DNA of 64,000 nucleotides from SAR202 cluster bacterium bin87. Its GTDB lineage: Bacteria > Chloroflexota > Dehalococcoidia > Lucifugimonadales > UBA3495. The position numbers were made by a program, and so were the translations under genes. Of this stretch, positions 1-64,000 are shown piece after piece (positions within the stretch are counted from its first letter, which is position 1; every line of letters starts with the position of its first letter). Location of the stretch: positions 62,001 through 126,000 of the forward strand of contig MPNC01000007.1 in the NCBI GenBank assembly GCA_002238825.1, in the 5' to 3' direction. The notes below the pieces were generated by a model that saw only the letters and a list, made by a program, of their open reading frames with translations, made no database searches and was not told the origin of the DNA.

Positions 1-254
1 TACTGTTGCGATCGGCCGCCCATGTAGGTGAGTATGCCGTTGCCCAGCAGCCACGCCAGGGCGATGGCCGGCATGGCGATTATCGCGTCCAACTCGAAAA
101 TCAGCGCCAGCGTTCCCGCCAGCAGGGTGGACCCCACCAGAGAGATCAGGGACGCCGGCATGGGACGCATTGCCCGCATCCCCAGGCGGGCCAGCACCGC
201 CGAACTGCCGAACCCCAGCACCGCGATGCACGCCAGTCCCAGCGACAGCAGCAT
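1..254 (-). CDS. DMT/EamA-like membrane transporter, 3' end outside window
   Basis: Reading the minus strand from the ATG at 254 gives 84 codons that run off the left edge. The visible protein is almost wholly hydrophobic: one segment near residues 2-20 (LLSLGLACIAVLGFGSSAV), a short basic loop (ARLGMRAMRP), then two further hydrophobic stretches. This matches the start of EamA/drug-metabolite transporters, although only the first third is visible and no substrate can be proposed. The ATG lies two bases after the purQ stop codon, so the gene is probably co-transcribed and translationally coupled with purQ. Family assignment rests on hydropathy and a general resemblance only. Confidence 0.6.
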   Translation of the reverse strand, partial: MLLSLGLACIAVLGFGSSAVLARLGMRAMRPMPASLISLVGSTLLAGTLALIFELDAIIAMPAIALAWLLGNGILTYMGGRSQQ

Positions 255-256
255 CC

Positions 257-982
257 TTAGTGATGGGCTCCCGGGCGGCCGGCTCCCGCGCGATTGGCTC
301 CTGCGTCGATCATGGAACCGAAGATGAGGTTCCCGTCGTCCGAGCCCAGCAGCGCCTCGCAGCTTCTTTCAGGGTGCGGCATCATGCCCAGGACGTTTCG
401 GCCCTCGTTGATTATGCCCGCGATATTGTCCACGGACCCGTTGGGGTTGGCATCCGGCGTCACCGTGCCGTCAGGCTCACAATATCGGAACAGAATCCTG
501 CCCTGCTCTTCCAGTTGGGCGATGGTGGATGCATCCGCGTAGTAGTTGCCCTCACCGTGGGACACCGGCACGGCCAGCGACTGTCCCGCACCGCAGCGGT
601 TGGTGAATGGCGTGTCCGCCCGCTCAGTGCGCAGGTGGGTCCACTGGCAACGGTATTCCAGGTGTCCGTTGCGGCGCAACGCGCCCGGCAGGAGACCGGC
701 CTCGCACAGGATCTGGAAGCCGTTGCAGATGCCGATGACCAATCCACCTTGAGCGGCAAAGTCCCGCACCGCGCCCATAACCGGGGAGAAGCGGGCAATG
801 GCGCCGGCGCGCAGGTAGTCACCGTAGGAGAAACCGCCCGGCACGATGATGGCGTCGTAGCCGTCGACGCTGTCCTCTTTGTGCCAGATGTAATCAGCTT
901 CCTGCCCCAACACTCCGCTCACGGCGTGGTGGCAGTCGGTATCGCTCCAGGTTCCCGGGAAGACCAGGATGCCGAAACGCAT
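257..982 (-). CDS. purQ: Phosphoribosylformylglycinamidine synthase subunit PurQ (glutaminase)
   Basis: PurQ releases ammonia from glutamine for the PurL/PurS complex, which converts FGAR to FGAM in de novo purine synthesis in the cytoplasm. The 241-residue protein begins [17 protein letters not shown] and shows the class I amidotransferase features: the nucleophile motif [17 protein letters not shown] around residue 86, [17 protein letters not shown] before it, and the His/Glu pair in MMPHPERS near the C-terminus. Length is normal for stand-alone PurQ. It starts 8 bases after the YqeY stop and is followed two bases later by a transporter start, so the three genes look like one operon. No clear ribosome binding site precedes the ATG, which fits coupling. 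purL and purS are not in the window. Confidence 0.95.
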
Positions 983-990
983 GGGTGGGG

Positions 991-1446
991 TCAGCCCGCA
1001 GCTTCCAGGAGTCGGGATACGATGGCGTTGACCTGGTTGCCATCGGCCTTGCCACGCACCTGCGGCATGATGCGGCCCATGACCTTGCCGCGGTCTCCCG
1101 GCCCGGCTGCTCCGGCATCGGCGATGGCCTGGCGGGCAATCGTCTCGATTTCGTCTTCGCCGAGTTGCTCGGGCATGTATTCCAGGAGGATTGCCAGGGA
1201 CGCTTCCTCTTTGGAGACCAGGTCGGCGCGCCCACCCTGGCCGAACATCTCGATGCTCTCCCGGCGGTCCTTGACCTGCTTGGCGACCACGTCGGTGACG
1301 CCGCTCTCGTCAAGCTCTTTGAGGTTGTTTTTCTCGGTAAGCTGGATCTGGCTCTTGAGGAACCGCAGCGTCTCCAGGCGCTCACGGTCGCGAGCGCGCA
1401 TGGTGTTGCGGATGTCTTCTTCCAACCGGTCCTTGAGGGTAGCCAT
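991..1446 (-). CDS. GatB/YqeY domain protein
   Basis: A 151-residue protein of the YqeY family, which resembles the tRNA-binding tail domain of the GatB amidotransferase subunit; its cellular role is not settled. Visible family signatures are [18 protein letters not shown] at the start, [13 protein letters not shown], and the glycine-rich [17 protein letters not shown] near residue 130. The start at 1446 (MATLKDRL) is preferred over an ATG 9 codons upstream because a GGCGGAAGC ribosome binding site lies just before it and the family normally starts here. First gene of a probable operon with purQ. The tRNA-Leu gene is divergent, about 120 bases away. Confidence 0.9.
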
Positions 1447-1567
1447 AAAGCTTCCGCCTTTCGCGCTTTTCAAGTGCTGCCGGAGCCGCGCTTTACACGT
1501 TGATGGGGTCGTTAAATGCTACAACGCGACCGGGCTCAGACGCAACCGTGCTATACTGAATTCCCCG

Positions 1568-1654
1568 GCCGAAGTGGCGGAATGGTAGACGCGCCGGTCT
1601 CAAAAACCGGTGGGAGAATATCCCGTGTCGGTTCGAGTCCGACCTTCGGCACCA
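1568..1654 (+). tRNA. tRNA-Leu(CAA)
   Basis: The acceptor stem GCCGAAG (1568-1574) pairs with CTTCGGC (1644-1650), followed by an encoded ACCA. The anticodon arm CCGGT-CTCAAAA-ACCGG gives anticodon CAA. A long variable arm (tgggagaatatcccgt) and the T loop GTTCGAGTC confirm a class II leucine tRNA of 87 bases. Confidence 0.95.
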
Positions 1655-1799
1655 ATTTGTCTATCCAAGGGCGGCGCACGCTTGTTGATACTACAAGCAA
1701 TCGGTGGGCCGCCCTCTTGCACGCCCCGCTGGGGGACCAATTTCATTTTGCCACAGTTCCCGGCACGGTAGCGCCGCTTCGAACGGCGAAGAGAACCCG

Positions 1800-2040
1800 T
1801 TGACTAGCAGGGCGTTGGTGTTCTGCAGCTGGTGATCCTTGCGGATGCGGCATCGGTCTTCTCGAAAGGTCTCGTACAATGTCCAGTGCAGCGAGTGTTC
1901 GGTGTCCCGTGGCTTCTGATGGCGGGCAGCAGTCGTTCCGCTGAGCCGGCCTGGCTGCTGAAGCAGTAGCTGCGCCGGCTGGTACCGCCCTCATCAGTTT
2001 GTCGACGGCCCACCACCCTGACGGCGGTCCTCAATGGGGC
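1800..2040 (-). pseudogene. ISAs1-family transposase remnant
   Basis: Two adjacent minus-strand frames give pieces that join into the C-terminal part of an ISAs1-type DDE transposase. One frame (about 2030 to 1911) reads VVGRRQTDEGGTS...RLLPAIRSH and the next (about 1911 to 1800) reads TEHSLHWTLYETFREDRCRI followed by RKDHQLQNTNALL, the family's conserved ENxLHWxLDxxFxEDxxRxRK block. A frameshift separates them and the N-terminal two thirds are not recognisable. The rest of 1655-2425 shows no gene. The remnant sits just outside the tRNA-Ser island. Confidence 0.65.
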
Positions 2041-2425
2041 GATTGTTCCCATTGTCTTGTGTTCGTAGTGCGCCTTATTACTCGCGGGCTTTCCGCAGGG
2101 ATAAATGGACAGTGGCCGGCCTGGATTGGAAGGGCACAACGCCGACGGTCGCGACCTTGTTGCCGATGAACTACGGATACACCACATTGGAAATCCGGCA
2201 CGGCAAGCTCGTTTTGACGTGGTTGTTACCAGTAACCACGCCGCCGTGAGGCGGGCCAAGGCCCATCGCGGGTTGCGGCGCAGATTGCCGCTGTAGTCTA
2301 CGCCAGCGTCGGCGGAGTCCTGGCGGGTACCCGCGTCTCCGTAAGCCGCGTCGCCCATGCTATAATTTTGCCGTGCCCTTCGGGATACTGCGCGATTCGG
2401 GTCGCTACAGTACCCGAGCAACTGC

Positions 2426-2515
2426 GGAGAGGTGCCAGAGTGGACGAATGGGCGCGACTGGAAATCGCGTAGGGGTTAACGCCTCTCGCGGGTTCGAATC
2501 CCGCCCTCTCCGCCA
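2426..2515 (+). tRNA. tRNA-Ser(GGA)
   Basis: The acceptor stem GGAGAGG (2426-2432) pairs with CCTCTCC (2505-2511), then G and an encoded CCA. The anticodon loop CTGGAAA within CGCGA/TCGCG gives GGA. The long variable arm and the T arm GCGGGTTCGAATCCCGC are typical of serine tRNA. Its 3' end is the probable integration site of an island, because the last part recurs at 25175-25198. Confidence 0.95.
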
Positions 2516-2516
2516 T
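2493..2516 (+). other. attL-like copy of tRNA-Ser 3' end
   Basis: 24 bases at the tRNA-Ser 3' end (T arm to CCA plus one base) are repeated exactly at 25175-25198. Tyrosine recombinases commonly use tRNA 3' ends and leave such direct repeats, and a broken tyrosine integrase ends about 110 bases before the second copy. The intact tRNA copy is on the left, as expected when an incoming element regenerates the gene. Confidence 0.7.
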
Positions 2517-2935
2517 CAAGTCCAAGTTTTGAGTGTGAAATGCCGACCCTGACAGTATGGTTATCACTTTGATTATCACAACTGGTACGGGGAGCAGGTC
2601 GGTTCTGCCGTTTTCTAAGGGCTTGTGAAAGCCTCGTGATCGAGATTCTCCGAGCTGAGTAGTCCGCGGGTGTAGGCTCCCCTCACGCTGACCCAGCCGC
2701 ACTGGTCGTTCAACCATAACGCCATGTAGCTCGCCCCGGCCCATCTGTCCACTTGTCCGGGCCATCGCGGCGATACAGTTCTGCCCCACCCAGGAGTACA
2801 ATCCCTCCGTTGAAGAGGCCAAACGACCTGACCGACCAGGAACTTCCTATATCGAGCGCATTGCCACTTCAGTTAGCTCAATTACTGGAACGGCGTATTT
2901 GGCCCATCAAACTCCGAACAACCGGACGTGCGAAG
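2517..2935. other. Island left end, no gene recognised
   Basis: The first 65 or so bases after the tRNA (to about 2585) resemble the bases after the second att copy (25199-25255). Both contain a tttgagt block, a cgacc..tga block and an identical tttgattatcacaac (2568-2582 and 25238-25252). This may hold recombinase arm sites or mark the end of related elements. I see no convincing gene between here and 2936. Confidence 0.4.
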
Positions 2936-3568
2936 ATGTTGGCGCCTGGAATAATTTCGGGGCACGTGACCCAGATTAATCCGGCTTCCGGCCAATGGAT
3001 GATCGTCGACGTAGGCTTTTCTAGTAGGGGGCCGACCTGCGGCGTCTGGACTGCCGAGGGAGGACTTGGCGTGGTCACATTGGGAGGCCTTATTGCGTTG
3101 GCTACTAGGGAAGTCCAGGCAGGTGCCCCAGAGCCTCTGAACTTGCTAATCGAAGCTCCTCTGTCAGTGGCATTTCAGCCAAACGGTAATCCTGCTCGTC
3201 GCGCATGCGACATTTTCGGGAAGAGGTACCGAGATTGGTATGTGAACGCAGGGGGCACAACATATATCGCCGCCGGTTATTTGTTGCGGGCGTTACACGC
3301 GTGTCAAATACAACGCCAAGTGAGGTTGTTCGAAGGCCATCTTTCATTCAAGATGCGAGCAAAAGCTCCGAAATCTCGAGAGGAACGGACCGCAGCACAT
3401 ATAGAAGACGCAGCGGACTTGAGAGAAGCAGTTTGGAGTGGAGCGAATGCTCAGATATTCGCTCCCGATCAGCTCCTCCAAGATAACGCGCACCGTATCG
3501 AGCCGTCTTCGCCCTTTTTGGGTAAGGATGTCATAGCTCCAGTAATCCGTATTAACCCCCAGCGTTAA
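2936..3568 (+). CDS. Hypothetical protein, possibly RNase-H-like (DUF429-like)
   Basis: An open frame of 210 codons from ATG 2936 (an upstream in-frame start at 2753 also exists). The sequence looks protein-like and is less GC-rich than its neighbours. Two strand-like segments with acidic residues, WMIVDVGFSSRGPTCGVWT and LNLLIEAPLSVAF, followed later by QVRLFEGHLSFK, resemble the layout of DUF429/RNase-H-fold proteins. That is only a visual similarity and I do not claim a function. No clear ribosome binding site was found. It lies between the att-like left end and an HsdR fragment, so it is probably cargo of the island. Confidence 0.45.
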   Translation: MLAPGIISGHVTQINPASGQWMIVDVGFSSRGPTCGVWTAEGGLGVVTLGGLIALATREVQAGAPEPLNLLIEAPLSVAFQPNGNPARRACDIFGKRYRDWYVNAGGTTYIAAGYLLRALHACQIQRQVRLFEGHLSFKMRAKAPKSREERTAAHIEDAADLREAVWSGANAQIFAPDQLLQDNAHRIEPSSPFLGKDVIAPVIRINPQR

Positions 3569-3683
3569 ATCCGTGGCGAAGCAGCACGCCGCTACGCCAA
3601 GAGCATGCCACTACAACGACAACTGCGCTTTTGGATCATCGCAGTTTTCGCTGCAATACAAGCGGAATTTTCAAGAAGCTCCG

Positions 3684-4067
3684 ATGACCCCGGAACAGAA
3701 AGCCCACACACACATCGACTCTCTGCTGGAGCAGGCAGGGTGGGTGGTGCAGGATGCTTATTCGGTGAACCTGTCCGCCGGACGGGGCGTTGCGATCCGC
3801 GAATTCGGGCTGAAACCCGGCCATGGTACCGCTGATTATCCGCTGTACGTTGATGGCAAGGCGGCGGGCGTCATCGAGGCAAAGCCGGCCGGCCACACCC
3901 TCACGGGCGTGGAGACCCAATCGGGCAAGTACAGCGACGGTCTGCCGGACGCGCTGCCCGCGCACCGCAAACCGCTGCCCTTCCTGTACGAGACCACCGG
4001 ATCGGAAACGCGCTTCACCAACCTGATCGATCCGGAGCCACGCAGTCGCGGCGTGTTCGTCTCCTAG
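3684..4067 (+). pseudogene. N-terminal fragment of a second HsdR
   Basis: From ATG 3684 (MTPEQKAHTHIDSLLEQAGW) to the stop at 4067 the protein matches residues 1-129 of the full HsdR at 25483 almost residue for residue. It keeps the nuclease core GHGTADYPLYVDGK...IEAKPAG and ends RGVFVS where the intact gene goes on to FAFHTPDALADW. Sequence after 4067 no longer matches, so this is a truncated copy lacking the helicase and C-terminal domains. It could still be expressed as a 127-residue nuclease-domain peptide, but no clear ribosome binding site is visible. It lies about 1.2 kb after the first att copy; the intact HsdR lies 0.3 kb after the second. Confidence 0.85.
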
Positions 4068-4389
4068 GCCGGTCACCTGGCCGCGGGTACATCGTTACCG
4101 AAGACCAGATGATTCATTAATGCCGCGACAATCCGCGAAAAACAGGCCGACAGAAACGCGCATCGCCTTACGTAAATTGCCTTCAGCGAGTTGCTGGAAG
4201 CATTTTGGGCACAGCAGCACACCGCAACCGGTCTCCTGTTTTCCGATCTCTACAGCCCGGGACGCTGTTGCTACTCGGGCGGCAGGCTCTGCCGGGTATG
4301 CCAGCGGGGCAACGCCGCTTTCACCCCTCCAGTTCCATCCGCCAACTGAGCCGCCGGCAGCGAATGCCCCGCAGAGGAAATTTTTGTAG
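4068..4389. other. Spacer, nothing recognised
   Basis: Short open frames exist on both strands, and one plus-strand frame has a Cys-rich stretch (RCCYSGGRLCRVCQRGN). None is convincing. It may be the degraded start of the broken gene that follows. Confidence 0.3.
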
Positions 4390-6308
4390 GTGAAGGCACA
4401 GATGCCATCCTGCGCACCCAATGCCTTCACTCTGGACGAGGCTCACGCCGCGGCGAGGGCCGCAATGTTCAAGCCATCGCGTCTAGGCAACCGCGGCCGG
4501 TTGAGCTTCAACTCCGGCGCGTGCCCTGGCCGACCTGAACGTCGACCAGCACCACCTGGTATCGAGGACGGATGGTTCTCGCCGGTCCGCGAACTCGGTC
4601 CCCTGCACCTTGAACTCGCGGTCCACAATCCTGGCGACCGGTGCCAGGACGTGGCCAGGCGGCCATTGGCGGCGGCCACCAAGCAGGAACACTTCGACAA
4701 CCACGTGGGCCAGGTGTGGGCCGGAATATTCCATCACGAACAAGACCGCAGGCAACCGAGCCTCTACGTCAGGGACGGCAAGTTGGTATACCTGAACTCG
4801 GGCGACCACGGAGACCATGAAATCACCGAACACACCGGCGAGAGCATCGCGACACTGGCGGCGTCCGCCGTGTTCTGGTACCTGGACTGCCAGGCAAGAG
4901 TCATTGCAACGTAGCCGGAAACCGACGCGGACCCAGAGGCCTGGCAGGAAGCGGCCGCCCTGATTGACGGCATCGAAGGCGACGAGCACGCCTGGGTTAC
5001 CCGCGATGTCAGGGAACATAGCAACGCCCGACCCTAGATCACCTACGCGCTGCACACTCCGAAACGCCATCACACCCAGCGGACCGTGACCAGCGCGCTG
5101 CTCATCGACCTGCCCGAGGACCTGCCCCAGCTGGATGCGGTGATCACCCACCCTTTCCTCACCGGCAACGGAGACCGGTTGGTGACCGAGGAGGGCTATC
5201 ACCCCGAAGAGCGGGTGTATCTGCAAAACCGGATCCTGTTCTCACCGGTTTCGATAGACCGGGCGGTGGGCGACCTGGACGACCTGTTCCACGATTTCCC
5301 CTTCGCCAACCCAACCGCCGACCGAGCCAACCTGTGCGCCGCCATCGTCACCCGCATCTGCCGCCGTTCCTATGACATCGCTCCCATGTTCATGTTCGAC
5401 AAGCCCAAGTCGGGCATTGGTGCGACGCTCCTGGCCAACCTGGTGGCGGTGCTGACCACCGGCAGAAAGTCGGAGCGCGTCACCTACGGCAACGGAGAGA
5501 TGCTGGAGTTCGAGAAGCGGGTGGCCGCCGCCTGTCGCGCCGCCAACGGCGTCGTGTTGCTGGACAACCTGTCCAGCGCGATGCTCGCGGAATTGCTCAC
5601 CGCGGACGACAGCTTCACCGCCCGGGACCTTGGCACGAGCCGCAACATGACCTTCACCCCCGCAACTTCGTCATCGTCGGCACCGCCAACAACGTGATCA
5701 TGACCGCCGAACTGGCCAACCGCACTCTTCCAGTGCGCCCCAACACCGGCGTAGAGCGGCTGGGTCAACGCACCGGCTTCCGCAACCCGGACGTCAAGGA
5801 GCATCCGCTGGCCAACCTGCCCAGGTACCGCAACGCGTCTCTGTCCTTGGCATTGCTGGCTGGAAAAGGGAAGACCGCCCGCTTCGGAATTGCCCCAGGG
5901 CCCCCGATGCTATCCCGCCCGGCAGCGGCAGACGGCCTCCAGGATGGCGGCCGCCGGACTCACCGACTTCGCCGGCAACACTGTTGAGTTCGAGCAACGG
6001 GCCGTCACCGAAGCTGAAGCCGCGCAACGTCCCTTTGTGCAGTGGTGGTGGAGCTGGGCGACCCCAACGACGACGATGCTGACGGGATGCCCAAGGTCAA
6101 GGGCGCCAACGACAAGCAGAGGCACTCCAATCTCACCAAGCTGATCAAGACCTGGCTGGGCCAGACCTATGAGCTCGAGGACGCCACCGTGCATATCGTA
6201 GTCGGTCCCATGTACGCTAGCCGTTACCCGACCTTCGTCCTGCAGGTGGCCGACGCCGATGTGGGTGCGTTCCCCTTGCTTCCCCCTGAGCTCCAGAAAC
6301 CGTTGCAG
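4390..6308 (+). pseudogene. Broken primase/helicase-type mobile-element replication gene
   Basis: A long protein-like reading is broken by two in-frame TAG codons (4912 and 5035) and at least three frameshifts (near 5660, 5900 and 6040). Blocks in order are: NHVGQVWAGIFHHE and VRDGKLVYLNSGD; SALLIDLPEDLPQLDAV...HPFLTGNGDRL; an ATPase-like block MFMFDKPKSGIGATLLANL, where the Walker lysine is lost (GIGATL for GxGKTL); VVLLDNL; NFVIVGTANNVIMTAELANR, equivalent to the sensor segment of phage/plasmid primase-helicases; then MAAAGLTDFAGNTVEFEQ and ELGDPNDDDADG. This order resembles the C-terminal helicase half of primase-polymerase proteins of integrative elements. The reading stops at a small inserted element starting at 6309. 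Non-functional as it stands. Confidence 0.6.
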
Positions 6309-6446
6309 CTCATGCGTACCCAGTTTGTCTTCGCGAGGAGCGTAGCGACGTGACGATCTCGTTGCTGAAAGAGACCCCGGCTGCCATCACGATATTGCCA
6401 CGCTTCGCTCGCAACGACAGTTCGAGTAAAACCGGGTACGCATGAG
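6309..6446. mobile_element. 138-bp MITE-like element with 13-bp terminal inverted repeats
   Basis: The ends CTCATGCGTACCC (6309-6321) and GGGTACGCATGAG (6434-6446) are perfect inverted repeats. The interior is a REP-type hairpin (gaggagcgtagcgacg...cgcttcgctcgc). Same length and same architecture as the element at 7640-7777. It interrupts the broken primase/helicase gene. The flanks (ccgttgcag and cgacgaccc) do not form a target duplication, so one flank may have been rearranged. Confidence 0.7.
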
Positions 6447-6954
6447 CGACGACCCATGTTGACAAAGTTGCTCAACGCCCTTTTTCCGCGCCGTAGACCT
6501 GCGTCGCGGAGCCCCATCACAAGGCTGGATAAGCGCACGGCATGACCGCGGGCACGATGATCGAAAGGGGCGCATCGTCCCCCGAGCTGGACTTTGCGCA
6601 AAATCTACAAAGAGCAATGGATGTTCCCGTTCTGGGACGGCACCAAACGTGCCAGGTGCCGGAAGTTTTTGCACTGTCCACAATTACCCTCGACATTTAA
6701 GAACTCCCGGGTGCCCCGATCAACCATTCTCGACCGTCATCGCTCATGTCACCCCAAAATGCGTAAAGTCCAGCTGAGATCATGCTGCACTTTCGCGATT
6801 CACCCGCCGACTGGAGCGACGGATACACCGCCGGTTTGCGGGATGCCACCCGACGTCGAAACCGGCACACATCTGAGGAGTATATGAAACGCCGCGGACA
6901 TTGAGCCAGTGATCGCCAAGGACTTTGTACCACTGCGAGATCGCTGCGCTCGCA
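6447..6954. other. Spacer with possible small ORFs
   Basis: Two short plus-strand frames look mildly protein-like: one from ATG 6542 (MTAGTMIERGASSPELDFAQ..., 52 codons) and one from about 6783 (MLHFRDSPADWSDGYTAGLR..., 40 codons). Neither has a clear ribosome binding site or a recognisable family. Confidence 0.3.
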
Positions 6955-7375
6955 TTGGCACAAGCGGATAACCGAATGGCCCTGTTTCTCCAGCGGGGCG
7001 CGCCGTGGTGACACCGACTCTCGATAGCTGATGCCTGCGATGACTACCTGGCAGCCGGCGTTGGCCCTGTGGTCCAGAGTGGTTTTGCTCAGGATGGGAT
7101 CGCCAAAAAAGGCTCAGCCATTCCTCCACGGCCCGGTTACTGGTGACGAGGAAGCCGGTCGCCCCACGGCGGTTGAGGATGAGGTCGTCGAGCATGAGCA
7201 AATCGGGCGTCAGGAAGGATCGGAACGAGCGATTCACCGGGCAGGCCGCCCACTCTCGTCTGCGTAATGACGTTGAAGCAGTCATCGGCGTCGCCGAAAC
7301 GCACGGTATAACCGGCGCGGGTCGTCGGGTAGCCCCGGGCCCGGGCCAGGAAACTCTTGCCGACACCGGCCAACC
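6955..7375 (-). pseudogene. IS21-family istB remnant
   Basis: Three minus-strand frames give consecutive pieces of the IstB ATPase helper of IS21 transposition: AGVGKSFLARARGYPTTRAG (Walker A region, from about 7370); NRSFRSFLTPDLLMLDDL (Walker B) and GFLVTSNRAVEEWLSLF (about 7245-7085); then DHRANAGCQVVIAGISYRES near 7000. Two frameshifts and a deletion of about 15 residues between Walker B and the ITSNR motif make it non-functional. The N-terminal domain is missing. An istA remnant on the same strand lies 16 kb away at 23197-23669. Confidence 0.75.
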
Positions 7376-7639
7376 CCGACAGGAGGGCGTGACCGTGACC
7401 TGACCCGCGAAAAACGATCCGGGGTCACCCTCAGGATCCTGGACAAAATGGGGGATCAAACATGCCAGATAGGAAGCACACGGCCGAGGCGCAGCTTCCG
7501 CCGAGCGTGATGTGGGTCTCCCATCCCGCGTTGGCGGTCAGGGCCAGCCGCCGGGAATTGGACACCCGACCTCCCGCGGCCGCAAAGGCATGGGGCCGAA
7601 TGGTCATGCAGCTGGAATTCCGTCGGAGCGGTTCTGCAC

Positions 7640-7777
7640 CCCCACGCGTATCCAGTTTCACCGGAACCGTCATTGGGAGCGAAGCGCGGCAACCTCGTTG
7701 GGGCACGGAATACTACTGCGGGAACGAGATCGCCACGTCGCTTCGCTCCTCGCGATGACAAAATGGGTACGGGTGAA
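7640..7777. mobile_element. 138-bp MITE-like element with target duplication
   Basis: The ends are diverged copies of the CTCACGCGTACCCA terminus (left CCCACGCGTATCCA; right, reversed, TTCACCCGTACCCA). An 11-base direct repeat GTTCTGCACCC lies at 7631-7641 and 7778-7788, compatible with a 9-bp target duplication plus chance matches. The interior is the cattgggagcgaagcgcgg...cgcttcgctcctcgcgatgac hairpin found throughout the window. Confidence 0.75.
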
Positions 7778-7787
7778 GTTCTGCACC

Positions 7788-8308
7788 CGCTTGCGATTGG
7801 GCACGTGGGCGCAGAACAATCCATAGTGACCGCGTCTCCAGCGGACGCCTCCGCCTCCGGGATGGCGGCGACCTCGACGCCAGGCCGCCAACACACTGTC
7901 GACGCCTCTGACGCGCCCCTTCACCGTGACCTCCGAGGCGCTCTCCCCGGGCGTTCCGCTGTCGTTCGACGCTGCGGTTTCAGCATCATGCAGTTCCGCC
8001 TGATCTTGGAGCCGCCAACTATCGCCTCATTCTCCCCGTAATCGCTCTGGCCTGGGCACCGGAGTGGAACCTTTCGGATGGTACAGTTTGTCATCCTCAG
8101 GAATCTTGGGAGATCGCTCCGTCTTGGCAAGCCGCCCAATGGGATTAAAATCACCTCTGCCAATCAATTACGTTGATGTGTACCGATTTGACGAGTCCTC
8201 CTGATAGTCTGATCGCCAGCATTTTGACCAGTCACGATTGGTAACATTTACCCTCGTGTCCGCACGACATCTGAAGTATGTTTTCAGCGGGGACCCCGGC
8301 CGAATTGC
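7788..8308. other. Spacer, nothing recognised
   Basis: No convincing gene on either strand; only short out-of-frame reading frames. The segment from about 8170 is less GC-rich and is probably the upstream region of the histidine kinase gene. Confidence 0.4.
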
Positions 8309-9601
8309 GTGGTCGCCGGTGGGATGGTCCGATCCTCAAGACCAGACAGACGCAAGCAAGTGAATCAAGACGGGGACCCTGAGTTGCTGAAAGCAAGCAT
8401 GGCATCCGTACGGAATTGGGTAACGGCGGGGATCCCTGCCGACCCGGACGTGGTGCTGTTTGCCATCCGGATCTCGGTCTGGGGCCGCTGGTTCATCTGG
8501 CTAGTGGCCGTGTTTCTCACCTCTTACCGTCCGAGCTTCTGGTATCCCGAGCACCCCGAATACCTGGTCATTTCGATCGTCTTGCTCGTGGTCAACGGCG
8601 CCGCCCACCACCGGGTCCGGACCAGCAGACCCATCACGTGGCGGTGGCTGCTGTTCCTTAGCTTCATGGATGTGGCCCTGACCACCTACGGCGTTGCCAT
8701 CAACGGCGGATTTTCCAGCTTCATCTTCGTTGCCTACTATCCGGCGGTCGCCGTGGTTCCTGTGGTCTTCTCATCTCTCCGCCTCAGTCTGGCCTGGACG
8801 ACGATCACGGCGGCAATCTACATCTCCGTTTGCCTCGCGACGGGCTCAGTGGACTTCGCCGCCGGCAATGACCTCGCGCTGGTGTCGAGGGTCGCGGTGT
8901 TGTACATCCTGGTGGTGGGAATCGGACTGATAACCCGGTTCGAGCGCTTCAGGTGGCAACGTTCGGTGGCGAGGGAACGCCAGATGCGCCAGGACCGCAT
9001 CGAGGTGTCCCAGCGGATTCACGACACCATCGCTCAGACGGCGTACATGATCGGCCTGGGGATTCACCACGCCAGACAGCTGGCCAGCGACTCCAACGAC
9101 GAACTGGTTGCCGCCCTTGACGCCACTGCGGAGCTGACGAGGTCAGCCATGTGGGAGATGAGAGGTCCCATCGACGCCGGCCAGATCGTTGAAGGCAGAG
9201 AGCTGGGGCGTGTCCTGTGGTCGCACTGCGCCACGTTTCAGAGAATCACCTCGGTGCCGGCCGAGATGTCGCAGTCAGGGACCGAGCCCCCGCTTTCCGC
9301 AGAGACCCGGGACGGGCTGTTCTCCATTGCCCATAACGCCTTGACCAACGCCTTCCTGCACGCGCGTCCAGGTAAAGTCCAGGTGCGGCTGGCCTTTGAG
9401 GCGGACCGGATCACGCTGTCCATTTCGGATGACGGGGTGGGTCTTCCCGTGGACTATGCGGAAAGGGGTCGCGGCTTCAGTGGCATGGAGACAGACGTAC
9501 AGCGGATGGGAGGCATTCTCACCGTGGAGAGTTCCAAAGGGGGAGGCGAGACCATCATTACTTGTGTGGTGCCGCGTGAAGCCAATCAAGGAGGAGCCTG
9601 A
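8309..9601 (+). CDS. NarL-type sensor histidine kinase, membrane-bound
   Basis: A 430-codon sensor kinase. After a basic start it has about five membrane segments between residues 50 and 210 (for example WGRWFIWLVAVFLTS, YLVISIVLLVVNG, ALVSRVAVLYILVVGIGLIT). A HisKA_3 dimerisation box follows, with the phospho-accepting histidine in QRIHDTIAQTAYMIGLG (His238), and then a HATPase domain with N box AHNALTNAFLHARPG, G1 DDGVGLP and G2 GFSGMETD. There is no recognisable extracellular sensor domain, so the signal is probably sensed in or near the membrane. The start is uncertain: GTG 8309, ATG 8324 and ATG 8399 are possible and none has a strong ribosome binding site. It is followed at once by its response regulator. 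Confidence 0.85.
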   Translation: MVAGGMVRSSRPDRRKQVNQDGDPELLKASMASVRNWVTAGIPADPDVVLFAIRISVWGRWFIWLVAVFLTSYRPSFWYPEHPEYLVISIVLLVVNGAAHHRVRTSRPITWRWLLFLSFMDVALTTYGVAINGGFSSFIFVAYYPAVAVVPVVFSSLRLSLAWTTITAAIYISVCLATGSVDFAAGNDLALVSRVAVLYILVVGIGLITRFERFRWQRSVARERQMRQDRIEVSQRIHDTIAQTAYMIGLGIHHARQLASDSNDELVAALDATAELTRSAMWEMRGPIDAGQIVEGRELGRVLWSHCATFQRITSVPAEMSQSGTEPPLSAETRDGLFSIAHNALTNAFLHARPGKVQVRLAFEADRITLSISDDGVGLPVDYAERGRGFSGMETDVQRMGGILTVESSKGGGETIITCVVPREANQGGA

Positions 9602-9602
9602 G

Positions 9603-10280
9603 GTGTCGCAGACGGATTTGATCAGGTTGATGCTGGTGGACGACCATCCCATAGTGTTGAGCGGTTTGCGCAACGTCCTGGAAGCATCGGGCCGCTTCGA
9701 CGTGGTGGCCCAGGCTCTCGACGGCGCGGAGGCCGTCCGCATCGCCCTGGCCGTGAAACCGGAGGTGATCATAATGGACGTGGTCATGCCGGAGAAAGAC
9801 GGAATTGATGCCTGCCGGGACATCATGGAAGCCCTTCCCGACACTCGGGTCCTGGTGCTGACGGCGTCGACCGAGGATGATGCGGTCATCCAGGCGATCG
9901 CGGCCGGCGCCGCGGGATTTGTTCAGAAATATTCGCCTCCCGAGGACTTGTTCGAAGCTGTCCAGGCGGTGGCCGAAGGTCGATTGCAGGTTCCTGACCA
10001 GGCAGTCAGAAAGGTCTTCAGCATGCTCCGCCACGGTCAGATTTCCCAGCCCCGCCGGGCTCTGGACAGCCTCACGCAACTGGAGCAGGAGGTCCTGAAG
10101 CTGTTTGCCACCGGGCGGAGCTACTCCCAGATCGCCGAGGCCAGGAGCAACAGTCCAGTGACTATCCGGAATACCATTTACCGCATCCAGAGCAAGCTGG
10201 GCATAGTGACCAAACCGGAACTCGTCATCTGGGCAGTGCGGAGCGGGCTGCTGGACGACTCCGCGGCGGAGGCCGAGTGA
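9603..10280 (+). CDS. NarL/FixJ-family response regulator
   Basis: A 225-residue DNA-binding response regulator. The receiver domain shows LMLVDDHP (acidic pair at residues 13-14), phospho-acceptor Asp59 in IIMDVVMPEKDG, and the switch Lys in GFVQKYS. The C-terminal LuxR-type helix-turn-helix is at about residues 155-215 (LTQLEQEVLKLFATG...IAEARSNSPVTIRNTIYRI). The GTG start at 9603 lies one base after the kinase stop, preceded by AAGGAGGA at a good distance, so the two genes are coupled. Its targets are unknown; the nearest candidate genes are the giant surface proteins that follow, of which the first is convergent to it. Confidence 0.92.
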   Translation: MSQTDLIRLMLVDDHPIVLSGLRNVLEASGRFDVVAQALDGAEAVRIALAVKPEVIIMDVVMPEKDGIDACRDIMEALPDTRVLVLTASTEDDAVIQAIAAGAAGFVQKYSPPEDLFEAVQAVAEGRLQVPDQAVRKVFSMLRHGQISQPRRALDSLTQLEQEVLKLFATGRSYSQIAEARSNSPVTIRNTIYRIQSKLGIVTKPELVIWAVRSGLLDDSAAEAE

Positions 10281-10283
10281 AAG

Positions 10284-10318
10284 CGGGCTCATCCGTGCCG
10301 TCGCCCACGATGAGCCCG
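10284..10318 (+). terminator. Stem-loop after the response regulator
   Basis: CGGGCTCAT (10284-10292) and ATGAGCCCG (10310-10318) form a perfect 9-bp stem with a 17-base loop, three bases after the response regulator stop. There is no T run, so termination may be weak or Rho-assisted. Confidence 0.5.
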
Positions 10319-10453
10319 ATGTCTCCCGGGCAGTCCTGCGCCAGCGCCGCGTCCAATCGAACCCCTATCGTCCCCTCTGCGTCGCGAGCGGAAATGACCA
10401 TGCTGTCTGCCGTTCATCGACCCGGGCGCTTCCGGGCCCACCACCGGCCTCAA

Positions 10454-13400
10454 CTAATTCTCACGGCAGTAGAGGCCCGATAGTCTCGACCAGGTGCCCC
10501 AGATGTTGTCCTCCCGGGCGCGGATACGGATGGTTAACCCCGCTCGGCCGTCGACTGGGTTCATCGTCACGCTCCCATGCAGGTCGACGTATCCGCCGTC
10601 AGACACGAACCGATGGGTAACCCGTTCTATTCCTTCCTGCGGAGTGATGTGGGCCTGCCACTCGTCAATGTCCCCGTGGGACTTATCGTTGGGACCGCCC
10701 CAAATGACCAGGATAGGCAGCGTGGTGCGGCAGGAATCCAGCGTTAGGTGATTATGCCTTGCTTCGGGATGGTTCCGGGTGCCGGTGCGGTCCAACCAGT
10801 AAGACGACAGCGTCCCCACGTTCAACGATTCGGAGCCCTCGGGCCCGGGGGTGGATTGGGAATCGGTGGAACCCATAGGCGTGCCCCTGCCAGTGGTCCA
10901 GGCAACCCCCGTCCCCACCTGGTTCACCGACGCCACCGCCACCTCGTAGGTACTCCCGTTGCGCAACCCGCTGATCGTCTGCACCCGCAGGGACGGATTC
11001 GATCGGGACACGTTGGTCCACGATGATCCCCCCTCCGGTCGGTACCGCACCCGGTATCCGGTCACCGGGGCCCTTGGGTCCTCCTGCAGCGGCGGGTCCC
11101 ACTCCAATCCGAGGATGCCGTCGCCCGGATGCACCGTCAGTTCCGCGGGCGGAAGAGGCATCGACGCCGACCCTTCCGGCGTGGCGGTGTCGCGGGACGC
11201 CGGACCATCCAATGCTTCCCGCACCGCGCGCACCTCAAAGAGGTACGTCGTGTCGTTCACCAGGTTTCGCACCGTGTATGACGTCGTGGTCCACCGGCTG
11301 TTCGGTATCCTCGTCCAGTCTGGGTTCCACTCGGCCTCCGGCAGGTTAACCCGGTATCGATACTGGTACTGGGTGATGGAGTCGTCCACCGAAGCGTCCC
11401 AGCTCAGCATCGCCCGTCGGTCCTGGGAGGAAGTCGCAGCGAAGTTCGCCGGCGCGGCCAGGCGACCCCGGGGCTTCTGCATAACCCCACGCCCCGGGCC
11501 CCCGTCCGTGCCTCGCATGGCGCGCAACTCCACGGTGTAGAGCGCATTGTTGGTCAACCCGGACAGGATGTGTGACGTGGTGGTTGACCCGCTTCCCGTG
11601 AGGTTCGTCCAGTCCGGGTTCCAGTCACCGTCGGATGGGTTCCGGTAGCGGTACTGGTATCCGGTGATGGTGATGTCGTTGGGATCATCCCAGCTCAAAG
11701 CGATCTGGCCGTCGCCTGCCCAAGTTGCGTCAAGTCCGCGAGGCGCCCTCAGCTGTCCCCGCGGCACGGCCTGCACTTCGTCCTCGTTACCGGATTCGTC
11801 CCGGGCGTTCCTGGTGTACACCGGCCGGACCTGTAGGGTGTACTCGATGCCGTTGGTCAGGCTCCGGAGCCGGTACGACATGGTGTACGCATTGCTGCCC
11901 GGGATGTTCCGCCAGTTCGGGTTCCACCCGGTGTCCCCCGTGTTCCGGTACCGGTACTGGTACCTGGTCACCGTGTGGCTGGTGATCCGGTCCCATTCAA
12001 GAGTCACCTGACGGTTCCCCGGCGTGGCCCGGAAGTTGTGCAGATCCGAAGCGTGATCCACTGTCCGGTTGGTGAAGGAGGCCGCCTTCGCGCCGCTCAG
12101 GTCCTGGATCGGGTTCGTGATCGGCACCTGGTAGGACAACGTGACATTCTGGCCCCGCTCAACCGCTGCTCCAAGGGTCAGCTCCACCTCGGCGCCGCTG
12201 ATCGAAACCCCAATAGGGTTGGCGCCGCTTCCGCCGCCCACATTTACGGTGAAAGCGCTGTTGGACGGCGCTGTGGCGTTCAGAGGCTCGCTGTAGGTCA
12301 ACGTCAGGATCTGGCCGGCCACCTCGGCCTTCTCCAGCATGGGCTTCAGCGTGTCGACCTTGTGGTCCGAAAGTGGTTCCCGGGCGCCGTGGATCAGTAG
12401 GGCGGCTACCTGCTGGCCCGGGTCCGCGTGCGCGAACCTGATGGCGCCGCCGTTCAGGCGCAGCGAGTTTGCGCCCCACGATATGCCATCGTAGTCGTCG
12501 CCGTCCCCGGACTGCACCGCGTACGTGAAGACCAGCCTTTTCGAATTGGAGCCCCGGGAATAAGCCGCCAGGCGGGTCTGGCCACCCAGCTCAAATTCAA
12601 ACTGAGGCGCGCCGGTCACCGACACCGCTCCGTTGAACTCCACCATGAATAGAATGCCGTCGCCGGCTTTGTAGTATCCGTTAACCGGCGCCGGGGTCGC
12701 CTCAATCTGCGACACCCTCAGCGTGTCGTTGTCCCGGATTGTCACCGTTGCCCGGTTCGCGCCTTGCGGCGGCATCGCGACGGCATAACTGGTTCCTGGC
12801 GAATGGCCGAAATATACGTCGAAGGTTTCGTCGCCCTCATACTCCTGATCGTCGATCGTCTGGACCTGGTACCTGGAGGTTTGCGTGTAGGTGTCATTGC
12901 CCAGGTCAGTCCAACCCTGGGCGGGAAACGAGACATCCCGGTTGATGTGGGTGTAGTCAACGCCGGTCGTGGCTGTTCCGTCCGCGGTCAGGGCCGAAGC
13001 GCGGACAGGGTCACGGGGCCTCGCCACTCCGGCGCCGGTTCTGGCGACCATGCCGGCATCCAGGACAGATCCCTCCTCAACGGTCAAGCCCGTGGACTGC
13101 TGATGGGATACTTGTGCAGTGGGGCCCGTGGTCGGCACCTTCACCTGCACCGTGGCCGAGTTGCGGGGCGCCAGCATTGGAACTTGGGTGTAATCTCCCA
13201 ATACGGTGACCGTCAGGTCTCCGCTGGTGTTGCCACGATAGTTGCTGTTCAAAAAGTGGTCCGCCGATGCTTGATCTCCAGAGAAGAAAAATTCGACGAC
13301 GGTTTGTGGGGAGTAAGTGTCGCTTTGGGTTATCCTGACCGGCACCAAGAGAATATCGGAGTTTGCGATGGAGCGCGTCAACCGGTACCTCGCGCGGGCA

Positions 13401-15421
13401 ATGCCGGGCGTCATATCGGGTTGCAGCGCCTCGATACCGATCCGGGGGATCCTGCTGTAGTTGCGCACCGAGCGGTCCGTGATAGCCGCCAGGTCGTTTC
13501 CGGCCGCGTCCTCCAGCTTCGAGCCGCTGCCGGGCACGGCGTAGCTCACCTTGACGTCGGCGTCGTTATGCGCGATGGGCGTACCCAGCGTCAGCGTCAC
13601 CGTGCTGCCGTTCACCTTCACCGGGTCAATCGCGTCCAGAGCCACCTCCGCCTCGGACCCGCCGGAGGGCGTCGCCTCAACCGTGAACGCCGAGCCGGAC
13701 GGCTCTGACGAAATCCGCATCGCCTCATTCATGGTCAGCGTGAGGGTCCTGCCATTGGCCGCCAGCACCGCCGGGTCGGTCACCACCAGAGCGGGAGCAA
13801 CGGTGTCAGCAAGTTCGTTGACCACTCGCTTCCCGCTGAAGCTCGCCGCCTGGTTGCCGGCCACGTCCACCACCTTGTTAGCCGTGCCGTCGCTCGGCTT
13901 GCTGTAGGAAACCTTGATGTTGGTGTCCGACGTCGTGATGGCGGCCGCCGCCGCCAGCGTCAGCGTCACCATGTTGCCTGAAATGGACGGGGCGGTGCTG
14001 CTCAGCGTCACGGTGTCGTCGTTGGCGCCTTTGGTCACCGAGAATCGAGAATTTGGCAACGACGCCGCTGCGCCCAGCTTTTCATCGAAGGCGATCACCA
14101 GCGACGTTCCGTTGACCCAAGCCTCGACGAACACCGGTCCGCCGGTGTCCTCGCTGATATAGACCATGCGCTCTCTGAAATTCGCCCAGTCCTCCGCTGT
14201 TGTATCAAAGTAGTAGGTCGTGCTGGTCCCCGTCCACAGGGCAAATTTCGACAGGGGGTAATGTTTCCCGCAAACATACAGGCCCAGCGCCTCTTTGTCG
14301 GCAGCGGCCAGGGCCTGGTCAAACACTACAACCAGGCCCTGCTTGAGCGCTCCCGTCAGGCCCGTCCCGATGGATGTTATCGTGTACCCTGCGGAGGTCG
14401 TGGTGGTCGCGAACGTCGGGTCGTCCAGAGTTCCCGCACTTCTGCTGCTGCTGTGGCCATAGTAGTTCCGCGTACCCACCGTGAAAGGTCCTACCGTTAC
14501 CCGCCTGGCGTCTTCGATCAGGATGGCGCCGGATGTCAGTGTGGGCGCAGGGCACCGGGACGGGGTCACGATGTCCTCGGTGATGTAGATAGTGCGCTCG
14601 CTGAAGTTCGTCCAGTCCTCCGCTGTTGTATCCAAGTAGTAGGTCGTGCTGGTTCCTGTCCACAGGACAAATTTCGACAGGGGGTAGTGTTTTCCACAAA
14701 CATACAGGGCCAGCGCCTTTTTGTCGGCAGCCACCAGGGCATTGTCAAATACGACAACCAGGCCCTGTTTGAGCGCTCCCGTCAGGCCGGTCCCGATGGT
14801 GGTGATGGTGTATTCCGTAGTGGTGGTGGTGGTCGCGAACCTCGCGTAGTCCAGGGTTCCCGCGCCTCCGCTGCTGCTGTAGCCATAGTAGGCCCGCGAA
14901 CCCGTCATGAACTGTCCTACGCCGACCCGTCTCGCGCCTTGGATCGGGGTGGCGCCGCTATTCAGGGCAGGTTCAGGGCATTGGGACGCGGCCGGGCGGT
15001 TGATCACGTCGCCGGACCCATTCCCTCCGTACGCCAGTTGGACTTGTGCATCAAAATCCGCCGGAGCGCCGCCGGAGCCGGTTTCCTGTCCCATGCTTCT
15101 CGCCAGCAGCCGTTCGGTGGATCCGACGCCGGCGCTCTGAGCGTGGGCAGGTTGTCCGTTGCCGGGCATCGTCAGCGCCAGGGCGGCCGCGAGCAGGAGC
15201 AGCGCCGCTGCTGGCACGGCCCGGGCCGGCAATGCCGACGCGCGGCCAGTGCGGGAACTCGCCTGCCGTCTGCCGCAAACATCCCCCACCTTTGCGCTAT
15301 TGCGGCGGTCGCGGCGGTGACGCAGCCGCTCGGACAACCTGCCGCCGGCAACCGACAATTGGGGGCGGATGGACGACAGGAGGGACCCCAGTAAGCAAAA
15401 CAGCTTCGTATACCTATTCAT
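10454..15421 (-). CDS. Giant secreted FN3/SWM/Calx-beta surface protein, 1655 aa
   Basis: A putative secreted or surface protein. The N-terminus has an unusually long basic leader (residues 1-65), then a hydrophobic stretch (66-84) ending PAHAQ near 95, a signal-peptidase-like site. Next come two near-identical domains of about 142 residues (148-289 and 290-431), each with CPxP...YVCGKHYPLSKF and a YYxDTTAEDW motif. Then two SWM-type repeats (about 430-650; FVEAWVNGTSLVIAFDEKL), a Calx-beta-like region (TADGTATTGVDYTHI...TIDDQEYEGDETFDVYF), another SWM repeat, about five FN3 modules (RATPGNRQVTLEWD, YQYRYRN, YTLQVRPV) and a unique C-terminal 90 residues. No LPXTG or clear membrane anchor is seen. 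Start: ATG 15421 with GGAAGG nine bases before. It is paralogous to the divergent gene at 16842. The role is probably adhesion or cell-surface structure, which is inferred. Confidence 0.85.
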   Translation of the reverse strand: MNRYTKLFCLLGSLLSSIRPQLSVAGGRLSERLRHRRDRRNSAKVGDVCGRRQASSRTGRASALPARAVPAAALLLLAAALALTMPGNGQPAHAQSAGVGSTERLLARSMGQETGSGGAPADFDAQVQLAYGGNGSGDVINRPAASQCPEPALNSGATPIQGARRVGVGQFMTGSRAYYGYSSSGGAGTLDYARFATTTTTTEYTITTIGTGLTGALKQGLVVVFDNALVAADKKALALYVCGKHYPLSKFVLWTGTSTTYYLDTTAEDWTNFSERTIYITEDIVTPSRCPAPTLTSGAILIEDARRVTVGPFTVGTRNYYGHSSSRSAGTLDDPTFATTTTSAGYTITSIGTGLTGALKQGLVVVFDQALAAADKEALGLYVCGKHYPLSKFALWTGTSTTYYFDTTAEDWANFRERMVYISEDTGGPVFVEAWVNGTSLVIAFDEKLGAAASLPNSRFSVTKGANDDTVTLSSTAPSISGNMVTLTLAAAAAITTSDTNIKVSYSKPSDGTANKVVDVAGNQAASFSGKRVVNELADTVAPALVVTDPAVLAANGRTLTLTMNEAMRISSEPSGSAFTVEATPSGGSEAEVALDAIDPVKVNGSTVTLTLGTPIAHNDADVKVSYAVPGSGSKLEDAAGNDLAAITDRSVRNYSRIPRIGIEALQPDMTPGIARARYRLTRSIANSDILLVPVRITQSDTYSPQTVVEFFFSGDQASADHFLNSNYRGNTSGDLTVTVLGDYTQVPMLAPRNSATVQVKVPTTGPTAQVSHQQSTGLTVEEGSVLDAGMVARTGAGVARPRDPVRASALTADGTATTGVDYTHINRDVSFPAQGWTDLGNDTYTQTSRYQVQTIDDQEYEGDETFDVYFGHSPGTSYAVAMPPQGANRATVTIRDNDTLRVSQIEATPAPVNGYYKAGDGILFMVEFNGAVSVTGAPQFEFELGGQTRLAAYSRGSNSKRLVFTYAVQSGDGDDYDGISWGANSLRLNGGAIRFAHADPGQQVAALLIHGAREPLSDHKVDTLKPMLEKAEVAGQILTLTYSEPLNATAPSNSAFTVNVGGGSGANPIGVSISGAEVELTLGAAVERGQNVTLSYQVPITNPIQDLSGAKAASFTNRTVDHASDLHNFRATPGNRQVTLEWDRITSHTVTRYQYRYRNTGDTGWNPNWRNIPGSNAYTMSYRLRSLTNGIEYTLQVRPVYTRNARDESGNEDEVQAVPRGQLRAPRGLDATWAGDGQIALSWDDPNDITITGYQYRYRNPSDGDWNPDWTNLTGSGSTTTSHILSGLTNNALYTVELRAMRGTDGGPGRGVMQKPRGRLAAPANFAATSSQDRRAMLSWDASVDDSITQYQYRYRVNLPEAEWNPDWTRIPNSRWTTTSYTVRNLVNDTTYLFEVRAVREALDGPASRDTATPEGSASMPLPPAELTVHPGDGILGLEWDPPLQEDPRAPVTGYRVRYRPEGGSSWTNVSRSNPSLRVQTISGLRNGSTYEVAVASVNQVGTGVAWTTGRGTPMGSTDSQSTPGPEGSESLNVGTLSSYWLDRTGTRNHPEARHNHLTLDSCRTTLPILVIWGGPNDKSHGDIDEWQAHITPQEGIERVTHRFVSDGGYVDLHGSVTMNPVDGRAGLTIRIRAREDNIWGTWSRLSGLYCREN
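14127..14982 (-). repeat. Tandem duplication of about 427 bp inside the giant gene
   Basis: The two CPxP/GKHYPLSKF domains of the preceding entry are encoded by two adjacent units (about 14555-14982 and 14127-14554). They match at most nucleotide positions, including silent ones: both carry gtcctccgctgttgtatc and acatacaggsccagcgcc. This is a recent in-frame duplication. The paralogous gene at 16842 has only one such domain. Confidence 0.75.
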
Positions 15422-16392
15422 TTTGTATCCTTCCGATCTCTTCTATTGCGCCTTTGGCCGGTTCGCATCGCCGGTGTGCGACATATCGGCGCACACTGAC
15501 GCTGCGGCTCACCGGCCGAGACGCGTCTGCTTTTGTATTGCGCTTTTCGCCGTTACACGCCCTCGTGTGCGGCATAGCGCGGAAAACCTGCGTTGGTGGC
15601 TTATTAGCCACGCACTGTTTCATACGATAACTGGCCGTTCGCCGTCGCAAAAGGTTCGCATATACCTCTTGTGCCTGGTCTTTTTCGTTAGTTTGCGATC
15701 AGCATTCCGTCTAATCGGCCGGGTACGTTGCGCTCCGATGTCGCCTGGACCATGGCGCAAGTCCACTCGATCCCCGTTGTCCGCTGGGCAGCGCCCGCAG
15801 GAGCGCGTGACCTTCGTTCCGGTGGCGGCGGTGAAACCTTCGAAAATGTCCTGCTCGCAACGGATGCCGCCGCGACGGCGCTCTGGGGTTCTCAGGCTGT
15901 CATCGCGAGGAGCGAAGCGAAGTGGCAATCTCGTGGAGTGAGCGTTGGCGCCGCCGGCAGCGAGATTGTCGCGCTTCCCGGTGAGGGGGCCGCCGCCGGC
16001 TGCATCCTGGATCATGAGCTCCGGCCCAGGCTTGCATGGGCGGCTACCGCTGGCCCGCCGCAACCGGGCTCGGGTCGGAGAAAGTCGACGCGGAGCCGGG
16101 CAAGCAGCAAGTCCGCACCCGGGCTGAACGAGTGGTCACTACCATCGCCCGACAAACTCCACGGGAGCCATCCTGCCCCCCCGCCCGCGCGCGACGCGCG
16201 CCCATTCCCGGACGGCTTCAGACCACAGATTGCCGGCGCAAGTTAGCGATGCGCTCCACAAAAAATGGTAGAAAAATACCAGTCGGATTGGTACTTTCGA
16301 ACCTTACGCAACGGCGGAGCGACGGCTACACTCGTCGGCAGACTCAGGCGGATAAGCCACCGGCTCCGGCATGCGGCGATAAGCCCCATGCG
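15422..16392. other. Non-coding region between divergent giant genes
   Basis: Nearly 1 kb without a convincing gene, presumably holding the promoter of the leftward giant gene. A REP-type hairpin lies at about 15899-15985 (catcgcgaggagcgaagcg ... gcgagattgtcgcgcttcc). An AT-richer patch at 16255-16305 includes ggtagaaaaataccagtcgg, a short palindrome-like segment. Confidence 0.45.
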
Positions 16393-16793
16393 CCGGCTCG
16401 TACATGACTTCATATGTCGGTTTGTATGTGACCGTATGCCGGCCTCGCGTCTGACACGTCCCCCGGCTCGTATGTGACTCATACCCCCGCCTGTGCCTGG
16501 CCCATATGCCGGCCTCGTCCCTGACCCGTCTCCCGGCTCGTATGTGACTCATACCCCCGCCTGTGCCTGGCCCGTATGCCGGCCTCGCCCCTGACCCATC
16601 TCCCGGCTCGTATGTGACTCATACCCCCGCCTGTGCCTGGCCCGTATGCCGGCCTCGCGCCTGACACGTCTCCCGGCTCGTATGTGACTCATACCCCCGC
16701 CTGTGCCTGGCCCATATGCCGGCCTCGCGCCTGACACGTCTCCCGGCTCGTATGTGACTCATACCCCCGCCTGTGCCTGGCCCATATGCCGGG
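16393..16793. repeat. 70-bp tandem minisatellite, 5.7 copies
   Basis: Units start at 16393 (diverged), 16463, 16533, 16603, 16673 and 16743 (partial), each opening CCGGCTCGTATGTGACTCAT, with exactly 70-base spacing. The inner units differ at only a few positions. The units are contiguous with no unique spacers, so this is not a CRISPR. The last copy ends about 50 bases before the start of the rightward giant gene, so the array occupies its 5' leader or promoter region. Confidence 0.95.
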
Positions 16794-16841
16794 TTTGTAC
16801 CGGAATGAATCTCGATAACGCGGAAGCGAGTGGGTATTACC

Positions 16842-19800
16842 ATGAATCTGAAACGCAGCTTGTCTCAATCACTGGCATATTTTCCGAACGCGATCCGGTC
16901 CATAGTACGGCTGGCGCGCAACAAATTTGCCCTGCGCCGGTCCTTCACAGGCACACGCTCCATAGTCAACCAACGCCAACGCGCAACGGCACGGGCAAGG
17001 ATGCTCGGGAGGGAAAGCAAACGCCTTGGCGGCCGTCCGTCGTCATCCCCGGCCTCTGCACTGAAAGCACCAGCAATCGCAATGCTGCTGGTCGCCGCCG
17101 CGCTGGCACTTACGCTCCTCAGCGACGGAACACCCGCTCACGCCCAGGACGCGGGCGTCGGCGCCGCCGAACGGGTGCTGCTCAGCAACCTGGGAGAGGC
17201 GACCTCGTCCGGCACCACCGCTCTGTCGAGCAATGACGCGGAGATCAGGTTCGTCACCGCAACGTACGAACCCGGCTACATCATCACCCGCGTGGACCTC
17301 AAATTCACCGGCCCGGCCAACTCCGCCGCCGACCTGCCGTTCGTCGCGCTGCGAAACCACATCGGCACCGAAATCACCCTGACGGGTTCGCCCACGGACC
17401 TGGGCAGCAACACCTACGCGTTTACGCCGGATTCCACGGCCAGAGTCGCCTCCAACTCGGGATACTTCCTCCTGATCGAAGGCGGCACCATGAGCCTGGC
17501 CCAGACCCTCTCCAATACAGTCGACACCGGTAGCGGCCACCGCTGGCTAACTGTCCCCACCGATGGGTACACCCGGGCACACGATTCCACCGGCGACACC
17601 AGCGCTCTCACCGGCGGCGCCCAGTTCCTGTTCAGCATCCGCGGCCGCGTCATCCAGCCCACCGTCCCCTACGTCGCAAACACCGGCCAGACGAACACAG
17701 GTAATCTGTCGCTGCTCAGCGATGACCGTGCCCAGCCCTTCACCACCGGCAGCGACGCCGCCGGGTACACACTGCACAGCGTCACGGTCCTGATGCGGGA
17801 CAGCGACGCCGCCGTGTTCCGCAACCGACCCATCCATCCCCTCCCCGACCTCGCAATTCACCGCGGCTCGGCCAACGGACCGAAGGTCGCCGACCTGCCC
17901 ACTCCCCCCAGCGGATGGTCTCAGGAATACGTGCTCGACACGCCCGTCACGCTGGATCCGTCCACCACCTACTGGGTCGTCGCCGCAGGCGGCAAAGGCG
18001 AGTGGGACGGCACAGGCGCCGCCGAGGACTCCGGCAACGCCGCCGGCTGGTCCATCGGTGACAACCACGAATTCCGAACCACCGGCAACACCCGCGCGTT
18101 CACCCCGAACTCGAGCACCGGGGCCCTCAAGGTCGGCATAAACGGACCGCCCGTCAACTCTCCAGCCACGGGCAAGCCAGCCGTCACAGCGCCCACCTTC
18201 CGGGTGCCAGCCGTGCTCTCAGTGGACCTCAGCGGCATCACGGACACCGACGGCATCGCCGACGCCGAACGCGCCGTAACCGCCTACCGCTGGCAACGGT
18301 TCGCCTCCGACGGCGTTACCCAACAGCGCGCCAACATCGGAACCGCTGCAACCTACACCCTCACCGACGCCGACATCGGCAAGACCATCAGGGTGACCGT
18401 CTCCTTCGAGGACGACAATGGCTTCTCCGAAGGCCCACTGGCCAGCGACGCCACATCGGCCGTCTGGGTGTGCCCGGAGCCCGACCTTCAGGGCGGCGCC
18501 ACCCTCATCGAAGGACGACGCCAGATCGGCGTTGCAGCCTACAGGGTAGGCGGAGCTGACCGCCTCGGCTACCGAGACATCCTCCATCGGCAACATGGCA
18601 CGCTGAACGACAATACGTTCACCACCACCGCAACCACGTCGGCGTACACCATTGAAGCCATCGAAAAGACCAGCACAGCCGTATGGTTCAACCTGGACAA
18701 GGACCTCGCCGACGCTGACAAACAGGCACTGGCACTGCACGTCTGCGAAGAACACTACGCACTCAGCGACTTCACGCTGAGTGGCGGCGGCGGACATGAA
18801 TACTTCCTCGCGTCTAGCCAGGACTGGTCCACCTTCGATGAACTCACGTTCCACATCACCGAAGACCTAGTCGCGCCGTCCTTTGTCGAAGCCTGGGGCG
18901 ACGGAACCTCCCTGGTGATAGCCTTCAGCGAAAAACTGCGCCCAGCAGCGTCGCTGTCCCACAGCAGCTTCTCGGTGACCAAGGGCTCCAACGACGACAC
19001 CGTCGCACTCGCTTCCGGCACGCCAACCATCTCGGGCAACATGGTTGAACTCACCCTGTCCACCGCCATCGTGGCCACGGACACCAACATCAAGGTCTCC
19101 TACAACAAGCCGAGCTCGGGATCCGGAAACAGGGTCGCCGACCTGGTCGGCAACCAAGCAGCCAGCTTCAGCAGCCAGCCGGTGATCAACTTGCCAGCCG
19201 ATTCCGTCGCCCCCACCCTGGCGCAGACCAACCCGGCTGTGCTGGCCGCGGACGGCAAGACCCTCACCCTGACAATGAACGAGTCGATGAAAACCGACTC
19301 ACTGCCGGTCGCGACCGCCTTCACAGTGGAGGCAACGCCATCCGGAGGCAGCGAGGCCGAGGTACACCTCGATGCGACGACTCCCGTCGAGGTGAACGGC
19401 AGCGTGGTGACACTGCACCTCGGCACGCCCATCGGCCACAACGACACCAACGTCAAGGTGAGCTACACCGTGCCCGGCAGCGGAGACAAACTTCAAGACC
19501 GCGCCGGCAACGACCTGGCATCCTTCACCGACCAAGCGGTGACCAACAACAGCGACATCCCTCGCATAGGCATCGAGGCGCTCTACAGCGACGCCACGCC
19601 TATGATCGCCCTGCCAAGCTTCCGGTTCACGTCCTCCAAAGCCCTGAGCGCGGACCTGGACCTGAACCTCGAGATGACCCAGACGGGACAACACTTCTCC
19701 TTTTCAGAAGTGACGCTCGACGCGAACACAACCACCGTCGATGTTCAACCTCTGGCCTTCGTCGACGCCATCAACGAGATCAACACGGACGGCACGGCGA

Positions 19801-22598
19801 CCATCACCATAGTCGGCGGAGACGACCATCTGCCAATGCCTGCACCCCGAAACTCCGCCACCGTGGAAGCCAAGATGCCTCCCAGCGGCCCCTCCGTCTG
19901 GGTGTCACACCAGCAACTCGCCTACTCGGCCAATGAAGGCCAACCCTTCAGCATTGGCGTGGTCTTCAACGCCGGCGAAGGCGTGGCTCAGCCCAGGGAA
20001 GGCTTCCACGTCGCTTTGCTCACCGATGATACCGGCACCGCCACCATCGGCGACGACTACACACACATCTCGGCAAACATCCCCGTCACGCCCGCAGACT
20101 GGAGCGCAACCAACGCCGGCGGGTACACCTACACGAAGCAGCAGGACATCACGGTCATAGACGACGGGCTCTACGAGCCTGACGCCGAGACCTTCGTGGC
20201 GTATCTGCAGGCAAGCCAGGGAGTATCCGACAAACTGGTGATCCCGAACCGGAACGACGCCGACGGCGAGGCCACCATCAGCATCACGAACGTCAACACG
20301 CTGCGTGTGCTGGACATCGACATCACGTCGACGCCCATCGACAACTACTACGACGCCGGAGACGTCATCCGCATCAAGGTGACGTTCAACGGAGACGTGA
20401 CGGTCGACACCTCCAGCGGGACGCCTCAGTTCGCCATCGAACTGGCCGGCAGCACGCGGCAAGCTACCTACCTCAGCAGGCTGGGCACCTCAGAGCTGAT
20501 CTTCGACTACACCGTCACCACCGCCGACCACGACGATCACGACGGCATATCGTGGTCCGCCAACTCCCTCAACCCGAACGGCGGAACCATCCACTTCACG
20601 CACATCGACGTGACCAAGCAGGTGACCGCCAGCCTGACCCACGACGCCCAAGCGCCTCTGACGGACCACAAAGTGGACACCCGGAAGCCCGCACTCGAGT
20701 ACGTCGAGGTGGACGGCTCTGCACTGACGCTCGGCTACACCGAGGACCTGAAGACCAGCGCACCGCCCACCAGCGCCTTCTCGGTGAGCGTGGACGGAGC
20801 CCAAAGCACCAACCCGACCAACGTCGCCATCAACGGCAACATCGTGACGCTCACGCTGACGACCGCGGTCGGACCGGGCCAGAGCGCAACGCTGTCCTAC
20901 ACCAAGCCAGGACAAAGTTCAAACCCGCTTCAGGACCTGAGCGGCAAGGAAGCCGACTCGTTCAGCAACATGTCGGTGGACCAAGCCAGCCACCTGGTCA
21001 ACTTCCGGGCCACTCCGGGCGACCGGCAGGTTCTCCTGGAATGGGACCAACTTACCGACAGCACACTCACGCGGTACCAGTATCGCTACATGAGCACCGC
21101 GGATAGCACGTGGAACCCCGACTGGACCAACATCCCAGGCAGCAACGCCAGCGCCACGTCCTTCAGGGCGACGGGCCTGACCAACGGCCTCGAGTACACC
21201 CTCCAGGTGCGGCCCGTCTACACCGTCAACGCCCAGGACGAACCCGGCGATGAAGCATCGATCAAGTCCACCCCGCAGGGCGCATTGTCGGCCCCCATCG
21301 GACTGAGCGCCACGCAAGCCGGCACCGGGCAGATAACCCTGACCTGGAACGACCCGGGCGACATCACCATCACCGGATACCAGTACCGCTACCGCAACCC
21401 CAGCGACAGCAGCTGGAACCCGGACTGGACCGATGTGCCGGGAAGCCATGCCGGCACCACGTCACACACCTTGTCCGGCCTAGATTGGGAAGTGCTCTAC
21501 ACCTTCGAGCTGAGGGCCGTACGAGGAAGCACGGCTGGCCCATCCACACAAGCCCAAGGAACGACTCTGGGAGACACCACCAGTCCATCCGCAGTGCGCG
21601 AACTCAGGGCCGTGGTCCACAGCAACTTCCGCATCGAGCTGTACTTCCGAGCGCCGGAAGAGTCGGGCGACGCCGCCCTCAGCGGTTTCGAGTACCGCTA
21701 CGCCGACAGCAACACGGTCCCCGAAGCCACAGAGTGGGAAACCGCGACGCCGACCCAGGTGTCAAACAGAACCATAAACATCACGGGCCTTACGGCCGAC
21801 ACGCTCTACACCCTCGAGGTGCGGGCCGTGAACGCAAACAGCAAGCAAGGACCCGTAACCCGTGTCCAAGCCACGACAACCGCAACACCACAGACCAGCA
21901 CGCCCAGCGCGCCCACTGGACTCACCGCCACCCCGGACGAACCGGACACGGAACTCGTCAGCGTTGATGACACGTTCACCGGTCGTACCCTGCCCGCCAG
22001 GATGTCTTTCGTAGACGTCACCCTGGAATGGGAGCCAGCAACAGACCACGGCAACTCCGTGATCCACTACGTGTACCGATTCGCAGAGGGCAACAGCGTG
22101 CCGACCGCCACGCCATGGCAGTTCGCCACGAGCCACAATAGCAGCGACGAACTGAAGGTCGTTGCGAACAATCTGAAAACCAGCACCCTGTACACACTGG
22201 AAGTGGCGGCACAGGCCGGCAACGGCACTACCGGGATGCCTACGTCAGTCCAGATCACGACGCCAGACTACCCGGGCTCCCACTACACCCTGTCCGCGCC
22301 CAGCTCCGCTGACGAAGACGAACCCTTCACCATCACCGTGAGGCGCACCAATCGAAACGACGGGGAGAGCTCAGTCCTGGTGGAGATTCGTGGCCCCGGC
22401 GAGAATGACATAAGGATCCTGGCGGCGGAGTTTGGGGCAGATGACGACAGCACCACCGTAAACTACACCGTTGACGACGACGATCTGACCACAACCGGCC
22501 GACAGATCAGAGCCCGCATCGGCGCAGTGAGCAACGATACTGGTACCTACTCAGTTGAATGGCACATCGTGGACATCAACAACATTACGACCCAGTGA
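16842..22598 (+). CDS. Giant secreted FN3/SWM/Calx-beta surface protein, 1918 aa
   Basis: Paralogue of the divergent 1655-aa protein. From ATG 16842 (MNLKRSLSQS) it has a long Arg/Lys-rich leader of about 75 residues, then hydrophobic AIAMLLVAAALALTLL and TPAHAQ, as in its partner. Mature part in order: two choice-of-anchor-like modules (VLLSNLGEATSS; QPFTTGSDAAGYTLHSVTV); an Ig-like module (AYRWQRFASDG, TYTLTDADIGKTIRV); one CPEP...LHVCEEHYALS domain; two SWM repeats (FVEAWGDGTSLVIAFSEKL); a Calx-beta pair (GTATIGDDYTHI, IDDGLYEPDAETF); one SWM; about five FN3 modules (YQYRYRNPSDSSWNPDWTD); and a final Calx-beta-like domain. No anchor motif is seen. GTG 16830 is an alternative start. The minisatellite just upstream could affect its expression. 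Surface or adhesion role inferred. Confidence 0.85.
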   Translation: MNLKRSLSQSLAYFPNAIRSIVRLARNKFALRRSFTGTRSIVNQRQRATARARMLGRESKRLGGRPSSSPASALKAPAIAMLLVAAALALTLLSDGTPAHAQDAGVGAAERVLLSNLGEATSSGTTALSSNDAEIRFVTATYEPGYIITRVDLKFTGPANSAADLPFVALRNHIGTEITLTGSPTDLGSNTYAFTPDSTARVASNSGYFLLIEGGTMSLAQTLSNTVDTGSGHRWLTVPTDGYTRAHDSTGDTSALTGGAQFLFSIRGRVIQPTVPYVANTGQTNTGNLSLLSDDRAQPFTTGSDAAGYTLHSVTVLMRDSDAAVFRNRPIHPLPDLAIHRGSANGPKVADLPTPPSGWSQEYVLDTPVTLDPSTTYWVVAAGGKGEWDGTGAAEDSGNAAGWSIGDNHEFRTTGNTRAFTPNSSTGALKVGINGPPVNSPATGKPAVTAPTFRVPAVLSVDLSGITDTDGIADAERAVTAYRWQRFASDGVTQQRANIGTAATYTLTDADIGKTIRVTVSFEDDNGFSEGPLASDATSAVWVCPEPDLQGGATLIEGRRQIGVAAYRVGGADRLGYRDILHRQHGTLNDNTFTTTATTSAYTIEAIEKTSTAVWFNLDKDLADADKQALALHVCEEHYALSDFTLSGGGGHEYFLASSQDWSTFDELTFHITEDLVAPSFVEAWGDGTSLVIAFSEKLRPAASLSHSSFSVTKGSNDDTVALASGTPTISGNMVELTLSTAIVATDTNIKVSYNKPSSGSGNRVADLVGNQAASFSSQPVINLPADSVAPTLAQTNPAVLAADGKTLTLTMNESMKTDSLPVATAFTVEATPSGGSEAEVHLDATTPVEVNGSVVTLHLGTPIGHNDTNVKVSYTVPGSGDKLQDRAGNDLASFTDQAVTNNSDIPRIGIEALYSDATPMIALPSFRFTSSKALSADLDLNLEMTQTGQHFSFSEVTLDANTTTVDVQPLAFVDAINEINTDGTATITIVGGDDHLPMPAPRNSATVEAKMPPSGPSVWVSHQQLAYSANEGQPFSIGVVFNAGEGVAQPREGFHVALLTDDTGTATIGDDYTHISANIPVTPADWSATNAGGYTYTKQQDITVIDDGLYEPDAETFVAYLQASQGVSDKLVIPNRNDADGEATISITNVNTLRVLDIDITSTPIDNYYDAGDVIRIKVTFNGDVTVDTSSGTPQFAIELAGSTRQATYLSRLGTSELIFDYTVTTADHDDHDGISWSANSLNPNGGTIHFTHIDVTKQVTASLTHDAQAPLTDHKVDTRKPALEYVEVDGSALTLGYTEDLKTSAPPTSAFSVSVDGAQSTNPTNVAINGNIVTLTLTTAVGPGQSATLSYTKPGQSSNPLQDLSGKEADSFSNMSVDQASHLVNFRATPGDRQVLLEWDQLTDSTLTRYQYRYMSTADSTWNPDWTNIPGSNASATSFRATGLTNGLEYTLQVRPVYTVNAQDEPGDEASIKSTPQGALSAPIGLSATQAGTGQITLTWNDPGDITITGYQYRYRNPSDSSWNPDWTDVPGSHAGTTSHTLSGLDWEVLYTFELRAVRGSTAGPSTQAQGTTLGDTTSPSAVRELRAVVHSNFRIELYFRAPEESGDAALSGFEYRYADSNTVPEATEWETATPTQVSNRTINITGLTADTLYTLEVRAVNANSKQGPVTRVQATTTATPQTSTPSAPTGLTATPDEPDTELVSVDDTFTGRTLPARMSFVDVTLEWEPATDHGNSVIHYVYRFAEGNSVPTATPWQFATSHNSSDELKVVANNLKTSTLYTLEVAAQAGNGTTGMPTSVQITTPDYPGSHYTLSAPSSADEDEPFTITVRRTNRNDGESSVLVEIRGPGENDIRILAAEFGADDDSTTVNYTVDDDDLTTTGRQIRARIGAVSNDTGTYSVEWHIVDINNITTQ

Positions 22599-22611
22599 CG
22601 CCCGTCCTAGC

Positions 22612-22647
22612 CGCAGTCCACTTCCCCACAACGTCAAGTGGACTGCG
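22612..22647 (+). terminator. Strong stem-loop after the giant gene
   Basis: CGCAGTCCACTT (22612-22623) and AAGTGGACTGCG (22636-22647) form a perfect 12-bp stem with a 12-base loop, 13 bases after the stop codon. No T run follows. Confidence 0.6.
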
Positions 22648-22749
22648 TCCAAGTCATCTTCAGGCAGCCAATCCGGCAAGGCTTGGGCCAGCAGCAGTTG
22701 CTGGTCTGGATCATAGGGAAGGCAGGTCTTCCTGATCGTAGGTCTACGC

Positions 22750-23190
22750 CGGTTTCACACTTGGACCATCTTACCCCCGAACGCCTCGGCAAACCGTGTT
22801 TCTCGGACACGCTGCCAGTTTCGAGAGTAATACCCCTCAGCGCGGGCGCTGGCGCGCTGGCACGGCAGGCCCGCTCACGGCTCGTGGTCACGCTGGACGG
22901 ACCAGCGCTTTCGTCAAGGGTGATGGTCAACCACGGCGGAATTTCAGCGTCGTCCGATCCGTACTCGGCCGACACTGGACAGTTTCGGCGGGCTCGACCA
23001 CTCCGTCATTGATGGCCTCCACCGCGAGTGTTGCAAGAACATGGTTCGCTTCGAGGATCAACTGGTAGCCATCAGCAGAGGCCATCCGCGTCCAGGGGTG
23101 AGACCATGTAGTCTTCACCAAAGGTGGCGGACCCGCCGAAAATCTGCGGGAAGGGTCTTCAGGTTTTCGCTGGCGATCTTGATGGCGAAA
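22750..23190 (-). pseudogene. Calx-beta surface-protein fragment
   Basis: Several minus-strand frames read through a Calx-beta-like domain: GGFAIKIASENLKTLP, GSATFGEDYMVSPLDADG, ANHVLATLAVEAINDGVVEP (then AETV) and AEYGSDDAEIPPWLTITLDE. Multiple frameshifts join the pieces. The domain type matches that in the intact giant proteins, so this is probably the ruin of another surface protein gene, now next to an IS21 remnant. Confidence 0.55.
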
Positions 23191-23196
23191 CCGCCA

Positions 23197-23669
23197 TCAG
23201 GGACCTCGGTGATGCGATCGCTGCCCACGGACAGCCGCAACGCGGGTTTCCTGTCGTTGTCTTTGCTGGTTATCCGACAGGGGTTGGCGCACTCGGAATC
23301 GCACCGGCTCCCCCTGCATCCAGCAACTCCTGAACCGCACCACCTTCAACCGGTCGCCGGTGAGCCACTGGCAACTCTGATCGGACCACGGAGACAGGCT
23401 GTCCTCAACCGGCGTCTCTACCTGCCGCGGCCCAGCCCGGCTGATCCCAGCCAGCCGGCTCAACTGCTCTTCGCGGGGAGCCGGTACGTCCTGGGTAATT
23501 TCCTCCGCTGTCGCCGCCGCCAGAGCCTGCCCCTGCGAAAGCAGGGGTACTTGCGCACCGTCGCCCGCGACCACCCCATCCCTTCCGCTATCTGACGCTG
23601 GCTGCTTCCCGCCTGCCAGCGGCGAACTACTTCCTGTATTTCCACTCGGAGCACCTCCTTGTGCGCCAT
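23197..23669 (-). pseudogene. IS21-family istA remnant
   Basis: The reading from 23669, MAHKEVLRVEIQEVVRRWQA then GSSQRQIAEGMGWSRATVRK, is the N-terminal helix-turn-helix of IS21 IstA transposases. A frameshift near 23550 leads to REEQLSRLAGISRAGPRQVE and PWSDQSCQWLTGDRLKVVR. Only about 155 N-terminal residues survive; the DDE catalytic domain is absent. Confidence 0.7.
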
Positions 23670-23795
23670 CGCTGCACCTCAAAATCGAAGTGAGGCAATG
23701 GTCGCGGTGGTGGCGCCCACCGGTGGTCATAGACCTTGGCGAACTGGCCTATAGTTCGCGGCGATTTGCAGTCAACCTGCGGCGCCGTCAAACAG

Positions 23796-24305
23796 TCATC
23801 GTCGAAGGCAGCGTGAACCGGGTGGCTGAACACCGCTACGGCAGGGAACGAGTCCACCGAACCGACTGCAGGCTGGCGCCCGACTCGTAGCCGCCACACC
23901 AGTATCACGGTCCGCCTGTTCCTCCCCATGCCCGTCGGTTCTTGACCACTGCGCAATGAACTGGAAAATCGAGAAATTGAGCTTGTTGTTCAGCACGCGC
24001 AAGACGGGATCTTTCTCGACCCACGATGGGACGCGTTCCGGCACGCCCGGATCCTCGTTGCTGGCGTTCTCAAAGCATGGGGCCGAGAACTCGCGCGGCG
24101 GCATGGACCGCAACGTCCGGCCATCGACATTACGCACCAGCGTGTCCGGATCCCGCCATGCCAACTGTGAGCAGTAGGCCGCAAGAGCATCGGCGCCCAC
24201 CACGGCCCATCCAGCGGGAGTGGGAACTTCCCCGAAACGCGATCGCCCGGAAATTTCCTTAAGACCGCGTACTCTCTTTTCTTCGATTTTGGCAAGCTTG
24301 GTCAT
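23796..24305 (-). CDS. Hypothetical protein, doubtful
   Basis: A 169-codon frame starting MTKLAKIEEKRVRGLKEISG. The first 130 residues look protein-like (VLNNKLNFSIFQFIAQW), while the Arg/Cys-rich tail looks like non-coding sequence, so the gene may be truncated by a frameshift. No family recognised. It overlaps the start of the broken integrase on the other strand by only a few bases or not at all. Confidence 0.3.
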   Translation of the reverse strand: MTKLAKIEEKRVRGLKEISGRSRFGEVPTPAGWAVVGADALAAYCSQLAWRDPDTLVRNVDGRTLRSMPPREFSAPCFENASNEDPGVPERVPSWVEKDPVLRVLNNKLNFSIFQFIAQWSRTDGHGEEQADRDTGVAATSRAPACSRFGGLVPCRSGVQPPGSRCLRR

Positions 24306-24322
24306 CGGCCCCACCCACACCC

Positions 24323-25064
24323 ATGGAACCCACGCCCCATTGGCGTATCCGGTTATCAGGGGCCTGCAAGTACGCGATGCGAAAGGAGAAACTCGACCGC
24401 AACGTGGCTGCCCTCGTCGCGTTGCCGCCCGTCACCAAGCGCGAGGTGATCCCCCGGAGATCGACACCGTCCAGCAAATGCTCTCCCTGGCCGAGTCCGA
24501 GAACCATCCCCTTTATCCGTTCCTGCTCGTTCTGACCTACACCGGGATGCGACAGGGATAACTGCGGGGCCTCACGTGACGCCGCGTGGACCTGGCGGTC
24601 GTGTTGATTAACGTGGTGGAAGGCACGGTCAGGACGCAAGAACGCGGCAACGTGAAGTACCTCTCCAAGACCGACAAGGGGGCCGCGAAATTGACCTGCC
24701 AGATGTGGCGGTACATTTCCTGCGCAACCATCTGGTTAGCCAGGGTGAAGGGGTCAAACCCGATGATCTGATCTTCCCTGGCCCCGACGGGGACATGATT
24801 CCCGAGACCACCATGATGCGGCAGCTGAAAGAACTGGGGGCTCGCGTCGGAGTCCCTGAAGTCAACTTCCACGCCTTCCGGCATTTTCACGCCAGCGTGT
24901 GCCTCGAGGATTACCAGAACGCGTTCGCGACGTCCCGTCGGCTCGGGCATGGCAGCATCAAGACCACCATCGACACGTATGGCCATCTGCTGAAGGGGAG
25001 GCAGAAATATCTGGCCCAGTCTTTCGCGAAAACCCTGGAACACACCGACGAATCCCGGCCCTGA
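24323..25064 (+). pseudogene. Tyrosine recombinase (integrase), broken
   Basis: Pieces in different frames form a phage-type integrase. The end of the core-binding domain is YAMRKEKLDRNVAALVALPP (from about 24373). The start of the catalytic domain is IDTVQQMLSLAESENHPLYP then TYTGMRQG, broken by TAA at 24559 and TGA shortly after. RVDLAVVLINVVEGTVRT follows, and then in another frame VAVHFLRNHLVSQGEGVKPD, HAFRHFHASVCLE (HxxR), LGHGSIKTTIDTYGHLLKG (catalytic Tyr) and a normal C-terminus at 25064. At least two frameshifts and two stops make it inactive. Its position about 110 bases before the second tRNA-Ser 3' copy is the usual place for an integrase next to its att site. Confidence 0.85.
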
Positions 25065-25174
25065 TTCCCGCCCCGCGTCGATCCGACTCGATCCTGCAGG
25101 TACACGCGCGCACCTGCGGGATCGGTTTTTGCTGGCCCTGACACTCCACGCGATCCTACTCAGTCGCGAGTGGA

Positions 25175-25198
25175 TTCGAATCCCGCCCTCTCCGCCAT
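25175..25198 (+). other. attR-like copy of tRNA-Ser 3' end
   Basis: Exact repeat of the last 24 bases around the tRNA-Ser 3' end (2493-2516). The sequence before it cannot fold into a tRNA, so it is not a second gene. The following 55 bases resemble those after the first copy, and HsdR starts 285 bases further on. This fits the junction between two related elements inserted in tandem. Nothing else is recognised from 25065 to 25482. Confidence 0.7.
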
Positions 25199-25482
25199 TA
25201 AATCCCGTGTTTGAGTATAGGCTTTCGACCGTGATAGTTTGATTATCACAACCGGAACTTGCACATAGATCTGTTTCGCCGTTGGTGCGGGCGGGATGCG
25301 CTCATTGCAGCGAGGTTTACTGGGCCAACTATCTGTTGAATTTGGCCTCCCCCGAGGATTACCCGGGGAACGCGCACCGGGGTTTCGTCGTGATGCGGCC
25401 GGTGGTGGACTAGCGTTCGCCGTTTGGCTACGATGGCGACCATGCAATCTGACGATTGCGTTTCACGGTTGATCAAGCAGCC

Positions 25483-28293
25483 ATGACCCCGGAACAGCAA
25501 GCCCGCGAACAAATCGACCGCCTGCTCGAGCAGGCGGGGTGGGCTGTGCAGGATGTTCACTCGCTCAACCTCTCTGCCGCGCGGGGCGTGGCGATTCGCG
25601 AATTCGGGCTGAAACCCGGCCACGGCACCGCTGACTATCTGCTGTACGTTGATGGTAAGGCGGCCGGCGTCGTCGAGGCAAAGCCGGCCGGGCATACCCT
25701 CACCGGCGTGGAGACCCAATCGGGCAAGTACAGCGACGGTCTGCCGGACACGCTGCCGGCGCACCGCAAACCCCTGCCCTTCCTCTACGAAACGTCCGGA
25801 TCCGAAACGCGGTTCACCAACCTGATCGATCCGGAACCGCGCAGTCGCGGCGTCTTCGCCTTCCATACCCCCGACGCCCTGGCCGATTGGGTTGGCTCAA
25901 ATGCGACGACCGCGCTGGCGAGCCATGCCGGCGTGGCGGAGCCGGGCGCGGTCTACGCCGTGGCGCGGAACCTCCGCCAGCGTCTCACCGAAATGCCGTC
26001 GCTGGATGCCGGGGCGCTCTGGCCGGTGCAGGAGCGCGCCATCCTGAACTTGGAGGAATCGCTGGCGCTGGCGAAGCCCCGGGCGTTGATCCAGATGGCC
26101 ACCGGCAGCGGCAAGACCTTCACCGCTTGCAACCTGGTGTATCGCCTCATCAAGCACGCGGGAGCGAAGCGGGTGCTGTTCCTGGTAGACCGCAACAACC
26201 TGGGACGCCAGACCCTGCGGGAGTTCCAGGGGTTCACAACTCCCGAGGAGCGCCGGAAGTTCGCCGAGTTGTACAACGTCCAGCTGTTGCAGTCCGGCCA
26301 TATCGACCCGGTGAGCCGGGTGTGCATCTCCACCATCCAGCGGGTGTATTCCATGCTGCGAGGCGAAGAGCTCGAACCGGAGAAGGATGAACTCTCCGGC
26401 ATCGACTTCGCCCAGGTCAACCCGCAGCCGGGCGCAGTGGAGTACAACCCCGACATCCCCATCGACAGCTTTGACTTCATCATCACGGACGAGTGCCACC
26501 GCTCCATCTACAACCTGTGGCGGCAGGTGCTGGAGTACTTCGATGCCTTCCTCATCGGCCTGACCGCGACCCCTTCGGCCCAGACCTTCGGTTTCTTCCA
26601 GCAGAACCTGGTGATGGAGTATACGCACGAGGAAGCGGTCGCCGATGGCGTAAACGTCGACTCGGATATCTACCGCATCCGCACGCAGATCACAGAGGAG
26701 GGAGCCAGCGTCAAAGCCGGTCAGCATATCGACCGGCGCAACCGCAGGGCCAAGACCACGCGGTGGGCGGAAGAGCTGGACGACGATCTCACCTACACCG
26801 CCGGCCAACTGGACCGGGATGTGGTGGCGGAGGACCAGATCCGCACCGTCATCCGCGCCTTCCGTGACAATCTGTTCACCGACATCTTCCCCGGGCGCAC
26901 CGAGGTGCCCAAGACCATCATCTTCGCCAAGGACGACAGCCACGCCGACGACATCGTGGACATCGTGCGCACGGAGTTCGGCAAGGGCAACGACTTCTGC
27001 CAGAAGATTACGTACCGCACCACCGGGGCGCCACCGGAACAACTCATCGCCGCGTTCCGCAACAGCTACCATCCGCGCATCGTGGTAACGGTGGACATGA
27101 TCGCCACCGGCACCGACATCAAGCCCGTTGAGATCGTGTTCTTCATGCGCAACGTGCAGAGCCGCAACTTCTTCGAGCAGATGAAGGGCCGCGGCGTGCG
27201 TGTGATCTCGCCCACGGATTTCAACGCGGTCACCCCCGACGCACCCAACAAAGACCGCTTCGTCATCATCGACGCGGTGGGCGTTACCGAGTCGGAACTG
27301 TCAGACTCCTATTCGCTGGAGCGCGAACCCACCAAGACCTTCGGGCAACTCCTGGACCTGATCGCCAAGGGCAGCCGCGAGCCGGACCACCTGTCATCGC
27401 TGGCGAGCCGGCTGGCCCGGCTGTCCCACAAGATATCGCCGGCGGAACGGGAATCGATAGAAACTGCGGCGGAAGGCGTCCCGCTGCAAAGCCTCATCAC
27501 CAGCCTGGTGCGGGCCACTGATCCCGACGCCGCGCTGGAAGTGGCCCGGGAATCCACCGGTCTGGACGAGCCACCGCCCGAGGCCATCGCCGAGGCGGAG
27601 AAGCAGTTGCGCGAGGAAGCCGCCGCGCCATTGGCATACAACACCGAGTTGCGCCAGCGGCTGGAAACCATCCACCAGTCTCACGAGCAGACCATTGATA
27701 CGGTGAGCAAGGACGTGGTGCTGGACGCCGGATTCACCGACGACGCGGCCCAGGAAGCCGTGCAGTCCTTCCGGCAGTTCATCGAGGCGAACCGCGACGA
27801 GATCACCGCGTTGCAGGTGCTGTACGAGCGGCCCTACCGGCAGCGGCTGCGTCTGGACGACATCCGCGCGCTGGCCGACGCGATGCAGGCGCCGCCCCGG
27901 TCGTGGACCACCGAGCGATTGTGGCAGGCGTACCAGCGGCTGGACGAGTCCAGGGTGCGCGGCTCCGGCCAGCGGCAACTGGCGGACATCGTCGCGTTGG
28001 TGCGCTACGCCACCGGCGAGGCCGTCGAACTGGCTCCCTTCGCCGACCACGTGAACCGCCGGTTTGCCGGCTGGTTGGCCTTGCAGGAAACGGTCGGGCG
28101 GGTGTTCACCGACGAGCAACGCTGGTGGCTGGAGGCCATCCGCGACCGCATCGCCGGCAACGTGAGCGCGGAGATGCAAGACCTGCAGGACTCGCCGCTG
28201 GACCAACACGGCGGCCTGATCGCAGCCTATGACCTGTTCGGCGACGAGTTGCAGCCGATCATCGACGAGCTGAACCTGGAGTTGGTGCGTTAG
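25483..28293 (+). CDS. hsdR: Type I restriction enzyme, R subunit (HsdR)
   Basis: HsdR is the motor and nuclease of a type I restriction complex: with HsdM and HsdS it translocates unmodified DNA and cuts it at a distance. The 936-residue protein begins MTPEQQAREQIDRLLEQAGW. The PD-(D/E)xK nuclease is seen as GHGTADYLLYVDGK (Asp51) and VVEAKPAG (Glu65, Lys67). The superfamily 2 helicase has Walker A MATGSGKT at 205-212, DECH at about 336-339, LIGLTATPSAQ, and motif VI region FFEQMKGRGVR. The C-terminal third is the EcoEI-type R C-terminal domain. Length is typical and no defect is seen. The start matches the truncated copy at 3684. No strong ribosome binding site. hsdS and hsdM lie 1.7 and 4 kb downstream on the same strand, separated by toxin-antitoxin genes. 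Confidence 0.95.
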   Translation: MTPEQQAREQIDRLLEQAGWAVQDVHSLNLSAARGVAIREFGLKPGHGTADYLLYVDGKAAGVVEAKPAGHTLTGVETQSGKYSDGLPDTLPAHRKPLPFLYETSGSETRFTNLIDPEPRSRGVFAFHTPDALADWVGSNATTALASHAGVAEPGAVYAVARNLRQRLTEMPSLDAGALWPVQERAILNLEESLALAKPRALIQMATGSGKTFTACNLVYRLIKHAGAKRVLFLVDRNNLGRQTLREFQGFTTPEERRKFAELYNVQLLQSGHIDPVSRVCISTIQRVYSMLRGEELEPEKDELSGIDFAQVNPQPGAVEYNPDIPIDSFDFIITDECHRSIYNLWRQVLEYFDAFLIGLTATPSAQTFGFFQQNLVMEYTHEEAVADGVNVDSDIYRIRTQITEEGASVKAGQHIDRRNRRAKTTRWAEELDDDLTYTAGQLDRDVVAEDQIRTVIRAFRDNLFTDIFPGRTEVPKTIIFAKDDSHADDIVDIVRTEFGKGNDFCQKITYRTTGAPPEQLIAAFRNSYHPRIVVTVDMIATGTDIKPVEIVFFMRNVQSRNFFEQMKGRGVRVISPTDFNAVTPDAPNKDRFVIIDAVGVTESELSDSYSLEREPTKTFGQLLDLIAKGSREPDHLSSLASRLARLSHKISPAERESIETAAEGVPLQSLITSLVRATDPDAALEVARESTGLDEPPPEAIAEAEKQLREEAAAPLAYNTELRQRLETIHQSHEQTIDTVSKDVVLDAGFTDDAAQEAVQSFRQFIEANRDEITALQVLYERPYRQRLRLDDIRALADAMQAPPRSWTTERLWQAYQRLDESRVRGSGQRQLADIVALVRYATGEAVELAPFADHVNRRFAGWLALQETVGRVFTDEQRWWLEAIRDRIAGNVSAEMQDLQDSPLDQHGGLIAAYDLFGDELQPIIDELNLELVR

Positions 28294-28309
28294 GCGGCCA
28301 ACCGTCTGC

Positions 28310-28498
28310 CTCACGCGTACCCATTTTGTCTTTTACATCGATGGACAGGATGGGCAGGATGATGGCGATACCGTCGCCGCATTCTGCTCACAGCGGCGGC
28401 CCTGATGCCGGGACACACAATGATCAACCAAATCCTGTCCATCCTGTGCATCGATGTAAAACCACCCCTATCGCCGTTTAAAAGTGGGTACGCGTGAG
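28310..28498. mobile_element. 189-bp MITE with 14-bp inverted ends and 9-bp target duplication
   Basis: The ends CTCACGCGTACCCA (28310-28323) and TGGGTACGCGTGAG (28485-28498) are perfect inverted repeats. The element is flanked exactly by the direct repeat ACCGTCTGC (28301-28309 and 28499-28507). The interior holds a second imperfect inverted repeat (ttttacatcgatggacagg ... tgtgcatcgatgtaaaa) and no coding sequence. Only the termini match the elements at 6309 and 7640; the interior is different. It lies 16 bases after the hsdR stop. Confidence 0.9.
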
Positions 28499-28604
28499 AC
28501 CGTCTGCGACTTGTTTCAAAGGCCCGTCTATCTTGACGTTCTAGGACCGTTATCGCAGAATGGATCTATACTGGTGCGGTATAGACCGTTATGGAGTTAA
28601 AGCC

Positions 28605-28832
28605 ATGGTTGCGGCAAAAGAGAGGTTCTCCGCTCAAGTTGAGACGGGGTTGATAGAGGCCGTGCGAGAAGAAGCGCAAACTCGGGGTTGCGACTTTGAG
28701 ACCGTGGTGGAAGAGGCTATTCGATTTTATTTCGAAGCCAAAACGGAAGGCCGCTCGCGACCCGAAGTAATGGCCCACTATCGCGACAGCGTCGAGAGAC
28801 ATCGACGCCTGTACGAACTGCTGGCGCAATGA
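28605..28832 (+). CDS. Antitoxin of a Doc-type toxin, RHH-like
   Basis: A 75-residue protein (MVAAKERFSAQVETGLIEAV then REEAQTRGCDFETVVEEAIR). The N-terminal half has the strand-helix-helix pattern of ribbon-helix-helix antitoxins and the charged C-terminal half would bind the toxin. Its stop overlaps the start of the Doc gene by 4 bases (ATGA), the classic antitoxin-toxin arrangement. Start at 28605 is chosen for the GGAG eight bases upstream; an ATG at 28560 is in frame but has no ribosome binding site. Such antitoxins usually repress their own promoter. Confidence 0.75.
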   Translation: MVAAKERFSAQVETGLIEAVREEAQTRGCDFETVVEEAIRFYFEAKTEGRSRPEVMAHYRDSVERHRRLYELLAQ

Positions 28833-29215
28833 CCCGCGACTTCCCAATCATCCGGGAAGTCTTGGACATACACGACGACCAGATTCTCCGGTTTGGCGGT
28901 GAACCGGGGCTTCGTGATCCCGGCGCGCTAGATTCGGCCATCATGCGCCCGCAAATTGGGTATTACGCCGGCATCATCGAAGAAGCCGCCGCCCTCCTGG
29001 AAAGCCTGGCAATGAACCACCCGTTTGTCGACGGCAACAAGCGGGTGGCTTTTGCTACCACAGAGGTTTTTCTGCGGATGAATGGTTATTTCATCGATTG
29101 CGACAGCCTCGAGGCGCACCGGCACTTCATGCACCTGTTCGATACCAACTCCTTCCGATTTGCGGAGTTGGTCGCGTGGCTGTCAGGTAACGTCAAGCCA
29201 CTGCCGTCTGCGTGA
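28829..29215 (+). CDS. doc: Doc-family toxin (Fic fold)
   Basis: A 128-residue Doc/death-on-curing toxin. Doc proteins phosphorylate elongation factor Tu and stop translation. The conserved motif HPFVDGNKRVAFATTEVFLR is complete (catalytic His, and the GNKR that holds the phosphate). The N-terminus IREVLDIHDDQILRFGGEPG, with LRDPGALDSAI, is also typical of the family. It follows its antitoxin with a 4-base overlap. No defect is seen, so it is likely active if expressed. Confidence 0.92.
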   Translation: MTRDFPIIREVLDIHDDQILRFGGEPGLRDPGALDSAIMRPQIGYYAGIIEEAAALLESLAMNHPFVDGNKRVAFATTEVFLRMNGYFIDCDSLEAHRHFMHLFDTNSFRFAELVAWLSGNVKPLPSA

Positions 29216-29234
29216 GCGTTTCGCTGGGCATCCG

Positions 29235-29465
29235 ATGAAATACGTGGCTCTAATCGCCAAAACCGGCACCGGCTATTCGGCCTACCTGCCGGACCTGCCC
29301 GGTTGCGTCGCTGCCGCCGACACCTTTGAGGAAACCCGGGAGCTGATCCGGGAGGCGGCCAATTACCATGTCGAAATAATGGCCGAGCATGGCGAAACTA
29401 TCCCCGAACCGGTGTACATAGCCGCAGAGGTGGAAGTACCCGCCCCGGCGCCCGCTGCGTCGTAG
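29235..29465 (+). CDS. Orphan HicB-like antitoxin
   Basis: A 76-residue HicB-type protein: MKYVALIAKTGTGYSAYLPD then LPGCVAAADTFEETRELIRE, with PEP...EVPAPAPAAS at the end. It is the short form (partial RNase-H-like fold) without a separate DNA-binding tail. It begins 19 bases after the doc stop and has no HicA directly before it. It is very similar in protein and DNA to the HicB at 29739, including the last 40 bases, so it is probably a duplicate whose own toxin was lost. It could neutralise the nearby HicA or a HicA elsewhere. Confidence 0.8.
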   Translation: MKYVALIAKTGTGYSAYLPDLPGCVAAADTFEETRELIREAANYHVEIMAEHGETIPEPVYIAAEVEVPAPAPAAS

Positions 29466-29535
29466 CCGGCCGAAGCGCCTCAAGCGATTCACCTAGTTGG
29501 ACCGCAGATTACTTCCATGTTGAGCGGGTTATGCC

Positions 29536-29742
29536 ATGCCGCCCAGAGTCCGTGAAGCGATCCGCATAATCGAACGGGACGGCTGGTTTCATGCGAGGAC
29601 ACCGGGCAACCATCGCCAATATCATCATCCGGAGAAGCCGGGAACGGTGACCATTTCCGGCAACCTCGGAGCTGAACTGGATACACGGAAGTGGTACAGC
29701 ATTTTGCAACAGGCGGGAATGGACAGGAGAGATTACCGTTGA
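29536..29742 (+). CDS. hicA: HicA-type mRNA interferase toxin
   Basis: A 68-residue HicA toxin: MPPRVREAIRIIERDGWFHA, then GNHRQYHHPEKPGTVTISGN and WYSILQQAGM. The conserved catalytic His follows the usual Gly-(Ser/Asn) pair (GNHRQ) in the double-stranded-RNA-binding-like fold. HicA cleaves mRNA and is bound by HicB. Its stop overlaps the following hicB start by 4 bases. Apparently intact. Confidence 0.9.
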   Translation: MPPRVREAIRIIERDGWFHARTPGNHRQYHHPEKPGTVTISGNLGAELDTRKWYSILQQAGMDRRDYR

Positions 29743-29969
29743 AATACGTAGCCATAATCGGCAAGACCGGCAACGGCTATGCGGCGGACTTGCCGGATTT
29801 ACCCGGTTGCATCGCCGCCGGAAGCACCCTCGAAGAAACATGGCAGTTGATCCAGGAGGCTGCCAACTACCATGTCGAGCTTATGGCTGAGCACGGCGAG
29901 ACCATCCCCGAACCGCTAAACGTGGCCGTGGAAGTGGAAGTGCCCGCTCCGGCGCCCGCTGCGTCGTGA
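29739..29969 (+). CDS. hicB: HicB-type antitoxin
   Basis: A 76-residue partner of the HicA just before it, with a probable TTG start at 29739 overlapping the hicA stop and a strong CAGGAGAG ribosome binding site 8-10 bases before. Sequence LKYVAIIGKTGNGYAADLPD, LPGCIAAGSTLEETWQLIQE and the same PAPAPAAS tail as the orphan HicB upstream. Translational coupling would match antitoxin to toxin output. It ends 24 bases before hsdS. Confidence 0.88.
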   Translation: MKYVAIIGKTGNGYAADLPDLPGCIAAGSTLEETWQLIQEAANYHVELMAEHGETIPEPLNVAVEVEVPAPAPAAS

Positions 29970-29993
29970 CTCGCGGTCGTTGAGAGCGGGCGA

Positions 29994-31541
29994 ATGACGG
30001 ATAATTTTCAACAACTAGATCTACCGTCAGGGTGGTGTAGAACCATCCTAGGGCAAGTAATTTCAGTCATACGTGGGGTCTCATACAAGAAGCAGGATGC
30101 TGGTTTCGAAGCCACGGCTGGCGTGGTACCGATCCTACGCGCTACGAACATCCGCGATAGGCTCGCTTTCGAAGATCTCGTGTATGTTCCCGATCACTAC
30201 GTCAAACGAGAACAGTACCTGATACCTGGCGATATCGTGATCGCGGCTTCTAGCGGTAGTAGATCCGTCGTTGGCAAGGCCGCGCAACTCAGCACAGATT
30301 GGGTAGGTTCGTTTGGCGCATTTTGCTTAGCGCTGAGACCCCACGATTCTTTTACCAACGGGTATTTGGCCTGGTTCCTCCAGTCGCAAGAATACAGGAG
30401 CAGGGTGTCCAGACTCGCTGCAGGCGTGAACATCAATAACCTCCGGCGGGAGCATATCGAGGAAACGCCAGTTTTGGTCCCGCCACTCCTCGAGCAGCGG
30501 CGCATCGTTGCGGAGATTGAGAAGCAGTTCACGCGGCTGGATGCGTCGGTGGCGGCGCTGCGGCGGACGCAGGCGAACCTGAAACGCTACCGGGCCAGCG
30601 TCCTGCGGGCCGCCTGCTCCGGCGAGTTGGTGTCCACCGAGGCCGAACTGGCCCGCGCCGAGGGCCGGGAGTACGAGCCGGCCGATGTCCTGCTGGAGCG
30701 CATCCTGGCGGAGCGTCGGGCGCGCTGGGAGTCCCAGGAGAAACGGCGGGGCAAGTACAAAGAGCCGGCCGCGCCCGATACGTCCGACCTGCCGCCGCTG
30801 CCGGAGGGGTGGGCGTGGGCGACGGTTGACGCTCTCATCAGCGAACCCCTTGCAAACGGTAGGTCGGTCAAAACGGCATCAGATGGTTTCCCAGTGTTGC
30901 GCCTAACGGCTTTGCAGGATGGGCAAATCAACCAGAGTGAGTTCAAAGTCGGTGCATGGACCGAGCACGAAGCCGAACCGTTTTTCATCCGGGAAGGCGA
31001 TTTCTTTGTTTCTCGCGGCAATGGGTCGATAAAGCTGGTAGGGCTGGGAGGAATCGTCGGACCCGTACATGAGCCGGTCGCATATCCTGATACTTTGATC
31101 CGATTTCGATTGCATCCCGAGGTTTCGCTGAGTTACTTCGCCCACGTGTGGAACTCGGCGACCGTTCGCCAGCAATTGGAAACTGTCGCGAGAACCACCG
31201 CAGGCATCCATAAGGTCAATCAGCAAGACTTGTCCATATGCAAGATCCCCCTCCCACCCCTCGCCGAGCAGCGCCGCATCGTGGCCGAGGTGGAGCGGCG
31301 GCTGTCGGTCGTACAGCAGGCGGAGGCGGCGGTGGAGGCCAGTTTGCAACGGGCCGAGCGGCTGCGCCAGAGCATCCTCAAGCGAGCCTTCTCTGGCGAA
31401 CTGGCACCCCAGGACCCGGACGACGAACCGGCGTCGGTACTGCTGGAACGCATCCGCGCCCAGCGCGAGGCGGAGCAGGCGGCGGCGACCGCGAGCGAGA
31501 AGCGACCGGCGCGCCGGCGGCGGTCGAAAGCCACAGGTTGA
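29994..31541 (+). CDS. hsdS: Type I restriction-modification specificity subunit (HsdS)
   Basis: HsdS recognises the bipartite DNA target for both methylation and cleavage. The 515-residue protein has two target recognition domains (about residues 10-165 and 275-420), each followed by the repeated spacer PPLLEQRRIVAEIEKQFTRL / PPLAEQRRIVAEVERRLSVV and the helical block LKRYRASVLRAACSGEL / LRQSILKRAFSGELAPQ. The recognition domains are visibly less GC-rich than the conserved spacers, as expected from domain exchange between strains. The gene ends with a basic tail. It follows HicB by 24 bases. Confidence 0.95.
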   Translation: MTDNFQQLDLPSGWCRTILGQVISVIRGVSYKKQDAGFEATAGVVPILRATNIRDRLAFEDLVYVPDHYVKREQYLIPGDIVIAASSGSRSVVGKAAQLSTDWVGSFGAFCLALRPHDSFTNGYLAWFLQSQEYRSRVSRLAAGVNINNLRREHIEETPVLVPPLLEQRRIVAEIEKQFTRLDASVAALRRTQANLKRYRASVLRAACSGELVSTEAELARAEGREYEPADVLLERILAERRARWESQEKRRGKYKEPAAPDTSDLPPLPEGWAWATVDALISEPLANGRSVKTASDGFPVLRLTALQDGQINQSEFKVGAWTEHEAEPFFIREGDFFVSRGNGSIKLVGLGGIVGPVHEPVAYPDTLIRFRLHPEVSLSYFAHVWNSATVRQQLETVARTTAGIHKVNQQDLSICKIPLPPLAEQRRIVAEVERRLSVVQQAEAAVEASLQRAERLRQSILKRAFSGELAPQDPDDEPASVLLERIRAQREAEQAAATASEKRPARRRRSKATG

Positions 31542-31577
31542 TTTGTGGCATACTGCCCGGCAAGGACGGTGAGTGAA

Positions 31578-32270
31578 ATGGTTGCCAAGTCCACGGTGAA
31601 TGCGCCGGTACCGGCCTCCGACGAGGTCCGCCTTGCGATGGACCCGATTTTCCTGCCCATCTGCCTGGAGTTCGGGCCGGTCCTGGAAGCATTGGTCGAG
31701 GCCGGGTACACCGGGGAGCGGTTTGACGAATGGCTGGTGCAATTCAATCAAGCCAATCGGAACCGGGTGGGCAAGCTGGAACTGACCTCCGAGGGAGTGT
31801 TGCTGGTATCGCCTATGCAGAGCAAAGAGGGTTCACTGTCGGAAGGGATCGTCTTCGGGGAACTGTACATCTGGACTCGGGAGGGCGGAGGAGGCGAAGC
31901 CCACCCCTCGCGGCTGGGCGTCCATCTGCCCAATGGAGCGCGCTACGCTCCTGACGCGGCATGGCTGTCCCCGGAGCAACTGGCCGACTATTCGCCTTCG
32001 GAAAACACCTGGCTGCCGCACTTCTGTCCTTGTTTCGTGGTCGAGGTAATGTCGCGCAACGACCGGCCGGCGGAGGCGCAACGCAAGATGGACGACTACA
32101 TCGCCCACGGCGCGCGGTTGGGCTGGCTCATTGATCCCTTCCGGCGGCAGGTGCATATCTACCGCCCCGGCGCTGCGCCTTTGACGCTGGATGACCCGCC
32201 GGTAGTGAGCGGCAACCCGGAACTCCCGGGGTTTGTCTTCAATGTTCGCGCCCTGATTTTCGACGCCTGA
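31578..32270 (+). CDS. Uma2-family (DUF820) putative endonuclease
   Basis: A 230-residue Uma2/DUF820 protein of the PD-(D/E)xK superfamily. The core is seen in GARYAPDAAWLSPEQL (metal-binding Asp), FVVEVMSRNDRPAEAQ (E-x-V/M-S in place of the usual ExxS/K), KMDDYIAHGARLGWLIDP and QVHIYRPG. The function of this family is unsettled. It lies between hsdS and hsdM in the same direction with short gaps (36 and 42 bases), so it is probably transcribed with them. ATG 31578 is preferred over the upstream GTG 31545. A second, shorter Uma2 is at 57004. Confidence 0.8.
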   Translation: MVAKSTVNAPVPASDEVRLAMDPIFLPICLEFGPVLEALVEAGYTGERFDEWLVQFNQANRNRVGKLELTSEGVLLVSPMQSKEGSLSEGIVFGELYIWTREGGGGEAHPSRLGVHLPNGARYAPDAAWLSPEQLADYSPSENTWLPHFCPCFVVEVMSRNDRPAEAQRKMDDYIAHGARLGWLIDPFRRQVHIYRPGAAPLTLDDPPVVSGNPELPGFVFNVRALIFDA

Positions 32271-32312
32271 CCCCTCCGCTCGTCCTGAGCCTGTCGAAGG
32301 ACAGTTCCGTTT

Positions 32313-33782
32313 ATGACCACCGCAACCACCATCGGGCAGAAGCTGTGGAACTACTGCGACGTGCTGCGCAACGCCGGCCTGTCCTATGGCGATTACCTGG
32401 AGCAGCTCACCTACCTCATCTTCCTCAAGATGATGCACGAACTCACCCAGCCGCCGCTGTCGCTCCTCTCCGACCGCCATCCGCCGCCCATTCCCGTGGG
32501 TTGCGACTGGCCCAGCCTGATGGCGCGGGACGGCTCGGAGCTGGACGTCCACTATCGCCACATCCTGGAAACCCTGTCTCACCAGCCGGGCACGCTGGGG
32601 GTGATTTTCGGCAAGGCGCAGAGCCGCATCCAGGAACCGGCCATGCTGACCCGGCTGGTCAAGGAACTCATTGACAGCGAGAACTGGCACGGCCTCAGCG
32701 CCGACGTGAAGGGCGACGCCTACGAGTCGCTGCTGGAGCGCAACGCCCAGGACGTGAAGACCGGCGCCGGCCAGTACTTCACGCCGCGTCCGCTGATCCA
32801 GGCCATCGTGGACGTGATGCGGCCCGGGCCGGACACCACCATCTGCGATCCCGCCTGCGGCACCGGCGGGTTCCTGCTGGTCGCCCACGAGTACGTCCAT
32901 CGGCACAACCCGACCATGAACCGGGAGCAGTCGGAATTTCTGCGCAACGACGCGCTGCACGGGTGGGAGATCGTGGACAGCGCGGCGCGCCTCGGCGTGA
33001 TGAACCTGTACCTCCACGGCATCGGCGGCGACCAAAGCAACATCAGAGTGGACGACAGCCTGCGCGCGCAACCCAGCGACCACTATGACATGGTGCTGAC
33101 CAACCCGCCCTTCGGCCGCACGTCCACGCTGACCTTCGTCAACGAGGAGGGCCGGACCGAGCGGCAGAGCCTGACGGTGGAGCGACCCGACTTCTGGGCC
33201 ACTACCAGCAACCGGCAGCTGAGCTTCCTGCAGCACGTCCGCACGCTGCTTAAAACCAACGGCAGCGCGGCCATCGTGCTGCCCGACAACGTGCTGTTCG
33301 AGGGCGCCGCCGGCGAGAACGTCCGCCGCCGGCTGCTCCACGAGTGCGACGCGCACACCCTGCTGCGGCTGCCCACCGGCGTGTTCTACGCCCAGGGGGT
33401 CAAGGCCAACGTGCTGTTCTTCGACCGCAGGCCGGCCAGCGAGACCCCGTGGACGCGGGAGCTGTGGATCTACGACCTGCGCACCAACCAGCGCTTCACG
33501 CTGAAGACCAACCCGCTGACCCGGGCGCACCTGGACGACTTCGTGTCCTGCTACCGCGCCGACGACCGGGCGCAGCGGGAGGAGTCCGAGCGATTCCGCC
33601 GCTTCACCTACGACGAGCTGACGCAGCGGGACAAGGCCAACCTGGACATCTTCTGGCTCCGCGACGAGAGCCTGGAGGACTCCGAAAACCTGCCGCCGCC
33701 CGACGTCATCGCCGAGGAGATCATGGAGGACCTGCGCGCCGCGCTGGAACAACTGGAGGAAATCGCCGCGGATCTGGGGTAA
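32313..33782 (+). CDS. hsdM: Type I restriction-modification N6-adenine methylase (HsdM)
   Basis: HsdM methylates adenines in the HsdS target. The 489-residue protein has the HsdM N-terminal helical domain (GQKLWNYCDVLRNAGLSYGD, YLEQLTYLIFLKMM), QYFTPRPLIQAIVDVM, SAM-binding motif I DPACGTGGFLL and the catalytic motif NPPFG (Asn264). The C-terminus ends in an acidic helix. Length is normal. Last gene of the restriction block; a tandem repeat array begins at its stop codon. A fragment of this gene recurs at 36180-36261. Confidence 0.95.
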   Translation: MTTATTIGQKLWNYCDVLRNAGLSYGDYLEQLTYLIFLKMMHELTQPPLSLLSDRHPPPIPVGCDWPSLMARDGSELDVHYRHILETLSHQPGTLGVIFGKAQSRIQEPAMLTRLVKELIDSENWHGLSADVKGDAYESLLERNAQDVKTGAGQYFTPRPLIQAIVDVMRPGPDTTICDPACGTGGFLLVAHEYVHRHNPTMNREQSEFLRNDALHGWEIVDSAARLGVMNLYLHGIGGDQSNIRVDDSLRAQPSDHYDMVLTNPPFGRTSTLTFVNEEGRTERQSLTVERPDFWATTSNRQLSFLQHVRTLLKTNGSAAIVLPDNVLFEGAAGENVRRRLLHECDAHTLLRLPTGVFYAQGVKANVLFFDRRPASETPWTRELWIYDLRTNQRFTLKTNPLTRAHLDDFVSCYRADDRAQREESERFRRFTYDELTQRDKANLDIFWLRDESLEDSENLPPPDVIAEEIMEDLRAALEQLEEIAADLG

Positions 33783-34095
33783 CTGTTCAGAGATGCTGGG
33801 GGGTGTCATGGCGAGCGCAGCGCGGCAATCTAGTTGGCGTAACTGTTCAGAGTTGCGGGGAAAGTGTCATTGCGAGCGCAGCGCGGCAATCCCGTTGGCG
33901 CAAGGGAGTCCTTCGAGACAAGCGTGGCTGCTACGGCGTCGAGATTGCCACGGCGCAAGCGCCTAGCAATGACAAAGGGGAGGTGTCATTGCGAGCGCAG
34001 CGCGGCAATCCCGTTGGAGCGTGGAGTCCTTCAGGGCAGACGTTGCTGCTACGATATCGAGACTGCCACGGCGCAAGCGCCTCGCAATGACAAAA
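33781..34095. repeat. Tandem array of REP-type hairpin repeats
   Basis: Two 60-bp direct repeats start AACTGTTCAGAG (33781 and 33841). They lead into two direct repeats of about 115 bp (about 33867-33981 and 33985-34095), each starting GTGTCATTGCGAGCGCAGCG and ending with its inverted counterpart ggcgcaagcgcc..caatgac. No gene lies between hsdM and the nucleotidase at 34208; the rest (34096-34207) is plain spacer. Confidence 0.85.
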
Positions 34096-34207
34096 GCGAC
34101 TTTGGAAGGCCCTGGCGGTGTCCGCCTCTGACGGTGATCGACCGGGCCACGGACCGCCGGCGCTTTCCGGAAACCGCCGAACCGCTGGAGCGCGTGGCCC
34201 CTTCGGA

Positions 34208-36025
34208 TCAGTTCAGGCGGGTAATACGGTCCTGGGGGCCGGGGGCCACCGCCTCGGTGTTGGCGAAGTAGGCGATCAGAGCATCCAGGTCAAGCACGCC
34301 GCCCAGCCTTTCAGTGCCATCGGCCAGGATGCTGTAGCGATCTCCGCCCTCGGCCATGTAGCTGTTGACGGTCACCCGGTAGCTCGTGTCAGGATCCACC
34401 ACCCGGCCGTCAATAGTGATGCTCGTGGGGTCTACCTTCGAGCCGGTCGGCTGAGCAGCGTCCCAGGTGTAGCTGAACCCTGCGGAAACCTGGAGGATCC
34501 TGCTGGAACCGGGTTCGGGATTGTCGAACTGGGCTTCGAGCAGGGTGTGTATCTGGGCGCCGGTGAGCGACATGGTCACCAGGCTGTTTCCGAAGGGATG
34601 GACCGAAAAGCCTTCTCCGAAGGTGAACTCGCCATCGGCCTCGCCGCCGGATGCGGCGAATGTGATGTCATTGCGGATGCCGCCGGAATTCATGAACGAG
34701 ACCACCGCGTTTCCCGTATCGGCGCTGCGGGTCGCCGCAAGCTGGGCGTCCGCAATGACATCGCCCAGCGCCGACTCGCCGGCTGCGTTCGCGTCCCGGC
34801 TGATGTCGGTGGTGGTCATGCCGATGACTGCGTTGGCCAACGGCCCGGAGAGCATGGCGTACCGGTCGATGAGCGCGGTCAACGCGGGATCGGGGGTCAC
34901 GCCAGCCGTAGAGTTCGGGACGTTGTTGATCGACTGGACGACCAGGTCTCTGGTGGTACGGTCCAGCGTTGCGTCGATGACGGTGAACAGGCGGCCGCCG
35001 TTGTCCGCCATGGTCACCCACTTGCCGTCGATCTCGCAGATGAACTCATCGTTGGTATGACCGGCGATCACCAGGTCCACCGCAGCGTCGAGCCGGGCGG
35101 TGATACCGGCAATCGGTCCGGTGAGTCCCGATCCGCAATCGTTCTGCCCGCCGTCGGAGAACCCGCCCTCGTGAAGCAGGACGACGATGGCTTCGATCCC
35201 CTCTTCCCGCAGCTGCGGCACCAGGGAGTTGACTGTTTCCGCCTCGTCCTGGAACGTCACGCCGGCCACTCCGCTGCGGGCGACAATGCTTGGCGTCCCT
35301 TCCAGGGTCAATCCGATGAACGCCACCTTCACGCCCCGGTAATCGCGGATAGCATAGGGCGGGAAGAGCGTTTTCCCGGTCGCGTCATCGATGACGTTGG
35401 CGGCGAGGAATTGGAAGTCGGCGCCCGCAAAGGGATCGCCGTCGAGGTCGCCATCAACCGGATGCGGCCCGCCGTGCTGCATACGCAGCAATTCGGCCAT
35501 CCCCTCATCGAACTCATGGTTGCCCACGCTGTTGATGTCCAGGCCCATGAGGTTCATGGCTTCAATGGTGGGTTCGTCGTGGAAGAGCGCCGAGATCAAC
35601 GGTGATGCGCCGATGAGGTCCCCGGCCGACACGAACACCGAGTTTTCCGCTCCTTCAGCGGCGGCAGCGAGGTTGGCGGCCAGGTAGTCCACGCGGCCAA
35701 CCCCGCCGAAGGAACTGGACGAAGTAGCGATGTTGCCGTGGAAATCATTGATTGCCAGGATCCGGAGCGGCACCCCATCGGGCTGGTCAATCGGTTGGTC
35801 GCTGCCCTGCGGCGTCGCGGCGACCAGGCGGGTGACCGGTACTTCCCTGGTTATTTCAACCTGTCGTGTGACCGCAATCTCAACCAATACGTCCCGGACG
35901 CGCTCGACCACCCGCGTCACCGGAACCTCTCGCGTCACTGGGACCTCAGTAGGCAACGGTGGACTGGCGCAACCGATGACGTACAGCGCTCCCAAGGCGC
36001 AAATCGTTGCAATCCAAGGTCTCAA
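34208..36025 (-). CDS. Lipoprotein 5'-nucleotidase / UshA-like metallophosphatase
   Basis: A 605-residue secreted phosphatase that probably removes phosphate from nucleotides outside the cell. A lipoprotein signal (WIATICALGALYVIGC, Cys19) is followed by a linker of EVPVTR-type repeats (residues 26-68). The metallophosphoesterase domain has NDFHGN, SAGDLIGASP, VGNHEFDEG, and the later His-containing metal ligands (IAGHTNDEF); the C-terminal 5'-nucleotidase domain has MNSGGIRNDI. The start is TTG at 36025, supported by GGGAGGACAGGAA just before it. Linkers like this are common in Chloroflexota lipoproteins. It is monocistronic, with repeats on one side and an hsdM fragment on the other. Confidence 0.9.
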   Translation of the reverse strand: MRPWIATICALGALYVIGCASPPLPTEVPVTREVPVTRVVERVRDVLVEIAVTRQVEITREVPVTRLVAATPQGSDQPIDQPDGVPLRILAINDFHGNIATSSSSFGGVGRVDYLAANLAAAAEGAENSVFVSAGDLIGASPLISALFHDEPTIEAMNLMGLDINSVGNHEFDEGMAELLRMQHGGPHPVDGDLDGDPFAGADFQFLAANVIDDATGKTLFPPYAIRDYRGVKVAFIGLTLEGTPSIVARSGVAGVTFQDEAETVNSLVPQLREEGIEAIVVLLHEGGFSDGGQNDCGSGLTGPIAGITARLDAAVDLVIAGHTNDEFICEIDGKWVTMADNGGRLFTVIDATLDRTTRDLVVQSINNVPNSTAGVTPDPALTALIDRYAMLSGPLANAVIGMTTTDISRDANAAGESALGDVIADAQLAATRSADTGNAVVSFMNSGGIRNDITFAASGGEADGEFTFGEGFSVHPFGNSLVTMSLTGAQIHTLLEAQFDNPEPGSSRILQVSAGFSYTWDAAQPTGSKVDPTSITIDGRVVDPDTSYRVTVNSYMAEGGDRYSILADGTERLGGVLDLDALIAYFANTEAVAPGPQDRITRLN

Positions 36026-36179
36026 TTTCCTGTCCTCCCACGTCTGGCGAAACAGATGGCTTCGCTACCAACGACACAATGACACGGTGTTGGATGTCAC
36101 AGCATCCCAATGCCGGCCGCCGCCGGAACATGTATGTTACCGCAGCGCCGACCCGGCGGTCTCGCCGCGAGGGTAGCGG

Positions 36180-36261
36180 CCGACCATGAACCGGGAGCAG
36201 TCGGAATTTCTGCGCAACGCCGCGCTGCACGGGTGGGAGACCATTGACAGCGCGGCGCGTG
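36180..36261 (+). pseudogene. Isolated 82-bp fragment of hsdM
   Basis: This segment matches hsdM around 32920-33001 at all but a few positions and would encode MNREQSEFLRNAALHGWETI. It sits alone between two minus-strand genes, in the upstream region of the nucleotidase gene. It may be a scar of a second hsdM copy or of gene conversion. Confidence 0.85.
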
Positions 36262-36277
36262 GTATCTGCCCTCCCCC

Positions 36278-39200
36278 TCAGTCGTTGTCCCGCACCTCGA
36301 TCCTGACGTCGGGGCCGGTGACTTCCATGTCGCCAACCTCGATGCTGTGCTCCATGATGACGATCTCATTGTCCGCGTTGCGGTCTTCTTCCGCCGTTAG
36401 CGCGAAGGTGCAGCCGCGGCTCCAGTTATCCCGGTTGAAGTCAAAACCATAGCAGCTGTTTTCGTTCTGGTAGTCCAGGACGATGGCGGATAAACCTTGC
36501 AGATGCCAGTCCAGCGGAACGCTCTCGCCTTCTTTCGGCGCCTTGTTCAGCCGCACCGTGTAGCGGGACTCGCCCCGGCCCTCGTTGACCGTGAGCGTGG
36601 TCGTGCTGAGTCGCACCTGCAAATCTTCCGTGACGTCGTCCGTTGCGGGGTCATCGCTGGCGCGCGGCAGGCGAGCGTAAGCCGTCGCCCAGTCGCCGTA
36701 GCTGTAGGTGGTTTCCGCCCGCACCCGGAACTGGTAGCTTGTGCCGGCCGTCAGGTTGGAGAACGTCGCCGTCCTGGTGCCCGCCGACACCATCTTACAT
36801 GCGTCGGACCAAAGGTCGCGGTCCCACGATGCGTACTGGCAACTACCGTCAAAATCGCCGTCTTCGTCCGCCTGCTGGTACAGGTAGCTGTGCACCGGCC
36901 TCCCGCCGTCGTCGGGCGGCGGATCCCAGGCGATGGTCACCCGGTTGGGGCTCACGCTGCTCAGGCGCAGTACCGGCGGGTCCGGGTCGATTGCATACTG
37001 CCCGGTGGTGGACTCGCACTGTTCCTCGGAGTAGGCGCCGGTGCCCACGCTGCTGGTGGCCACCACCCGGTAGCAGAGCCAATCGCCCGAGTACAGGTTG
37101 CGGTCGGTGTAGGCGGTGACGCTGGCGCCCGTCGTGCCGATCCTCACCCAATTGTCGAACCCGCCGATGCGGTCGTTCCGCTCCACCCGGTAGCCGGTGA
37201 TCCGCGAACCGTTGGTCGGCGGAATCGTCCAGCTCAGCGTGAGCGAGTCGTCGGTGGCATCGTTGAAGCTCAACTCCGGCTGGCCGGGCAGGCCGGCCGG
37301 GACGCTGACGCTGCGCACCGTTGACCACGCGCCCTCGCCCACGTCGTTCACCGCCCGCACCCGGTAGCGATGGGTGGTGCCGCCGCCGAATTCCGCCTGG
37401 TGGACGTATTCCGTGGCGGTAGCCGGGTATAGCTCCAGGTCGGTCCAGTTCTGGCCGTCGGTGAAGTGCTCCAGCTCGTAGTGAGTGATCTCCGAATCGC
37501 CGGCGTGGGGCTTGTTCCAGGACAGCTTGATCTCCGATGCGGTGCTGGACCGCACGGTGAGGCCGGGCGCCGTCGGCACACCCTGGGGCGCCGTCGTCGC
37601 CGCTACCGGCCATGTCCAGTCTCCGCAGCCGGCGCTGTTGCACGCCCGCAGCCGGTAGTGCCGCGCCTCGGGGTTGATCGCCCCGGTGTTGTGGGAGTAG
37701 GACCGGGTCGTGCCCGACGGCCTGGCCAGCCGCGAGTAGGGGCCGTCCTCGCCGGTGGACGACGCCTCCAGCTCGAAGCCGGTCACCGCGTCGCTCCCCG
37801 GATCCCAGGTGATGAGGATGGCGTTGGAGCCGTTGGGCTCGGCCCACAGGACCGGCGCCCCCGGCGGCGTCGCCGTGACCGCCTCGCTGCTCCACCGTCC
37901 CGGGTCCTGGCCAGCCATGGCCCGGACCCGGTAGCTCCGCTCCGTCCCCGCCGGCAGCCCGAGATCCTCATAACAACGGGGGGTGTCGTCCGCGCACGTC
38001 TCGTCCGCCGCCAGCCTCGCCAGCAGCGTCCAGGTGTCGCCGGCCAGGTACTCCAGCTGGTAGCCGGTGATGGCGTCCTGCTGGTTCGACGGCTCGGTCC
38101 AGGTCAGCCGGATGGCGTCCCCGGCCGTCCATTTCGCCGTCAGTCGGGGAGCGGCCAGTTGCCCCTGCTGCTGGGCGGTCAGCCGATTGAACACGGCCGA
38201 CCACGGCCCGACCACACCGGCGTCGTTCATCGCCCGCACCCGGTACGCCGGCATCGCCCCGGACCCCACGTTGAAGTCGGTCCACTGCGCGTCCGTCAAC
38301 GGCCCGCTCACCGTCTCCCAGACTTCCACGTCCGCCATGTACTTCTGGACCTCGTGATGGCGCACCGGAACGCCGTACAGGTACTCAACCTCGTCCCAGG
38401 CGATGGTAACGCTCCGGGAGTTGGACTTCGCTCCCCGCATCCCCGGCGCGCCCGGCCCGCCGCCGGTGCCCTTGGCCGCCGAAATCTTGGCGGTGCTGTT
38501 GTCGGTGTTGTAGTCGTACACCGGCGTGGAATTCCAGCTGGCGTCGGTCACGGCCTCGCAATCGCTTTGCGTGGTGTGGGCCAGGTTCACGGGATTGCTT
38601 TTGGGGCCGATGCAGACCTCGTAGTTTTTAGAGTTGGCGATGCTCACATTGGCGGTGTCTCCGGCAGACGCGCTTAGGACCAGTGTTCGGTCGGGTTCGC
38701 CGCGCGAACGGTAGTAACCCCTGACCTTCAATTCGCCGATGTCCCACTCGCCGGTGGCGCTGTCGTAGGAGCCCTGGCCGATGTGGATCACGTCCGCTCC
38801 GGTGGGCAGCCCGGTCACCTGCGAGTTCGGTGAGTCGTCCGGCCCGTTGTTAACGGCAATTATCGTGAGCGCGTTCCGGCCGGCAGCGACGTGAGGACTA
38901 CCACCTCCGTCCTCCACTGCCAGGTCCGCCATAGGTCCGACATGGAAGGTGTAGGTATTCGTGTCACAGTATGCGGCGGTGACGCCGGAGGGAAGCAATT
39001 TGGACGCGCAGTCCCCGTTGGTGTCGTCACGATTACCGATGGTGGTGTAGTCCACTACATAGGTTCCCAGTTTAGAAAACTCGGCAAACCAGGCACTTGC
39101 CTCGGATTGGTCATTTTTCGAACTGGTGCCGCTGTATGTGACAGTCCAATCATTGCTCGACTTCATCTGGGTGAATGCCGAACCCGTGGCACCCCTGATG

Positions 39201-40633
39201 TACATGTCCCCAGGCGGGTCGCCTCCGTTGAGGTCCGTCACCGTTACGTGTTCACCAGCCACCTTGACCCAATTGTTCAAATTGCCATTGAAAGGGATTC
39301 TCGAAAAGAAAATGCGGACGCCCTCCCGGGTGCCGGTGAAATTGGCATGCGATGCGCTGCCTGTTTGCCAGGAAACCGTCTCTGCACCCGTGACGCTCTG
39401 CTGATTGTTGTTTTTTAGGTAACTATCGTACGTTCTCCCTTGAATATCTTGGACTTGAACGGTGACATTATCCTGAGCAACGATTATCCCGGTTCTTGCG
39501 TTATTGTTAACAGCCCTCACCCGGACGCCGCCCGTGCCGTCGCAGGGATAAGTTTGCCTGGCAAAGCAATCGTATACGGTAAATATGTCGAGTTCGCCGC
39601 TCACGAACGGTTCCGCCGGCTGGTCCCCCAGACACAACTCCGCCACGTTGTCCGATATGTCGTCGTCCATAGGGCCGACGCCTGGCGGGGGATTCCCGGT
39701 CAGCGTCGCCGTCAGGCACTGTTCATTCACGGCGGCGTCGCTTGCCACCGTGATCGGCAAGGTCACGGAATTCCGCCTACTTTTCTCCTTTCCCACTGTC
39801 CCGATGGTGAACACGCCATCGCCGTAGCTCACCGAATCTGCCCTGACGTCAGGCGTCGGGGCGTAACTTGGCGTGCCGGTAACGGTCAGGCCCTCGGTCA
39901 GTTCAATATCAACCTTCAGGTCAATCGGTGGCGGGGAATTCGGTGGACCTGTCCCAGTAGCAAAATGAGTATATGGATTTGCTCTATCCGTGGTGATCGT
40001 GAAATTGATGGTGTCCCCCGGCGAGGGGGACGTTTCGTCCACCTCCACATCGACTGAATAATTCCCCACTACCGCTCTAAATGATACATGGTTTGTACGA
40101 AAATTGTATGCCCAGCTCCGATCGGTGTTGTTGCCGGGGTTGCTATCGAAGGACGCCGTGGTCACCTCTCCGGAGTGTGCATGCGGTATTGAGGAGTTAT
40201 CAAAAATAGTGCCAACCATATGCCCTTCAAGGATTTCATTATATATGTTCGCAGTGATCTCTTCACGTTGCAGCCCCGCGAGCGCGGGTATGGACCACCG
40301 GAGGGAATATCCATTGTTCTCCAGAGACGCGACCCCGACGGGTACTCTTGGCGGGAATAGAAAACGGCTTGAATCCTCGGGGTACACCACCGTCACTACA
40401 ACTTCCACGTCATAGGCGGTCCTGGACCCATTGTTCACAACGATAATGTTCAGCTCGTGACTGAGACCTGCTTGTATATCTTCGGGAACTTCCAGGATCA
40501 GCTCCACGTCCACGTAGTCGCTATCCTCGCCCTGGGCATAAGCAACGGGCTCGCCCAGGAAGGCGGCAGACAGCGCGGCAAGGACTACGGCAATTACAGT
40601 CAGCCCGATCTGAAACTTCCAACGTGTGAACAT
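36278..40633 (-). CDS. Giant secreted FN3-repeat protein with N-terminal DUF11-like region, 1451 aa
   Basis: From ATG 40633 (MFTRWKFQIGLTVIAVVLAA) it has a normal signal peptide ending PVAYAQ near residue 35; an in-frame start 34 codons upstream would add a non-signal leader. The first 700 residues are DUF11/CARDB-like beta-sandwich modules (LSHELNIIVVNNGSRTAYDV, ADLAVEDGGGSPHVAAGRNA). They are followed by about seven FN3 modules (for example ITGYQLEYLAGDTWTLLARL, LSWTIPPTNGSRITGYRVER) and a C-terminal Calx-beta-like domain (DLQVRLSTTTLTVNEGRGES). No anchoring motif is seen. It is not closely related in layout to the two giant proteins of the first island, although the module types are shared. 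Likely cell-surface or extracellular. Confidence 0.85.
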   Translation of the reverse strand: MFTRWKFQIGLTVIAVVLAALSAAFLGEPVAYAQGEDSDYVDVELILEVPEDIQAGLSHELNIIVVNNGSRTAYDVEVVVTVVYPEDSSRFLFPPRVPVGVASLENNGYSLRWSIPALAGLQREEITANIYNEILEGHMVGTIFDNSSIPHAHSGEVTTASFDSNPGNNTDRSWAYNFRTNHVSFRAVVGNYSVDVEVDETSPSPGDTINFTITTDRANPYTHFATGTGPPNSPPPIDLKVDIELTEGLTVTGTPSYAPTPDVRADSVSYGDGVFTIGTVGKEKSRRNSVTLPITVASDAAVNEQCLTATLTGNPPPGVGPMDDDISDNVAELCLGDQPAEPFVSGELDIFTVYDCFARQTYPCDGTGGVRVRAVNNNARTGIIVAQDNVTVQVQDIQGRTYDSYLKNNNQQSVTGAETVSWQTGSASHANFTGTREGVRIFFSRIPFNGNLNNWVKVAGEHVTVTDLNGGDPPGDMYIRGATGSAFTQMKSSNDWTVTYSGTSSKNDQSEASAWFAEFSKLGTYVVDYTTIGNRDDTNGDCASKLLPSGVTAAYCDTNTYTFHVGPMADLAVEDGGGSPHVAAGRNALTIIAVNNGPDDSPNSQVTGLPTGADVIHIGQGSYDSATGEWDIGELKVRGYYRSRGEPDRTLVLSASAGDTANVSIANSKNYEVCIGPKSNPVNLAHTTQSDCEAVTDASWNSTPVYDYNTDNSTAKISAAKGTGGGPGAPGMRGAKSNSRSVTIAWDEVEYLYGVPVRHHEVQKYMADVEVWETVSGPLTDAQWTDFNVGSGAMPAYRVRAMNDAGVVGPWSAVFNRLTAQQQGQLAAPRLTAKWTAGDAIRLTWTEPSNQQDAITGYQLEYLAGDTWTLLARLAADETCADDTPRCYEDLGLPAGTERSYRVRAMAGQDPGRWSSEAVTATPPGAPVLWAEPNGSNAILITWDPGSDAVTGFELEASSTGEDGPYSRLARPSGTTRSYSHNTGAINPEARHYRLRACNSAGCGDWTWPVAATTAPQGVPTAPGLTVRSSTASEIKLSWNKPHAGDSEITHYELEHFTDGQNWTDLELYPATATEYVHQAEFGGGTTHRYRVRAVNDVGEGAWSTVRSVSVPAGLPGQPELSFNDATDDSLTLSWTIPPTNGSRITGYRVERNDRIGGFDNWVRIGTTGASVTAYTDRNLYSGDWLCYRVVATSSVGTGAYSEEQCESTTGQYAIDPDPPVLRLSSVSPNRVTIAWDPPPDDGGRPVHSYLYQQADEDGDFDGSCQYASWDRDLWSDACKMVSAGTRTATFSNLTAGTSYQFRVRAETTYSYGDWATAYARLPRASDDPATDDVTEDLQVRLSTTTLTVNEGRGESRYTVRLNKAPKEGESVPLDWHLQGLSAIVLDYQNENSCYGFDFNRDNWSRGCTFALTAEEDRNADNEIVIMEHSIEVGDMEVTGPDVRIEVRDND

Positions 40634-40699
40634 CTGGTACACCCTACAAAGAAAAACCGTCGTTGAGACGGCTATGATCTTGGTTCCAAGGATCTTGGT

Positions 40700-41150
40700 T
40701 CCAAGACGGTGCACATGAGGCTTGCCCATGTGCACCGTCCGATGGTCCGGATATGCGCTACAACGGGTTCGCCCATCGCGGTGCCCGTGGGACTGTTCTC
40801 ATCGATGGAACGCGTAACCCTGAACATCGGGGCGACGTTGGTGCGGCGCGCCACGGTGATGGCGGCCATCCTCATGTTGTTGCCCGCGTCGGGGGTCGTC
40901 CAGGTGAGCGGGTTCTCACCTGCCGGCACATCGTCCTGCGCGAAGAGACCGAACGCGTCGCCCTCGTCCACCAGGTTGATGCCGTCAGCCTCGCGGATGG
41001 ATTCGCAATTCCGGCGCATCCTTCCCGCGGGCCGCTTCCGGTGAGCCGGCGTGGATGGTGTGGAACGCACAGGCAATGCCGTTGCCGTGGTCGCGCCCGT
41101 CGCGGGTTCCGGTCTTTCCGCTGTCGAGTCTTGATTTCTGTAGACTGTCA
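40700..41150 (-). pseudogene. Cadherin-like surface-protein fragment
   Basis: A minus-strand frame reads GINLVDEGDAFGLFAQDDVP, GENPLTWTTPDAGNN and RVTRSIDENSPTGTAMGEPV. The last phrase is the usual start of a bacterial cadherin-like repeat, but the frame soon loses similarity on both sides and has no signal peptide. It lies upstream of the intact giant gene and is probably the remains of a neighbouring repeat-protein gene. Confidence 0.45.
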
Positions 41151-42364
41151 TTTCGAGATAATGTATCAATTGGAGGTAGTTAACGATATACCGTATCAAT
41201 TTTATTCGGGCGACGAGATGAACGGAACGGTGGCTTGCGGCGCCGGTTTACGTCGGGCGGTTCTGATCCAGGGGGCTCTGATGCCGCGGGCTCCGGAGGC
41301 AGCCCGCGCGGGAGGAGCGGAATGCGCGCCATGCCGTGGCCCGGCGCGGGTCGAGCCCGGCCCGGTCGCAGGGCGCATGTTCCAGTCGGTCGATCATTGC
41401 CGCTCCTGTTGGTCACCGGGGACGCGGCGCTGGCGCCGGCCCGGTGTCGGGTTTCCCCAATTTGCCAATCTGACTGACTCGCGACGGGCGTCGCATCCGG
41501 GCTCACCCTCCTGACGGAGCGCAGGCGCAAAGCGCCGCAATCTTCGCAGTTGGCGAAGCTCGCACCCGGTTGTCGGTTCAAACGGCCCACTAGGTTAGCG
41601 GCATATCCATATGATCCGCATAACTTTTTCGGCAATGTTTGTATCATTGTGTGTATGAATGTGCGCTTGCGGAAGCGGCAACCGGTTGCCGGAGTTGCAT
41701 CGTCACCGTGCGATCCGTGCCCAACCCGGGCATGGGCTGCCCGCGGGAGATCGCCACGTCGCTTCGCTCCTCGCGATGACAAAATGGGTACGCGTGAGCA
41801 CGCCCCGCGGGTGGACACGGAAAACAGTTTCGCTGGAACCCGTCATTGCGAGCGAGCACGTCCCCGCTTTCCGCGGCTTGTCATTGCGAGCGAAGCGCGG
41901 CAATCTCGTTGGGACCAGGAACGGTACTGCGGGAACGAGATCGCCACGTCGCTTCTCTCCTCGCGATGACAAGTCGCTTCGCTCCTCGCGATGACAAAAT
42001 GGGTACGCGTGAGCACGCCCGGCGGCAGATCGAAAACAGCATCCTGAAAAACGGGACAACCCGGCAAATGGGCAACCCGGGCCAACGGCTCAACGCCGGA
42101 TGGGATGAGGACTACCGGCTCAAAGCGCTCCTTTAACAGGAGGCGATTGCCCTGGGCAATTCGCTATTGACTCAATAAGGATGGCAGTCTATGTTACGCA
42201 GGCCTTTCCGGGGCAAACCGAATACTGCGCCGAGCAATTCTGGATCAGTGTCGACTCTGATCAACATTCAGCGGGTATTCGACAGCCCAGGTAGAGGTCA
42301 AGACACTAACAACTGCGAAAGGGCACAGTGACCTGCCCTACTTTCGGAATTCGGAGGTTCTGAC
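41151..42364. other. Long spacer with repeats, no convincing gene
   Basis: No recognisable gene in about 1.2 kb. It holds the hairpin repeats listed next. A possible 37-codon frame starts at ATG 42181 (MAVYVTQAFPGQTEYCAEQF) after ATAAGG. The last 60 bases carry the GGAGG-containing leader of the solute-binding protein gene. Confidence 0.45.
41748..42013. repeat. Nested REP/MITE fragments with repeated right ends
   Basis: Two copies of the right terminus TGGGTACGCGTGAG (41785-41798 and 42000-42013) are each preceded by cgctcctcgcgatgac hairpin arms, and both are followed by cacgccc and similar bases further on. Hairpin arms at 41880-41990 are partly duplicated. This looks like nested or unequally recombined copies of the 138-bp element; no complete left terminus is present. 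Confidence 0.7.
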
Positions 42365-44248
42365 ATGAAGCGCCCAGGGCTCCCACTACCCCGACTATTC
42401 ATTTTGACTTCACTGGCTCTCGTCCTGATAGCGGCGGTAGCCTGTGGAACCGCACAGGAAACGCCCGCCGCAGCACCGGCGGCGCCGGCAACGGCAGTGC
42501 CGGCCGCGGCCATGCCGGAGAACACTCCAGTCTCCAGTTCCGGGGCGCCGGCGGCTGCGGCTGTGGCCACCGCCGTTCCCGCGGCGACGGCCATGCCGCA
42601 AACCTCGGAAGTGATGGCGCCTCGAGGGACTTTGACCTTCGGGTTGCCCCTCGTCGCCCCGTTCCACGTCTTCCCGACGGTCACGGAAGGCGCCGGATAT
42701 CACCACAACGGCTACACCACCGCCGAGACCCTCCTTTACATGAACGAGGACAAGGAGATTGTTCCCTGGCTGTTCCGGGAATGGAGCGTTGCTCCTGACG
42801 GCGTCACCTGGACGTTCAAGCTGGTGGAAGGCGCCCAGTTCCACAAGGGCTACGGGGAACTGGATGCGGAAGGCGTCCTCTGGAGCTTGATGATCAGCGG
42901 CGGCGAAAGCTCCCGGGTGGCGTTCAATACCCATATCCGCAGGATCTGGGGGCTTGGCGGAGACGTCAAAGAGGGTACCGTGGTTACCGGCGTTATCGAC
43001 GAAGGCCGGGCCAAGGCTATCGACGACTACACCATCGAGCTGAACACCGGGACGCCGCAGTACGACACCCTGGGTCTGCTGGCTCGCCCCCACGTCAACA
43101 TCATCAGCAGGGGACAACTCGAAGAGGTGGGTGTCGACGCGGCAAGCCGGAACATCGCCGGGACCAGCCCCTGGGATTTCCAGGAGCACCAGAGTGACCA
43201 GTTCACCCGGTGGGCCGCGGTCGAAGACCACTGGCGCAAGACACCCGAGTTTGCCGAACTGGTGTGGCAGCACATTCCGGAGGAATCCACCCGCGTGGCC
43301 AACTTCCAGACCGGAAAGCTCACCGCCATGGAGATGAACCTGGACTCCATCGCAGCCGTGGAGGACTCCCCCGGCACCAGCTTCGTGAAGATAGCCGGCG
43401 GCAGCGGCGTGAGCATGGCCTTCTACGGCAACTACTACGTGGGAGTGAACCCTGACGGTTCGCGCACGCCGGAGCACGAGGAAAGAGTCCCCGGGTTCGA
43501 TCCTTCCCTGCCCTGGATTTCCGGCAACCCGGACCCTGAATCCGAGGAATGGCAGAACGCCGCCAAGGTTCGAACTGCCCTGTCCATCGCCATCGACCGG
43601 CAGACAATCTCGGATACGCTGCTGAGCGGAGAGGCAATCCCCGACTCCCTGCCGGCATGGGCGTTCCACCTGGACAAGCTGCCGGCGGAGTACCGGCAGT
43701 GGGAGTTCAATCCGGAGAAATCCCGGCAACTGCTGGCCGAGGCGGGCTATGCCGACGGGTTTGAGATTACCCTCACGCCCCTGGGCGGCTCAAATTACCT
43801 CGAAGTGACTTCCGCCATCGCCCAGATGTGGGACCAGATCGGCGTCAAGGCCAACCAGCAGAACCTGCCGTACAAGACCTTCCGCCCGGGCATCGTGACC
43901 CGCACCTACAACCAGGCGTACCAGCACACGCACGTTGCGCCTGACCCCCTGGACCGGTGGTCCACCGCTTTCAACCACGAGAGCGCCTGGAACTTCGGCA
44001 TGGACCACCCGATTCTTACCGATTTGATGAACGAAGCCCAGGGCACCGTTGACGAAGCGGAGCGGTACGCAATCATGGTTGAAGCCGCGAAGTTCATGTA
44101 CGACAACGCCCTGACCGTCGGTCTCTACGCTCAGAACCAGGTATTCGCCCTGAACGGGGACACCGAACCATGGGACGCGCACCTGAACTACGCCGAAACG
44201 CGGGACCTGACCGGGTTCGAGTACGCTCCCAACCTCACTACTCAGTAA
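42365..44248 (+). CDS. ABC transporter substrate-binding lipoprotein, family 5
   Basis: A 627-residue solute-binding protein of the peptide/nickel (SBP_bac_5) class. A lipoprotein signal ends LIAAVACG (lipobox Cys27), followed by a flexible Ala/Pro/Thr linker to about residue 85. Family features include YLNEDKEIVPWL-like residues (LLYMNEDKEIVPWLFREWSV), ...WTFKLVEGAQFH, VRTALSIAIDRQTISDTLLS and the C-terminal NFGMDHPILTDLMNEAQ. It captures its substrate outside the membrane and passes it to the permeases encoded at 44778 and 45780. A ribosome binding site (GGAGG) precedes the ATG. Actual substrate unknown. Confidence 0.92.
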   Translation: MKRPGLPLPRLFILTSLALVLIAAVACGTAQETPAAAPAAPATAVPAAAMPENTPVSSSGAPAAAAVATAVPAATAMPQTSEVMAPRGTLTFGLPLVAPFHVFPTVTEGAGYHHNGYTTAETLLYMNEDKEIVPWLFREWSVAPDGVTWTFKLVEGAQFHKGYGELDAEGVLWSLMISGGESSRVAFNTHIRRIWGLGGDVKEGTVVTGVIDEGRAKAIDDYTIELNTGTPQYDTLGLLARPHVNIISRGQLEEVGVDAASRNIAGTSPWDFQEHQSDQFTRWAAVEDHWRKTPEFAELVWQHIPEESTRVANFQTGKLTAMEMNLDSIAAVEDSPGTSFVKIAGGSGVSMAFYGNYYVGVNPDGSRTPEHEERVPGFDPSLPWISGNPDPESEEWQNAAKVRTALSIAIDRQTISDTLLSGEAIPDSLPAWAFHLDKLPAEYRQWEFNPEKSRQLLAEAGYADGFEITLTPLGGSNYLEVTSAIAQMWDQIGVKANQQNLPYKTFRPGIVTRTYNQAYQHTHVAPDPLDRWSTAFNHESAWNFGMDHPILTDLMNEAQGTVDEAERYAIMVEAAKFMYDNALTVGLYAQNQVFALNGDTEPWDAHLNYAETRDLTGFEYAPNLTTQ

Positions 44249-44298
44249 GGACGGGATGGCGTCAGAGAGTACCGGGATGGCTCCGGCCGTAATTTAGC

Positions 44299-44733
44299 TT
44301 GACGGCAAGCATCTTCACAATCGCTGGGCGCGCAGGGCTTGGATTTCTCATAGCCCTCGTGCTCGGCTATGTGGGGGTGTGGGTGGCATGGGGCCTGTAT
44401 TATTTCTTTACCGACACCTCATCGAAGCTGCTCCGGGATGTAATGTTCTTGGCCGGCGCAGCAGTTGGCGCCGCACTGGGCGGGTCGCTGACATGGTTAC
44501 GCCTGGACGGCAATTCGTTGCCGGTGCTCTTGCTGATTGCATCTGCGGGTCTAGCGGGCGGGATCATTGGATCCTGGATGGGGTACGAATACGCACTGAA
44601 CCGAGAACTCAAGTGCTGCGCTAATCCTCCCATCAACTCCTTTACCTATGCCGCGTTCGGCGCAGCAGCGGTGGCCAACGTGGGAACCTTTCTGCTCGGC
44701 GTGGTGAGAGAAATCGTCGACTCCAGGCGATAA
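44299..44733 (+). CDS. Small membrane protein of unknown function
   Basis: A 144-codon frame from TTG 44299 with about four hydrophobic segments (GLGFLIALVLGYVGVWVAWG, MFLAGAAVGAALGGSL, PVLLLIASAGLAGGIIGSW and AAFGAAAVANVGTFLLGVV). No family recognised. It sits between the solute-binding protein and the first permease, in the same direction and with short gaps, so it may be an accessory subunit of the importer. The start codon is uncertain, as no ribosome binding site is clear. Confidence 0.6.
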   Translation: MTASIFTIAGRAGLGFLIALVLGYVGVWVAWGLYYFFTDTSSKLLRDVMFLAGAAVGAALGGSLTWLRLDGNSLPVLLLIASAGLAGGIIGSWMGYEYALNRELKCCANPPINSFTYAAFGAAAVANVGTFLLGVVREIVDSRR

Positions 44734-44777
44734 CACCGGGTTGAACGTATCTGAACATCTGATGCTGGGACCTTGAC

Positions 44778-45698
44778 ATGCAACGGTTTTTGATACGCCG
44801 ATTTTTCCTGATGATAATCACGCTCCTCGCGGTGTCGATGATCATCTTCGTCATGGCGCGGGTGGGCGGTGACCCAAGATCTCTGCTCCTGGACGATCAC
44901 GCCACCCAGGAGCAATGGGAGTTGCTGGGGGAGGAGCTGGGGCTGGATAAGCCCCTCTATCACCAGTACGCGATTTTCATGAGCGGAGTGCTGCGCGGTG
45001 ATTTCGGCGAGTCGATCAGCCAGCGCCGGCCGGTGCTGGAGGTGGTCGCAGAGAAAATCCCGGCGACGCTCCAGCTCGGCGGAGCTGCCTTCCTGCTCGC
45101 GCTCGTTGTCGGGATACCCCTCGGCGTGATGTCGGCAGTCAAGCGCGGCAGCGTTCTGGACCAGGTCGGAAGGGCCGTGGCCCTGATTGGACAGGCCGCG
45201 CCGTCTTTCTGGCTTGGCATCATGTTCATTTTCTTCTTTGCCGTGTTCCTGGGATGGGTGCCTCCTTCCGGAAGGCAGGACTGGAACAGCTTCGTACTCC
45301 CAACACTCACCTTGGCATGGGGCGGGTTCCTGGCGGGAAGCCTGCGGTTGATGCGCTCAGCGATGCTGGACACGCTGGACACGGAATACATCAAACTCGC
45401 CCGGGCAAAAGGGTTGCCCGGCAAGATGATTATCTGGAAGCATGCGTTTCGCAATGCTCTGATACCGCCATTGACCCTGGCGGGTGTATCCATGCCCGCT
45501 ATCCTCACGGGCTCCATCACCACCGAACTGGTATTCGCGTGGCCCGGAATGGGCCAATTGGCAGTGCAGGCCCTCTGGTCGTCCGACTACCCGCTGATCC
45601 AGGGGCTGACCATCATGTTTACGTTGGGGTATGTATTCATCGCGTTGGCGGTTGACGTACTCTACGCGTACATCGACCCCAGAATCCGATACCTGTAG
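44778..45698 (+). CDS. Peptide/nickel-type ABC permease, DppB-like
   Basis: A 306-residue inner-membrane permease. The N-terminus MQRFLIRRFFLMIITLLAVS is typical of DppB/OppB, followed by LGLDKPLYHQYAIFMSGVLR and GDFGESISQRRPV. The EAA loop that docks the ATPase is present as YIKLARAKGLPGKMIIWKHA. Six membrane segments are expected and seen. It pairs with the DppC-like permease 81 bases downstream. Confidence 0.93.
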   Translation: MQRFLIRRFFLMIITLLAVSMIIFVMARVGGDPRSLLLDDHATQEQWELLGEELGLDKPLYHQYAIFMSGVLRGDFGESISQRRPVLEVVAEKIPATLQLGGAAFLLALVVGIPLGVMSAVKRGSVLDQVGRAVALIGQAAPSFWLGIMFIFFFAVFLGWVPPSGRQDWNSFVLPTLTLAWGGFLAGSLRLMRSAMLDTLDTEYIKLARAKGLPGKMIIWKHAFRNALIPPLTLAGVSMPAILTGSITTELVFAWPGMGQLAVQALWSSDYPLIQGLTIMFTLGYVFIALAVDVLYAYIDPRIRYL

Positions 45699-45779
45699 GA
45701 GATACGGATTCTCAGCGAGTGGACCGGCCCCAAACCGCGCCGAGGATCCACGTCTCCTGAGAAGGCCCGGAGAAGTTAA

Positions 45780-46835
45780 ATGGCCAACGCTACAACTCTT
45801 TCTCCCTCCCCACCCGTCATCGTGCGGGCGCTACGGGGCATGGCACGCTGGCGTCGCCCGGTGCTGATCGTTCCAGTGTTTATCCTGACAATGGTCGTGG
45901 TGGCTGGTATCACCGCTGACTGGATATCCCCGTACGACCCGAATGTAGGGGACCCGAACCACCGTCTTCAACCGGGGTTCTGGGCGTACGAGCCCGTTCC
46001 GCCCGTGATCGTAACCAAAGAGGTGGTGGCGGTAATCAACCCCAGCAACATCGAACTACGGAAAACCCAGATCACCGAGTACAACGCCAAGCAGATAGAC
46101 CCCAACGCGGTTATCGGCGATCAACTGGATGTGGTTGTCAGCGAAGGGATCGACACGCTTTATTTCCTGGGTACCGACCACTTGGGACGGGATCTGTTTA
46201 CCCGGATTATCCATGGCGCGCGCGTTTCCCTGGTGATGGCCGGCCTGACATTGCTGGTGGGCGGTACGATGGGCACGGTACTCGGCCTGACCGCCGGATG
46301 GCACGGTGGGTGGGTCGATGAGGTTGTAATGCGCATGGTGGACATCATACTTGCGCTCCCGCTAATCCTGGTCGCACTGGTATTGGTTGTCGCACTCGGA
46401 CCATCCTTCCAACTGATCATCGTGATCATGGCGATCGCCATCTGGCCGCTCTTCACCCGCGTGACGCGGGGGGAGGTGCTGCGCGTCAAGACCGCGGACT
46501 ACGTCGCACTAGCCCGCGTGGCCGGGGCCGGGACGATTCGCATCATGATAGTCCACATCCTGCCGGGGATAGCCAACAGCGTGATTGTGGTGGCAACCCT
46601 GCTGGTGGGTGTGGTCATCCTGCTGGAGGCCGCCCTTAGTTTCCTGGGTGCCGGCGTGCCGCCGCCGACGCCAGCGTGGGGGTCCATGCTCTCCGAGGGC
46701 CGGGACAGGATCGCGATCGCGTGGTGGATTTCGTCGCTGCCTGGGCTCGCGATTTTCCTGACGGTGCTGTCCCTGAACCTGTTCGGTGACTGGCTGAGGG
46801 ATGCCCTGGACCCGAGGCTGCGGCAGTTGGAGTAG
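45780..46835 (+). CDS. Peptide/nickel-type ABC permease, DppC-like
   Basis: A 351-residue permease. After the first membrane segment (VLIVPVFILTMVVVAGITAD) there is an extra extracellular stretch of about 60 residues (from GDPNHRLQPGFWAYEPVPPV to SEGIDTLYFL) before the standard LGTDHLGRDLFTRIIHGARV; most DppC proteins are shorter here. The EAA loop is DYVALARVAGAGTIRIMIVH. No ATPase genes follow; a terminator comes next, so the importer must use ATPases encoded elsewhere. Confidence 0.92.
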   Translation: MANATTLSPSPPVIVRALRGMARWRRPVLIVPVFILTMVVVAGITADWISPYDPNVGDPNHRLQPGFWAYEPVPPVIVTKEVVAVINPSNIELRKTQITEYNAKQIDPNAVIGDQLDVVVSEGIDTLYFLGTDHLGRDLFTRIIHGARVSLVMAGLTLLVGGTMGTVLGLTAGWHGGWVDEVVMRMVDIILALPLILVALVLVVALGPSFQLIIVIMAIAIWPLFTRVTRGEVLRVKTADYVALARVAGAGTIRIMIVHILPGIANSVIVVATLLVGVVILLEAALSFLGAGVPPPTPAWGSMLSEGRDRIAIAWWISSLPGLAIFLTVLSLNLFGDWLRDALDPRLRQLE

Positions 46836-46871
46836 CAATAGCCTCACGTACATCTGCCTTGAAACCCGCGA

Positions 46872-46927
46872 GGGCCAACGGTTATTTGGAGGGTCGTAGA
46901 CTCACCGAAAAGCGTCGGCCCTTTTTT
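46872..46927 (+). terminator. Intrinsic terminator of the ABC operon
   Basis: GGGCCAACG (46872-46880) and CGTCGGCCC (46913-46921) pair with one mismatch, followed by six T. The loop of about 32 bases is long but the position, 37 bases after the permease stop, fits. Confidence 0.65.
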
Positions 46928-47111
46928 ATTGGCCCATTGTTGTGCGGTGTTGCGGTCTCCCCGGGGCACTGGTTGGGTTTAGCGAGCAGTCGGGTGCCGC
47001 CCGGTCGTTAGACGCCTTTTCGACACCTCGCGCAAAATGCGTCGACTTTGGAGACCGCAATCGGTAGGATCACGGTACAACCTCGGGCAATGACATCAGG
47101 TTTGGGACCCC

Positions 47112-48224
47112 ATGTCCCCATCTCGTCGCCACATCATCCACGCCGACCTGGACGCCTTCTACGCCGCCGTGGAACAACTGGACAACCCCGAGCTGCGCGG
47201 CCTGCCCGTCCTGGTGGGTGGGCGGCCCGAGGGACGGGGTGTGGTCGCCACGGCGTCCTATGAGGCGCGGCGGTTCGGCGTTCACTCGGCAATGCCCATG
47301 GCCACCGCCGTGCGCCAGTGTCCGGACGGCATCATCGTGCGTCCGCGCTTCGATCGCTACCGTGAGATGTCCGGCCAGATCATGGGCATCTTCCGCGACG
47401 TAACCGAGGTGATCCAGCCTGTGTCCCTGGACGAGGCCTACCTGGACGTCACCGAGGCCGCCACCGACCGCTCGCCCATTGCCATCGCCATCGACATCAA
47501 GGAGCGCGTCTCCGCCGAAACCGGCCTGACCGTCTCCGTGGGCCTGGGTACCGGAAAAACCGTCGCCAAGATCGCCTCAGACCTGCAGAAACCCGACGGC
47601 TTGGTGGTTGTCCCCGTCGGCGGCGAGGCCGAATTCCTGGCGCCTCTGGCCGTGGGCAAGCTGGTGGGCGTGGGCCCCAAGTCCGCCGCCCGTCTGCACG
47701 AAGAGGGGGTGGACACCATCGGTCAGCTGGCCGAGATGCCCGACGCCTGGTTCGCCCGCCACTTCGGGAGGCGCGGCGACAGCATCCGCGACCGCGCCCG
47801 CGGCATCGACCATGATCCCGTCCAGACCTCCCGCGAGGCCAAGTCCATCAGCGCCGAGACCACCTTCGCCGATGACCTGCCCGGCAACTCCGACGAGGAG
47901 CGCGCCAACCTGCGGTCGATAATCGAGCGCCTGTCCGGCCGCGTCGCCGGGTCGGTATCCCGCAAGGGACTGGTCGCCCGCACCGTCACCGTCAAGATGC
48001 GCCTCTCCGACTTCACCACCTTCACCCGCCAGACCACCCTGCCGGCGCCCACCGACGAGGAAGCGGCCGTCGTGTCCACCGCGTGGATGCTGCTGGAACG
48101 GGAACTGGCGCCGGACCGCTCCTTCCGACTCCTGGGCGTGGGCGTCTCCGGCTTCTCGCAAAAAGAGGGCCCCGACGACGTATCGCCGGAGCCCGTGGCC
48201 GCACAGCAGCGGCTCATTTTTTAG
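47112..48224 (+). CDS. dinB: DNA polymerase IV (Y family)
   Basis: A 370-residue translesion polymerase. The catalytic acidic residues are in HADLDAFYAAVEQ (Asp near residue 12) and SLDEAYLDVT (Asp-Glu). The steric-gate region ATASYEARRFGVHSAMPM and the thumb helix-hairpin-helix (KLVGVGPKSAARLHEEGVDT) are present. The little-finger domain follows. The C-terminus ends QQRLIF; this weakly resembles the beta-clamp-binding motif QL(x)LF. No LexA box was identified. It is preceded by a spacer of about 180 bases after the ABC terminator and is monocistronic. Confidence 0.95.
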   Translation: MSPSRRHIIHADLDAFYAAVEQLDNPELRGLPVLVGGRPEGRGVVATASYEARRFGVHSAMPMATAVRQCPDGIIVRPRFDRYREMSGQIMGIFRDVTEVIQPVSLDEAYLDVTEAATDRSPIAIAIDIKERVSAETGLTVSVGLGTGKTVAKIASDLQKPDGLVVVPVGGEAEFLAPLAVGKLVGVGPKSAARLHEEGVDTIGQLAEMPDAWFARHFGRRGDSIRDRARGIDHDPVQTSREAKSISAETTFADDLPGNSDEERANLRSIIERLSGRVAGSVSRKGLVARTVTVKMRLSDFTTFTRQTTLPAPTDEEAAVVSTAWMLLERELAPDRSFRLLGVGVSGFSQKEGPDDVSPEPVAAQQRLIF

Positions 48225-48241
48225 TAACCGCGACCACGCCG

Positions 48242-48332
48242 GTCATTGCGAGCGCAGCGTGGTAATCTCGTCGGGGCGATAGTCAGCCACCCAATAACGA
48301 GATCGCCGCGTTACTACTTTCCCGCGATGACC
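48242..48332. repeat. REP-type hairpin between convergent genes
   Basis: The arm tcattgcgagcgcagcgtgg near 48242 pairs imperfectly with ccgcgttactactttcccgcgatgac near 48330. It lies between the convergent dinB and cupin genes, where it could act as a bidirectional transcription stop. Confidence 0.7.
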
Positions 48333-48352
48333 AGCTGGAACCGTCCCAATCC

Positions 48353-49426
48353 CTACCCCTGGAACGTCCCGGTCACCGGCTGGTGGCCCGCGTTCTCCGC
48401 GTAGGGTTCTTCGCGGTAGAGCGCCATCTGCTTCATGATGGGAATGTCCTGGATGGAGAACAGCACGGCATCTTCGTCGGTGTCGTTGGCGTGCTCGTGC
48501 CACACCCACGGCGGCACCACGAAGAAGTCGCCCTCGGTCCAGTCGAACCGCGTGCCGTCGATGACGCTGTGACCCTGGCCCTTGTACACCTGGTACACGG
48601 CGCAGCTGGTCTGCCGGTGCGCCCGTGTCGCGACGCCCGGCCGGATCATCTGGGCCCAGCAGGTCATGGTCTTGAGCACGGGTCCGCCGGTCATGGGGTC
48701 GCTGAACTCCATGGCCACGTCGTCGAAGGGGCTGGCGTCCACCCTGGCCAACTGCTGCAGCGCCTCGTGGGTCTTGTCCCACTTGTAGTGCCACAGGGCC
48801 GAATAGGGTGCGCTGGGTTCCTCCCACGCCGGCCGCAGCGCGCCGGAGGCAAACTTCCGCTCCGACTCGGCCACGCCGACGATGGGCTGCTGGTCCTCGG
48901 GGTAGGCCTCGTAGAAGTTGGCCCGCAGGTAGCGCACCAGCGGCACGTCCAGCCCGTCCAGCCAGACCATGGGTTCGTCGCCCTCGTTGTTATGGTCGTG
49001 CCACGTCCACGACGGCGTCAGCACCAGGTCCCCCGGCTCCATGTAGCACTTGTCGCCCTCCACGGTGGTGTAGGCGCCCGTCCCCTTGAGCACCCACCGG
49101 ATGGCCGTGGGCGTGTGGCGATGCGCCGGGGCGTTTTCACCGGGCAGCAGCAGTTGCAGCGCCGCCGTGATGGTGTGGGTCGTGCCACGATCCAGCCCGG
49201 GGGTCGCCAGCCGCAGCGTCCGGCGCTCCACGTCCCGGTCGGGCGTCACCAGCTCGCCGCTCTTCATGACCAGCGGCTCGACCTCGGCCCAGCGCCACAG
49301 GTAGGGTTCCATCTCCGGAAGCGGCTGGCCCTCGCCCTGCAGCCAGCCCGGCTTGACCTGGATCCGGCCGGCAGTTTCGTAATATTGTTGCTCCTCCTGG
49401 GTGTTCAAGCGTTCCGTTGTCGCCAT
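48353..49426 (-). CDS. Gentisate 1,2-dioxygenase-like double-cupin protein
   Basis: A 357-residue bicupin resembling gentisate / 1-hydroxy-2-naphthoate / salicylate dioxygenases, which open aromatic rings with Fe(II) and oxygen. The first cupin shows PAHRHTPTAIRWVLKGTGAY, EPGDLVLTPSWTWHDHNNEG (metal His in HxH and WHDH). The second cupin, THRQT-like in ATRAHRQTSCAVYQVYKGQG, WTEGDFFVVPPWVWHEHAND, is also well preserved. Length matches the family. Start: ATG 49426 after a GGGAGGTGG ribosome binding site. The substrate cannot be told from sequence. Confidence 0.85.
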   Translation of the reverse strand: MATTERLNTQEEQQYYETAGRIQVKPGWLQGEGQPLPEMEPYLWRWAEVEPLVMKSGELVTPDRDVERRTLRLATPGLDRGTTHTITAALQLLLPGENAPAHRHTPTAIRWVLKGTGAYTTVEGDKCYMEPGDLVLTPSWTWHDHNNEGDEPMVWLDGLDVPLVRYLRANFYEAYPEDQQPIVGVAESERKFASGALRPAWEEPSAPYSALWHYKWDKTHEALQQLARVDASPFDDVAMEFSDPMTGGPVLKTMTCWAQMIRPGVATRAHRQTSCAVYQVYKGQGHSVIDGTRFDWTEGDFFVVPPWVWHEHANDTDEDAVLFSIQDIPIMKQMALYREEPYAENAGHQPVTGTFQG

Positions 49427-49581
49427 GTTGCCACCTCCCGGGTGCGGTTTCGCGTGTCGTTGCCGCGATTGTAATCGCGTTCCGGCCTGATGTCATTTCA
49501 GGAGACGAGCGAATCGGCGCCAGGGCGGAGTGTTACAATCGGCCACAGACCCCAAATCCCATTCCCCAGCCGAGGAGAATC

Positions 49582-50142
49582 ATGGCCAGATTGCCCGTAG
49601 TAACCCGAGACATGGTGCCCGCAGATTTCGCCGATGCCTTCGACGAACTGACCAGACCCACGGGAGGGACCATCACCGGCGGCCCCTATTCCATCGCGAT
49701 CAACAGCCCCGAGATGGCACGGCGGCGCAGCAGCCTGACCGGCTACCTGCGTTTCGAGAGCACCTTCTCCAAGCGCATCCAGGAACTGGCGATCCTGGCC
49801 ACCGCCCGCAACTTCGACTGCCCCTACATCTGGAACGCCCACGCGCCCGCCGCCCGCCGCGAGGGCGTTAGTGACGCCCTGGTGGACGCAATCCGCGACC
49901 GCCAACCGCTGCCTGATATGCCCGACGACGAGCGGGCAATCATCAACTTCTGCAACGAGTTCTACGCCAACCACCGCGTCTCCGCTTCCACCTTCCAGAT
50001 CGCCCTGGAGCAGTTCGGCGCGCAGCACCTGGTGGAGATCACCGCGCTCATGGGCAACTACGCGCAGACGGCCTTCTTCCTCAACGCCTTCGAGGTCGAA
50101 CTGCCTACGGATCGGACTGAGCCTGTCCTGCCCGTCTCCTGA
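49582..50142 (+). CDS. Carboxymuconolactone decarboxylase-like protein
   Basis: A 186-residue all-helical protein of the CMD/AhpD superfamily (STFSKRIQELAILATARNFD, YIWNAHAPAARREGVSDALV, VEITALMGNYAQTAFFLNAF). The usual CxxC peroxidase pair is reduced to one Cys (FDCPYIWNAH), so redox activity of the AhpD type is unlikely. A decarboxylase or lactonase-like role in aromatic breakdown would fit the adjacent divergent gentisate-dioxygenase-like gene, but that is inferred from context. Start at 49582 is supported by GAGGAGAA. Confidence 0.85.
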   Translation: MARLPVVTRDMVPADFADAFDELTRPTGGTITGGPYSIAINSPEMARRRSSLTGYLRFESTFSKRIQELAILATARNFDCPYIWNAHAPAARREGVSDALVDAIRDRQPLPDMPDDERAIINFCNEFYANHRVSASTFQIALEQFGAQHLVEITALMGNYAQTAFFLNAFEVELPTDRTEPVLPVS

Positions 50143-50150
50143 CGACGGCA

Positions 50151-50285
50151 GTCATTGCGCCCTCGCCCCGCGTCATTGTGCCCTTGCCCCGCGTCATTGC
50201 GAGCGAAGCGCGGCAATCTCGTGATGGTAGCAGGGTCTCTTTCAGCAACGAGATCGCCACGTCGCTGGGCTCCTAGTGATGATAG
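50151..50285. repeat. REP-type hairpin with partial tandem starts
   Basis: Three short gtcattg starts precede the arm gcgagcgaagcgcggcaatc, a loop with gtagcagggtctctttcagc, and the inverted arm gagatcgccacgtcgctggg. The loop matches, inverted, that of the element at 6309. Confidence 0.75.
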
Positions 50286-50294
50286 GCGGGGTAC

Positions 50295-51188
50295 GTGTTG
50301 CCGGCTGGATGCACCGTGCGCGTTCTGATCATTGGGGCCAGCGGGTTCATCGGTCGCTACGTGTCCCGCCGTTTGGCGGCGCCTGCGGGCAATGCCGTTG
50401 TCAGCACCTACAACTCCCGTGCTCCGGGGGATGACGGCGCGTCCTGGCATCGCGTGGAACTCACCCGCCTCGCGGATCTGGATGCGCTGTTCGCGTCGGC
50501 TCAACCCGACGTCGTGGTCCACCTTGCGGCCATGGCGGACGTTGGCACGGCGGAGCGGAACCCCGATGTTGCCACAGCGGTCAACGTCACTGCGACCGAG
50601 CGCATTGCCCGCCTGTGTGAACTCCATTCGGCTCGGTTGATCTTCGTGTCCACCGAGTATGTTTTCGACGCCCGAAACGGGCCGTACGCTGAGGACGATA
50701 CTGCGGCGCCGACCACGCAATACGGGCTGACCAAGTTCAAGGCTGAGCAGGCAGTTGCCGGGCTGGCTTCCGGCTGGAGCATCCTGCGCACCAGCATCGT
50801 GTACGGTTGGCCGGCGCCGGGGCGCCGCAACTTCGTGCCCATGCTGGTCGATCTCCTGCGTAACGGCGAACCATACCACGGGCCGACCAACGTGTACCGC
50901 TCGCCGGTCTACGTCGAACACCTCGTCGATGGCATCGCGCGACTGGTCGAAAGGGAAGACGAGGGGATCCGGCACGTGGCCGGCGCGGACTGGGTGACGA
51001 TGTACGATTTCGGAGTCACCGTCGCTGAAAGGTTCGGGCTGGATTCGAACCTGGTGATCCCTTCTCTCGCGCCTGAAGAGGACCGCCTGGGTCTGGATTG
51101 CGAACGCACGATGGCAGGCTTGGGCTTGCCGTATCCCGGCCTGGCCGACGGCCTCGCCGCCATGCTGGAGGCCGCTGGACGGCGGTAA
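50295..51188 (+). CDS. RmlD-like NAD(P)-dependent sugar nucleotide reductase
   Basis: An extended SDR of about 290-297 residues, related to dTDP-4-dehydrorhamnose reductase. It has the Rossmann motif LIIGASGFIGRYVS, VVVHLAAMADV, the active-site segment FVSTEYVFDARNGPY and YGLTKFKAE (Tyr-x3-Lys). The substrate-binding half (LVDLLRNGEPYHGPTNVYRS) follows the family. GTG 50295 and GTG 50316 (VRVLIIGASG) are both possible; the second fits the family better. The rest of the rhamnose pathway is not here, so the actual sugar substrate is uncertain. Confidence 0.85.
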   Translation: MLPAGCTVRVLIIGASGFIGRYVSRRLAAPAGNAVVSTYNSRAPGDDGASWHRVELTRLADLDALFASAQPDVVVHLAAMADVGTAERNPDVATAVNVTATERIARLCELHSARLIFVSTEYVFDARNGPYAEDDTAAPTTQYGLTKFKAEQAVAGLASGWSILRTSIVYGWPAPGRRNFVPMLVDLLRNGEPYHGPTNVYRSPVYVEHLVDGIARLVEREDEGIRHVAGADWVTMYDFGVTVAERFGLDSNLVIPSLAPEEDRLGLDCERTMAGLGLPYPGLADGLAAMLEAAGRR

Positions 51189-51196
51189 CAGGCAAT

Positions 51197-52444
51197 TTAT
51201 CGGTGAGCCGGTGCGGCCGGCCGGCGCGCCAATGCCAGCAGGATCGCGGCAACGACGGCCACTGCCGCCAGCGCGAGGAACGCGCCGTGGTAGCTGCCCG
51301 TCCGGTCGTACACCACCGCCGATGCCAGCGGGCCCACCGCGAACCCGACCACCTGCGCCGCGCGGCTCACGCCGAATATGGTTCCCAACGACCCTCTTCC
51401 GTAGTAGCCGGCCCACAGTAACGGTGCCAGCGTGTTGATGCCCGCGCCCACGAAGCCCTGGAGGACGGCGAAAAGGTAAGTCTCCGGCAGGTTGTCGGCT
51501 CCCATCAGCACCCACATGCTCGCCGCTCCGAGCAGGTAGGACAGGACGAGCAGCAGTTTCGGCGACGCGCGTTCCGCCAGCAGTCCGCACGCCACCGCAG
51601 CCAGAGCCCCTGAGATCGACATCACGCTGATCGCGGCGACTGCTGCGCCGGTGCTCAGTCCCTGCTGCGTCAGGTGCGGCACCAGGTGCAGGCCGATCCC
51701 CGACATTGCAATCGCGACCAGGAACAGCGACAACAGGATCAGCCAGAAGGTGGGCGATTTGATGAGCTCCGCCAATGGGACCCGGCGATCATCGTCGGCC
51801 GATCCGGATACATCAGGCGTGGTCGCGAGCCCGCCGCCGTCGACCTGCAAAGCCAGGTCTTCAGGTTGCCGGCGCACCAACAGCAGCGCTGGGACCGTGC
51901 CCACCACCAGCATCACTCCCGCCAGCACGACCCACGCTGCCCGCCAATCCCATGATGAGATTACGATTTGCACCAGCGGCGCCATCACGATGACGCCGCT
52001 CGCGTTGCCCAGCATCACCAGACCCGTCGCCCGCCCCCGGTACCGTGCGAACCACTTGCCGGCGGTCACTGACGCGCTCACCTGAATCAACCCCTGATCG
52101 GCGATGCGCACGGCGGTGAACGCCGCGTAGAACCCCGCCAATGCCTGGGCGAGCGAAAGATACAGGCAGCCAGCCACCACGATCAGTCCGCCCGCTACCA
52201 GCGTCACCCGTGCGCCGAAACGGTCGACGGCCCGCCCGGTGAATGGAGCCAGACCGGCGCCCAGGACGGCGCCCAGGCTGGTCGCGCCGGCCACCTCGGT
52301 CCGGGTCCAGCCGAACTCCTGGCTCATGGGTACCACGAACACGGTGAGGATGCTGATGGCGGTGGCCGCGTTGGCGAATGACATGCCGGACGCGGCGGCA
52401 ACCACCCACCAGCCGTAGTAGACCCTTCTGGGCAAGATGCTCAT
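51197..52444 (-). CDS. MFS transporter, monocarboxylate/oxalate-formate-like
   Basis: A 415-residue twelve-helix major facilitator. The N-terminal signature YYGWWVVAAASGMSFANAAT and FVVPMSQEFGWTRTEVAGAT is typical of the OFA / monocarboxylate-porter-like group. RFGARVTLVAGGLIVVAG is the loop 2-3 region. The start is taken at 52444 (MSILPRRVYYGWW), because the upstream extension crosses an inverted repeat and is not protein-like. It shares a pattern with the MFS protein at 61027. Substrate unknown, probably a small organic acid. Convergent with the RmlD-like gene. Confidence 0.9.
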   Translation of the reverse strand: MSILPRRVYYGWWVVAAASGMSFANAATAISILTVFVVPMSQEFGWTRTEVAGATSLGAVLGAGLAPFTGRAVDRFGARVTLVAGGLIVVAGCLYLSLAQALAGFYAAFTAVRIADQGLIQVSASVTAGKWFARYRGRATGLVMLGNASGVIVMAPLVQIVISSWDWRAAWVVLAGVMLVVGTVPALLLVRRQPEDLALQVDGGGLATTPDVSGSADDDRRVPLAELIKSPTFWLILLSLFLVAIAMSGIGLHLVPHLTQQGLSTGAAVAAISVMSISGALAAVACGLLAERASPKLLLVLSYLLGAASMWVLMGADNLPETYLFAVLQGFVGAGINTLAPLLWAGYYGRGSLGTIFGVSRAAQVVGFAVGPLASAVVYDRTGSYHGAFLALAAVAVVAAILLALARRPAAPAHR

Positions 52445-52474
52445 TCGGCTCACGAGTTCCAGGTTTCGTAAGGT

Positions 52475-52558
52475 GTCAGAATCAGGATTGAAACCATTCT
52501 GTGATGGATACCTGCCAATCCTGTCTAATCCTAAAATCCAGGGAATCCTGATTCTGAC
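52475..52558. repeat. 84-bp repeat with perfect 15-bp inverted ends
   Basis: GTCAGAATCAGGATT (52475-52489) and AATCCTGATTCTGAC (52544-52558) are perfect inverted repeats. The interior has several aatcctg words. No target duplication is seen. It lies in the divergent promoter region of the MFS and amidohydrolase genes. It differs from the CTCACGCGTACCCA family. Confidence 0.85.
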
Positions 52559-52704
52559 GCCTCCCCGCCGCAAACCGGGCGCGCATGACGTCAACGAACC
52601 ACACAGAACCCCTATGATATGATTTGCACGCCGGCAGGCTTGCGGCCAACTGCGCCGCTCCTGCCATGGTAATCCCATGCACACCGGAAACACGGAGGCT
52701 GATT

Positions 52705-53730
52705 ATGCCCTTTGGAGGCAATGACTGGCACTCGCTCCGACAGGAAGAACCGTTGGAGCCCGAGATCCCCATCTGCGACCCGCACCACCACTTCTGGGAC
52801 TATCGCACGGAGCGGATCCCCTACCAACGCTACCTGCTTCATGAGCTCGCGGCGGACATGAACAGTGGGCACAACGTGACCTCCACCGTCTTTGTGGAGG
52901 CTCGCTCGATGTACCGCACCACCGGCCCTGAGGAAATGCGGTCTGTCGGAGAGGTCGAATTCGTGCAGGGTCTGGCTGCGGCCTCGGCAAGCGGACTGTA
53001 CGGTCCGGGTCGGGCGGCGGCGTCTATAGTTGGCCACGCCAACCTGAACCTGGGGGACGGCGTCAGGCCGGTGCTGGAAGCGCTTCAGGCGGCCAGTCCC
53101 AACCGGTTCCGCGGCATCCGTCACTCGGTGACCTGGGACCCGCATCCCGAGGTGGAGAACACCGCCGCGCACAACCAGCCTAACCAGATGTCCAGCGACA
53201 ACTTCCGCGCCGGTGCCCGCGTCCTCGCCAGCATGGGCCTCACGCTGGAAGGCTGGATGTACTTCCCGCAGATGTTCGAACTGGCCGAGTTCGCCAAGGC
53301 CGTGCCCGACCTCACCATCATTCTGAACCACGTCGGCGGCCTGCTGCGCGTGGGCCCGTACTCGAACAGTGATGAGACGCTGGCGACGTGGCGTCAGGGA
53401 ATTGCCGCCGCGGCGGAGTGCCCCAACGTGGTCATCAAGCTGGGCGGCATCGGCATGCCTCGCACCGGCTTCGACTGGCACGAAAGGGACGTTCCGGCAA
53501 GTTCTGAAGAGCTGGCCAACGACATGGCGCCGCTGGTCAACTACTGCATCGAGCAGTTCGGGCCCGACCGGTGCATGTTCGAGAGCAACTTCCCGGTGGA
53601 CAAGGTGTCCTACTCGTACAACGTCATGTACAACGCCTTCAAGCGCCTCTCGAAGGATTATTCACCCACCGAGCGCGCGGCAATGTTCCACGACACGGCG
53701 GTGCGGGTGTACAGGGTGGACGAAAGCTGA
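52705..53730 (+). CDS. Amidohydrolase-2 family metal-dependent hydrolase
   Basis: A 341-residue TIM-barrel hydrolase of the amidohydrolase-2 / lactonase group. The metal-binding HxH is in ICDPHHHFWDYRTER, a later His in RFRGIRHSVTWDPHPE, LNHVGG and the catalytic Asp region CMFESNFPVDK. Such enzymes hydrolyse lactones or decarboxylate aromatic acids. Start at 52705 (MPFGGND) follows CGGAGG. A likely partner of the divergent MFS carrier, but the substrate cannot be told. Confidence 0.9.
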   Translation: MPFGGNDWHSLRQEEPLEPEIPICDPHHHFWDYRTERIPYQRYLLHELAADMNSGHNVTSTVFVEARSMYRTTGPEEMRSVGEVEFVQGLAAASASGLYGPGRAAASIVGHANLNLGDGVRPVLEALQAASPNRFRGIRHSVTWDPHPEVENTAAHNQPNQMSSDNFRAGARVLASMGLTLEGWMYFPQMFELAEFAKAVPDLTIILNHVGGLLRVGPYSNSDETLATWRQGIAAAAECPNVVIKLGGIGMPRTGFDWHERDVPASSEELANDMAPLVNYCIEQFGPDRCMFESNFPVDKVSYSYNVMYNAFKRLSKDYSPTERAAMFHDTAVRVYRVDES

Positions 53731-53758
53731 GCAACAATCGTAAATAGGGCATGATGCG

Positions 53759-53793
53759 TAGGCCGGGGTGATCGCAACGATTACTCCGGCCTA
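53759..53793 (+). terminator. Stem-loop after the amidohydrolase
   Basis: TAGGCCGG (53759-53766) pairs with CCGGCCTA (53786-53793), and the stem continues inward with ATCG/CGAT; only a short T-rich tail follows. It lies 29 bases after the stop codon. Confidence 0.7.
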
Positions 53794-53868
53794 TGCTATT
53801 ATTCTCAGGCTGAAATGCGATATGTCATCGAGGAACGATATACGACTGGGCTACGGGAGATAGAAACC

Positions 53869-54450
53869 ATGACTCGCACTAGTTCCGTATTCCGCAAGCG
53901 TTGGCCCTTTCTGGCCGCGGTGGCGGTCGTGCTGGCCGTGGCGGTTGCCGCCGGTTCCATGTTCGCGGCCAACTCCGGCGAGCAGCCGATCCAGGAGGCT
54001 GCCGCGGCCCAGGTGCAGCCCGACCTGACCGACCCCGGCCTGTACGCCAACCCCTCGGCTCCTTCCGCCGCCGTCGCCGAACCGCAGGAACCTCGTGTGC
54101 CAGCGGCTCCCCAGGCCGTGGCGCCGCCACCGCCCCAGGATGGGCAGGAGCCAGGAACGGATCAGGTATTGCCCGAGGGATCAAGTTCGCTGGCACGTTG
54201 GCTGGCGGACCGGCCCGACGAAATGGGCCCATTTTCCATTGGGGACGCCATGGCAGCCGATTCATTGGACGTCGAATGGATCTTGTACCAGGCTGTGGAG
54301 AAAGATGGGATGACGGAGGCCGAGGCAGACGATTTCCGCAAGTGGTTCGATCAGCGTCCGGGAGTGGACGAAGCGCCCGAACTGCTGGACTATCAACCGC
54401 CCCAGATCGTTCGGCCAGGCGAAGATGGATCCACGGTCGGTCGCTACTGA
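53869..54450 (+). CDS. Secreted or membrane-anchored protein of unknown function
   Basis: A 193-residue protein with a basic start and one hydrophobic segment (FLAAVAVVLAVAVAAGSMFA, about residues 14-33), a long Pro/Ala/Gln-rich linker (about 60-105) and a small acidic helical C-terminal part (PDEMGPFSIGDAMAADSLDV, EKDGMTEAEADDFRKWFDQR). No family recognised. Start at ATG 53869 with GGGAGA upstream; an in-frame ATG at 53815 is less likely. It lies 54 bases before a secreted protease gene and is probably in the same operon, so it may be a partner or substrate. Confidence 0.6.
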   Translation: MTRTSSVFRKRWPFLAAVAVVLAVAVAAGSMFAANSGEQPIQEAAAAQVQPDLTDPGLYANPSAPSAAVAEPQEPRVPAAPQAVAPPPPQDGQEPGTDQVLPEGSSSLARWLADRPDEMGPFSIGDAMAADSLDVEWILYQAVEKDGMTEAEADDFRKWFDQRPGVDEAPELLDYQPPQIVRPGEDGSTVGRY

Positions 54451-54504
54451 TAAACAACACGCTGCTCACGACAATCAACCACCCGCGGAATCGGAGCCAT
54501 ACCG

Positions 54505-56124
54505 TTGAAACTGACCCTGAGATTGCTGAAGTCATTATCCGTTCCGATCATCGCCATTGTGCTGGTAGCGGTCGCAAGCAGCGTCGTGCCCGCGGAAGCC
54601 CAGTCCACCGCTTCGCCGCCCACCAACGTCCGCGCCGTTAACGGGTTCAACCCGGGCGAAGTGATCATCACTTGGAGCGCTTCCTTTGGCGCTACCCACT
54701 ACCGCGTGGGCTGCGTCAATATGGACCGTGACTATCCCAAAGCCAAGGACAGCGTGACGGGGAACTGGCGGCAGGCCTTTGTCTACGTTGACGTCGATGC
54801 TCCCAACGTTAGTCCGGATCAGGCCGCCTACACCCTGTACGGCTTGCAGGAAGGCGCTTACCACGCCTGTACGGTCCTTAGCAACAGCTCACGGTACGGC
54901 CAGCCCACGTGGCCGACGCCCTACTGGCAGTACATCACGGCGACCGACCATGGCGGCTCCTGCCCGATTGTCGCGCCGGCCCCGGCGCCGATTACTGGAC
55001 GCCCGCTAACCATTGCGGAAGTAACGCAGTTGGTAAAACCTGCCATAGCGGATTTGACCGTCGTTCCTTCAGACGGGAACACGTACGGGGGTACCGGTTT
55101 CATAATACGTTCGGACGGCCTGATGGTCACTAATCGCCACGTCGTTGACGATGCGGAGACACTGACCGCGCAGATTGAAACCGCGGACGGAGAGTTGCTC
55201 AAATTTACTGGCCGGGTGCTCGGTAAGGGCATCTTGGCCGATCTTGCGGCGGTGCAATTAAGTTCGAACCGGCCTTTCAATACGTTGCAGTTGGGTAATT
55301 CTAGCCGGGTCGCGTACGGCGACGAGGTGACGACTTGGGGATTTCCGATCAGCAGTCACTTAGGAACTGGTCCCACCTTGAACGGGGGAATCGTGTCCGC
55401 GCCGCATCGGATATTCGACGATACCGACTGGATCCAAATCGATGCTGACATTAACCCGGGTAACAGTGGGGGACCATTGGTCGACCGCTTCGGCAACGTT
55501 ATCGGTGTCAACACTGCAGGCTATGAACAACTCGGGGGCCGAATCATCACAGGAATTAATCTCGCTGTCGCCAGCAATGAGGTAAAGGACCGGTTGGCAA
55601 CATATATTGCCGGGGGGCCGTCTCAAGCGACCTACCGCAACCTGCGTTGGGGCTACGGCTACAGCATAGACATTCCACGAGGATGGTTTATCCTAGGAGA
55701 AAGTGGGCAGGGTCTCACCACGCAGTTTTCTCTGTTCGAAGCCTATGGGGGTCAGCGTAGTTCGGTTCTGAGGACCTTTCGCATTTCTCCACCGTTTGTG
55801 GACCCGAACGTTGAACTCGGTTATCTGACCGGTTTCTTTGTGAACTTTTACCTGCCTTTAGTAGCGGAAGGGAACGAATGGGACTACCTTGAAGTGGTCT
55901 CCGCCCGACCGGTGGTGGTGGGCAATCAGACTTTTTTTCGCATAGAATACCGATCGCGTGAAGCGGAGGAGGAATGCACGCGTTCGCACGTGGCTTTGAC
56001 CAGCATCTCTTCCTCGTTTCCCAGCAAACCTTTCGGCTTTGTGACCGACTTCGCGATTTGTGAGGAAGTGCTGGCAGCTTACGGGGCCGAACGAGAAGCG
56101 ATTCTGGACTCTTTCCGTCCATGA
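54505..56124 (+). CDS. Secreted HtrA-like serine protease with N-terminal FN3-like domain
   Basis: A 539-residue protein with a TTG start at 54505, signal peptide (VPIIAIVLVAVASSVVPAEA), an FN3-like domain (about 37-130; PPTNVRAVNGFNPGEVIITW), and a trypsin-like S1 domain (about 165-375). The catalytic triad is seen as His in VTNRHVVDD, Asp in GILADLAAVQL and Ser in NPGNSGGPL. No PDZ domain follows; instead there is a C-terminal domain of about 165 residues of unknown type (RWGYGYSIDIPRGWFILGES...). HtrA proteases degrade or process damaged envelope proteins. An intrinsic terminator follows. Confidence 0.88.
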   Translation: MKLTLRLLKSLSVPIIAIVLVAVASSVVPAEAQSTASPPTNVRAVNGFNPGEVIITWSASFGATHYRVGCVNMDRDYPKAKDSVTGNWRQAFVYVDVDAPNVSPDQAAYTLYGLQEGAYHACTVLSNSSRYGQPTWPTPYWQYITATDHGGSCPIVAPAPAPITGRPLTIAEVTQLVKPAIADLTVVPSDGNTYGGTGFIIRSDGLMVTNRHVVDDAETLTAQIETADGELLKFTGRVLGKGILADLAAVQLSSNRPFNTLQLGNSSRVAYGDEVTTWGFPISSHLGTGPTLNGGIVSAPHRIFDDTDWIQIDADINPGNSGGPLVDRFGNVIGVNTAGYEQLGGRIITGINLAVASNEVKDRLATYIAGGPSQATYRNLRWGYGYSIDIPRGWFILGESGQGLTTQFSLFEAYGGQRSSVLRTFRISPPFVDPNVELGYLTGFFVNFYLPLVAEGNEWDYLEVVSARPVVVGNQTFFRIEYRSREAEEECTRSHVALTSISSSFPSKPFGFVTDFAICEEVLAAYGAEREAILDSFRP

Positions 56125-56159
56125 CGCTGGCCGTCTCTGCTGTTCGGACTAAACACCGG

Positions 56160-56186
56160 GGGCCGTCGCAGCGGCCCTTTCCTTTT
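56160..56186 (+). terminator. Intrinsic terminator after the protease gene
   Basis: GGGCCG (56160-56165) and CGGCCC (56172-56177) with a 6-base loop, followed by TTTCCTTTT. Confidence 0.8.
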
Positions 56187-56234
56187 GCATCTCCAGCCTA
56201 GTGTTACAATCCCCGCCAGCAACACCGCTCGTCG

Positions 56235-56969
56235 ATGTTTAGGCATCCGCACACCATGCGCTTCCAAACCCCCACCGGACAGGCGGCGCTCATCAGGAGG
56301 TTGGGTTTGGTAATGGACCCGCAGCGCTTTCCGCCGGAGTTCTTCCAGAGGGAGGACGAATCCAACGACGCCGAGTTCTACACCATGCCCCGCCTCGTCG
56401 TGCACATCGACGACGGCGCTATCGTCGCCGTGGGCCGGCTCTTCCAGCAGCTGATACCCGAGAATGCCGAGGTGCTGGACCTGATGAGCAGCTGGCGCAC
56501 CCACTGGCCCGAGGAGCACCCCCGCTCCCGCATCGTGGGCTTGGGCATGAATGCCGCAGAGATGGCAGACAACCCGCAGCTCAACGAGTACCTGCTCAAG
56601 GACATAAACGTCGACCCGTCCCTGCCCTTCGAGGACGAGACCTTTGACGCCGTCGTCATCACGGTGTCCGTGCAGTACATGACGCAGCCCGTGATCGTTT
56701 TCTCGGAGGTCTCCCGCGTTCTCCGACCCGGCGGCGTGTTCATCGTGACATTCTCCAACCGCTGCTTCCCGACCAAGGCGGTGCGGGTCTGGCGCTCCAC
56801 CAACGACGAGGACCACATCGAGCTCGTGGCCTCCTACATGCAGCACGCCGGGGGGTTCAACGGCGTGCGCGGCGGCATCGCCAACCCCGACATGGCGCCG
56901 CCTGGCGATCCTCTGTTCGCCGTGTTCGCCTACAAGGAAACCGGTGGCGGGAACTATGCGGGCGGGTGA
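56235..56969 (+). CDS. SAM-dependent methyltransferase, class I-like
   Basis: A 244-codon protein; ATG 56256 (MRFQTPTGQA) is an alternative start. The nucleotide-binding region is altered: AEVLDLMSSWRTHWPEEHPR replaces the usual glycine-rich motif I. The later blocks are clear: DINVDPSLPFEDETFDAVVI, VSVQYMTQPVIVFSEVSRVL and RPGGVFIVTFSNRCFPTKAV. This is the methyltransferase-11 type. Its substrate is unknown and the changed motif I raises the possibility of altered SAM binding. It is followed by a Uma2 gene 34 bases downstream on the same strand. Confidence 0.75.
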   Translation: MFRHPHTMRFQTPTGQAALIRRLGLVMDPQRFPPEFFQREDESNDAEFYTMPRLVVHIDDGAIVAVGRLFQQLIPENAEVLDLMSSWRTHWPEEHPRSRIVGLGMNAAEMADNPQLNEYLLKDINVDPSLPFEDETFDAVVITVSVQYMTQPVIVFSEVSRVLRPGGVFIVTFSNRCFPTKAVRVWRSTNDEDHIELVASYMQHAGGFNGVRGGIANPDMAPPGDPLFAVFAYKETGGGNYAGG

Positions 56970-57003
56970 TACACTATCCGCGACATCCTCCGAGGGCGCT
57001 ACG

Positions 57004-57561
57004 ATGACGACCGCCAAGCCAAAACTGCTGACCGCCGATGACTTGCTGCGCTTGTACAGCAAGGGTGTGAGGGGTGAATTAATCCGGGGGGTGCTGCACG
57101 AGACAATGCCAGCGGGAGTGAAGCACGGCAAGATAGCGATGCAATTAGGGTCCAAGTTCGTAACGCACGTCGTGCCGGCAGGCTTGGGCCATGTATTCGG
57201 TTCCGATTCGGGCGTGCTGTTGGAGAGAAACCCTGACACCGTTCGCGAGCCGGACCTCGCCTACGTTTCCGCGGAGCGGCTGCCGCTCGATGCCGACGTT
57301 GATGGTTACTGCCCGGTAGCGCCCGACCTTGTAGTGGAAATCAAATCGCCCAGTGATTCGGAGCGGGAGGTGGACGACAAGGCCACCATGTGGCTGAGCC
57401 ACGGGGTGCGGATAGCGCTGGTGATAAACCCGGAAACCGAAACGATACGAGTGCGGCAGCCGGACTTGCCGGCGATCGTGCTCGCCATGGATGACATGCT
57501 GGACCTTGGTGAGGTCTTGCCGGGTTTCAGCTGCTCGGTGCGGGAGATATTGGGGAACTAG
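57004..57561 (+). CDS. Uma2-family (DUF820) putative endonuclease
   Basis: A 185-residue Uma2 protein. The PD-(D/E)xK core is visible: VREPDLAYVSAERLP (Asp) and APDLVVEIKSPSDSEREVDD (ExK), followed by KATMWLSHGVRIALVINPET. It starts at ATG 57004 after CGAGGGCG. Its TAG stop and the nadE stop on the other strand share the palindrome CTAG at 57558-57561. The function of the family is unsettled; it is shorter than the Uma2 of the restriction locus and not a close copy of it. Confidence 0.88.
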   Translation: MTTAKPKLLTADDLLRLYSKGVRGELIRGVLHETMPAGVKHGKIAMQLGSKFVTHVVPAGLGHVFGSDSGVLLERNPDTVREPDLAYVSAERLPLDADVDGYCPVAPDLVVEIKSPSDSEREVDDKATMWLSHGVRIALVINPETETIRVRQPDLPAIVLAMDDMLDLGEVLPGFSCSVREILGN

Positions 57562-59327
57562 GACGTCTGACGGTACCGATTTACGATGGGCAGCCGTCGG
57601 TCCTTCCCGAACGCCCGCGGGGTGATCTTCACACCCGGCGGCGCCTGCCTCCGCTTGTACTCATTGCGATCAACTGCGGAGATCACCTGCTGAACCCACT
57701 CGGGGCGGTGCCCCATGGTCACCATGTCAGCATACCCGTAGTCGTCCTCGACGTACGCCTTGATGATCGGGTCGAGCAAATCGTAGGGCGGCAGGGTGTC
57801 CTGGTCAGTCTGGTCAGGGCGCAACTCCGCGCTGGGTGGTTTTTCCAGCACCGTTTGCGGGATCAATGGACGGCGATTCCCAGAAGCATCCGGGCCGGTG
57901 CGGGCGTTGCGCCAGCGGCACAGCTCGTACACCAGCGTCTTGGGCACGTCCTTGAGCACCGCGAAACCGCCGGCCATGTCACCGTAGAGCGTTGCGTATC
58001 CCATGGCCATCTCGCTCTTGTTGCCCGTGGTCAACACCAGCCAGCCAAACTTGTTGGAGATGGTCATCAGGACGTTGCCGCGGATTCGGGCCTGCACATT
58101 TTCCTCGGCGACATTGGCGGCGGTGCCGGCGAAATGTGCGGCCAGCATGTCGGTGAAGGCATGATGCGCCGGCTCGATGGGGATGCGCCACAGGCTGATC
58201 CCGAGGTTGTCGGCCAGTTCCTGGGAATCGGCGACGCTCCCCTCCGACGAATAGCGCGACGGCATGGTGACGCCAACCACGTTCTCTGCGCCGAGGGCGT
58301 CGACTGCCACCGTTGCAGTGAGCGCGGAGTCGATGCCGCCAGACAGGCCGATGAGGGCGCGGCCGAAACCGGATTTGCGCACGTAGTCGCGCGTGCCCAC
58401 GACGAGGGCCTGGTAGACCTCCTCCGTGTCCTCCAGCGACCGGCACAACAACTGCTTCGCGTGCTGGCGGTCCGACAGGCGATGCTCGGATACTTTCGTC
58501 ACGCGGGCCTGGCCCACTTCGCTGAGTATTTCCGGATTTTCCTTGCGGGCTCGAGGGTCCCGCAGCCTTTGGCGAAACACCGATTCCACGTTCAGGTCGG
58601 CGACGATCAGGCTGTCCTCAAAAGCAGGGCCGCGAGCGATCACGGCTCCGTCCGGGGAGCAGATCACGCTGGCCCCATCAAACACCAACTCATCCTGCCC
58701 GCCCACGGCGTTGAGGTAGGCGACAAATACGCCGTGATCGGCGGCCCGCGTGGCGATCATCCGCTCTCGCTGGCCGGCTTTGCCGGCATGGAACGGCGAT
58801 GCGTTGATGTTGACGATCACCTCGGCGCCAGCCTCCCGCTGGACCGCAATGGGCCCGATTGGGTACCAGATGTCCTCGCAGATGCCGACGCCGACCGGTG
58901 TGCCGTTGATGACGTAGACCGGGCACTCGTCGCCGCGACGGAAATAGCGGTCCTCGTCGAAGACACCGTAGTTGGGGAGGTACATCTTGTGGTACCAGTC
59001 CAGGACCCGACCGTCGTTGATGATGGCGGCGGCGTTAGCCACGTCGTTTTGGCTTGTCATAATGTCGGGACAGCCCACGAACGCGGCAATGCCCCGCGTG
59101 GCCGCGGCTACCCGCTCGAGTGCAACCGCGCAGTCGGATAAAAACGACGGTTTGAACAGCAGGTCTTCCGGAGGATATCCGGTGATGGCCAGTTCGGGAA
59201 CCGCAACCAGGTCTGCGTGCCGCGCCCGCGCCTCCTCGATCAATTCGATGATGCGGGAGGTGTTGCCGGGGATGTCGCCGACGGTGGGGTTGAACTGGGC
59301 CAGGGCCAATCGGAGCGTGCGCTGCAT
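57558..59327 (-). CDS. nadE: Glutamine-dependent NAD(+) synthetase
   Basis: A 589-residue enzyme making NAD from deamido-NAD. The N-terminal nitrilase-type glutaminase has its triad as Glu in VPELAITGYPPEDLLF, Lys in YHKMYLPNYGVFDE and Cys in VGVGICEDIW. The C-terminal synthetase has the P-loop GLSGGIDSALTATVAV and TTGNKSEMAMGYATLYGD. Start at ATG 59327 (MQRTLRLALAQFNP); the longer open frame upstream runs out of phase into the symporter gene and is not coding. It lies downstream of that symporter on the same strand, 65 bases apart. Confidence 0.95.
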   Translation of the reverse strand: MQRTLRLALAQFNPTVGDIPGNTSRIIELIEEARARHADLVAVPELAITGYPPEDLLFKPSFLSDCAVALERVAAATRGIAAFVGCPDIMTSQNDVANAAAIINDGRVLDWYHKMYLPNYGVFDEDRYFRRGDECPVYVINGTPVGVGICEDIWYPIGPIAVQREAGAEVIVNINASPFHAGKAGQRERMIATRAADHGVFVAYLNAVGGQDELVFDGASVICSPDGAVIARGPAFEDSLIVADLNVESVFRQRLRDPRARKENPEILSEVGQARVTKVSEHRLSDRQHAKQLLCRSLEDTEEVYQALVVGTRDYVRKSGFGRALIGLSGGIDSALTATVAVDALGAENVVGVTMPSRYSSEGSVADSQELADNLGISLWRIPIEPAHHAFTDMLAAHFAGTAANVAEENVQARIRGNVLMTISNKFGWLVLTTGNKSEMAMGYATLYGDMAGGFAVLKDVPKTLVYELCRWRNARTGPDASGNRRPLIPQTVLEKPPSAELRPDQTDQDTLPPYDLLDPIIKAYVEDDYGYADMVTMGHRPEWVQQVISAVDRNEYKRRQAPPGVKITPRAFGKDRRLPIVNRYRQTS

Positions 59328-59392
59328 CGCCGTATTATAACGTAGCGGTAATGTTCTTTCGCGGGAATGAGTGATGGGGCGGTGGGACTGGG

Positions 59393-60880
59393 TCAACGTG
59401 AGGCAACCCGGTCGAACTGCGCGGTGATTTCCGCCGACGGTGGACGGGTCAGCAAGGATACGACGATGGCGGCAACGGCGGCGACGACGAAACCCGGGGT
59501 ACCGGGTTCGGCATTCAGGACGCCCCAGGGGCCACCGGAAAAGGAACCCCACAGGGAAACCGCCGCCGTGCCCACCAGGATGGACGCCAGCGCCCCGGCT
59601 CGGTTGAAGCGGCGCCAGTAGAGAGCCAGGAGCGCGCTGGGACCGAAGGCCGCGCCCATTCCGCCCCAGGCGTAGCTGACCAGGGTGAATACCGATTCCG
59701 GGTGAAATATAGACAGGGCCGCAGCGATGACGCTGATGATGAGCAACATCAGCCGGCCCAGCCATACCCGGCTCTGGGTGCCCAGGGAATAGGCGAATCT
59801 CCGGACCAGGGGCAGGTCGTCGGTGGCCACCGCCGAGGCCAGCAGCAGCTGGGAGTCCGCCGTACTCATAATGGCGGCGATCACTCCGGTCAGGAGGAAC
59901 CCGGCAATGATAGGGTGAAAGAACACCTCCGACACCACGATGTAAAGACGCTCCGGGTCGGCCACCGCTTCCAGCATCCCCACGTTGGCCAGCGCGGGGA
60001 AGGAAACCATCCCCAGCAGCACGCCGAAGGAAAATATCACGGCCGTCCACAGTGTGGACATATTGCGGCTGGGTGCGATTTTGGCCTCGCTTTCCACCGC
60101 CATGAACCGCTGCAATATGCGCTGGGAACCGAAGGTGCCCAGGCCCCAACCCGAAGCGGTTAGCAGAAAGGCAAAGCTGACGGGGCTGCCGGCGGCATCA
60201 GTGAAAGGGTTCCAGAAGCCGGGGACGGCAGCGCCCACGCCTTGGAAGGGGTTATCGGTAATGACCAGCAGCGCGAGCGGGATAATCATAAAGCCGCCCA
60301 GCATCACCAGCGCCTGGAACACGTCGGTTTGGGAAACCGCCAGGAACCCGCCGATGAAAGTATAGGAGGCCACCGCGAGCATAGTCAGCAGGACGCCGGT
60401 GGTGGGATCGAGGCCGAAAGTGGTTTCCAGCAGCTTGGAACCGGCAATCAGACCGGAGCAAACGTAGAAGACGATGAAAAAGAGGGTGATGAGGGCGGAA
60501 ACGGTTCGGATAATGCCCGTCCGGTCGTCAAACCGTTTCTCAAAGAACTCGGGCAGGGTCAGAGAGTCGTCGGTGATGATGGTATAGCGGCGCAGGCGTT
60601 TCGCCATCACCGCCCAGGCCAGCCAGATGGTGACTACAATCGCCAGGACGGACCACATCTCGACCAGCCCGTTGGTGAAAGCCAGGGCGGGAAACACCAG
60701 CATGGTCCAGCCGCTGGTGGAGGACGAGGCGGAGCTGAGGGCCGACGTGAAACTGCCGACGTTCCGCCCGCCCAGCACGTAGTCGGACATTTCGCGCATC
60801 TGACGAGCGCGCACCCCGGCAATGCCAATCAAGGTGGCAAAGTAGCCAAGGAAAACAACGATCACCCAGACCGGAGACAT
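59393..60880 (-). CDS. Sodium:solute symporter, PutP-like
   Basis: A 495-residue SSS-family symporter (proline-type). It has the characteristic YVLGGRNVGSFTSALSSASS, SSSTSGWTMLVFPALAFTNG, SLTLPEFFEKRF, SYTFIGGFLAVSQTDVFQAL and AAIMSTADSQLLLASAVATD; the serine/threonine Na-binding region is kept. About 13 membrane segments are expected. Sodium drives uptake of proline or a related substrate. It is transcribed toward nadE and is divergent from the MFS gene at 61027. Confidence 0.92.
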   Translation of the reverse strand: MSPVWVIVVFLGYFATLIGIAGVRARQMREMSDYVLGGRNVGSFTSALSSASSSTSGWTMLVFPALAFTNGLVEMWSVLAIVVTIWLAWAVMAKRLRRYTIITDDSLTLPEFFEKRFDDRTGIIRTVSALITLFFIVFYVCSGLIAGSKLLETTFGLDPTTGVLLTMLAVASYTFIGGFLAVSQTDVFQALVMLGGFMIIPLALLVITDNPFQGVGAAVPGFWNPFTDAAGSPVSFAFLLTASGWGLGTFGSQRILQRFMAVESEAKIAPSRNMSTLWTAVIFSFGVLLGMVSFPALANVGMLEAVADPERLYIVVSEVFFHPIIAGFLLTGVIAAIMSTADSQLLLASAVATDDLPLVRRFAYSLGTQSRVWLGRLMLLIISVIAAALSIFHPESVFTLVSYAWGGMGAAFGPSALLALYWRRFNRAGALASILVGTAAVSLWGSFSGGPWGVLNAEPGTPGFVVAAVAAIVVSLLTRPPSAEITAQFDRVASR

Positions 60881-61026
60881 CTTCGCCTGCCATCAATCAT
60901 TGCTGCGCGGACCGCCGGCGGGCGACCGGGCGCCGCCGTTATTATAATCGCCCGCCTGCTATAATCGGCGGCGTTCCCTGTTGAGCTGCCACGAGCCATG
61001 TCTGCCCACGTTCCGCCATCGCGCTG

Positions 61027-62346
61027 TTGATCCGAACCGTCCAGACCCGCGCCGCGCGGGCCATTCCCTTCTACTACGGGTGGGTCATACTCGGCCTTTC
61101 CGGAGTGGCATCCTATTCATCGCGGCCCTTGATGTCCGTCGCGGTCCTCACGGTGTTCGTGGTCCCCATGTCCGAGCAGTTCGGGTGGACCCGAGCGCAG
61201 GTGGCCGGGGCCGTCAGCCTTGGTGGAGTGGTCGGGGTGGTTGCTGCCCCACTGGTTGGTCCGATTTTGGACCGCTACGGCGCCGGCATGGTGGTCGGGA
61301 TATCGTCCGGGATCGCCGGGCTATGCGCGGTGGCGCTGGGCGCGGTGAATCATATCTGGCTGTTCTACCTGTTGTACGTGCCGGGCCGGATGGTATTTGC
61401 CAGCCCGCTGGAACTTGGGACATCGGTGGCGGTCAGCAACTGGTTTATTCGCCGTCGCCCATTCGCGCTGGCGCTTAACCATGTCTCGCAGGGATCAGGA
61501 CTGGCGGTGATGCCGTTGGTGGCACAAGCCATCATCGGGGCCTGGGGTTGGGACACGGCGTGGTACGCGCTGGGGGCGTGGACGGTAGCTGTGGGAGTGG
61601 TGCCAGCGATGCTGTTGATGGCCAGGCGGCCGGAGGATCTGGGGCTCGAACCGGATGGGGGAAGACGAGGTGCCGCGGAGGACCGGCGGAGGTCATCGGC
61701 GCGGCGGCCCCAGAGCGCTCAGGACGAAATCAACTTCACGCTCCGCCAGGCCACCAGGACGCGCGCGTTCTGGCTCATGGTGCTGTTTTCCTTTGCCAGT
61801 TTCATCGTGCAGGCCGGCGTATCGCTGCATCAGGTGCCGCACTTCCTCGACCAGGGTGTGCCGGCCTCGGTTGCCGTATGGACGGCGAGCACCTTCGCCA
61901 TATCCCAGGTTCCCGCGAGCATCTTCTGGTCAGCGGTATCGCAGCGGACGGCGGCGCGATACGTCATGTTGGGGTCGGGGCTCGTGGTTTCCTGTGGCGC
62001 GATCACCACGGCATTTGCCAGCGAGATCGCCTTTGGAGTGTTCGGCGCATTCATTCTGGGGTTCGGCGTGGGCGGACTGCACATCATCGGGCGCCTGGTC
62101 TGGGCCGACTATTTCGGGCGGCAGCACCTGGGGGCGATCCGCGCCTGGGGATTGGCGGCGCAGGTGGGCGGACAGGCGCTGGGTCCCATCACCGCCGGAC
62201 TGACGGTGGACCGGGTGGGCAGTTACCAGGGAGCGTTTCTGGCTTTCGGCATCAATCTCGCTGTGGTGTCCCTGTTGATGCTGTTTGCAGTCCGCCCGGG
62301 ACGCGCGGCCGCCGATGGCGAGCAACAGACCAACGCGGCCGGCTAG
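61027..62346 (+). CDS. MFS transporter, monocarboxylate/oxalate-formate-like
   Basis: A 439-codon major facilitator, starting at TTG 61027 (VQTRAARAIPFYYGWVILGL follows the first residues). It shares FYYGW, LTVFVVPMSEQFGWTRAQVA and RYGAGMVVGISSGIAGL with the MFS at 51197, so the two are paralogous in type. Twelve membrane segments, with a charged central loop (about residues 210-240; DGGRRGAAEDRRRSS). Small organic-acid substrate inferred from the group. Confidence 0.9.
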   Translation: MIRTVQTRAARAIPFYYGWVILGLSGVASYSSRPLMSVAVLTVFVVPMSEQFGWTRAQVAGAVSLGGVVGVVAAPLVGPILDRYGAGMVVGISSGIAGLCAVALGAVNHIWLFYLLYVPGRMVFASPLELGTSVAVSNWFIRRRPFALALNHVSQGSGLAVMPLVAQAIIGAWGWDTAWYALGAWTVAVGVVPAMLLMARRPEDLGLEPDGGRRGAAEDRRRSSARRPQSAQDEINFTLRQATRTRAFWLMVLFSFASFIVQAGVSLHQVPHFLDQGVPASVAVWTASTFAISQVPASIFWSAVSQRTAARYVMLGSGLVVSCGAITTAFASEIAFGVFGAFILGFGVGGLHIIGRLVWADYFGRQHLGAIRAWGLAAQVGGQALGPITAGLTVDRVGSYQGAFLAFGINLAVVSLLMLFAVRPGRAAADGEQQTNAAG

Positions 62347-62376
62347 CCGGCGACGGCCGTCCGCGCGGGTCGCGTC

Positions 62377-62736
62377 CTACTGCCAAGAGCGCAGCCGGAT
62401 GTCCTCGCTGGCGTCCATGTCTGCCTGCGCCTCGTCCGGCTGGTCGTTGAACAGGTACGACAGCGACCGCCGAGAGTAGTAGTTGTCGTCGTCCGGGTCC
62501 AACCGAATGGCCTCGGTCAGGTCATCGATGGACCGCTGGTACTCGCCCACCTCGTACCAGGAGATGCCGCGGTTGAACCAGGCGTCGGCGCACGTTGCGT
62601 CCAGGTCGATTGCCGCCGTGTAGTCCGCAATGGCGCGCTCGTACACGCCGTTGCGGCTGTAACGGTTGCCCCGGTCAACGTATTCTTCTGGCGTTTCAGG
62701 TTCCGGAGGCTGAATGGGTGTGTTCCGGGAAGTCAC
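62377..62736 (-). CDS. Small TPR-repeat protein
   Basis: A 119-residue protein with about three tetratricopeptide repeats (EYVDRGNRYSRNGVYERAIA, DYTAAIDLDATCADAWFNRG, ISWYEVGEYQRSIDDLTEAI). TPRs mediate protein-protein contacts; no partner can be named. No signal peptide. It starts 8 bases after the stop of the SDR gene on the same strand, so they form a pair. Confidence 0.85.
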   Translation of the reverse strand: MTSRNTPIQPPEPETPEEYVDRGNRYSRNGVYERAIADYTAAIDLDATCADAWFNRGISWYEVGEYQRSIDDLTEAIRLDPDDDNYYSRRSLSYLFNDQPDEAQADMDASEDIRLRSWQ

Positions 62737-62744
62737 GAAGCGCC

Positions 62745-63536
62745 CTACATGACCGACCGGACCAGCCCACCGTCTACCAGCATCGTCGTGCCGGTGATGT
62801 AGCTGGAGCGGGAAGATGCCAGGAACGCCACCAGGTACGCCAACTCGCGAGGTTCTCCGATGCGCTTGAGGGCCGTCTGCTCCGCACGCTGGGCCAGCGC
62901 ATCCTCCAGCGGAATTCCCTGCGTGCGCGCCCGGTCTTCAACGTTCTCCATCATGCGTTCCGACATGATGCTGCCGGGGCAAACGTTGTTGATCAGGATG
63001 TTTTCGTTCCCCAGGTCGTCGGCAAGGTTCTTCATGAACCCGATGACGCCCATGCGCGTCGCGGCGGAAAGGGCCAGGTTGGGGATGGGGGTGTACACGG
63101 TGCTGGCCAGGATGTTGATGATCCGTCCGCCGCCCTGGGCGCGCAGGTGCGGCAGCGCTTCCCGCGTCATCCGGGCAAAGAAGAACAGCGACCGGTTGGC
63201 TGAAACCTGCCAGAGTTCCTCCGTGGAGTCCTTGGCGTAGGCCTGGGGAGGGCCGCCCGAGTTGTTGACCATAATGTCGATCTGTCCGAAGTGCGTGGCC
63301 GTGTGCGCCACCAACTCGGCAATGGTCTCCTCGCTGTCCAGATCGCCGGCGTAGGTGAAGATGTCAGCGCCTGTGGCGGCGCGAATCTCTTCCGCGGCCT
63401 GTTCCAGCGGACCCGGATTGCGTGCGCACATCGCAACGCGAGCCCCTTCTTCGGCCAGCACCTCGGAGCATGCTCGCCCCAGCCCGCGACTGGCGCCGCC
63501 CACTATCGCCACCTTACCGTTCAGTTGCAGATCCAT
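62745..63536 (-). CDS. SDR-family oxidoreductase with altered active site
   Basis: A 263-residue short-chain dehydrogenase. Cofactor binding is clear (KVAIVGGASRGLGRACSEVL; IDIMVNNSGGPPQAYAKDST), but the usual catalytic Tyr-x3-Lys is replaced: the equivalent stretch reads TPIPNLALSAATRMGVIGFM. This LxLSxxxR form occurs in a recognised FabG-like subgroup whose chemistry is not well defined. The C-terminus (ITGTTMLVDGGLVRSVM) is normal. Start at 63536, supported by CGAGGAGG. Followed by the TPR gene. Confidence 0.87.
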   Translation of the reverse strand: MDLQLNGKVAIVGGASRGLGRACSEVLAEEGARVAMCARNPGPLEQAAEEIRAATGADIFTYAGDLDSEETIAELVAHTATHFGQIDIMVNNSGGPPQAYAKDSTEELWQVSANRSLFFFARMTREALPHLRAQGGGRIINILASTVYTPIPNLALSAATRMGVIGFMKNLADDLGNENILINNVCPGSIMSERMMENVEDRARTQGIPLEDALAQRAEQTALKRIGEPRELAYLVAFLASSRSSYITGTTMLVDGGLVRSVM

Positions 63537-63669
63537 TACCCGGCCTCCTCGAATGCTGCACGGGATTATAACAGCCGATCCTGCTGCCGACGGGGACAAA
63601 TTGGTTCCTTCAGTATTCGTGCTCGGCTGCCCGGCCACCATTCGGCGATGGTGTACAATCGGCGGCGGT

Positions 63670-64000
63670 ATGGCAACGAACGTGGACATACAATCGACGG
63701 GCGCCGAAATCGAAGCCGCCGCGGTGGAATTCGCACGCGGCGCGGGTGATCTTTTGGCCGGCCACTTCGGGCGGGCCCTCAATGTCGAGTACAAGGACAA
63801 GGCGCAGCAGGACCCGGTGACCGCCGCCGACAAGGAAACCCAGGCCTACCTGGTGGAGCGGATCGCGCGTCGGTTCCCGGAGCATGGCATCCTGGGCGAA
63901 GAGGACGACGCCAGCGCCGACGGCGAGCGGTCCGCTGCCGATTTCCTGTGGGTGCTGGACCCTCTGGACGGTACCACCAACTTCATGAACGGTTTGCCCG
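63670..64000 (+). CDS. Inositol monophosphatase family protein, 3' end outside window
   Basis: 110 codons from ATG 63670 (MATNVDIQSTGAEIEAAAVE) running off the right edge. The metal-binding motif LDPLDGTTNF and the upstream ILGEEDD (Glu) are both present, as is DPVTAADKETQAYLVERI. Likely a magnesium-dependent phosphatase acting on inositol phosphate or a similar substrate. It is divergent from the SDR gene. Confidence 0.9.
   Translation, partial: MATNVDIQSTGAEIEAAAVEFARGAGDLLAGHFGRALNVEYKDKAQQDPVTAADKETQAYLVERIARRFPEHGILGEEDDASADGERSAADFLWVLDPLDGTTNFMNGLP

Follow-up and report, generated by a model that had tools for sequence, protein, structure and literature searches.

Attachment cores and gene content of unit A

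The window, a stretch of 64,000 nt analysed as a whole, carries a tRNA-Ser(GGA) gene at positions 2426–2515 (forward strand, as are all features below unless stated otherwise) that was identified by ARAGORN and Rfam and scores as an intact tRNA. Its 3′ end constitutes an attachment core, the 24-mer TTCGAATCCCGCCCTCTCCGCCAT at 2493–2516, which recurs exactly at 25175–25198; no repeat involving the tRNA gene is longer, no third copy was detected in the whole window at up to three mismatches, none of 100 dinucleotide shuffles contained any match, and 0 are expected by chance. The initial annotation had taken these two copies for integrase attachment sites at a tRNA 3′ end, and the exact repetition of the core supports this. 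The tRNA-side copy corresponds to attL of a first unit (unit A, 2517–25174), and the second copy is both the right junction of unit A and the left junction of a further unit (unit B). An identical 3′ end is found in tRNA-Ser(CGA), and related elements use both genes. Homology also extends past the 24-mer, a feature absent from the initial annotation: 2490–2567 and 25172–25249 are 77% alike (blast, E 4e-10), and 3676–4062 and 25475–25861 are 87% alike (E 2e-135).

Unit A begins with a left-end motif (TTTGAGTGTGAAATGCCGACC...TTTGATTATCACAAC; 2517–2582) that is common to 25199–25252 and to the tRNA-Ser(GGA) locus of a congener, G010 (OX638345.1). It is followed by a pseudogene (3573–4067; PF04313) representing a truncated N-terminus of hsdR, within which lies the 87% match to the hsdR of unit B, and by a broken primase/replication gene (4400–6308) related to an intact 981-aa Toprim-type protein of G001. 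The remaining cargo comprises a sensor histidine kinase (HisKA_3/HATPase_c; 8309–9601; Pfam), a NarL/LuxR-type response regulator (9396–10280; Pfam and NCBIfam) and two giant surface proteins containing fibronectin type III (FN3) domains. Giant protein 1 (1655 aa; 10454–15421, reverse strand) has FN3, SWM, Big_5 and Calx-beta domains (Pfam) and is intact in G010 too (94% amino acid identity). Giant protein 2 (1922 aa; 16830–22598; Pfam) is its paralogue, at about 48% amino acid identity, and is preceded by a 70-bp tandem array of 5.1 copies (16435–16792; TRF) that is present in G010 also. The reading frames of the sensor/regulator pair and of both giant-protein genes are open. Near the right edge lies a frame-broken tyrosine integrase (24379–25064; phrog_1, PF00589), in which the C-terminal part (24705–25064; PF00589) is open and the preceding half, interrupted by stops, lies in a different frame. 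The stop codon of the integrase precedes the second 24-mer copy by 110 bp, and intact integrases of G001 and G010 share 40–46% identity with the fragment. The broken integrase, the dead replication gene and the carriage of a two-component system with two giant surface proteins, all described in the initial annotation, were thus confirmed.

Two fragments considered as core genes of the element, at 6979–7397 and 23320–23771 (both reverse strand), were rejected as IS21 remnants, the former an istB fragment with homology to the L151 IstB open reading frame and the latter an istA transposase fragment with homology to L151:15139–16761. As to an integrative and conjugative element (ICE), no gene for a relaxase, a T4SS or an FtsK-type translocase was detected in the open frames scanned, which included some of the small frames of a region where much is decayed. 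Unit A is flanked on either side by direct copies of the tRNA 3′ end and has a site-specific integrase, though a broken one, at one edge, which together support its identification as a dead tRNA-targeted integrative island.

Unit B and the junction at 25175–25198

Unit B extends from 25199 to about 33.8 kb and carries an intact type I restriction system. Its left-end motif (25199–25252), a homologue of which lies directly after tRNA-Ser(CGA) in the relative G008, is followed by an intact hsdR encoding the type I restriction subunit (25456–28293; Pfam, PADLOC), a HicB-like antitoxin gene (29082–29465; Pfam), hsdS for the specificity subunit (29994–31541; Pfam, PADLOC), a gene for a Uma2-family putative nuclease (31545–32270; Pfam) and the hsdM methyltransferase gene (32313–33782; Pfam, PADLOC), which is the last recognised gene of the unit. 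No integrase was found in unit B, and none attributable to a third unit on the 187-kb contig, where the fragment at 24379–25064 is the sole integrase. The sequence that commonly follows the tRNA is absent at both tRNA-Ser genes of this genome, so that no right edge of unit B could be located.

The initial annotation regarded the 22.7 kb between the two repeats as a single former integrative element, with native chromosome resuming at 25199, and both the exact repeats and the integrase beside the right copy accord with that reading. However, the sequence from 25199 on displays the same left-end motif as that from 2517 on and leads into a type I restriction system, which speaks against native chromosome at this position. 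In G008, moreover, tRNA-Ser(CGA) is followed directly by a homologue of window positions 25172–26123 (80.8% over 966 bp; 87% in the hsdR part) up to the contig end, and among 50 family genomes only this one and the window have the left end joined to hsdR. An empty site in which the tRNA leads straight into the 25199 sequence, as the initial annotation proposed to look for, therefore exists, although at the paralogous tRNA-Ser(CGA) with the same 3′ end and not at tRNA-Ser(GGA). Because the left end and hsdR stand directly behind a tRNA gene in G008, 25175–25198 is a junction of a tandem array and not an outer edge; a single element is thereby largely refuted and is very unlikely. Unit A is itself composite: its first 1.5 kb, including the truncated hsdR, is a remnant of the restriction-type family that was probably fused to the cargo, and the cargo copy in G010 differs in this respect.

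Segmental tandem duplication of one locus would also yield a repeated 24-mer and hsdR, and core, left end and hsdR are indeed collinear in both copies, but the intervening sequences (2568–3675 and 25250–25474) are unrelated, leaving no continuous homology from 2517 through hsdR. Similarity between the copies is just 77–87%, and the G008 copy resembles the window to about the same degree, all of which makes such a duplication extremely unlikely. That tRNA-Ser, unit A and unit B were joined by an assembly chimera is conceivable for a genome of 67 contigs with a multi-copy repeat between two tRNAs (1807–2049). The units differ by 13–23% at the repeats, however, a divergence at which confusion by an assembler is improbable, and both junction types are seen in independent genomes; a chimera is accordingly highly unlikely, and only the tRNA-Leu/tRNA-Ser junction is still doubtful as to assembly.

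Lateral spread of the cargo

The cargo at 4742–23124, consisting of the primase remnant, the two-component system and both giant FN3 proteins, sits behind another gene, tRNA-Ser(CGA), in G010, with 94–95% identity to the window (83% over giant protein 2) and no integrase in that copy. There it ends in CGCCCTCTCCcCCATTT, a degenerate copy of the tRNA end with one mismatch (0 expected by chance), beyond which lies the sequence that directly follows tRNA-Ser(CGA) in G003, G001 and G012; these loci constitute an occupied/empty pair. The internal core of the window thus separates units that occur alone elsewhere, the left end and hsdR of unit B in G008 and the cargo of unit A in G010, as in tandem accretion.

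Between the window and G010, dS is 0.06–0.11 for the sensor, the regulator and giant protein 1 and 0.36 for giant protein 2, against 0.27–1.0 (median about 0.59) for the neighbouring chromosome. Synonymous divergence of the cargo at 0.06–0.11 is about seven times below that of the chromosome, and the cargo therefore spread laterally after the species split. No member of the genus other than the window genome and G010 has the whole cargo, and its absence from most of the genus, with the low dS, is the pattern of horizontal transfer. That the cargo moved in the past is supported by this low divergence and by its position behind a different tRNA-Ser gene in G010.

At least three left-end sequence families were found behind the two tRNA-Ser genes; in both the window genome and G010, family I is at tRNA-Ser(GGA) and family II at tRNA-Ser(CGA). 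The cargo, by contrast, lies behind GGA in the window and behind CGA in G010. This distribution speaks for a rival history in which the cargo was never site-specifically integrated at tRNA-Ser(GGA); homologous or illegitimate recombination (inversion or conversion) would instead have brought it there from the tRNA-Ser(CGA) locus, and the repeats at 2493 and 25175 would mark only two older restriction-type elements. The start of the window cargo about 1.9 kb inward of the repeat and the large rearrangements between the genomes point the same way, and with a 20-kb inversion adjoining the tRNA, chromosomal recombination could have exchanged cargo between the tRNA-Ser loci. Against this, cargo dS is far below chromosomal dS, so that at least one of the lineages must have acquired DNA from an external source, and unit A has an integrase remnant at its right end; recombination between the loci is a minority possibility, though one of some weight. 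A simple swap of downstream regions was rejected, the tRNA-Ser(CGA) locus of G000 and the tRNA-Ser(GGA) locus of G010 having only the tRNA end in common.

Loci were compared by blastn and annotation, tblastx of whole 20-kb loci giving only low-score chains that were uninformative. None of the relatives shows an unoccupied tRNA-Ser(GGA) gene leading into the right flank that the window has. Their tRNA-Ser(GGA) downstream regions were rejected as empty sites and count only as lacking this island, since at least one (G013) holds another element with a P4-type integrase. A conserved block downstream of a G012 tRNA-Ser was dropped as a candidate native right flank, occurring as it does elsewhere in the genomes. 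Chromosomal backbone collinear with G013 and G012 occupies 47127–64000, and its left neighbour in those genomes differs from that in the window. Compared with plasmids, the left 8 kb yielded nothing beyond short stretches of similarity in conserved genes and tRNAs.

Probable tandem accretion and comparison with known islands

The locus is very probably what is left of an array in which integrative islands targeting tRNA-Ser had accumulated in tandem. It is proposed that circular elements were inserted by a tyrosine integrase at the terminal 24 bases of a serine tRNA gene. Each integration would regenerate the tRNA 3′ end and leave a core copy, so that further elements could dock beside earlier ones. 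Unit A, nearest the tRNA, would have arrived after unit B, with which it shares the junction at 25175–25198. Deletion or recombination within the array probably fused a restriction-type left end with truncated hsdR to the primase-bearing cargo unit that G010 has behind tRNA-Ser(CGA). Decay of the integrase and primase genes presumably came afterwards, the cargo apparently remaining under purifying selection.

This kind of arrangement is already known, although the comparative evidence here is unusually good. In Dehalococcoides, several islands lie in tandem downstream of the ssrA RNA gene with 20-bp end copies between them, and islands without integration genes are kept in the array by accretion (PMC3146451; BMC Genomics 2011;12:287). 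The window locus resembles these in its tandem islands downstream of an RNA gene and in belonging to the same class of bacteria, but falls outside that group as defined by an ssrA target and a serine recombinase: the ssrA islands employ DsiB/DsiA serine recombinases and carry reductive dehalogenases (PMC3146451), whereas the window combines a tyrosine integrase and a tRNA-Ser target with a cargo of giant FN3 proteins and a type I restriction system. CGI48 of Shewanella is likewise tRNA-targeted and multi-element, with a restriction-modification module in one component; it arose by nested insertion and its excision has been demonstrated (PMC8978831), whereas the units here lie end to end and have a dead integrase.

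In sponge symbionts, genes for FN3 attachment proteins and restriction-modification systems are reported to be among those exchanged laterally between symbiont lineages, with FN3 genes abundant in the Chloroflexota (PMC8163846). That study inferred transfers gene by gene, whereas in the present case both carrier and dock can be specified. For an uncultured lineage in which giant FN3 surface proteins are plentiful, the locus supplies a concrete exchange vehicle and a dock made up of two tRNA-Ser genes that end in the same 3′ sequence; the contrast between cargo and chromosomal dS makes transfer measurable. A speculative and rather improbable extension is that the two tRNA-Ser genes serve as interchangeable docks between which a regulated pair of giant surface proteins, variable in part, moves across Dehalococcoidia species, that the sensor-regulator controls giant protein 2 via the operator-like 70-bp array, and that the middle of giant protein 2 is swapped or diversified, the island being a mobile, switchable surface-coat module. 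The locus also illustrates a pitfall, in that a perfect repeat with an adjacent integrase may mark a boundary between stacked units inside an array rather than the outer limit of the array. The G013 element with the P4-type integrase occupies the same target gene, tRNA-Ser(GGA), in the same genus, but has another integrase class (Arm-DNA-bind_3) beside the tRNA, another left end and other cargo.

Attachment cores and paired units at tRNA-Ser(GGA)

The 24-mer TTCGAATCCCGCCCTCTCCGCCAT at 2493-2516 forms the 3′ end (T-arm/acceptor) of tRNA-Ser(GGA), an intact gene, and, as the initial annotation had claimed, is repeated exactly at 25175-25198. Shuffles of the window contained zero copies, even with three mismatches allowed, and the sole other near-exact copy in the whole source genome lies at the 3′ end of tRNA-Ser(CGA) on contig C42 (one mismatch). 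The broken tyrosine integrase placed about 110 bases before the second repeat was also recovered, the fragment ending at 25064, 110 bp from the 25175 copy; its HxxR box (FHAFRH) and Tyr region (LGHGSIKTTIDTYGHL) share one open frame, and the upstream part carrying the Arg box lies in a different frame with stops present.

Because similarity between the two sites runs beyond the 24-mer, with 2490-2567 matching 25172-25249 (77% alike, E 4e-10) and 3676-4062 matching 25475-25861 at the start of hsdR (87%, E 2e-135), a second, related unit (unit B) seems to have its left end just past 25198. The DNA separating these paired blocks, between the core/left end and hsdR, is unrelated in the two copies. 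Up to 33782, unit B encodes an intact HsdR, a HicB-like protein, HsdS, Uma2 and HsdM. In the related genome G008, a homologue of 25172-26123 lies directly behind tRNA-Ser(CGA) (81% over 966 bp, up to the contig end), and other hsdR homologues of the family are found without the left end, for example at 3.81 Mb in the congener OX638345.1 (G010) and in a second source-genome copy on contig C54; 25175-25198 is hence a junction for both units, on the right of unit A (2517-25174) and on the left of unit B. The arrangement anticipated for an empty site, the tRNA followed by 25199 onward, is thus seen in G008, at the paralogous tRNA-Ser(CGA) and not at tRNA-Ser(GGA).

The C54 copy belongs to a second type I restriction operon (C54:19827-26523), with 84% (hsdR) and 92% (hsdM) DNA identity to unit B and merely 50% amino acid identity in HsdS; a phage-type integrase is located nearby (14483-14914). 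Within the unit B operon, a 232-bp segment covering the HicB-like gene region is duplicated (29232-29463 and 29736-29967, 80%).

Composite structure and movement between tRNA genes

In the window, a restriction-type left end and then a truncated hsdR precede the cargo, and with a second unit beginning at 25199 the reading of the 22.7 kb as one former element is not supported. In the simplest reading, a larger array of restriction unit, cargo unit and unit B would have lost its first internal junction by deletion or recombination. Each integration at the tRNA end would regenerate the tRNA and add a core copy, so that repeated docking would build up the array; unit A may be younger than unit B, since the newest unit normally adjoins the tRNA. 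As the unit A integrase is broken, excision of the unit would now require an integrase supplied in trans and working on the two cores, both of which are intact.

Homologues of the cargo are found in order behind another tRNA gene in G010, tRNA-Ser(CGA) (1205569-1205659, minus strand), and correspond to window positions 4742-5829 (94%), 7778-16722 (95%) and 16463-23124 (83%). About 17.8 kb further on lies CGCCCTCTCCcCCATTT, with one mismatch to the core (0 expected in shuffles), directly followed by a terminator-like sequence. Since this sequence immediately trails tRNA-Ser(CGA) in G003, G001 and G012, the loci form an occupied/empty pair. Behind tRNA-Ser(GGA), G001, G003, G004, G012 and G013 carry a closely similar sequence, which is absent from the source genome. 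Left ends of family I occur at tRNA-Ser(GGA) and those of family II at tRNA-Ser(CGA) in both the window and G010, with family III in other relatives. Left ends stay with their own tRNA, and the cargo has switched tRNA between the two genomes.

Tandem islands downstream of ssrA, separated by 20-bp repeats, have been described in Dehalococcoides, where accretion is a named process (PMC3146451), although those islands use serine recombinases whereas the window encodes a tyrosine integrase. Composite tRNA islands are also known (PMC8978831), and FN3 and restriction genes are among the laterally shared genes reported in sponge symbionts (PMC8163846). The tRNA-Ser array is therefore an already known kind of arrangement, for which the comparative evidence is good.

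Transfer and retention of the cargo, and decay of the integrase and primase

Lateral transfer of the cargo is supported by the contrast in synonymous divergence (Nei-Gojobori, window vs G010) between cargo and chromosome: the genes for the regulator, giant 1 (10454-15421, minus strand) and the sensor have dS values of 0.063-0.113, against 0.27-1.02 (median ∼0.59 among frames that look real) for the chromosomal genes just upstream and 0.23-0.31 for those on the right side (41-51 kb). Among the 14 genomes of the genus that were compared, the source genome (4.96 Mb) counted, no other member apart from G010 has the whole cargo; G001 shares the primase alone (78%). There it is intact (981 aa, Toprim-type) and near tRNA-Gly (3452-8813 of locus L154 on contig C9), with small genes between, one of MerR/HTH_17 type; the replication gene of unit A probably came from an element to which this locus is an intact relative. 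The earlier view that integrase and replication gene are dead is borne out, the former being frame-broken and the latter defective beside its G001 counterpart. Because giants 1 and 2 (giant 2, 16830-22598, plus strand) are open in both the window and G010, with dN/dS of 0.34 and 0.42, the cargo has been kept.

Divergence between the window and G010 cargo peaks in the middle of giant 2 (17027-20326; 66-86% DNA identity, flanks 93-95%), and at ∼18.8-19.1 kb the window giant 2 shares 66% aa identity with giant 1 and only 49% with G010 giant 2, a pattern suggestive of a replaced allele or of exchange involving the giant 1 and giant 2 paralogues. Just upstream of giant 2 are five tandem 70-bp repeats (16435-16792, 95% alike), each containing the near-palindrome GTATGTGACTCATAC; the array is also found in G010, with four full palindromes, and the two-component system encoded next to it may use these repeats as operators.

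Chromosomal surroundings

In relatives, tRNA-Ser(GGA) lies ∼20 kb from tRNA-Leu(CAA) in opposite orientation. The corresponding 20-kb block is present in the source genome (C65:43607-63657, the window being C65:62001-126000), with tRNA-Ser beyond tRNA-Leu, a position as expected after an inversion with a breakpoint ∼100 bp before tRNA-Ser. The block (C65:43607-62000 plus window 1-2515) is inverted relative to tRNA-Ser in comparison with G010, G003 and G012, and a multi-copy repeat (1807-2049) occupies the tRNA-Leu/tRNA-Ser junction; the rearrangement is either a real inversion or an assembly misjoin. In G013, an intact 393-aa integrase with an Arm-DNA-bind_3 domain is encoded just behind tRNA-Ser(GGA) (6738-7919 of locus L036 on contig C14), and represents a different element type with the same target.

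No right-hand limit to the array as a whole was found: the region from 33.8 to 47.1 kb, which may lie inside or beyond it, encodes a 5′-nucleotidase, an Opp transporter and a third FN3 giant that is part of neither unit A nor unit B (36278-40735, 1485 aa). The stretch 47127-64000 is normal chromosomal DNA and runs collinear with G013 and G012. Repeats of GTCATTGCGAGCGAAGCGCGGCAATCTCGT, each type with inverted partners, are dispersed at 7669-7761, 33858-34099, 41690-42025, 50193-50285 and other positions; they are present in very many copies across the genus, and several sites of rearrangement and truncation coincide with a copy or lie close to one.

Follow-up and report, generated by a model that had tools for sequence, protein, structure and literature searches.

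Toxin-antitoxin (TA) and other defence genes inside type I restriction-modification (R-M) operons are already published, with DarTG2, TgvAB, and RloF as examples. In the RRDM island of enteropathogenic E. coli, the DarTG2 TA system is embedded in a type I R-M locus together with the repressor RptR, and the authors consider the site a potential recombination hotspot (PMC12255303). In Vibrio VPI-2, the type I operon includes the GmrSD-like TgvAB system, and in Campylobacter jejuni RloF lies between hsdR and hsdS (PMC11411939). The hsd operon of EcoprrI includes the gene for PrrC, a translation-blocking toxin held by the Hsd complex (PMC3874165, PMC12707154). Toxins that sit in R-M loci and are repeatedly replaced are also the subject of the immunity-suicide coupling hypothesis, according to which immunity loci seem to lack genes for typical antitoxins (PMC3506569). 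Lastly, networks of HicAB and ribbon-helix-helix (RHH) antitoxins include HicA-HicB pairs in which HicB itself is probably not DNA-binding, and some HicB proteins are fused to RHH or Xre domains (PMC2701414). Among titles and abstract openings in the open-access literature, we found no report of cassettes of the HicAB, Doc, or ParE type at the hsdR/hsdS junction, though such a report may exist, and the available portions of PMC5537629 and PMC3874152 hold nothing on TA cassettes at this place.

Here we describe a type I R-M operon of a sponge-type Chloroflexota bacterium that has TA pairs between its cutting and methylating genes (Table 1; positions refer to the window, i.e. the whole 64,000-nt stretch analysed). 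ORF reading and Pfam show that all genes are co-directional with open, uninterrupted frames, which bears out the initial annotation of this DNA both in its view of a one-strand, apparently intact locus and in its calls of HsdR, Fic/Doc, two HicB-like proteins, HicA, HsdS, Uma2, and HsdM. The type I subunits have their expected features, i.e. motor and nuclease motifs in HsdR (DECH and D...EAK, plus a Walker-A ATGSGKT readable in the translation), N6-adenine methyltransferase motifs in HsdM (NPPF and DPACGTG), and a target-recognition domain in HsdS. PADLOC recognizes the R-M subunits, while Doc and Uma2 give only weak matches to uncharacterized PDC models. An Rfam search of the window returned two tRNAs and nothing else, and weak terminator-like sites are predicted within doc and ahead of hsdM.

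Table 1. Features of the R-M locus and of the genes and elements within it.
Feature	Position	Strand	Basis and remarks
hsdR, type I restriction subunit, 936 aa	25483..28293	+	EcoEI_R_C 1.4e-36, ResIII 9.4e-36, HSDR_N 5.4e-6
MITE-like element between hsdR and RHH gene, 30-bp inverted repeat, 93% complementary	28331..28461		within repeat of about 28307-28502
sigma-70-like promoter TTGACG-17-CAGAAT (predicted)	28533..28561	+	consensus scan
RHH antitoxin/repressor candidate, 75 aa	28605..28832	+	homologue matches RHH_1; alignment; predicted structure
doc toxin (Fic/Doc), 128 aa, overlaps RHH gene by 4 nt	28829..29215	+	Fic 3.5e-15; DOC_P1 above cut-off
orphan hicB, 76 aa, duplicate of second hicB	29235..29465	+	HicB_lk 5.8e-13
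hicA toxin, 68 aa	29536..29742	+	HicA_toxin 1.3e-12
hicB antitoxin of 76 aa, started by TTG and overlapping hicA by 4 nt	29739..29969	+	HicB_lk 4.3e-13
hsdS, specificity subunit of 515 aa; gap of 24 nt to hicB	29994..31541	+	Methylase_S 1.5e-13; PADLOC Specificity_I 3.6e-122
uma2-family putative nuclease, between hsdS and hsdM	31578..32270	+	Uma2 7.2e-29
hsdM methyltransferase, 489 aa	32313..33782	+	N6_Mtase 6.8e-65; PADLOC MTase_I 7.2e-188

Of the three TA units initially counted in the locus, two are complete pairs (RHH-Doc and HicA-HicB), and the third consists of an orphan HicB only. Doc carries the Fic-type motif HxFx[D/E]GNxR, in the form HPFVDGNKR, and matches a solved Doc at 8.2e-11. 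The gene upstream of doc does not resemble a Phd-type antitoxin: it has no Pfam match of its own, and its homologue in L009, the sole other close hsd locus of the source genome, is 48% identical and matches RHH_1 at 6e-5. The predicted structure of this RHH candidate has helices at residues 14–27, 31–46, and 53–74, with an unsure N-terminus and a mean pLDDT of 73. In the second pair, a HicA-family toxin adjoins a HicB-family antitoxin that aligns only to residues 3–59 of the 143-aa HicB3, i.e. to the toxin-binding domain; by this comparison it lacks a fused DNA-binding domain, a part that many HicB proteins possess and that is not obligatory. Because HicB is reduced to its toxin-binding domain, the RHH protein is probably the DNA-binding partner, and in the RHH-headed loci of the clade described below it is encoded on its own, ahead of hicAB or of doc, which differs from the fusions known in HicAB networks. 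The orphan hicB duplicates the second one over 232 nt (80% identity) and has a dN/dS of 0.13 against the copy in L177. As families, Doc toxins modify a translation factor, HicA toxins cut RNA, and ParE/RelE-type toxins target gyrase or mRNA.

Since relatives carry different TA pairs at the same spot, the hsdR/hsdS junction of the window resembles a slot that is maintained and open to exchange rather than the site of a single insertion event. In an hsdR tree of 37 rows (L108, a short piece, was omitted), 13 clade rows fall on one side of a branch with 100/100 support. The gap between hsdR and hsdS, measured to the earliest in-frame hsdS start, spans about 0.6–2.8 kb in all 12 clade loci with both genes (700–2834 nt in 10, and about 0.6–0.7 kb in L045 and L108); among more distant R-S-M loci, a gap of 3 nt or less, overlaps included, is possible in 20 of 22, and 13 of those 20 have an overlap of exactly 4 nt. 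An open toxin gene (Doc, HicA, and/or ParE-like) is present in the gap of 12 of the 14 clade loci, a set chosen post hoc after the survey of hsd loci had been seen and made up of related, hence not independent, loci. These counts omit L105, L107, L112, and L115, in which no hsdR was found, L181 and L182, whose contigs end within hsdR, L010, whose hsdM match is only 23%, other loci that lack one of the three hsd genes, and ten duplicate records. L044 and L104, with the order R-M-S, were excluded from the gap tally. Pfam matches among 54 candidate gap ORFs from outside the window comprise HicA (9), HicB-like (10), ParE_like (4), and Fic (2), and in a flank control of 11 loci (97 of 103 ORFs scanned) each of HicA, HicB, Fic, and ParE_like has fewer than two members. 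All 48 TA-related matches in the gaps, for queries that were themselves taken from the gaps, run in the operon direction. Among the loci examined, only one hsdR clade has its gap filled with TA genes.

The TA content of the slot differs between close relatives. For example, L009 has RHH-hicA-hicB at the same position, with hicB 23 nt from hsdS compared with 24 nt in the window, and in L110 hicA overlaps hsdS by 4 nt. The wide gap of L045 contains no recognized TA gene, and neither the 66-aa ParE partner nor the 134-aa HicA partner in L108, L110, and L179 has a Pfam match. Elsewhere, TA genes are found outside the gap, i.e. doc beyond hsdM on the other strand (L037 and L094), RHH-doc about 9 kb from the hsd genes on the other strand (L024), and RelE/ParE pairs beside hsdR on Rhodococcus and Methylomonas plasmids. 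Random insertion was rejected: with 11 HicA matches in the whole source genome (4.96 Mb), the number expected in the L009 gap, which is the only independent one in the source genome, is about 11 x 818 / 4,958,136 = 0.002. The initial annotation had proposed that recurrence of the full order hsdR...doc, hicAB...hsdS, uma2, hsdM would support a functional unit, and that a unique order, with toxin units absent from otherwise identical hsd loci, would refute it. This order occurs in no other locus examined, nor do doc, hicAB, and uma2 together; what recurs is a toxin gene, of varying kind, in the same gap, so that among the loci examined the order is unique and toxin-bearing hsd loci are not.

Two further elements named in that annotation proved to be separate from the TA array. 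Uma2 had been read as nested with the TA units, but the gap between hsdS and hsdM holds genes other than uma2 in relatives and on plasmids (17 of the 58 listed ORFs scanned), and as such it sits in a slot of its own. The MITE call of that annotation is borne out, since the element is short and non-coding, ends in inverted repeats, and belongs to a repeat that gives 50 matches at roughly 31 genomic sites, its own copy included and mostly to a single arm. It is incidental to the operon: the distance from hsdR to the RHH gene is 311 nt in the window vs. 68–80 nt in L009, L106, L177, L178, and L114, and we rejected it as an operon element because it is multi-copy and missing from these five relatives.

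Compared with the published systems, the locus resembles RRDM in having a complete TA pair at the hsdR/hsdS junction of a type I operon, and a small repressor controls the RRDM operon. The small, putatively DNA-binding gene here is an RHH within the slot. As described, however, RRDM involves one TA family in Gammaproteobacteria and the order M-S-[TA]-R (PMC12255303), whereas the clade studied here is mainly from Chloroflexota, has the order R-[TA]-S-M, and alternates or stacks HicAB, RHH-Doc, and ParE-type pairs; the slot genes belong to families other than DarTG2. TgvAB and RloF are likewise extra defence genes in type I operons, with RloF at the same junction, but they are type IV restriction-like genes and not TA pairs (PMC11411939). 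Unlike PrrC, the window toxins have adjoining antitoxin candidates, and unlike the loci of the immunity-suicide hypothesis, the window has typical antitoxins.

We propose, with about an even chance of being right, that the slot keeps and swaps type II TA cassettes mainly for R-M addiction and secondarily as a generic abortive layer, and not as restriction sensors. In one clade of order hsdR-hsdS-hsdM, the hsdR/hsdS junction would have become a slot for such cassettes, each presumably an ordinary TA pair, with the separate RHH protein probably supplying DNA binding and repressing the promoter-like site behind hsdR. From this site, the TA genes, hsdS, and hsdM would be transcribed together. Since the antitoxin supply would depend on the unit, its deletion, replacement, or transcriptional shut-off would free the toxin, and phages do shut off transcription. 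The cassettes would then penalize loss of the operon or its shut-off, with addiction as the main effect and an abortive layer second. Both roles first suggested for the toxins, i.e. stabilizing the locus and acting as a second layer, survive in this proposal; the idea of a dedicated guard firing when restriction is defeated does not find support. Seen in sequence are the slot, its confinement to one clade among the loci examined, content turnover, operon orientation, low dN/dS, and a promoter-like site in RHH-headed versions; much the same pattern would be expected if the insertion site were simply tolerated and only the TA genes were under selection.

That reading, in which the junction is no more than permissive to insertion and the mobile TA cassettes are selfish and selected for themselves rather than for R-M, is in our view somewhat doubtful. 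Turnover between close relatives fits it, as do other cargo at the hsdR/hsdS site in other bacteria and the G+C of the TA genes (0.57–0.60 vs. 0.61–0.67 in the hsd genes), yet the limitation to one hsdR clade among the loci examined, the total lack of reverse-strand matches (0/48), and the lack of an empty gap in any measurable clade locus (0/12) argue against it. TA and hsd genes also decay separately: TA genes survive where hsd genes are broken, namely in L178 (RHH-doc kept, no hsdS found, hsdM broken) and in L114 and L111 (hsdM broken or split), and L025 keeps its hsd genes with only a doc fragment left. A free-standing RHH-hicA-hicB module outside hsd loci (L180) again suits selfish cassettes, but by its matches the window-type HicB is nearly confined to hsd loci and nearly absent elsewhere in the same genomes. 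Specifically, 11 of the 26 HicB matches in 50 family genomes lie in hsd loci, including 9 of the 10 that reach at least 66% identity, and in a tree of 32 HicB sequences only 2 others join the 12 hsd copies on their branch (SH-aLRT 96, quick method). The dN/dS of the TA genes (0.07–0.23) is low, like that of hsdR (0.13–0.16).

Two readings give the promoter-like site a larger part. An RHH-repressed TA promoter, once placed behind hsdR, may have split an ancestral operon with a 4-nt hsdR/hsdS overlap, such that hsdS and hsdM, and not hsdR, would answer to the antitoxin level, and antitoxin loss upon stress or phage attack would both raise modification and free the toxin; we regard this as improbable. 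Alternatively, the same promoter would be selected mainly as a control module that times hsdS-hsdM expression, with the toxin as a side load, much as C proteins time type II R-M genes, and this we hold to be quite improbable. The number of promoter-like sites in the window (2) is not above shuffles (mean 1.8). An equivalent 9/12 site is found in 6/6 RHH-headed loci vs. 53/5000 random 90-mers, and a stricter pattern in 5/6 vs. 11/5000, which favours control, as does the absence of a DNA-binding part in HicB, which makes RHH the likely repressor; the case of RptR demonstrates that type I operons are under the control of small repressors (PMC12255303). The 9/12 site is, however, absent from seven clade loci (L108, L110, and L179 among them), no RHH-protein operator could be aligned across loci, and a similar site precedes the L180 module, so that the site belongs to the cassette. 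Ahead of hsdR, the scan finds no 9/12 site and an 8/12 site in 5 of 11 loci. Lastly, toxins held by or sensing the Hsd complex and firing upon restriction inhibition are very unlikely: PrrC, freed upon phage inhibition, has a comparable position in its hsd operon (PMC3874165, PMC12707154), but where that model has one Hsd-held toxin family without its own antitoxin, here an antitoxin candidate adjoins each toxin, unrelated toxin families swap, and TA and hsd genes decay separately.

If the split-operon reading were true, self-protection, dormancy, and restriction would be tied together in one switch, the toxin part of which is exchangeable. The findings touch on the question of what TA genes do in defence loci, be it as partners, passengers, or locks. 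Because several unrelated TA cassettes share a single hsd backbone and a single junction, and the two flanking genes overlap in an outgroup, the addiction, guard, control, and passenger readings would be separable by cassette swapping.

The hsd locus of the window runs on one strand, and a motif scan finds the expected motifs in its proteins. The initial annotation nested three toxin-antitoxin (TA) units in it; two are complete pairs, RHH (ribbon-helix-helix)-doc and hicA-hicB, each with a 4-nt internal overlap, while the third reduces to a lone hicB, which duplicates the second hicB across 232 nt at 80% identity. The window RHH gene has no Pfam match of its own; its homologue in L009, the second hsd locus of the bin87 genome, is 48% identical and matches RHH_1 (Pfam) at 6e-5. 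A predicted model of the protein (seven homologues) has three helices and an unsure N-terminus, and a PDB search with the RHH alignment returns RHH/CopG proteins as weak matches only (E 0.065-0.18). L009 lies on contig 54 and consists of hsdR, RHH, hicA, hicB, hsdS, and hsdM (92% identical to the window hsdM), without doc, uma2, or a second hicB. The HsdS proteins of the two loci are 50% identical overall with conserved blocks, as expected if the loci have different targets.

The inverted repeat between hsdR and RHH is part of a genomic repeat with 50 matches in ~31 places including itself, of which about seven further copies extend over at least ~130 nt (68-90% identity); the hsdR-RHH gap is 311 nt in the window vs 68-80 nt in five relatives. 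The C-terminal portion of a phage-type integrase (24705-25064) lies directly upstream of hsdR, with stops in frame before it, and a 44-nt repeat in three imperfect copies (33797-34020) directly follows hsdM; by eye, similar sequence also occurs between hsdS and hsdM of L106. Elsewhere in the window, an N-terminal hsdR fragment (3684-4067; protein 87-89% identical to the locus hsdR) is a remnant of another hsd locus, an 80-bp hsdM fragment (95% identical) lies downstream of the locus at 36180-36259, and a second, distant Uma2-like match (30% identity across 105 residues) is found at 57250-57552. The G+C content of the window is 62.8%, and the bin87 genome comprises 4.96 Mb in 67 contigs. Passages of one study describe sponge symbionts as enriched in restriction-modification (R-M) and TA genes (PMC5649159).

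Relatives of hsdM (E 1e-100) are found in 12 of 294 class, 25 of 400 phylum, and 12 of 250 order genomes, counts that each include bin87 itself and come from overlapping samples. A separate contig-level search yields 13 loci, and hsdR relatives are present in 10 of 50 family genomes. Fourteen loci, some cut by contig ends, are of the window's kind (hsdM at least 73% or hsdR at least 68% identical), a choice made after neighbourhoods were seen and so not blind; the comparison set comprises 24 less closely related loci in which hsdR, hsdS, and hsdM are all present. In the hsdR tree, a single branch (support 100/100) sets apart the 13 loci of the window's kind that could be used, and the clade loci are drawn from several families of Chloroflexota.

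Measured up to the earliest in-frame hsdS start, the hsdR-hsdS gap spans 700-2834 nt in 10 clade loci. It is ~0.7 kb in L108 and ~0.64 kb in L045, where hsdS is split and the start at 7782 opens a frame resembling the hsdS start; no hsdS was found in L178, and the L179 sequence stops inside the gap. Two of the 24 distant loci have the order hsdR-hsdM-hsdS. Among the remaining 22, a gap of 3 nt or less (overlaps included) is possible in 20, with an overlap of exactly 4 nt in 13, the exceptions being L092 (173 nt) and L039 (1225 nt, with DUF6978 and DUF1828/1829 genes); a cruder measure puts 18 of the 22 at no more than 59 nt. The wide gap is thus nearly specific to the clade among the loci examined, and it looks like a derived state.

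Features of the window locus and contents of two hsd junctions across loci
Locus	Site	Position	Strand	Content
Window	hsd locus	25483-33782	+	hsdR, RHH-like gene, doc, hicB, hicA, hicB, hsdS, uma2, hsdM, in this order
Window	between hsdR and RHH	28533-28561		predicted sigma-70-like site TTGACG-17-CAGAAT
Window	hsdR-hsdS gap			RHH-doc, hicB, hicA-hicB
L009	hsdR-hsdS gap			RHH, hicA-hicB
L106	hsdR-hsdS gap			RHH-doc, hicB, 66-aa protein + ParE-like toxin
L177	hsdR-hsdS gap			RHH, hicA-hicB, 66-aa protein, HicB-like piece, hicB
L114	hsdR-hsdS gap			RHH, two hicA-hicB, 66-aa protein + ParE
L178	downstream of hsdR			RHH-doc, then OLD-like nuclease gene and frames resembling transposases
L109	hsdR-hsdS gap			aspartyl-protease-like gene, hicB, 66-aa protein + ParE, hicB, hicA segment, hicB
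L081	hsdR-hsdS gap			hicA-hicB, weak aspartyl-protease match
L111	hsdR-hsdS gap			66-aa protein + ParE
L108, L110, L179	hsdR-hsdS gap			134-aa protein, then HicA
L025	hsdR-hsdS gap			Doc C-terminal fragment, AbiJ/Abi_C-like gene
L045	hsdR-hsdS gap			210-aa gene without Pfam match
Window	hsdS-hsdM gap			uma2
L105	hsdS-hsdM gap		reverse	NYN
L043, L039	hsdS-hsdM gap			PIN
L098	hsdS-hsdM gap			PIN (weak)
L100	hsdS-hsdM gap			AAA/AbiEii-type ATPase

An open toxin gene is present in the hsdR-hsdS gap of 12 of the 14 clade loci. Pfam yields no match for either the 66-aa or the 134-aa protein, and we take both, by position, for putative antitoxins. By eye and by match search, the 134-aa protein looks like the 66-aa ParE partner (as in L106) fused to a HicB-like part. 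The counterparts of both its parts are separate frames in L177, and the parts tested have no Pfam match.

The gaps total 25.8 kb and contain 48 TA-related matches, every one on the operon strand, against one match in the 226.6 kb outside, a contrast biased by queries taken from the gaps themselves. In a fairer control, a Pfam scan of 97 ORFs flanking 11 of the loci, HicA, HicB, Fic, and ParE_like each have under two members (one-member families not all being listed) and AAA_21 (AbiEii-type ATPase) has three. The TA content of the gap is not genomic background. The bin87 genome holds 11 HicA matches (10 above cut-off) and 8 Fic matches, and ~0.002 HicA genes are expected in the 818-nt gap of L009, which alone enters this estimate because the window was picked for its content. 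The window HicB has 26 matches in the 50 family genomes, 11 of them in hsd loci; at 66% identity or more, 9 of 10 are in hsd loci, the tenth being L180, an RHH-hicA-hicB module flanked by metabolic genes. None of the other 14 adjoins an hsdR match (neighbourhoods were read for L183 and L184). In a tree of 32 HicB sequences built by a quick method, the 12 hsd copies group with two others (SH-aLRT 96), most other branches being poorly supported.

TA genes also occur outside the gap. For example, L037 and L094 have doc-like matches just past hsdM on the opposite strand, L093 and L095 have hicB-like matches near hsd genes, and L024, a stretch without hsdR from the same genus as bin87, carries RHH-doc (10661-11181, opposite strand) ~9 kb past hsdM. 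RelE/ParE pairs lie before hsdR on a Rhodococcus plasmid and ~1 kb after it on a Methylomonas plasmid.

Besides the genes tabulated above, the hsdS-hsdM gaps of other loci hold genes of unknown kind, with 17 of 58 listed ORFs, plus L105, scanned. Of 20 plasmid records with an hsdR match, six were inspected, and four of these six also have hsdS and a methyltransferase. In the Streptomyces, Gemmobacter, and Rhodococcus plasmids, hsdS overlaps hsdR or begins 95 nt after it, and GIY-YIG, DUF262, or HIRAN/hypothetical genes precede the methyltransferase; in the Pusillibacter plasmid, each gap holds two hypothetical genes. For the Methylomonas and Thioclava plasmids, the gene table, which is known to be incomplete, lists neither hsdS nor hsdM nearby. 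Given this varied cargo in relatives and plasmids, the hsdS-hsdM junction is a general cargo slot, and the TA filling of the hsdR-hsdS junction is what distinguishes the clade. Adjoining DUF4160 and DUF2442 genes occupy the former slot in L045 (9297-9888). Beside the L110 hsd locus lies a 1051-aa frame (7697-10852, oriented), with an N-terminus that we take to be Cas9-like.

The promoter-like site ahead of the window RHH gene carries no weight alone, as the region holds 2 such sites vs 1.8 in shuffles. An equivalent 9/12 site is found in all six RHH-headed loci vs 53 of 5000 random 90-mers from the same loci, and a stricter pattern in five (not L106) vs 11 of 5000; since the six loci are related and the window stretch exceeds 90 nt, this is support, not proof. 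Among the eight remaining clade loci, only L109 has a 9/12 site, within a 1-kb stretch. The free L180 module has TTGACC-17-AATAAT ahead of its RHH gene, and the site therefore appears to move together with the RHH cassette. The window HicB aligns only with residues 3-59 of a solved 143-aa HicB, and a passage of PMC2701414 holds that HicB domains by themselves probably do not bind DNA; the repressor is therefore likely to be the RHH protein. The hicB-hsdS spacing (24 nt in the window, 23 nt in L009) leaves little room for another promoter before hsdS, and hicA overlaps hsdS by 4 nt in L110. Weak terminator-like sites are found inside doc and ahead of hsdM (10 on both strands vs 6.4 in shuffles). 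On a more novel but less probable reading, the predicted RHH-TA promoter would control the modification genes.

Pairwise dN/dS is 0.13-0.16 for hsdR, 0.17-0.22 for hsdM, 0.09-0.13 for doc, 0.07-0.19 for hicA, 0.10-0.23 for hicB, and 0.15-0.23 for RHH (one pair saturated), with 0.13 for the orphan hicB when paired with the corresponding L177 gene; several of the dS values lie above 1 and are unsure.

The nearest precedent for TA genes inside an hsd operon is RRDM of enteropathogenic E. coli, in which DarTG2 lies between hsdS and hsdR under RptR, and for which the authors propose a recombination hotspot (PMC12255303). Extracts of other papers describe type IV restriction genes inside type I operons (TgvAB; RloF between hsdR and hsdS; PMC11411939) and PrrC as the classical toxin of an hsd operon (PMC3874165, PMC12707154). 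A coupling hypothesis, as outlined in part of PMC3506569, expects toxins without typical antitoxins, unlike the clade loci. The main rival is that the cassettes reside neutrally in the gap, which we consider possible but rather doubtful; TA and hsd genes decay separately in L178, L114, L111, and L025, and L045 has no TA gene in its gap, both of which count against addiction. We favour, at about even odds, the addiction reading, in which the TA cassettes would tie survival of the cell to the continued presence and expression of the R-M operon.
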